DNA of 20,189 nt from a virus, in the IMG/VR virus record IMGVR_UViG_3300031865_000008, positions 1 through 20,189 of that record; one strand, 5' to 3'. How positions within the stretch are numbered: the stretch's first letter is position 1; every line of letters begins with the position of its first letter. The notes beneath the pieces are model-generated. The model had not been told where the DNA came from. It was given only the letters and a program-made list of their open reading frames with translations, and searched no databases. This document shows, piece by piece, positions 1 through 20,189 of this stretch. The position numbers were made by a program, and so were the translations under genes.

Positions 1-1583
1 CCAGCATCACTATCGAAATCGTGAGCGCCGAGAACGAGACCGCTCTCATCGCCAACACACGCGGCACGCATGCGATTCCGCACGGGGAAGACACGAAGTA
101 CGCTGGCACATGGCGCAGGCAGTACGCCGCGCTTGCAGCGGGCTACTCCGAACTCGGCAGCGACTGGGACGCTGACGGGGTAAGCGACGCGACATTCGCC
201 GATCCCGCACGCGCGACGCTTTGGCAACTGCTTGGCGCACGCGCAGGCGCCAAGCTCCGCATCACCATCACCCAGACCACACCGACGCCGTATGTGATGG
301 AGTACCCCGCCTTCTATCGCGACCCCGTCACGGACGCGATTGCCACCGACAACGGAGCGCACACTTACCCGCATGTGCGTAACAAGCAGACGCTCAACTG
401 GGGTCTGCTCGTCTATCCCACAGCAAGCAACACGCCGAGCGTGCGCTTGCCCCACCAGCCCATGACGCTCTACGACGCCGCCGCGCTCTATCGCCTGCTC
501 GAACGCGGAATAGACGCCAGCGCCACTATCGACACCATCGACCAGATACGCGCTTGGGGTATTGATGATGTTGAGACGGGCGGTCATCCTGCAGGCGTGC
601 CGCGCGTCAGGCAGATGTGCCGCGCCGCGCTGCTACCCTACACGACTCGGCTCGCGCTCTGGCTGATTAACGACCTGCGCGAGTGCCCCCCGCTCCCGAC
701 GCTGCCGACGCGCCGATTCCAAATCAGCCCACAATTCGGGTTCACAGGCGACTGGGGGCAGTGGTGCTACTTCGCCGCGCCCAGCCGACGCTACTATCTC
801 CATCCCGACGAGAACGCGCACCTCTGGGAGATTGAGGGCGATACAGAGACGCAGCGCACGGTGACTGACCGAACTGTCGGACGATACCTCATCACGCGAC
901 ACGACATGTCCGTCGACGGCACGGAGACGATGCAACATCCCACCAAGCAGTGGCGCATCCGTGTCGGCACGCGCACGCTCGCACGCACCACGCCCTTCTT
1001 CTCCCACGCATGCGTCTCCGCAACCGTACAGACTTCGCCATCGCTGGCTATCCCGCTCGTCGTGTCGCAACTGCGCGACCGACTCTACTTCGCGTTCCAA
1101 CCTAATACGCTCGAATTCGTCGCGCTGCCCCTGCTCAGGCAGCGCACGCCGCGCAGCACGCCGCGACCGCTCCACGCGCTCGAAGCCAACGACCGTACCG
1201 ACCTCCCGCAACTCCTCATCGGATACCAGCACGATACCAGCGTCACGCTCGCCATCCTGCCCGCCGACGGTACAATCGTAGAGGTCTGGACGATGAGCGG
1301 GAAGCGAATCCTCATACAGACTTGGGGCGAGGAGTACGCCATCTACGCATGGATACTCGGACAGGACAGCCGCGTGCGCATGCGAGTCTCACGCGACCAC
1401 GCACGCACATGGACAACCCCCACCGACTGCACACTCGACGGCGCGCCCTTCGTCGCCGACGACCTTGGCGACTGCACGCTCGACCGCAGACACCGCGTGC
1501 TATACCTCACCTACAAGCGCAATGCAACCGTCGCTGTCGCACGCTCTACTAACGGCATAAACTGGGAGACTTGCCTGACATAA
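1..1583 (+). CDS. putative tail fibre/receptor-binding protein with Asp-box motifs (5' partial)
   Basis: The reading frame is open from the left window edge. A GTG at 21 is possible, but no Shine-Dalgarno or -10 box precedes it and the codons before it (SITIEIV) read like a beta strand, so the gene probably begins upstream. From GTG 21 the protein is 520 aa. I do not recognise a named family. The C-terminal end carries two sequences like the BNR/Asp-box of sialidase-type beta-propellers: SRDHARTW near residue 457 and STNGINW near residue 509. Such propellers often bind carbohydrate. The position next to the tail genes makes a tail-tip, fibre or adhesin role plausible, but this is inference. 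No signal peptide or membrane segment is evident. The TAA stop lies at the left edge of a palindrome (1582-1604) that looks like a terminator, so this gene probably ends a transcription unit. Confidence 0.6.
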   Translation, partial: SITIEIVSAENETALIANTRGTHAIPHGEDTKYAGTWRRQYAALAAGYSELGSDWDADGVSDATFADPARATLWQLLGARAGAKLRITITQTTPTPYVMEYPAFYRDPVTDAIATDNGAHTYPHVRNKQTLNWGLLVYPTASNTPSVRLPHQPMTLYDAAALYRLLERGIDASATIDTIDQIRAWGIDDVETGGHPAGVPRVRQMCRAALLPYTTRLALWLINDLRECPPLPTLPTRRFQISPQFGFTGDWGQWCYFAAPSRRYYLHPDENAHLWEIEGDTETQRTVTDRTVGRYLITRHDMSVDGTETMQHPTKQWRIRVGTRTLARTTPFFSHACVSATVQTSPSLAIPLVVSQLRDRLYFAFQPNTLEFVALPLLRQRTPRSTPRPLHALEANDRTDLPQLLIGYQHDTSVTLAILPADGTIVEVWTMSGKRILIQTWGEEYAIYAWILGQDSRVRMRVSRDHARTWTTPTDCTLDGAPFVADDLGDCTLDRRHRVLYLTYKRNATVAVARSTNGINWETCLT

Positions 1584-1608
1584 GGGTGACAATTTGTCAC
1601 CCTTTCCA
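1582..1608 (+). terminator. palindromic hairpin: terminator or operator
   Basis: Two 11-bp arms, AAGGGTGACAA (1582-1592) and TTGTCACCCTT (1594-1604), flank a single T, and a short pyrimidine run (TCC) follows. The left arm overlaps the TAA stop of the upstream gene. This fits an intrinsic terminator, although the U-tract is weak. The right arm also contains TTGTCA, a good -35 box for the TATAAT at 1618, so the palindrome could instead be an operator. Confidence 0.55.
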
Positions 1609-1625
1609 TTCGCGTCGTATAATTC
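1594..1625 (+). promoter_or_regulatory. promoter, -35 TTGTCA / -10 TATAAT
   Basis: TTGTCA (1594-1599) is separated by 18 bp from TATAAT (1618-1623), which sits inside the CGTATAATTC motif that recurs in this window. It is the only copy with a convincing -35 box. It is also the only copy without an ATG within 10 nt, so its transcript would have a leader of roughly 70 nt before the ATG at 1704. Confidence 0.6.
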
Positions 1626-1688
1626 GTCAGCACACACCACAGCGGGTATCCTATGGGAGGCGTCGCGACGCGCGACTCCACTTCCTAT

Positions 1689-1703
1689 CGTACAATTCTA
1701 ACG
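1689..1703 (+). promoter_or_regulatory. leaderless -10 promoter CGTACAATTC
   Basis: The -10 box TACAAT (1691-1696) lies 7 nt before the ATG at 1704. That is the distance expected if transcription starts at or beside the A of the start codon. No -35 box is recognisable about 17 bp upstream. Confidence 0.55.
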
Positions 1704-1910
1704 ATGGCGAAACGCAAGGATGACCGATGGCTCAGCGGTGAGGAACTGATTGAGGCGCTCAAGCGGGAACTGAACGGACACGAGGTGACCGACGAACCCG
1801 CGAAACCGCGCACGCCGCAATACACCTTGCGTATCCCGCGCAAGCGTGCCAATCCGCCGAAGCCCCCGAAGAAGAAGCCGAACACCGATCAGAAACGGCT
1901 CGACATATAG
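1704..1910 (+). CDS. small basic hypothetical protein, leaderless start
   Basis: This is a 68-aa protein starting MAKRKDDRW. The frame stays open back to an ATG at 1653. I choose 1704 because CGTACAATTC ends 5 nt before it, as in the other leaderless genes here, while the 1653 ATG overlaps a GGGAGG Shine-Dalgarno-like string. The N-terminal half has a short amphipathic stretch (GEELIEALKREL). The C-terminal half is rich in Pro, Lys and Arg (RKRANPPKPPKKK), as in disordered nucleic-acid-binding tails. The family is not recognised. The TAG stop falls within the first unit of the 11-bp repeat array. Its place between the tail-fibre-like gene and the tail operon gives no firm function. A DNA-binding or regulatory role is possible but unproven. 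Confidence 0.6.
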   Translation: MAKRKDDRWLSGEELIEALKRELNGHEVTDEPAKPRTPQYTLRIPRKRANPPKPPKKKPNTDQKRLDI

Positions 1911-1956
1911 TCGACATGTAGGTGACATGTAGTTGACATGTAGTTGACATGTAGTC
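1902..1956. repeat. five tandem 11-bp repeats, GACATGTAGTY
   Basis: Units are GACATATAGTC (1902-1912), GACATGTAGGT (1913-1923), GACATGTAGTT (1924-1934), GACATGTAGTT (1935-1945) and GACATGTAGTC (1946-1956). Each of units 2-5 contains the palindrome ACATGT. The 11-bp period is close to one helical turn, so the units face one side of the helix. The array ends 41 bp before the predicted start of the tail-operon transcript at 1997 and overlaps the stop codon of the preceding gene. It looks like a protein-binding array: activator, repressor or iteron type. Confidence 0.9.
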
Positions 1957-1982
1957 ACTCGCTCGCAAAGGCTAACGCGCGG

Positions 1983-1996
1983 CGTATAATTCAGCG
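1983..1996 (+). promoter_or_regulatory. leaderless -10 promoter CGTATAATTC of the tail operon
   Basis: TATAAT (1985-1990) lies 6 nt before the ATG at 1997. No -35 hexamer is visible about 17 bp upstream, but the 11-bp repeat array covers -95 to -41 if A1997 is +1. This layout suggests a promoter that depends on a protein bound at the array. Confidence 0.65.
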
Positions 1997-2347
1997 ATGG
2001 CTACCCGACGCAAGCGCACGGTAAACGAGACGACGACTGCGAACGAGCCGCAGGCGGTGGTACAGCCTGCGGCGGATGGAATCGTGGCGACGGAGTGTAT
2101 GACGGTCGACGGCTACGAGAGCGTGCGACGACTCGTCACGCCAAACGGCGTCTACTACGGCATACCCGACCCAGAGAACGGCACTCTCTACCGCTGTCTC
2201 CGCGAGGACGAATGGAACGCCTTTCAACGCATCCTTGACGACCTCGCCAGCTTCATGACCATCTCGCGCGAGCTGGCGTTCCGATGTCGCGTGACGGATT
2301 TCGGCGGTGTTGTCACGGTTCGTCTCGGCGAGGGAGGTGACGACTGA
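1997..2347 (+). CDS. hypothetical protein, first gene of the tail operon
   Basis: This 116-aa protein is not recognised. It has a basic, Thr- and Ala-rich, probably disordered N-terminus (MATRRKRTV to about residue 30). A mixed alpha/beta region follows (YESVRRLVTPNGVYYGIPD, then EWNAFQRILDDLASFM), with a Val-rich C-terminal strand region. The start is set by the leaderless -10 box 6 nt upstream. The TGA stop shares its A with the ATG of the tail-tube-like gene (2345-2349), so the two are translationally coupled. Position just before the tube gene fits a small tail-assembly or neck protein, but I cannot assign one. Confidence 0.7.
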   Translation: MATRRKRTVNETTTANEPQAVVQPAADGIVATECMTVDGYESVRRLVTPNGVYYGIPDPENGTLYRCLREDEWNAFQRILDDLASFMTISRELAFRCRVTDFGGVVTVRLGEGGDD

Positions 2348-3279
2348 TGCCCGTACTCTACATCCCGCACGGTAGGCGCGCCGTATTAGGCATCGCGCAG
2401 ACGCTTGACCCGTCTTCGCCTCCAGCGGACGCCAACTACACGCCGTACCCCCTTGTAGGCGCGGCGGTCATGCGACGGCGCAATCTCATCGTTCCGCCCA
2501 TCCACTCGCGCGACTGGGCGTTCCTCTATAGCGACGGCGTGCAGTTCGCGCAGATCCAGCTGCGCATCCTCTGCATGCGCCACGCGACGGGGTTCGGACT
2601 CGGGATGGATGCGACGCTCCTCGACTGGATTATGGCTCGCAAGGCTGACGGCGACTCCTACGCCGCGTCTATCCGTCTCTACGACGGCAACGCGACCTAC
2701 CAGTTCCACGGCTGCAAGGTGCAGACGGCGCAGATGACCGTCACGAAGGGCGACCTCATCATGTGGAACATCGTCGCGCAAGCGCCGAATATCGGTACGC
2801 AGCTCAGCACGAACCCGTCCCAGCTCGTCTATCCCCAGTTCGCCGAGACGCCGCTCACTTGGCGCGATGTGCTGTTCGTCTCTACCGGCAACATCGACCT
2901 TCAGCCCATCTACAGCGTCGAGTTCTCTGTCGCCAACAATCTCATCATGAACGCGCCCATCGCTGAAGGCACTGAAAACTTCGGCACGGCGCTCGCGCGA
3001 TGGGACGGCGGACAGATGCAAGCCTCGGCGACCATCACGCTCCAGTATTACCGCGACGACCAGCTCGCCAGTCTCTACAACCCGAACGGGTTCGACTTCG
3101 GTATCCGATTCAGCTCGCCGAGCAACCGATTCATCCGATTCCCGCGGCTCGTCGCCGAGAACCCCATCGACCTGCCCGTCAACTACGGCCCGATGTTCAA
3201 ACAGGTGCAGTGCGTCGCGCTGGGCACGCCCGTTTCGGAACAGGCGGGCACGCCGCCGATATACCATGCGACCTCATAG
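2347..3279 (+). CDS. probable tail tube protein
   Basis: This 310-aa protein is translated from a strong Shine-Dalgarno sequence (AGGGAGGTGA, 2331-2340) with a 6-nt gap to the ATG. The sequence is beta-rich. GCKVQTAQMTVTKGDLIMWN (about residues 121-140) and YSVEFSVANNLIMNAPIAEG (about 188-207) resemble the strand patterns of tail-tube beta-sandwich proteins. The direct placement before the tape-measure gene supports this. The role would be to polymerise into hexameric rings around the tape measure and form the channel for DNA and ejected proteins. It ends with TAG directly followed by the ATG of the tape measure, leaving no room for the usual tail-assembly chaperone pair. The family match is by pattern and context only. 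Confidence 0.6.
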   Translation: MPVLYIPHGRRAVLGIAQTLDPSSPPADANYTPYPLVGAAVMRRRNLIVPPIHSRDWAFLYSDGVQFAQIQLRILCMRHATGFGLGMDATLLDWIMARKADGDSYAASIRLYDGNATYQFHGCKVQTAQMTVTKGDLIMWNIVAQAPNIGTQLSTNPSQLVYPQFAETPLTWRDVLFVSTGNIDLQPIYSVEFSVANNLIMNAPIAEGTENFGTALARWDGGQMQASATITLQYYRDDQLASLYNPNGFDFGIRFSSPSNRFIRFPRLVAENPIDLPVNYGPMFKQVQCVALGTPVSEQAGTPPIYHATS

Positions 3280-6147
3280 ATGGAACGCGAGCGTGAGCTG
3301 ACCTTCAACATCCGACTGGACGGACTTGAGAAGCTCAAGTCCGACCTCGAATCGCTCGTACAAACGCTCCAATCGCTCCTGCCGAGTGTGCCCGCGCCGC
3401 CGACGGGCTGGAGCGTCACGCCGTCGGGAATCGCTGTGCCCCCGTCAGCCACCTCTATCCCGTCGAGTCTTTCGGTAGCCCAGCAAGCGCACGCGCTGGG
3501 CATGCAAGCCACGCAACAGAACCGACCACCCACGCCGTCACCCAACCCTGCGCAGACAATCCATCACGCGACGCAGCCGTATGTGCAGGCGGTTCAGCAG
3601 GCACAGCAGGCGCAGCAGCAGGCACAGCAGGCGCAGCAGCAGGTACAGCAGGCGCAACAGCAGGCGCAACAGGCGCAACAGCAGGCGCAACAGGCGCAGC
3701 AGCAGGCGCAACAGGCGCAGCAGCAGGCACAGCAGGCGCAACAGGCGCAGCAGCAGGCGCAACAGGCGCAACAGCAGGCACAGCCCGATCTATACGAACA
3801 GTTAATCACGACGCTTCGGAATATCGCCAGCATCGGGTACGCAGGCGGGCGCATGGGACTCGGTACTTGGGCGATGGGACAGGTCGCTTCTGGACTTGCC
3901 ACCGCGCTGCAATCCATCCCCGCGCTCGGACTCGCGCTCAATCCCGCCACGATGGCAGCCGCAGCGGCGATGTTCCTCATCTCCCCGTCGCTCAACGCCG
4001 TCGGACGCAACATCGGCGCGGAGATGATGGCGGGCGTCACGGGACAAGGCGGCACCACGCCCAGCAGCATCTTCTACGACGCTATCACCTCGAACCCCAT
4101 CTTCCGCGTGCTGTCGTGGATACCGTTCTTCGGCCCGCAGATGGAAGCCGCCGTGCAGGGACACGCGCGGTTCCTGCGTGCCTACGAGTCGCAACTCGTC
4201 GCCGCGCTTATCACGCAACAGCGACCGCTCATGGCGATCCCGCTCGCAGGCATGGGCCCCGCGCTCGGTATCATGGGCATGGGCGTCGACCTGCTGGGGT
4301 TCTCACCTTACTACAGCGCCGTAGAACTTCAACGCGCCGCCGACCTCATGCTGCGCGGGTTCCGATTCCAACAGGGATTCACAGTGCGCGGCGGACTGCA
4401 ACCCGAATTCGGAACCCGCACGCTCACCAGCGAGCTGGACTTCTACACCCTAAGCGATGCGGAACGCCCGTCGCTGATCCAATCGCCGACAAGCATGCGC
4501 CTGATGCGACAGCGCGTCCGCGCCGACATCGACATCCCCGAACTGCGCGGCTATCGGTACATCGAGCAGCTGCTCGATACGGGTTATGTGCCCGAAACAC
4601 CCATCGCCACACCCACCGCTGTCGGGCGCGTCTTCCCGCGCACGCCCGCGAACATCCTCGAATTCACGGGCATGCTCCGACACACGCTGCTGCAGCAGTT
4701 TCCGATGTTTGGCGGCATAGTTAACCCCATCGTCGAGCAGGTACTCGACGAACTCGTCACGGCGGTCAACACGCCCGTCATGATGCAGCTCTTCGGCGCG
4801 GGCGCAGTCAATCGCTGGGATTACGCCCTCATGACACTCGCGCTGCAGGGCGACCCGCGCATGGTCTCGCTCCAGTTCGCCAACGCGCCCGATGGTCGGA
4901 GCCTGCGCGACATCGCGTGGGAGATGTTCTATCTCCAGCGCGGGCAGCAGCTCGCAGGCATCGAGACCGCACGCGCACAGATTCTGCTTGCGCAAGCCCA
5001 GCGGTTCGGCACCATCCGTGATACGACTGCAGCGTTCACGCGCCTGTACGAGACGACCGCCACTGAGGCGCAGCTCATCAATCAGCGCATCGCAAATATA
5101 GGCATGTATGCGCCCGCGCTGATGGACACGCCCGAGTTCAGGCAACTACTCGTCACGGCGGAGCAGCTCGCGCTGCGCCTGCGCGAGATTGCCGTGTCTA
5201 TGGCGCAGTTCCGCGTGCAGGTCACAGAGACGACCAGCGCGTTGGCGACTGTGCAGGCGGAGTACGGGCTGGTGATCGCGCGACGCGGCACAGCGGATAC
5301 TGTCGGCGGCGCGATGCTCACACGCGCTGAGACCCTTGTGCGCACGACCGATGCGCGAATCGAGGCGCTCCGTCAGCTCCAAGCGCAGGTCGGCGAGGTC
5401 GAAGCGATGCAAATCGAGACGCAGATTCAGCAGCTCGAACTCCAGCGCATCGCGGGTCTCGAATCGATGGCGACCCCGCCGCCCACGCAGGACTGGCTCC
5501 GACGACGCGCCGCAACGCAAGCGATACTGACCACCGCGCAGACCACCTTCGCGCAGTTCGCCGACATCCGCGCCCTCTACGAATCGCTCATGCGTCAGAC
5601 GGGCGAGCGGCTCCGCGCAATGGCGATGCATCGGGAGCGCATGCGCGAGCGCGGACTGTGGACAGAGGAGATGGAGACCCGATGGCGAATGGAGACGATG
5701 CAACAGGTCATCGAACTCGCGCAGTACCAGCAAGCCTACGAGAACCGCTGGCTCGACCGACTCGTCTCGCAGGTCTGGAACGCGCCCGCACGCATGGACG
5801 CCGTCGCGGCATGGTTCACACGGCGCGAGGCGAGCCTGTTCTATGACATCGTGCCGTGGGCGTTCGGTGGCACGCGCGAACGCGCCCAGTGGATGCGCGA
5901 GACCGTGCCGATGATGTACCGCACACTCATCGGTAGACTCGGCACGCAAGAGGGATTCATCGAGACCGCTATGGCAGCCATCATGGCGGGCGCACAGAAC
6001 ACCTTCAGCGGCGACCTGCGCATCCAAATCGTCGTCGAGGATTCGGGCAACCGTCTCATCGACGCGCAGCAGGTGCATCTCAACCTGAATAACCAGACGC
6101 GAGCCGTCGAATCCGTGACCGTCTCCGTGCCTGTACCGACGCAATAG
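3280..6147 (+). CDS. tail tape measure protein
   Basis: This 955-aa protein lies directly after the tube-like gene. Its length, helix-rich composition and hydrophobic segments fit a tape measure: it sets tail length and threads the tube lumen. Residues 1-35 form a charged amphipathic helix, and a Pro/Ser-rich linker runs to about 100. Residues 106-168 are nine Gln/Ala heptads (QQAQQAQ type). Hydrophobic, Gly/Ala-rich segments follow at about 190-245 (containing AMFLISPSLNAVG) and 310-345 (containing PLAGMGPALGIMGMGVDLLG), perhaps membrane-inserting on infection. Residues 560-860 are long Gln- and Arg-rich helices, and the extreme C-terminus is beta-like. At about 1.5 angstrom per residue the tail would be near 140 nm, an estimate only. 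There is no Shine-Dalgarno; the ATG abuts the upstream stop, so coupled re-initiation is likely. Confidence 0.88.
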   Translation: MERERELTFNIRLDGLEKLKSDLESLVQTLQSLLPSVPAPPTGWSVTPSGIAVPPSATSIPSSLSVAQQAHALGMQATQQNRPPTPSPNPAQTIHHATQPYVQAVQQAQQAQQQAQQAQQQVQQAQQQAQQAQQQAQQAQQQAQQAQQQAQQAQQAQQQAQQAQQQAQPDLYEQLITTLRNIASIGYAGGRMGLGTWAMGQVASGLATALQSIPALGLALNPATMAAAAAMFLISPSLNAVGRNIGAEMMAGVTGQGGTTPSSIFYDAITSNPIFRVLSWIPFFGPQMEAAVQGHARFLRAYESQLVAALITQQRPLMAIPLAGMGPALGIMGMGVDLLGFSPYYSAVELQRAADLMLRGFRFQQGFTVRGGLQPEFGTRTLTSELDFYTLSDAERPSLIQSPTSMRLMRQRVRADIDIPELRGYRYIEQLLDTGYVPETPIATPTAVGRVFPRTPANILEFTGMLRHTLLQQFPMFGGIVNPIVEQVLDELVTAVNTPVMMQLFGAGAVNRWDYALMTLALQGDPRMVSLQFANAPDGRSLRDIAWEMFYLQRGQQLAGIETARAQILLAQAQRFGTIRDTTAAFTRLYETTATEAQLINQRIANIGMYAPALMDTPEFRQLLVTAEQLALRLREIAVSMAQFRVQVTETTSALATVQAEYGLVIARRGTADTVGGAMLTRAETLVRTTDARIEALRQLQAQVGEVEAMQIETQIQQLELQRIAGLESMATPPPTQDWLRRRAATQAILTTAQTTFAQFADIRALYESLMRQTGERLRAMAMHRERMRERGLWTEEMETRWRMETMQQVIELAQYQQAYENRWLDRLVSQVWNAPARMDAVAAWFTRREASLFYDIVPWAFGGTRERAQWMRETVPMMYRTLIGRLGTQEGFIETAMAAIMAGAQNTFSGDLRIQIVVEDSGNRLIDAQQVHLNLNNQTRAVESVTVSVPVPTQ
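3586..3783 (+). repeat. 21-bp coding repeat: Gln/Ala heptads in the tape measure
   Basis: The DNA is built of CAG/CAA Gln codons and GCG/GCA Ala codons with a 21-bp period. It encodes nine seven-residue units (residues 106-168), mostly QQAQQAQ, with one Val substitution and one phase slip near the end. Ala falls at 3-4 spacing, the a/d pattern of an alanine-core coiled coil. The repetition explains a Cys-rich open frame on the opposite strand, which is an artefact. Confidence 0.9.
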
Positions 6148-6149
6148 CC

Positions 6150-8567
6150 ATGCGAGTACGCGCTGCTGCCCAGTGTGTGATTGACCTGCCCCACGCGGTC
6201 TGGGACTACTACCCCTATCCGCGATTGCGCTGGACGGACTTTCCCGCGCGGGGCAGTGCGTGGCGGTACGATAAGTCCGACGCGGGCATCGTCATCGAGC
6301 CGATTATCGACGCTGTACGCCTGCGCGAGCATGAACTGCCGACGGAACTGCTCGCATCGCATCGTACCGCGCCTGAAGACCCTACTGCGCCGACGCTGCA
6401 GGTGAGCCACTCCGTGACGCCGACGCTGGTCTCGGCGGATGTGCCGGGCGTCGGCAAGGTCTGGGAATACACGCTCGGCGGGCAGAAGTACCTGCACTGG
6501 TACGAACGCATGACGCCCCACACGGCGTATTCGGTACTCTGTGAACGCGCGGAGCATATCCCTGCCGATAGCGGCGACGACCGCTGGGTCGACGCCCAGC
6601 TCGCCCGACGCGGGTACATCATCCGCTGGCGCATGGAGCCGTACACGGCGACGAACGAGTCGCGCCCTGGCATTCGCATCGCGCTCGGACTACGCGAATC
6701 GGACGAGGCGACCGAGTATCTCTGGTACGCCTTGCAGATCACGCCGAGCCGTGCGCCTGAGCTGCTCGTGACCCGCGCGACGCTGGACGACATGCGCACG
6801 CTCACCAACATCATATGGACACCGCTCCGCTCGCTCCGCATCGACGGCATGGACGCCGAACTCGCCCAAACGCTGGATACCTACCGCGAGGAACCGCGCC
6901 CCGCCAGCCTCATGCACGGGCTGCGCGTCATCGTTCTCGGCGGACGATTGCTCATCGACCTCGAAGGTCTGCAAGCGCCGCTGGTCATCCCGCTGGTTCG
7001 CCCGCCCGCATTCAGCGACTACGCCGAAGACCCGTCCGACCCGCTCCCGCCGTACCAGCCGACGCCCATCCCGCCCGATAGGCTCATCGAGGTCGTGCAT
7101 ATCCGCTGGTGGCGCTGGCGCAGCATCATGCTCGCTATAAGCCCCATGTGGTTCGACGCCGTCGGCGAGATTGAGGGCGGCGAGCAGCAGGTCGGGTTCG
7201 TGCCCACTTCCGAGCCCGACATCAAGGAAGTGCGCTACGCCGTGCCGAAGCCCCCGAATACCGACGCGAGCGTCACCATCGAGGACATCCCCACTCTGCG
7301 GTACAAGCTCACCCTGCGCCACACGGACTCCACGCAACATCGCACCGTCGGCGACCGCACCGTCGCGCCCGACACGCCCATCGTGCGCTGCGTCGACTTC
7401 GGGTTCGACCCGACGCCCCAGCGCGACCTGTCCGATCCCTCGCTGGCGCAACCGCAGGAGATAACCGTCGCGTGGCAGTTCGACATCGCGCGATTGCAGA
7501 TACGCTCGCAGGCGCAACTGGTCTACCTCGACCCCGACGGGTACTGGGCAGACTGGAACCAGCAGGTGGGACAACGCGCGATTCGCATCCAGCTCGCACG
7601 GTACGCGCACGATGTCGTCGGCGGAGTCGATGTGCAACTCCCGCCCCCAGCCACCATCCCGCTCACGACCGTGTTCACGGGCTACATGCATCGGAGCGGC
7701 ACGGTCAGCACAGGGCAGGGCGGCGTGCAGCAGTTCGTCGTGCAGTGCGTCGACCGCGTCGCGCAACTGGAGCAGCCGCGCTGGTGGCTCGCGTGGATGG
7801 ACGGGTGGAACAGCTACTACGCGATGGCGTACCTCGCAGGACTCGGCGGAATCGCGACCGACGACCTGCTCTTCGCAGGGCTCGTGCCCAGCACGCCGTA
7901 TGACGAGGTTCCCGCGCCCGAGCCCGCGTGGTTCCTGCCCGTCGGCGCGGCTGGTACACCGCTTACACGATTCACAGGCGTCCCGCTCTGGGAGGTGATG
8001 GGACGCATCGCGAAGACCATCGGGTTCCTGCTCTACTTCAACCAGCACGGGAAACTCGCCTTCCACAAGTTTCGCGGGCTGGAGACGCCCCCAACCGACG
8101 ACTTCGTGTTTACCGAGCAGGAGGCGACCGTCACGCTCCAGCGCGACCTCGGCGATGTGCGCAACACGGTCACCATCATCGGCGTCGACGCCTACGCCCC
8201 GCTCCAGCTGCCCATCGTCTCGCATCGCGTCGACACAGCCAGCATGAACGACCCGACCGCGCCGAACTACATCGGCTACCCGCAGCCGTTCGTCTGGGCA
8301 GACTCGCAGTTCGCGCGACTGGAGTTCGCACGCGCCGCCGCCGACACTATCTTCCAGCTCTTCCGACAACCGAACGAGGCGATCACCATGCGCGTGCCGC
8401 TCACGCCGAACCTGTTCCCTGGCGCGGGCGTGCGGTTCATCTCGCGCAATAACAGGTTCGGTATCAATAACAAGCGGTACTTGGTGACCAGCGTGCAGCA
8501 TCGCGTCTGGGGCGGGTCGCACGGCGAAACAACGCTCACCGCGCGATATTTCGGCGACGCCGTATAA
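6150..8567 (+). CDS. tail hub/baseplate-like protein
   Basis: This 805-aa protein starts 2 nt after the tape-measure stop with no Shine-Dalgarno, so translation is probably coupled. Position after the tape measure is that of distal tail or tail-hub proteins. The N-terminal part (about 1-470) is beta-rich and unassigned. Around residues 610-640, PLWEVMGRIAKTIGFLLYFN and HGKLAFHKF resemble the late-control-D or prophage-tail hub pattern of an early helix followed by a dGkl strand. NTVTIIGVDAY (about 671-681) and the C-terminal FPGAGVRFISR region fit the same fold. No peptidase or lysozyme motif was found. The last codons GTA TAA form part of the TATAAT promoter box of the next gene. Confidence 0.55.
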   Translation: MRVRAAAQCVIDLPHAVWDYYPYPRLRWTDFPARGSAWRYDKSDAGIVIEPIIDAVRLREHELPTELLASHRTAPEDPTAPTLQVSHSVTPTLVSADVPGVGKVWEYTLGGQKYLHWYERMTPHTAYSVLCERAEHIPADSGDDRWVDAQLARRGYIIRWRMEPYTATNESRPGIRIALGLRESDEATEYLWYALQITPSRAPELLVTRATLDDMRTLTNIIWTPLRSLRIDGMDAELAQTLDTYREEPRPASLMHGLRVIVLGGRLLIDLEGLQAPLVIPLVRPPAFSDYAEDPSDPLPPYQPTPIPPDRLIEVVHIRWWRWRSIMLAISPMWFDAVGEIEGGEQQVGFVPTSEPDIKEVRYAVPKPPNTDASVTIEDIPTLRYKLTLRHTDSTQHRTVGDRTVAPDTPIVRCVDFGFDPTPQRDLSDPSLAQPQEITVAWQFDIARLQIRSQAQLVYLDPDGYWADWNQQVGQRAIRIQLARYAHDVVGGVDVQLPPPATIPLTTVFTGYMHRSGTVSTGQGGVQQFVVQCVDRVAQLEQPRWWLAWMDGWNSYYAMAYLAGLGGIATDDLLFAGLVPSTPYDEVPAPEPAWFLPVGAAGTPLTRFTGVPLWEVMGRIAKTIGFLLYFNQHGKLAFHKFRGLETPPTDDFVFTEQEATVTLQRDLGDVRNTVTIIGVDAYAPLQLPIVSHRVDTASMNDPTAPNYIGYPQPFVWADSQFARLEFARAAADTIFQLFRQPNEAITMRVPLTPNLFPGAGVRFISRNNRFGINNKRYLVTSVQHRVWGGSHGETTLTARYFGDAV

Positions 8568-8576
8568 TTCATCGCT
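8561..8576 (+). promoter_or_regulatory. leaderless -10 promoter CGTATAATTC
   Basis: TATAAT (8563-8568) lies 8 nt before the ATG at 8577 and contains the TAA stop (8565-8567) of the upstream tail gene. No -35 box is evident. It would start a transcript carrying the small basic gene and probably the packaging genes. Confidence 0.65.
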
Positions 8577-8765
8577 ATGGAGAAGACGAAGCACATCCAC
8601 ATCGGCTCATCGCATCCGAAGCGCGGAACCGACAAGTACGGCAAGTATTCGCTCGGCAACTGCCACCATGAGGCAACTACCGTGCCCACGCGGCGCGGGG
8701 TGCATTCCTCGTTCCAGCGACGCAGGACGCCGAAATCGACGCTGCGCATGCGACGGACGCGATAG
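8577..8765 (+). CDS. small basic hypothetical protein, leaderless start
   Basis: This is a 62-aa, strongly basic protein with many Arg/Lys and six His residues. It begins MEKTKHIHIGSSHPKRG and ends in an Arg-rich tail (RMRRTR). It has a single Cys in GNCHHEA. It has no recognisable domain and no membrane segment. The start is set by the CGTATAATTC element, 8 nt from TATAAT to ATG, with no Shine-Dalgarno. Its TAG stop (8763-8765) overlaps the AGGAG Shine-Dalgarno of the ParB-like gene, so the two are probably co-transcribed. Charge and context are compatible with nucleic-acid binding during packaging, but no function can be assigned. Confidence 0.6.
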   Translation: MEKTKHIHIGSSHPKRGTDKYGKYSLGNCHHEATTVPTRRGVHSSFQRRRTPKSTLRMRRTR

Positions 8766-8775
8766 GAGACGCGCG

Positions 8776-9459
8776 ATGACAGTAAGCCCACAGGTCGAGG
8801 TCGTACCCATCGATTCCGTTCGTCCGCATCCGAAGAACACGCGCCGTCATCCGCAGGAGCAGATTGAGCTGATTAAGAACTCGCTGCGCGAGTTTGGTCA
8901 GTACCGTCCGATTGTCGTGCATGCGGGCACTGATTACATCCTCGCGGGCAACGGCGTCTACGAAGCGGCGCGCCAGCTCGGCTGGGAGACGATCCGCGTC
9001 GTGCGCGTCGAGTGCGATGAGACCCATGCGCTCGCGATACTCATGGCGAACAACCGCCTCGCGGAACTTAGCTGGTGGGACTACGAATCGATGGTTGCCA
9101 TCCCCGAACTCCAGCCCGTGCTGGAGATGCCCGTGTTCGACGAATCGTTCGTGCGCATGATTGAAATCGAGCTTGACGCGATTCTCGAAGCGCAGTCGAA
9201 CGCGCTGATGCAAGACGAGTTCCTGCCTGTTGACCGCGCGGATCGCGGGGCGTCCGCCGTGCGCAACCCTGCCGCGGCGGCAATCATCCGTACCGTGATG
9301 GTCGCCGTGACGCGCGACGATGACCTGCTCGCGCGTCAACTCCATGCGCACCTGCGCGAGGTAGACTCTGAATATGCCGAAAACACCGAAGAGCAGTACG
9401 ACGGGCGCCTCTTCACAGCACTCCTCCGCCGTACAGAATCTCCTGCTGGAACCGATTGA
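8776..9459 (+). CDS. ParB-like N-terminal domain protein
   Basis: This 227-aa protein starts at ATG 8776, 7 nt after AGGAG (8764-8768). The frame is open further upstream, but that part reads as a shadow of the preceding gene. Residues 8-105 show the ParB/sulfiredoxin-like fold pattern: VVPIDSVRPHPKNTRRH, then IKNSLREFGQYRPIVV, DYILAGNGVYEAARQLGW and LMANNRLAELSWWDYES. These match the ParB N-terminal domain often seen next to phage terminases, sometimes fused to DNA methylases; no methylase motif is present here. Residues 110-227 have no assigned domain. Chromosomal ParB proteins bind and hydrolyse CTP; whether this protein does, or acts as a nuclease or DNA-binding cofactor, is not shown. 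Its last 86 bp overlap the small-terminase gene. Confidence 0.8.
   Translation: MTVSPQVEVVPIDSVRPHPKNTRRHPQEQIELIKNSLREFGQYRPIVVHAGTDYILAGNGVYEAARQLGWETIRVVRVECDETHALAILMANNRLAELSWWDYESMVAIPELQPVLEMPVFDESFVRMIEIELDAILEAQSNALMQDEFLPVDRADRGASAVRNPAAAAIIRTVMVAVTRDDDLLARQLHAHLREVDSEYAENTEEQYDGRLFTALLRRTESPAGTD
9362..9373 (+). promoter_or_regulatory. possible -10 box TAGACT before terS
   Basis: TAGACT (9362-9367) lies 6 nt before ATG 9374, the same spacing as the stronger leaderless boxes. It matches TATAAT at four of six bases and is inside the ParB-like gene. A GAGGT string at 9358-9362 could act as a distant Shine-Dalgarno instead. Confidence 0.35.
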
Positions 9460-9976
9460 GGGCGAGCCGACACGGGCGTACCGCGCGTTCTGCCACTACG
9501 CCACAGTCGCTCGCTCCATGCGTCAAGCGGCGGCTGCCGTCAACGCATCGCTTCCGACCGTCGCGCGATGGGCGCGGAAGTACCGCTGGCGCGAACGCAT
9601 CATCGAGTACGAACAGCGCATTCAGGAACAGATTAACAACATCCGCTTGCACTATGCGCTCCATCTGACCCCGCTGGCGGCGCGAACGATTGAGCAGCTC
9701 CTGCGCGATGACCAGACCCCGCCGAATGTTCGCGCATCGTTGGCGATTGATGTGTTGCGTGGCGTCGGCGTGCTACGCGACGAGTCGCGCGTCGAGTGGA
9801 CATCCACGCCTGAGACGAACCCGCTCGTGCAGGCGCTACGAGAGATCCGCAGTCAAGTAGAATTGTCCTCGCATGCTCGCAGCGTGGAATCGTCTCCCGC
9901 CGATACAGTGGAAGCCGAAGCTCTACCAGCTGATGGACTTCCAGCCGCACGACGCGCAAGCGGAGATACTCTATAG
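9374..9976 (+). CDS. terS: terminase small subunit
   Basis: This 200-aa protein lies directly before the large terminase. Residues 47-66 (ARSMRQAAAAVNASLPTVAR) form a helix-turn-helix, followed by WARKYRWRERIIEYEQR. That Trp/Arg pattern is typical of small terminases that recognise the packaging site and load TerL. Residues 85-140 are helical and probably oligomerise; the Ser/Ala/Glu-rich C-terminus looks disordered. The start at 9374 is kept despite the 86-bp overlap with the ParB-like gene, because no in-frame start occurs again before residue 49, which is inside the HTH. The final 104 bp overlap the large terminase gene, which may explain the low-complexity C-terminus. Confidence 0.8.
   Translation: MPKTPKSSTTGASSQHSSAVQNLLLEPIEGEPTRAYRAFCHYATVARSMRQAAAAVNASLPTVARWARKYRWRERIIEYEQRIQEQINNIRLHYALHLTPLAARTIEQLLRDDQTPPNVRASLAIDVLRGVGVLRDESRVEWTSTPETNPLVQALREIRSQVELSSHARSVESSPADTVEAEALPADGLPAARRASGDTL
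9858..9872 (+). promoter_or_regulatory. possible -10 box TAGAAT before terL
   Basis: TAGAAT (9858-9863, five of six matches to TATAAT) lies 9 nt before the ATG at 9873, inside the small-terminase gene. No Shine-Dalgarno precedes that ATG. The arrangement matches the other leaderless promoters here. Confidence 0.4.
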
Positions 9977-11177
9977 CCCCGCGCGGTTCCGCATCGTCGC
10001 GTGCGGACGACGGTTTGGCAAGACGACCGCGGCGTCTGCAGAAGCCGTTGCCTACGCGCTGCTGGGCGGACATGTCTGGATCGTCGCGCCGACTTATGAC
10101 CTCACGCGACCGCTCACCTACGGCGTCGAAGGCATCCTGCGCAACCTCTGTCTCAAGTCGGGTCTGCAGTATAAGGACATCGTCGCGCGGCGGCGCTCCG
10201 TACCCTACGAGATAGAGTTCACGACGGGCGGGATACTCCAGTCGCGCACGGCGGAGAACCCGCGCTCGCTGCAAGGACGCGCGGTTGACCTGCTCGTCAT
10301 CGACGAAGCGGCGACCATCCGCGAGGGGTACATCTGGTCGCAGTACCTGCGTCCCATGCTGACCGACCGTGAGGGTCACGCGCTCATTATCTCGACACCG
10401 AAGCGTATGAACTGGTTCTGGGATCTATTCGTCGCAGGCAAAGACCCTGCGCAGCAACAGTTCGCAGCGTTCCAGATGCCCACGCATCGCAACCCATACA
10501 TCCCGCGCGACGAGATTGAGCAGATGCTCGCCGAACTCGACGAGGATACCGCGCGTCAGGAAATCTATGCCGAGTTCCTGCCCGATGGCGGGAGCGTGTT
10601 TCGCAACCTCACGCGCTGCCTGAACGCGGAGTGGCAGCCCGCGCCCATCGCGGGACACCAATACACCGTCGGGGTCGACCTCGCCAAGTACCGCGACTAC
10701 ACGGTCATCGCCGTCATCGACGCGACTCGAAAGCACCTGTGCTATATGGAGCGGTTCAACCTCATCGACTGGAACACACAAGCGGAGCGCATCATGCAGG
10801 TCGCTCGCAGGTTCCACGCGCCGATATGCATCGACGCTACAGGCAACGACCACATGGCGGACACGCTCCAGCGCAACGGGCTGGCGGTCTATCCGTTCGT
10901 GTTTACGCCGATGAGCAAGCTCACAGTCGTCTCCAAGCTCGCGATGGGTCTGGAATACGACGGGCTGCAACTGCTCAACGACCCGATACTCGTCGACGAG
11001 TTCACACGGTTTGAATACGAGCGCACAGACACGGGGCGGCTCCGCGTGAAGGCGCCCGAAGGGAAGCACGACGACATTGTGATTGCGGTCGCGCTCGCAT
11101 GGGAACTCGCTATCCCGTACACGCGCTCGGTCGGATACCTGCCGATGGTCGATGACCGCTGGATGCGCAGCGTATAA
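9873..11177 (+). CDS. terL: terminase large subunit (packaging ATPase/nuclease)
   Basis: This 434-aa TerL drives DNA translocation into the prohead and cuts the concatemer. The ATPase domain shows Walker A GRRFGKT (residues 45-51), Walker B LLVIDE (140-145) and the coupling motif STPK (174-177). The RNase H-like nuclease domain shows acidic residues in VGVDLAKYRD (D269), CIDATG (D321) and KHDD (D400/D401). Length and motif order are normal, so the enzyme looks intact. Start 9873 is preferred for its upstream TAGAAT box; ATG 9933 (MDFQPHDAQ) is the alternative and still overlaps terS. The gene ends GTA TAA, with the stop inside the next TATAAT box. Confidence 0.95.
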   Translation: MLAAWNRLPPIQWKPKLYQLMDFQPHDAQAEILYSPARFRIVACGRRFGKTTAASAEAVAYALLGGHVWIVAPTYDLTRPLTYGVEGILRNLCLKSGLQYKDIVARRRSVPYEIEFTTGGILQSRTAENPRSLQGRAVDLLVIDEAATIREGYIWSQYLRPMLTDREGHALIISTPKRMNWFWDLFVAGKDPAQQQFAAFQMPTHRNPYIPRDEIEQMLAELDEDTARQEIYAEFLPDGGSVFRNLTRCLNAEWQPAPIAGHQYTVGVDLAKYRDYTVIAVIDATRKHLCYMERFNLIDWNTQAERIMQVARRFHAPICIDATGNDHMADTLQRNGLAVYPFVFTPMSKLTVVSKLAMGLEYDGLQLLNDPILVDEFTRFEYERTDTGRLRVKAPEGKHDDIVIAVALAWELAIPYTRSVGYLPMVDDRWMRSV

Positions 11178-11186
11178 TTCCGCGAG
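11171..11186 (+). promoter_or_regulatory. leaderless -10 promoter CGTATAATTC
   Basis: TATAAT (11173-11178) lies 8 nt before the ATG at 11187 and includes the TAA stop (11175-11177) of terL. No clear -35 box was found. It probably also serves the helicase gene downstream. Confidence 0.65.
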
Positions 11187-11522
11187 ATGAACCGAATCCT
11201 ATTGCGCACATCGAAGCAGCGTCGCCGACGCGCACGCAAGCTGCTACAGCACTTGTGGAACCGACGGATTGAGCTGTCAGGCGTGGGCGTGCGCGTGTTC
11301 CACGACCCCGCCCAGACACGACTCGCTATCGTCTGGGATTCCGTCGACAGCTCTGGCGATTGGGTCAACGCTGTTGCTGCGACGCAAGCCGAACTCACGA
11401 CAGGACTCGGCTACACCGTGCGAAACTGGACATCGGGCAGCTGGGCGGCGCGACTGTTCGCGCTGACGACTACAGGCGATCCCAACGACATTCCGCTCTC
11501 GCAGTTCCCGATCCTGCCTTAA
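11187..11522 (+). CDS. hypothetical protein with basic N-terminus, leaderless start
   Basis: This 111-aa protein is not recognised. The first 26 residues are strongly basic (MNRILLRTSKQRRRRARKLL). The rest is neutral, beta-leaning and rich in Trp and Thr (RLAIVWDSVDSSGDWVNAVA, then WTSGSWAARLFALTTTG), ending in a Pro-rich tail. The start follows the CGTATAATTC element with no Shine-Dalgarno. It stops 9 nt before the helicase gene. The two-part design could be a nucleic-acid-binding tail on a small beta domain, possibly a head-associated protein, but there is no direct evidence of function. Confidence 0.65.
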   Translation: MNRILLRTSKQRRRRARKLLQHLWNRRIELSGVGVRVFHDPAQTRLAIVWDSVDSSGDWVNAVAATQAELTTGLGYTVRNWTSGSWAARLFALTTTGDPNDIPLSQFPILP

Positions 11523-11531
11523 CGAACTGGT

Positions 11532-14500
11532 ATGCATGCGTCTGCGTTGCTTGAGCGTCTGCTGATACGACTCAGCGAGAAGCCGTGGGACGCCGTCATG
11601 GCGGCGTGTCCCGACTGTCGCTGGATTACGCTCAAGCCGCACGGGCCCGACCACCCAGACTACCGCCATGTGCTGATTAAGCCTACGACGACGGGTTTTC
11701 GTGTCGTCTGGGCGGGCAGCGCGAATCTTATGCATCTGCGCGTGCATGTGACAGAGGGCGGTCGCCGTCGCGAGCGCGAACCGATGGATGAGTCGAAGCG
11801 CGAGGCGCTCAAGCAGCGCGTCTCCGAATCGTGGGCGCAGGAACGCGACAAGTACGCGCAAGCCGCGGCGAAACTGCTCGGATACGACGCGGAGACGCTC
11901 CAGCAGACCGACGCTGACGAACTCGTGGGGCATCTGCTCCGCGCCGTGCGCGTGGAGCGTACCCGACGCGAGCCTGAGAAACCGCAACGGGAACCGAAGC
12001 AGCCAGCGACGGATGCGGAGACCGCGCGTGAGAAGTCGCCACAGGACGAGGAGAAGCGCAAGCTCGCGCAGGCGGAGCGCATTCGTGAGGCGTCGGACAA
12101 TATCGCGAAACGCGCACTTGAGGAACTCGGGCTCGCCATCGGCGTCGACATCAAGGATGTGCCCGAAGACTTGGGTCAGCGTCTGCGCAATCTGGACGAG
12201 GAGCAGTTAGAGGCGCTCGGGCTGCTGACGAACGAGCTGCGCAGGCACAAGGCGCGGTATGAGCGTGTCATGCGCGAGACTGCGCCGACGGCGACCTCGG
12301 CGTCGATTCTGACGGGGCAGCCCGTCGACGATGAGGAGATCGAGTCTGCGGTTGCGCAGGCGTGGCAGCGTGCGCGGAACGCGGCGGAGCTGGAGACTGC
12401 AGCGCGGCGCAACATCGCGTTCTGGAATGCATTTGACAACGCGGGACGCGGCGTGCATGCGCGGTACAACAAGGGCGCAGCGGAGGCGCTGGCGAACCTC
12501 ACTCTGCGTCACGCAGGCGCGGCGATACACCCCGCGCTGGTGCAACTGCTGGGCGTCGAAGGTGCAGCGCACGCGACCGCGATATACCTCGCACAGCGAG
12601 CGCAGGACATCGAGTCGCTGACACGCGACATCGAACAGACGCATGCGGAGGCGGCGATGCGCATGCCTGCGGAGACTCTCCGTCGAGCGGAAGAGGAAGC
12701 GGAACGCACGCGCCAGCTGATTGAAGACCTGCGCTCGCGCGATGCGCTCTCGGCTGCCTACGCGGGTCGGCTCGCGGCGCGGAATACGCTGCATAGACAA
12801 GCCGTGCTGGGACAAGCCGCAGGGTCGCTGGCGTTTACCGCAGCACTCGCCGACGCGCTCCGCAGGGGCACCTACAACGACGATGTGGTAGTGCAAGGCT
12901 CCGCCGAGCCGTCCCGACTGAACGCTATCGCAAGGCGGATGGGACTCAAGGAAGGTGACTACTCCATCTCGCGAACGCAGGACGGACAGACGCGACTCGT
13001 CATCAAGCGCGATGCGGTCGCACAGCTCATGAGACGCGCGACGATGGAGTTCAAAGAGGACGAAGAGGCGAAGCGCATCAAACGACACGAGCTGACGCTC
13101 GACGAGGATTGGCGTCCCGACGGGATGGATCCGACTGTGAAGCTGGGTGAGGAGCAACGCGCGGCGATAGAGTTCGCGATGAAGCGCAAACGAGTCGTAT
13201 GGGACTTGAAGGCGGGCATCGGGAAGTCGCTCTCGTCGATTGCGCTGGGTAAGCACCTGCTCGACACAGGACAGGTCGACGCGGTCATTATGATGGTGCC
13301 GAGCAATCTGCGCGATACGATGCTGCACGAGCATCGCAAGTTCTTTGGGGGACGCATCCGCGTCGGCGTCGCGGGCGACCTCGCGACCGAGAATCGTGCG
13401 CTCGCCGACGCGCATGCAACGGGCGCAGAGGATCGCCAGCGTCTCATCCGCGAAGGGGACACGCCGTTTCTCATCGTGGGACACGCTACCATCCGCAACG
13501 ATGTCGACGCGATTATCGACCGTATCCGCAAGCACAACGGGCGCGTGCTGCTCGTACTCGACGAGGCGCACCAAGCGTTCTCGCCTGGCACGGGCGAAGC
13601 GTCGCAGATTATGCAAGCGATGCAGAAGATTAGCGAGGCGACGAACGATAACACCTACATGGTCGCGATGACGGGTACGCCGATTCGCTCGCGCGTGAGT
13701 AATGTGCATCAGATGGTGAGCTGGGTCGAGCCGCGCATGATCCCTGAATCGAGCTTCCAGCTGGCGTTCGACGGCATCGGTCTCGGCGCGAGCGCGGTAC
13801 ACCACATCAAGGAGGAGAACCTGAACCGCGCCATCGACCCCATCGTCATCAGCGAGCATTACCAGCTGAATGTGAAGCGTCGCGATTTCGAGCATACCGT
13901 CCCACTCAGCACGCATCAGTTAGAGGAGCTTCGTCGGATAACCGCTGCAGAGGACACGATACCTGCAGCGGAGCGCGATTACCAGCGTCTGCAGGCGATA
14001 GAGGACGGCGACCCTGAGCGCAACGCGCTGATTCAGCGTCTTCGGCAGGTGGTGGAGTCGGAGCATCAGCGCGACGACCTGCGCGAACTGCGCGACGCGG
14101 GGCATCATCCTGTCGGCATCGTATTTGCGAACTACCTATCGGGGGTACGAACGATTCAGCAAGCGTTTAAGCCTGGCGAGGTGCTGACCTACACGGGCGA
14201 GGATAACGGGGCGCGTCGTCAGCAGGTACGCGCGGCGGTGAATGAACGCGCGATTGTGCCAGGAGGGCGCGTCATCTTCGACGGGGGCGAAGGCGTCGCA
14301 ATCCGAGTGAGTCGCAGCGGTAGTGTGCGCGTGCGACTCGACGATGGGCGCGAGGTGACCGTGCGTCCTGAGCAGAACCCGCGTTCGGGCGTCAGACTCA
14401 TCGCAGCGACCTCGGCAGGTAGCACGGGGCTGAACCTGCAAGGCGCGAACTACATCGTCCACTACGGGCTGCCGTTCAGCAAAGCGGAACTCGACCAGCG

Positions 14501-14699
14501 CAACGCACGCGCGTTCCGCAAGGGGCAACGGTTCAGCGTACATACGCACACCATCGTCGCCGAGGTGCCGAAGGAGCATCTCCAGCAGCGGCAGCTGGAG
14601 ATGCAGCGTCGCGCGATGGAGTCGCTCAAGCCCGCAGATCGACATCTGATGGACGATAGCGGTATACTGCTACGGCACAGCGGGGCGCAGCCGACATGA
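11532..14699 (+). CDS. SNF2-type DEAH helicase, large multidomain phage protein
   Basis: This 1055-aa superfamily 2 protein has helicase motifs in its C-terminal half. Motif I is AGIGKS (561-566, K565), motif II DEAH (677-680), motif III TGTP (714-717), and motifs V/VI are STGLNLQGANYIVHYG and QRNARAFRKGQ (989-999), typical of SNF2/Rad54-like translocases. Residues 20-75 hold a small domain with CPDCRW and an LMHLRVHV strand. Residues 80-400 are mostly charged helices. A linker near 895-950 (VRVRLDDGREVTVRP) looks like a small beta-barrel. Known SNF2 proteins move on duplex DNA and remodel bound protein. Location between terL and portal suggests a packaged or packaging-linked factor, perhaps of the polyvalent/Dar-like type; this is inference. 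No methylase or nuclease motif was seen. No Shine-Dalgarno precedes the ATG. The stop overlaps the portal start as ATGA. Confidence 0.82.
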   Translation: MHASALLERLLIRLSEKPWDAVMAACPDCRWITLKPHGPDHPDYRHVLIKPTTTGFRVVWAGSANLMHLRVHVTEGGRRREREPMDESKREALKQRVSESWAQERDKYAQAAAKLLGYDAETLQQTDADELVGHLLRAVRVERTRREPEKPQREPKQPATDAETAREKSPQDEEKRKLAQAERIREASDNIAKRALEELGLAIGVDIKDVPEDLGQRLRNLDEEQLEALGLLTNELRRHKARYERVMRETAPTATSASILTGQPVDDEEIESAVAQAWQRARNAAELETAARRNIAFWNAFDNAGRGVHARYNKGAAEALANLTLRHAGAAIHPALVQLLGVEGAAHATAIYLAQRAQDIESLTRDIEQTHAEAAMRMPAETLRRAEEEAERTRQLIEDLRSRDALSAAYAGRLAARNTLHRQAVLGQAAGSLAFTAALADALRRGTYNDDVVVQGSAEPSRLNAIARRMGLKEGDYSISRTQDGQTRLVIKRDAVAQLMRRATMEFKEDEEAKRIKRHELTLDEDWRPDGMDPTVKLGEEQRAAIEFAMKRKRVVWDLKAGIGKSLSSIALGKHLLDTGQVDAVIMMVPSNLRDTMLHEHRKFFGGRIRVGVAGDLATENRALADAHATGAEDRQRLIREGDTPFLIVGHATIRNDVDAIIDRIRKHNGRVLLVLDEAHQAFSPGTGEASQIMQAMQKISEATNDNTYMVAMTGTPIRSRVSNVHQMVSWVEPRMIPESSFQLAFDGIGLGASAVHHIKEENLNRAIDPIVISEHYQLNVKRRDFEHTVPLSTHQLEELRRITAAEDTIPAAERDYQRLQAIEDGDPERNALIQRLRQVVESEHQRDDLRELRDAGHHPVGIVFANYLSGVRTIQQAFKPGEVLTYTGEDNGARRQQVRAAVNERAIVPGGRVIFDGGEGVAIRVSRSGSVRVRLDDGREVTVRPEQNPRSGVRLIAATSAGSTGLNLQGANYIVHYGLPFSKAELDQRNARAFRKGQRFSVHTHTIVAEVPKEHLQQRQLEMQRRAMESLKPADRHLMDDSGILLRHSGAQPT

Positions 14700-16177
14700 T
14701 ACGGAAACTGTTGCAGCGGTTCGCGAAGCCTGCACCACCCGTGCAGGGTCAGCAGGCGCGAGTCGGTCAGAACCGACTCGGCGCGCCGTTAGCCGCGTTC
14801 TCGCCAGACGGACGCATGCTGGCGTACCGTCTGGACGATGTCACCATCCGCGACCTCGACCGCCTGCGCCAAGACCCAGTGATACGCGCCTCGCTGCGCC
14901 TCATCAAGCTGCCCATCCTGCGCTGCGACTGGTACATCAACGCCGAAGACGACCGCGTCGGGGCGTTCCTGCAGTCCGCACTGGAGCCCCACATGTACGA
15001 CCTGCTCTGGGCGCTATGCACAGCGTTCGATTTCGGAGTCGCGTTCGTCGAGAAGGTGCTGGAGTTCCGTAAGGAGTACCGCACGACGCGCACGATGTCG
15101 ACGACGCCCGCACGGCAGGAACTCCGCTTGCGCGATGTATGGATACTCTCGCGCGTGGCACATCTCGACCCGTCCATCTACTGGGCACTGGTGTATCCCA
15201 CAGGGGAGTTCGCGGGCGTGCGACACCTCGTGACGCCGTTCGCGCCCGAAGGCGAAATCATCGAAGAAGGACGACTGATTCACTTCGCGCTCGACGCCGA
15301 GTTCAACGAGGTGTACGGGAACCCGCTGATTAAGCCCGCGCTGCCGTTCTTCGAGCTGAAGCAACGCGCCCTGCAGGACATGGCGACCTACTACTCGACC
15401 TACGCCGTGCCGACGAAGAAGGGGTTCGCGCCCCCTGGCAAGACGCCCATCGGCACGACGGAATCGGGCGAACCCATCGTGGTGGATAACCTGCAGTACC
15501 TGAGCGAGCAGCTCGATAAGCTGGCAAACGCGCACTCCATCGTACTGCCGTCACTCTATGACGCGAATGGTCAGCGGATGTGGGATGTCGAAGCGTTTGA
15601 GGTGCCGCCCGCTGTCGCCATCGAGAACTACATCCACTTCCTTGACGAGCAGATGCGTCAAGCGATGCTGGTTCCCTCGCTGGCGACGATTCACCCGCAA
15701 CGGGGCACCTACGCACTCGGTCAGTCGCAGATTGACCTGTTCTTGCAGAACGAGGATGCGTACCTGACGCAAATTGAGTCGGTGCTGAACAAGCAGCTGA
15801 TTCCCGACTTGGTGCGGTACAACTTCGGGAGCGATGCAAAGGCGCGAATCGTGATGCGCATCGATCATGCGTACACGAAGCATCTGGTCGAGTCGTTCGT
15901 GCAGCGGCTCGCGGCGGGTCAGCCTGTGACGACGGCGGACGGGGATGTGATTGTGCCCGACTGGGCGCTCATCGCCGAGGACGCGGGCGTGCCCGTGCGC
16001 ACGCAAGCCGCGTCGGAGATGGACTACCTGCACGGAATCGCGTGGCAGGGCGGCAGGAACATTAACGAAGACGCCGAACGAAACGGTATGTTTGGAGGTG
16101 ACGACGATGTGGACAGTGGAACAGATGCGGATAACCGTTCAACTCTGCCTTATCGAGGATCCGATAACGGGCGCTAA
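14696..16177 (+). CDS. portal protein, DUF935/Mu gp29-like
   Basis: This 493-aa protein has the size and order of the portal that forms the dodecameric vertex channel and docks terminase. It starts in an ATGA overlap with the helicase gene. RDLDRLRQDPVIRASLRLIK (about 52-71), then LPILRCDWYI, match the portal N-terminal pattern. FNEVYGNPLIKPALPFFELK (about 203-222) with MATYYSTYAVPTKKG and PPG matches DUF935 portals. ESVLNKQLIPDLVRYNFG (about 361-378) is another family-typical stretch. The C-terminal tail is acidic and Gly/Asp-rich, probably disordered. A TATACT at 14663-14668 might be a weak promoter. The last 71 bp overlap the next gene. Assignment is from pattern and neighbours (MuF, I protease) and is fairly firm. 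Confidence 0.85.
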   Translation: MIRKLLQRFAKPAPPVQGQQARVGQNRLGAPLAAFSPDGRMLAYRLDDVTIRDLDRLRQDPVIRASLRLIKLPILRCDWYINAEDDRVGAFLQSALEPHMYDLLWALCTAFDFGVAFVEKVLEFRKEYRTTRTMSTTPARQELRLRDVWILSRVAHLDPSIYWALVYPTGEFAGVRHLVTPFAPEGEIIEEGRLIHFALDAEFNEVYGNPLIKPALPFFELKQRALQDMATYYSTYAVPTKKGFAPPGKTPIGTTESGEPIVVDNLQYLSEQLDKLANAHSIVLPSLYDANGQRMWDVEAFEVPPAVAIENYIHFLDEQMRQAMLVPSLATIHPQRGTYALGQSQIDLFLQNEDAYLTQIESVLNKQLIPDLVRYNFGSDAKARIVMRIDHAYTKHLVESFVQRLAAGQPVTTADGDVIVPDWALIAEDAGVPVRTQAASEMDYLHGIAWQGGRNINEDAERNGMFGGDDDVDSGTDADNRSTLPYRGSDNGR

Positions 16178-16541
16178 GACGGTCTGGCTGCGTGAGCATG
16201 AGTACGAGAAGCTGTCGCCGCCGTGGCGGGTGGTCGAGTCGCACGAGGTGCAGGTACGCGCGATTTCGTACATCGAGAGTCTGCGTGCGCAGGACGCTGC
16301 GACCGACATCGACGCTGCGACGGGTCAAGCGGTCATCTCAGCGAGTCGGTATATGTTAGAACTGCTGAAGACAGCGACGGGACTCGACGCGGATACGATT
16401 GCATCGCTCCCTAAACCCGTCGGCGAGAAGCTCGCGTCGATGGTAACGAGGCTATCCGACCCAAACCTGATGTTGCCGAGCGTGCCCGCGTCGAACTCCT
16501 CACCAGCGACGAGCCCCAGCTCGCCATCAGCAGGTTCGTAA
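16107..16541 (+). CDS. hypothetical head-module protein
   Basis: This 144-aa protein starts at ATG 16107, 6 nt after GGAGGTG (16094-16100). That Shine-Dalgarno decides the start, although the frame is open upstream to 15951 within the portal gene. It begins MWTVEQMRITVQLCLIEDP. A first beta part (TGAKTVWLREHEYEKL, about 21-36) is followed by helices around residues 50-115. The Ser/Pro/Ala-rich tail (about 127-144) looks disordered. The family is not recognised. It overlaps the portal gene by 71 bp and stops 18 bp before the MuF-like gene, so it is part of the head operon. A head-assembly accessory role is possible. Confidence 0.65.
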   Translation: MWTVEQMRITVQLCLIEDPITGAKTVWLREHEYEKLSPPWRVVESHEVQVRAISYIESLRAQDAATDIDAATGQAVISASRYMLELLKTATGLDADTIASLPKPVGEKLASMVTRLSDPNLMLPSVPASNSSPATSPSSPSAGS

Positions 16542-16559
16542 TTCTATGGGAGGCAGGCG

Positions 16560-17321
16560 ATGCGCGACTCGATTTGGAACATGCTCCTGCAGGATATGCT
16601 CGGCTATGCTTTGAGCTGCGGTCAATCTGGCGCGACCGACTGCGAAATCATCTTGCTAAGTTATCGCAGGCACGGGGTTCCGAGTCAGGTGACGCGGGGC
16701 TATAAGCGTCCGCAGGATGCACGCGCCTCGTATACCAAGCTGGAGCGAGCCTTCCGCAGGGAACTGTTGGAGCAGTGGGATAAGTACGAATCGGGTCAGA
16801 TGACGCTGGAGGAGTTCGAGGGCTGGTTCGCCGTGCGTCAGCAGGAGACGCTGGTGCATGCGTTCGCGCTCGGTCTGGCAGGTCGCGGGATTCGCGGCAA
16901 GACACGGTTCACGGACGATGAGCTGCGCTACCTGCACGGTCAATACTCGCAGCAGATGCGCTACTTCCGTCGCTTCATGCGCGATGTGCGTGCAGGTCGC
17001 GGACGGATGCCGTACCGCCAGCGTCTGGAGCTGTACGGGCGCGACTTGTACGGGGTCTTCATGACCGCATGGTTCGCCTACGGCGCAGACCGCTCGCACC
17101 GATTCTTATGGCGTCTCTCGCCCGATGCGGAACACTGCGAGGACTGCGTGCAACGCGCGACGGAATCGCGAGCGAAGGGCGGGTACACTTACGACGAACT
17201 CATTAAGCTGGGCTTGCCAGGCACGGGGAAGACGCGCTGCTTGAATAACTGTCGCTGCTGGATCGAAGAAATCACGACGGGTCAGAAGACGACGCCGAGG
17301 AGGCTAAGACCGAAGCGATGA
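16560..17321 (+). CDS. Mu gpF-like head morphogenesis protein
   Basis: This 253-aa protein is translated from a GGGAGG Shine-Dalgarno (16548-16553). The body is helical and Arg/Gln-rich. The C-terminal part has the MuF hallmark: SPDAEHCEDC (C193, C196), a spacer, then LPGTGKTRCLNNCRCWIEE (C227, C231, C233), which looks zinc-binding and matches the family ending in CxxNCRC. MuF proteins sit at or near the portal, are needed for head morphogenesis and can be injected with the DNA. No toxin or nuclease domain is fused here, unlike many MuF polymorphic-toxin forms. The Lys/Arg-rich C-terminus (TTPRRLRPKR) may bind DNA. The stop overlaps the next ATG (ATGA, 17318-17321). Confidence 0.78.
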   Translation: MRDSIWNMLLQDMLGYALSCGQSGATDCEIILLSYRRHGVPSQVTRGYKRPQDARASYTKLERAFRRELLEQWDKYESGQMTLEEFEGWFAVRQQETLVHAFALGLAGRGIRGKTRFTDDELRYLHGQYSQQMRYFRRFMRDVRAGRGRMPYRQRLELYGRDLYGVFMTAWFAYGADRSHRFLWRLSPDAEHCEDCVQRATESRAKGGYTYDELIKLGLPGTGKTRCLNNCRCWIEEITTGQKTTPRRLRPKR

Positions 17322-17797
17322 CTCTGATAGCACCTGTACGGCAGTGGTTAGTGGAGCGGCTCACGGAGTACGCGAGCTATTGCGAGGCGTTTGGACTCGC
17401 ACGCCCGACGGTGTACGAATGGTATCCGTCGGAGGTGCCGTTCGACAGGTTTCCCATCGTGATGGTGGGCAAGCTGCAATCGTCGCTGGTCTCGCTGGCG
17501 CTGCCAGAGCTGTACGAGCAGCGCCATGTGTATAGCGTCGTCGGGGCGGTCTACTCGCCCGACCCGCGCGAGAGCATCCTGCAACAGGAGTGGTACGCCG
17601 ACCTCTGGCTGGACTATGTGCATCAGCATCCGCATCGGTTCCGTATGCACGCGTCGGAGTTCTACACATCGGATACATGGGCGCCGCAGGTCACGATGAC
17701 GCCCGTCTACATACAGGAGCATCCGTTGCATGGGTGGTCGTGCGAGGTGATGGTGACGCGCATCGTGCGTGGCGGCACGCGAGGTGATGGTTCGTGA
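17318..17797 (+). CDS. putative head-tail connector or tail terminator-like protein
   Basis: This 159-aa protein is coupled to the MuF-like gene by an ATGA overlap, with AGGAGG (17298-17303) 14 nt upstream. It opens with an amphipathic helix (VRQWLVERLTEYASYC). A segment follows with FPIVMVGKLQSSLVSLALPE, then beta YEQRHVYSVVGAVYSPDPRE, then helix LQQEWYADLWLDYVHQHPHR and more strands. The order helix, P-x-hydrophobic strand, beta hairpin, helix, beta resembles tail-terminator or neck proteins, and such genes usually lie near the head genes. I cannot prove the match from sequence alone. A minor head protein is the main alternative. Confidence 0.4.
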   Translation: MTLIAPVRQWLVERLTEYASYCEAFGLARPTVYEWYPSEVPFDRFPIVMVGKLQSSLVSLALPELYEQRHVYSVVGAVYSPDPRESILQQEWYADLWLDYVHQHPHRFRMHASEFYTSDTWAPQVTMTPVYIQEHPLHGWSCEVMVTRIVRGGTRGDGS

Positions 17798-18171
17798 TAC
17801 TCTCGGTCGCGGAGCAGCGGGTCATCCGCCTCTGTCGGATTATCGGGTACGGTCATATTGACGCGCTGTATGTCTCGGACGCCGAACCGTCGCATCTGGT
17901 GGGCGAACGCGCGATTGAGTGTCGCATCGATCCCACTAAAGGCGACTCGCGCTGCGTGGAGCCGTTCGAACTGCAGGAGCCTGAGGCGGATGTCACACTC
18001 CATCCCAACGAGGAGCGACTCGTCCATCTGATACGCTCCATCCAGCGCGGGTTCATCCGAATCGCGGTCAAGGACGGTATCCCCGTCAGCTGGAACTACT
18101 ATCCCGACTTGCCGTCGCGTGCGGAGCTGCGGAGCAAGGCGGTAGACGAGCTGTTGCTCGATCCGAAATAG
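17794..18171 (+). CDS. hypothetical protein with internal duplication (DUF2292-like repeats)
   Basis: This 125-aa protein starts at GTG 17794, overlapping the previous stop as GTGA, with GAGGTG (17781-17786) 7 nt upstream. Residues 7-33 (EQRVIRLCRIIGYGHIDAL and on) and 73-98 (EERLVHLIRSIQRGFIRIAV and on) align with one gap, sharing E, R, L, R, I, G, I, D and P at matching places. The second copy resembles the small DUF2292-type pattern of an I-x-x-G-x-I-x-I strand followed by DGxPV. The role is unknown. It is the last gene before the capsid-operon promoter and is probably the 3' end of the portal operon. Confidence 0.65.
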   Translation: MILSVAEQRVIRLCRIIGYGHIDALYVSDAEPSHLVGERAIECRIDPTKGDSRCVEPFELQEPEADVTLHPNEERLVHLIRSIQRGFIRIAVKDGIPVSWNYYPDLPSRAELRSKAVDELLLDPK

Positions 18172-18181
18172 CGAAATTCGC

Positions 18182-18198
18182 CGTATAATTGGTCGATG
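18182..18198 (+). promoter_or_regulatory. capsid-operon promoter CGTATAATTG with ATG-TAG start-stop
   Basis: TATAAT (18184-18189) lies 6 nt before an ATG (18196-18198) that is immediately followed by TAG (18199-18201). A small palindrome GCGAAATTCGC (18171-18181) ends just before the motif and could be an operator. No -35 box is evident. The promoter precedes the protease, scaffold and capsid genes, which need high expression. Confidence 0.6.
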
Positions 18199-18199
18199 T

Positions 18200-18247
18200 A
18201 GCAGGCGGTGCGCTTGCATCATGCGAGCGCACCGCCTGCTTCGTTTT
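18200..18247 (+). terminator. near-perfect 20-bp hairpin with U-tract: leader hairpin, attenuator or terminator
   Basis: The arms 18200-18219 (starting AGCAGGCGGTGCGC) and 18221-18240 are complementary over 20 bp with one G-U pair, around a single C at 18220. TTCGTTTT follows. It reads as an intrinsic terminator of the portal operon, but it lies downstream of the capsid promoter. If transcripts begin at 18196 it would form the very 5' end of that mRNA, acting as an attenuator or stabilising 5' stem. Confidence 0.75.
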
Positions 18248-18259
18248 GGGAGCAGCAGA

Positions 18260-19252
18260 ATGGTAGTCGTGACACTGTCGGATGCGGAGGCGGTAACGCG
18301 CGGGTCGCGCCCTGCGATTCGCGTGGAGGTGCTGCGCACGGGCGAGTGGCTGCACGAGATGGCGCCTGAGGGGCGGCTCGTCGTCACGGAACGCGACCTT
18401 GACGAAATCGTGCGGAATTTCCGCGACGGGGTGTTCGGGTACGAGCTGCCCGTCAATCTGAACCACATGGACGATTCGACCGACGCGGTCGGATGGGTAA
18501 CGGCGCTGGAGCGTCAGGGCGAGTCGCTGTACGCGACGATTCGACCGACCACCGACGAGATTCTCGATCGCGTGCGGGATGGTCGCCTGCGGTTTGCCAG
18601 TGCGGAGCTGACGGTGCGCGGTCGAGACCCTGAGACGCGCCGTGAGGTCACCGCGCTCCGCGCGGTCGCTCTCACGAACCGCCCGTACATCAAGCGTATG
18701 GATCCCGCACAGGTGGTCACGCTATCGGAACGCGCTCGAACCGCAACACATCAGGGAGGCTACAACACGATGAATACGCAAGCAACCGTACCACAGGACG
18801 AGATTCGCGATTTGCGAATGCGTCTGTCGGAGCTTGAGGAGCGGCAGTGGGAAGCCGACAGGGACTTGCTCCTGTCAGAGTACGAGCATACCGTTCCGCC
18901 GTCGATACTGCGTCTCGCGCGGTACATCTTCGACTCGCTGCGCGGTCGTGCGGTGAAGCTGTCGGATGTGCGCTCCGAGATGCCCGAGTCGCGGATTGTG
19001 CGTCTGAGCGAGAAGGCACCGTCGGACGCGCGAGTCCCCGTCGAGGACTTCGTACTCGCGATACTGGAAGAGGTCTCGCAGATGGTTCCGAACCGTCCGC
19101 GCGTGAACCTGTCGGAGCAGCCGCTGCGGTACACGCTGCGCACGGGCGAGGAACGCACCACGCGCGAACTCATCGCACGCGCGGAGCGCATCGCCGCGAG
19201 TGAGGGCATCACCTACGGCGAGGCCATCAAACGCGCGGCACGCGAGATTTAG
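18260..19252 (+). CDS. prohead protease/scaffold fusion, Mu gpI-like
   Basis: This 330-aa protein starts at ATG 18260 (MVVVTLSDAEAV) after GGGAG. ATG 18221 is in frame but lies in the right arm of the hairpin and is not favoured. Residues 1-150 match the Mu protease I pattern: LPVNLNHMDDSTDAVGWV (H69), LYATIRPTTDEILDRVRDG, then RLRFASAELTV (S114) and ALTNRPYIKRM. H69 and S114 are the likely catalytic pair. Residues 171-330 are charged and helical like a scaffold, with a coiled region (LRMRLSELEERQ) and several LSE motifs. The protease would cleave scaffold and capsid precursors during prohead maturation. An internal start at 18770 probably yields the scaffold alone, as for Mu I/Z. Confidence 0.8.
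   Translation: MVVVTLSDAEAVTRGSRPAIRVEVLRTGEWLHEMAPEGRLVVTERDLDEIVRNFRDGVFGYELPVNLNHMDDSTDAVGWVTALERQGESLYATIRPTTDEILDRVRDGRLRFASAELTVRGRDPETRREVTALRAVALTNRPYIKRMDPAQVVTLSERARTATHQGGYNTMNTQATVPQDEIRDLRMRLSELEERQWEADRDLLLSEYEHTVPPSILRLARYIFDSLRGRAVKLSDVRSEMPESRIVRLSEKAPSDARVPVEDFVLAILEEVSQMVPNRPRVNLSEQPLRYTLRTGEERTTRELIARAERIAASEGITYGEAIKRAAREI
18753..18772 (+). promoter_or_regulatory. internal Shine-Dalgarno and start codon for scaffold
   Basis: AGGGAGG (18753-18759) lies 10 nt before an in-frame ATG (18770) within the protease gene, exactly at the protease-scaffold junction. The Shine-Dalgarno is stronger than that of the full-length start. Confidence 0.65.
18770..19252 (+). CDS. nested scaffold protein (in-frame internal start)
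   Basis: A 160-aa product beginning MNTQATVPQDEIRDL is predicted from the internal AGGGAGG and ATG. It is the C-terminal part of the protease fusion. It is charged and helical, with a coiled-coil-like segment (LRMRLSELEERQWEADRD) and a helical, Arg- and Ala-rich C-terminus. Scaffolds guide capsid assembly and are later removed. Nested protease/scaffold genes are known in Mu (I/Z) and lambda (C/Nu3). The case here rests on the start signals and domain boundary; no protein evidence is available. Confidence 0.6.
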   Translation: MNTQATVPQDEIRDLRMRLSELEERQWEADRDLLLSEYEHTVPPSILRLARYIFDSLRGRAVKLSDVRSEMPESRIVRLSEKAPSDARVPVEDFVLAILEEVSQMVPNRPRVNLSEQPLRYTLRTGEERTTRELIARAERIAASEGITYGEAIKRAAREI

Positions 19253-19264
19253 GGGGTGACATGA

Positions 19265-19927
19265 ATGCAAGCACATAAGACCCATTTCACGACGACCTTT
19301 CGGTACTACGACTTCGACCGCACGCGTCGCGCCGCGATTGCACGGTACACAGCGGTCATTCTGTGGGACGCGGGACACGGCTCGATTCCTGAGCCTGGCA
19401 TCAACCCCGAAGCGGGACTAATCGTCTCTGCTGGGAACCCGACGCAGCACTGGGCGAATGTCGCGCAGGGCACCACTGCGCAGTGGGCGCTGGTGCGTCC
19501 CATCATCGGCGTCACGCTCCAGTTCGCACTGGACGGGAAAGAGGTCATGGTCGCACTGGACGGGATTACCCCGCTGATTGTGAACGCGCAGGTAAACGCG
19601 GGCGACCTGCTGTTCGCGGCGCTGGCAGGCGGCGTCACGCAGCCAGAGAACCGACTGCTGGTACGCTCGTCATCGCAGACGCCGTTCAGTCGCATTCCCG
19701 AACTCCGTCCGATTATCCATCCAGAGTTCGGACGCGACTACAACTTCCTGATTACTCCCGTGCGTGCGCTTGCGAACAACGACCCAGCGTTTAACCGCAC
19801 GGGTCAGAACCAGCAGCAGCGGTTCTTCCCCATCGGCATCGCGCTGCGTTCGACGACCTCCGACGCAGCGACGAACCCGCAGGTCATCCCTGTCCGCCTG
19901 CTAACAGGCACCGTGTTCACGCAATAA
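19265..19927 (+). CDS. putative capsid decoration/cement protein
   Basis: This 220-aa protein lies between scaffold and major capsid genes, the usual place for a decoration protein. ATG 19265 is chosen over ATG 19261 because the latter frame ends after five codons. The Shine-Dalgarno AGGGGGTG lies 6 nt upstream. The sequence is beta-rich with Gly-Ala turns (IIGVTLQFALDGKEVMVALD, then NAQVNAGDLLFAALAGGV), recalling DUF2190-type cement proteins that bind the capsid surface and stabilise it. The C-terminal 70 residues (RDYNFLITPVRALANND and on) are not matched to any family. Assignment is by context and pattern. Confidence 0.5.
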   Translation: MQAHKTHFTTTFRYYDFDRTRRAAIARYTAVILWDAGHGSIPEPGINPEAGLIVSAGNPTQHWANVAQGTTAQWALVRPIIGVTLQFALDGKEVMVALDGITPLIVNAQVNAGDLLFAALAGGVTQPENRLLVRSSSQTPFSRIPELRPIIHPEFGRDYNFLITPVRALANNDPAFNRTGQNQQQRFFPIGIALRSTTSDAATNPQVIPVRLLTGTVFTQ

Positions 19928-19940
19928 GGAGGCTAAGAAG

Positions 19941-20189
19941 ATGGCAGTCGCACAAGCGCAACGAGTCCACTACGATGAGGTGCTGACGAATGTCAGTATC
20001 AAGTACCGTCCCGAAGGGTACATCGCGGAGCGCATCTTCCCGTCGATGCCCGTGAAGAAGGAAAGCGACCTGTTCTATGTGTACGACTTGTCCGCGTTTC
20101 GGTATGTCGATGACACGCGGCAGGACGGCGACACGGCGAAGCAGGCGTCGTTCGGGTGGAAGGCAGACTGGTACATGTGCGAGCAGCAC
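19941..20189 (+). CDS. major capsid protein (3' partial, cut by window edge)
   Basis: The reading frame runs off the window after 83 codons. ATG 19941 follows AAGGAGG (19926-19932) by 8 nt, the strongest Shine-Dalgarno in the window, as fits an abundant protein. The N-terminus reads MAVAQAQRVHYDEVLTNVS, then IKYRPEGYIAERIFPSMPV and KKESDLFYVYDLSAFRYVDD. The Y-x-P-x-x-F/Y-I-A-x-x-I/V-F-P-x-x-P/V pattern is characteristic of HK97-fold phage capsid proteins. Location after protease, scaffold and decoration genes agrees. It would form the icosahedral shell. The rest of the protein is outside the window, so length cannot be judged. Confidence 0.8.
   Translation, partial: MAVAQAQRVHYDEVLTNVSIKYRPEGYIAERIFPSMPVKKESDLFYVYDLSAFRYVDDTRQDGDTAKQASFGWKADWYMCEQH

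Follow-up and report, generated by a model that had tools for sequence, protein, structure and literature searches.

Promoter-like TAYAAT boxes close upstream of start codons in an uncultured phage group: a candidate -10-only, mostly leaderless class

Introduction

In TA-led genes, as described by Zheng et al. (2011, PMC3160421), a -10-like TANNNT lies about 12 bp before the start codon and no Shine-Dalgarno sequence accompanies it; the same authors describe Chloroflexi and Aquificae with the form TAtaaT. In D. radiodurans, a -10 motif standing alone beside an ORF was tied experimentally to transcription, to RpoD interaction and to leaderless mRNA, according to Zhong et al. (2025, PMC12340547), and the Thermus phage phiYS40 is described in a review (PMC3594737) as producing leaderless middle and late mRNAs.

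In this work, we describe boxes of a related kind in a stretch of 20,189 nucleotides of phage DNA (IMG/VR record IMGVR_UViG_3300031865_000008, positions 1 to 20,189; hereafter, the window). They resemble those of TA-led genes in having their first T 12–14 nt from the start, without a Shine-Dalgarno sequence, but they follow a stricter consensus, S-G-TAYAAT-T-NNN-CG, and belong to a phage. Their sequence layout would fit that of the Deinococcus-Thermus -10 elements adjacent to ORFs. The likeness to phiYS40, a phage said to make many leaderless mRNAs, would be one of description; the difference is that the present boxes also head a holin gene and minus-strand genes.

The late promoters of phage T4 are -10-only and work with the phage sigma-family protein gp55. 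The present case is similar in combining a putative -10-only promoter with a phage-encoded sigma-family protein, but that protein shows the ECF-like arrangement of sigma2 with sigma4, and its phage has a TATAAT-like box, as would fit a primary sigma. In extended -10 (TGn) promoters, TG stands one base before TATAAT; the boxes lack this feature, which only one of the 12 aligned sites has (L047 -7029).

Results

The features of the window, all on the plus strand, are listed below.

1582..1604, +, terminator-like hairpin with a brief run of T, located where the upstream gene ends (fold -14.7 kcal/mol, z -4.57)
1616..1625, +, box CGTATAATTC, putative promoter with a leader, no nearby start codon (sequence scan)
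1689..1698, +, box CGTACAATTC, ATG 1704 lying 7 nt downstream (scan, relatives)
1704..1910, +, 68-aa gene without Shine-Dalgarno, homologue in L007
1983..1992, +, box CGTATAATTC, ATG 1997 lying 6 nt downstream (scan)
1997..2347, +, 116-aa gene ahead of the tail genes, without Shine-Dalgarno
8561..8570, +, box CGTATAATTC, ATG 8577 lying 8 nt downstream (scan, relatives)
8577..8765, +, 62-aa gene ahead of ParB-terS-terL, without Shine-Dalgarno
9362..9367, +, TAGACT before terS (start 9374), weak, unsupported as promoter
9858..9863, +, TAGAAT before terL (start 9873), weak, unsupported as promoter
11171..11180, +, box CGTATAATTC, ATG 11187 lying 8 nt downstream (scan, relatives)
11187..11522, +, 111-aa gene without Shine-Dalgarno
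18182..18191, +, box CGTATAATTG, putative promoter for the unit of the head protease, transcription predicted from 18196 (scan, relatives)
18200..18240, +, 5'-terminal 19-bp hairpin in the predicted transcript, either terminator-like or stabilising the 5' end
18248..18252, +, GGGAG, serving the protease gene as Shine-Dalgarno (sequence)
18260..19252, +, Mu-like head protease gene, leadered

The window scan found exact copies of CGTATAATTC at 1616, 1983, 8561 and 11171, CGTACAATTC at 1689 and CGTATAATTG at 18182; both strands were scanned, and all six near-identical boxes lie on the plus strand and none on the minus strand. A sequence-only reading had reported copies at these six places, and they are indeed present, far above the level of shuffled sequence. 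In 400 shuffles, both strands included, CGTATAATTC was observed four times against a shuffle mean of 0.003, CGTAYAATTS six times against 0.030, and SGTAYAATT-N5-7-ATG five times (18182 included) against 0.003; none of the 400 shuffles reached the observed count for any of the three forms, and the reversed-pattern control gave 0 matches. The near-exact boxes are real and not due to chance. A loose form of the box, with up to two mismatches, was not enriched in the window (8 observed versus 7.09 expected). At five of the six boxes the hexamer is followed by an ATG, at spacings of 6, 6, 7, 8 and 8 nt, and the boxes at 8561 and 11171 contain the TAA stop codon of the preceding gene, which at 11171 is terL.

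These five genes had all been proposed as leaderless and devoid of a Shine-Dalgarno sequence. Four of them stay candidates on both counts, but the one at 18182 drops out, since ATG 18196 is directly followed by TAG (GTG-TAG in the relative L033); the gene start of that unit is 18260, where the protease gene begins behind GGGAG and 3' of the 19-bp hairpin. The 1616 box had no start codon at 5–9 nt in the window scan and has TTGTCA 18 nt 5' of its hexamer. The boxes at 18182 and 1616 are not leaderless. The hairpin at 1582..1604, absent from the terminator-scan list, sits directly 5' of the 1616 box, and gene 1704 has an alternative in-frame ATG upstream, at 1653. The weaker relatives TAGACT and TAGAAT, earlier placed with the boxes, found no support as promoters of terS and terL, because TANNNT is as common at 6–8 nt as at 16–18 nt (9 versus 9). 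At 6–9 nt it occurs 18 times versus 10.3 in shuffles, 12 of 400 of which reach 18.

The distance from box to start was followed in a census of the window, G001, G027 and part of G003, the relatives being 95–97% identical. Ten of the 13 distinct copies of SGTAYAATT sit 6–8 nt before an ORF start, as expected of TA-led genes and in agreement with the spacing first noticed in the window, while other TAYAAT copies, without the T after or the S-G before, had a start at 5–9 nt in 0 cases. One strict copy (L047 6732, the same as G001 31729) lies antisense inside a gene and precedes no start; it is left out of our 12-site alignment, whose sites are distinct but maybe not fully independent, as two divergent pairs and two adjacent minus-strand genes are among them. 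The 12 copies yield the consensus S-G-TAYAAT-T-NNN-CG, the hexamer being preceded by G and followed by T in 12/12 (partly by site choice) and CG standing at -2/-1 in 10/12 (p 1.3e-7, uncorrected). The ATGs at 16107 and L046 826 are among the starts used with this alignment.

Distinct ortholog rows were compared at four sites (1689, 8561, 11171 and 18182); none departs in the hexamer or the following T, and the bases from there up to CG vary at the last three; in row L010 at 8561, TG replaces CG. The counterpart of the 1616 box in L007 is GTATAATC, which keeps GTATAAT and has lost the following T. Across the phage group, boxes lead genes of both strands, among them a holin gene, minus-strand genes and two divergent pairs, and the earlier limitation of the motif to late genes was wrong. 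No clear -35 was found at the 12 boxes: the highest value upstream, 0.99 at column -17, is the same as the 95% level for random sites, and for four of the 12 rows this column is where a divergent pair has its opposite box.

Shine-Dalgarno energies at the box genes are -3.1 kcal/mol or weaker in nine of ten, again as in TA-led genes, and -5.9 at the holin gene; random positions gave a median of -2.9, a 10% level of -6.4 and a 5% level of -7.7. Among 19 window starts listed, four have a box, ten have an energy of -6.5 or stronger and five have neither, and three of these ten (-6.5, -7.3 and -7.3) lie between the 10% and 5% random levels. The Shine-Dalgarno sequence of terS is too distant from its ATG.

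The same box occurs in cellular genomes, GTATAATT being found 6–8 nt before cellular genes in some Chloroflexota. By hand count, 38 of 400 genomes of the phylum of G007 hold 10–41 matches each to GTATAATT-N5-7-ATG, versus 0–4 for the reversed pattern; matches are absent in 207 of the 400, and G007 itself gave 0/4. In ten genomes chosen as rich, GTATAATT was counted 226 times at N5-7 versus 56 at N15-17. Sixteen sites were read in four rich genomes; 11 of them precede ORFs of at least 236 aa, and all ten of these ORFs that were scanned carry Pfam domains. The Chloroflexota matches listed mostly lack CG at -2/-1, and in L268, L271 and L283 the reading frame extends without a stop for 26–59 codons upstream, so these starts are uncertain. 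In Acidobacteriota a match was found in 103 of 199 genomes, and five of the 199 reach 10 with controls of at most 4 (hand count); one of this phylum, G432, has 39 versus 1 in the control and 7 at N15-17, with a form of its own, GTATAATTYCCCCATG. The first pattern used, GTATAATN{6,9}ATG, exceeded the reversed control in most but not all of 16 genomes and was rejected as too loose.

GTAYAAT at 6–8 nt was found 0 times in two 50-kb plasmid stretches, from Thermus and Meiothermus (Allomeiothermus), and in stretches of two Thermus phages, 31 kb of phiFa and Riverbug, and we rejected a Thermaceae-type motif on this count. The parallel drawn earlier with Deinococcus-Thermus would hold for the mechanism, but in these records the sequence differs.

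About 1.8 kb past the end of the window, the phage group encodes what by sequence and predicted fold is an ECF-like sigma factor. In 13 contigs its gene was found 3' of the 18182 box, within the structural unit, and a counterpart with 21% identity occupies the same place in the 58% cousins. With Pfam at E up to 1, Sigma70_r2 was recognized in 8/8 aligned members (best 3.1e-8) and Sigma70_r4 in 3/8; the first Foldseek matches are sigma-factor chains, none reaching E 0.001. The N-terminal part matched a SigC Pribnow-box region (Z 9.9, 2.6 A, 83 residues) and the C-terminal part a sigF complex (Z 8.8, 2.1 A, 62 residues), although helical models can reach such Z scores without kinship. The predicted layout, sigma2 and sigma4 domains and nothing more, is that of ECF factors. 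Among annotated phages the protein had one weak match only (29.5%, E 0.01), and in G001 no further copy of CGTAYAATTS lies between the 18182 box and the sigma gene.

In the search for a host, TerL had no relative among genome contigs, TerL and portal had only relatives below 60% identity among annotated phages, and portal had a single plasmid match, at 21%. A portal profile, run without a positive control, gave 0 matches at E up to 1e-10 in the 400 genomes of the phylum of G007, and a genome scan with CGTATAATTSNNCGATG returned at least 120 stretches from many phyla, pointing to no host. The viral stretches outside the group that matched a 17-base pattern and held at least two box-ATG matches have a GC content of at most 51% (stretches, not whole contigs, being counted), and therefore none resembles a phage of the same host.

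Discussion

The boxes are probably -10-only promoters of the host housekeeping (sigma-A type) polymerase that mostly head leaderless units. The sigma-A part of this reading comes from the resemblance to TATAAT and from another phylum. A -10-only leaderless class would fit the published TA-led class as well as the position of the boxes, their retention in relatives and the missing Shine-Dalgarno sequences, and our best reading of the promoter type is that of a known bacterial mode of gene starting, here in an uncultured phage group.

The mechanism that we infer, in its start sites, polymerase, leaderless translation and host, would run as follows. A host RNA polymerase of sigma-A type would read S-G-TAYAAT-T-NNN-CG without a -35, and transcription would start at the base directly after CG. 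Where the first gene has no Shine-Dalgarno sequence, its ATG would lie at +1 (spacing 6), +2 (spacing 7, one site) or +3 (spacing 8), and translation of the first gene of such a unit would begin with 0–2 nt of leader ahead of it on the mRNA. Genes deeper in the units mostly use a Shine-Dalgarno sequence or follow closely behind the preceding gene. At 18182 and 1616, the same promoter would yield leadered mRNAs, that of 18182 opening almost immediately with a strong hairpin.

The sequence-only reading had suggested a dedicated sigma factor or activator. Such a phage factor is not needed, because GTATAATT stands at equal distance before cellular genes in some Chloroflexota, but a gene for an ECF-like sigma is present in the phage group, and a dedicated phage sigma is a possible reader of the boxes. 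They would then form a -10-only class like the late promoters of T4, with mRNAs that happen to be leaderless. We consider this unlikely, even though the sigma-like protein is encoded downstream of the 18182 box (13 contigs, with the counterpart in the 58% cousins), has Sigma70_r2 in all eight members and finds sigma-factor chains as top Foldseek matches (none at E 0.001), and even though the preceding G, the following T and the CG at -2/-1 make the box more than a plain TATAAT. TATAAT is a primary-sigma element, and ECF promoters typically need an AAC-type -35, so the 12 boxes, having no clear -35, look unlike ECF targets. Moreover, with its gene placed 3' of the 18182 box in G001, the sigma factor would be needed for its own expression if no other promoter drives that gene, box-led genes lie on both strands, and cellular genomes place GTATAATT identically. 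It is more doubtful still that this sigma reads a -35-less box SGTAYAATTNNNCG and places the start at +1 to +3 relative to the start codon, whereby a single phage factor would tie the transcription of the phage programme to leaderless translation; if it reads the box, such a -10-only class of promoters would be unusual for a factor of ECF-like type.

The boxes might also be -10 elements of leadered promoters, with RNAs that start farther downstream or genes that truly begin elsewhere than at the annotated ATGs. Of the six window boxes, those at 1616 and 18182 are leadered and gene 1704 has its upstream in-frame ATG 1653, but an ATG at 6–8 nt in ten distinct genes, none with a strong Shine-Dalgarno sequence, makes such an explanation very unlikely. 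Hardly credible, in our view, is a translation signal in which a stop TAA beside the start codon serves termination-reinitiation coupling and the remainder is kept by chance. The TAA of the preceding gene does lie inside the boxes at 8561 and 11171, 8 nt before ATG, and a stop codon there would by itself preserve TAA; nevertheless, there is no such coupling at 1689, 1983 and the two divergent pairs, the T after TAAT is kept and CG at -2/-1 is present in all but one distinct row while the intervening bases vary, and at 18182 and 1616 there is a box but no gene start next to it. Chance or a coding-sequence artefact has next to no probability: it would agree with the loose motif (up to two mismatches) being at chance level, but it is refuted for the near-exact form, which 0/400 shuffles reached, whose reversed control gave 0 and whose sites are kept in relatives.

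Promoters of the host polymerase, -10-only and mostly leaderless, would widen this mode to include a group of uncultured phages, with a motif sharper than in the Thermaceae records examined. They also supply a testable start-site rule, CG and then +1, and an anatomy, with leaderless unit heads and Shine-Dalgarno sequences inside, that would aid gene-start calling. In the cousin L042, TTGACA is followed after 18 nt by TATAAT and, 9 nt later, by ATG.

The box and the translation starts of the window

The sequence analysed is the complete IMG/VR record of 20,189 bases, with genes for a tail tube, ParB, terS, terL and a helicase, and for a portal and a head protease that are both Mu-like. As the sequence-only reading had noted, it holds six near-identical copies of a -10-like box. 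Their hexamer is TAYAAT, and all lie on the plus strand.

Boxes in the window
1616, 1983, 8561 and 11171, plus strand: exact box CGTATAATTC (exact matches)
1689, plus strand: box variant CGTACAATTC (near-exact copy)
18182, plus strand: box variant CGTATAATTG (near-exact copy)

In 400 dinucleotide shuffles of the window, the exact box averaged 0.003 copies and none of the shuffles reached the four observed. The mean was likewise 0.003 for SGTAYAATT 5-7 nt before an ATG, observed five times in the window and in no shuffle (0/400) as often. A looser form with two mismatches allowed showed no enrichment in the window (8 observed vs 7.09 expected), and the claim of enrichment therefore stands on the near-exact copies.

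Shine-Dalgarno energies were listed for 19 starts of the window. Four have a box and an energy of -1.7 or weaker, ten have an energy of -6.5 or stronger, and five have neither box nor Shine-Dalgarno; three of the ten, terS included, do not exceed what the top 5-10% of random positions reach. Six further box genes gave -3.1 or weaker in five cases and -5.9 for the holin gene. Box genes are the heads of units, and most Shine-Dalgarno genes lie in unit interiors. The weak boxes that had been proposed before terS and terL are unsupported, because TANNNT before ORFs of at least 60 aa in the window is no commoner 6-8 nt upstream (9) than 16-18 nt upstream (9) and is only mildly high against shuffles (18 vs 10.3; 12/400 shuffles reach 18).

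Two tandem repeats were also seen in the window. An 11-bp repeat of 5.2 copies, TCGACATGTAG, at the end of gene 1704 (1900-1956), generates two TTGACA, at 1933 and 1944, and is shorter in the related contig L007; a 21-bp repeat of nine copies (3595-3784) lies within the gene of a 955-aa protein.

Conservation and further copies in related phages

A TerL search returned nine contigs, eight of them at 95-97% identity and the last at 32%, and a portal search additional contigs at 57-59% and one at 47%. The box is kept upstream of gene 11187 in all eight close contigs, upstream of gene 8577 in the four that cover that site, and upstream of 1704 and 1997 in the single contig that reaches these two genes. 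The 1616 box is kept in part only, L007 having GTATAATC at that position. Across relatives the tenth base is C, G or T, and the bases from TATAATT to CG also vary.

All seven CGTAYAATTS of G001, a 33.6-kb relative, are on the plus strand, and the reversed control gave none; the copy at 31729 runs antisense within a gene and stands before no start. Looser scans added the following copies.

Boxes in relatives from looser scans
L046 423: box before the holin gene
L046 382, minus strand: box before the minus-strand gene that diverges from the holin gene
L047 (a stretch of G001) 7928 and 7015, minus strand: boxes before two genes at the right end
L248: boxes of another divergent pair

In the divergent pairs the hexamers stand back to back, only 14 bp apart at L046 382-423 and 10 bp at L248 10610-10649, and the upstream part of each promoter therefore overlaps the -10 of its partner.

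A full count of SGTAYAATT over the window, G001, G027 and a portion of G003 gave 13 distinct copies. Ten of them stand 6-8 nt from the start of an ORF; the remainder are 18182, followed by ATG-TAG, and two copies without a start, 1616 and the antisense one. No other TAYAAT in these sequences has a start at 5-9 nt.

Motif form and predicted start site

Twelve copies, the antisense one left out, were aligned on the hexamer. All have G immediately before and T immediately after it, which is partly imposed by how they were found, and the base ahead of that G is C or G. CG occupies columns 10-11 in 10/12 (p 1.3e-7, uncorrected, at the CG frequency of the window), at a constant distance to the hexamer and not to the ATG; at 1691, where the spacing is 7, it is shifted one base later. 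Since column 12 is +1 in the usual geometry of the primary sigma factor, CG would fall at -2/-1, and a spacing of 6 would place the ATG at +1, one of 8 at +3.

A common -35 was not demonstrated among the 12 copies: the highest-scoring upstream column, -17, has a relative entropy of 0.99, the same as the 95% level for randomly chosen sites, and in 4/12 rows this region is taken up by the second box of a divergent pair. A promoter scan recovered 1616, with TTGTCA 18 nt upstream, as the only one of the six boxes of the window.

Boxes with a leader

The view that box sites are leaderless did not hold at 1616 and 18182. The 1616 box is preceded by a terminator-like hairpin, and the first start after it is 1704, unless the in-frame ATG 1653 is used. 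At 18182, ATG 18196 was rejected as a gene start, as TAG directly follows it and L033, a related contig, has GTG in its place. The predicted transcript would begin at 18196 and run through four bases, a 19-bp hairpin and GGGAG to the protease start at 18260. The 80-nt stretch with this hairpin (18200-18240) folds at -45.5 kcal/mol (z -6.69), and in L033 the stem still pairs, with one pair changed on both sides. The cousins L039-L043 keep this order, from a TCGTATATTAATG element through the hairpin, which L043 has in altered form, and a T run to the protease start. Their T run is stronger than the weak one of the window's phage group. The hairpin may be a terminator, an attenuator or a protector of the 5' end.

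Apparent bacterial use of the box, and a sigma-like phage protein

Earlier work describes TA-led genes across many phyla, their TANNNT lying about 12 bp upstream and reading TAtaaT in Chloroflexi (Zheng 2011, PMC3160421), a -10 motif tied by experiment to leaderless expression in D. radiodurans (Zhong 2025, PMC12340547), middle and late mRNAs of Thermus phage phiYS40 that are leaderless, according to a review (PMC3594737), and leaderless transcription predicted for 21.6% of bacterial species, as cited in StartLink (PMC9581028). Among the papers listed on leaderless starts in phages, on Thermus phages, on phage-encoded and ECF sigma factors and on leaderless Chloroflexi, none describes this box in its title or abstract opening, which is no proof that the box is undescribed.

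The search for the phage host found none. We scanned 400 genomes from the phylum of G007, reached via a contig titled Chloroflexi. GTATAATT-N5-7-ATG is present in 193 of them, and 38, by hand count, have at least 10 copies vs at most 4 reversed. Ten rich genomes, picked for that richness, hold 226 at N5-7 vs 56 at N15-17. Twenty sites were read, and an ORF of at least 236 aa lies downstream at 11 of 16 in four rich genomes and at none of four in G007. All ten scanned ORFs matched Pfam families (e.g., GidB, DNA ligase, protein kinase, aldo/keto reductase), the first domain starting by residue 24 in seven; in 3/11 long ORFs the start is uncertain, because 26-59 further codons upstream of it are open in the same frame. 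From this enrichment and the Pfam-bearing ORFs, the core box 5-7 nt before ATG appears to be a type of promoter with which bacteria express genes of their own. No such box was found in two Thermaceae plasmid stretches and two Thermus phages, and few Acidobacteriota genomes have it at this place. One of these, G432, has 39 GTATAATT-N5-7-ATG vs 1 reversed, many as GTATAATTYCCCCATG and some near contig ends, perhaps a repeated element.

The box is probably recognised by the primary sigma factor of the host. Recognition by a sigma factor of the phage itself, the dedicated factor that the sequence-only reading had suggested, seems unlikely, although the phage group does encode a sigma-like protein: 164 aa in G001, about 1.8 kb past the window end, matching phrog_1740 (RNA polymerase sigma factor, E 1.8e-7).

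Sigma-like genes
L047:1151-1642 (G001 26150-26641): ECF-like sigma factor gene in the structural unit
L042:18524-19081: counterpart in the 58% cousins at the equivalent position, immediately after the connector gene, 21% identity

The gene was found in 13 contigs; the cousins' counterpart matches Sigma70_r2 (best E 3.1e-8), and the 47% relative has none at the corresponding place examined. In its predicted model (mean pLDDT 82.6, pTM 0.56) the protein resembles ECF sigma factors over both domains. The best Foldseek E was 0.015; one of the first nine structures is a mycobacterial initiation complex, and the other eight are titled sigma factors, which we take to be ECF. Against a dedicated factor, however, the hexamer is that of the primary sigma, the copies lack a demonstrated -35, bacterial genomes use GTATAATT, and a box promoter stands upstream of the sigma-like gene itself, without a further CGTAYAATTS in the interval. 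G001 also carries an AAA-type ATPase (weak Pfam matches; L047:1943-4582), followed by a VWA-domain protein (L047:4471-6414).
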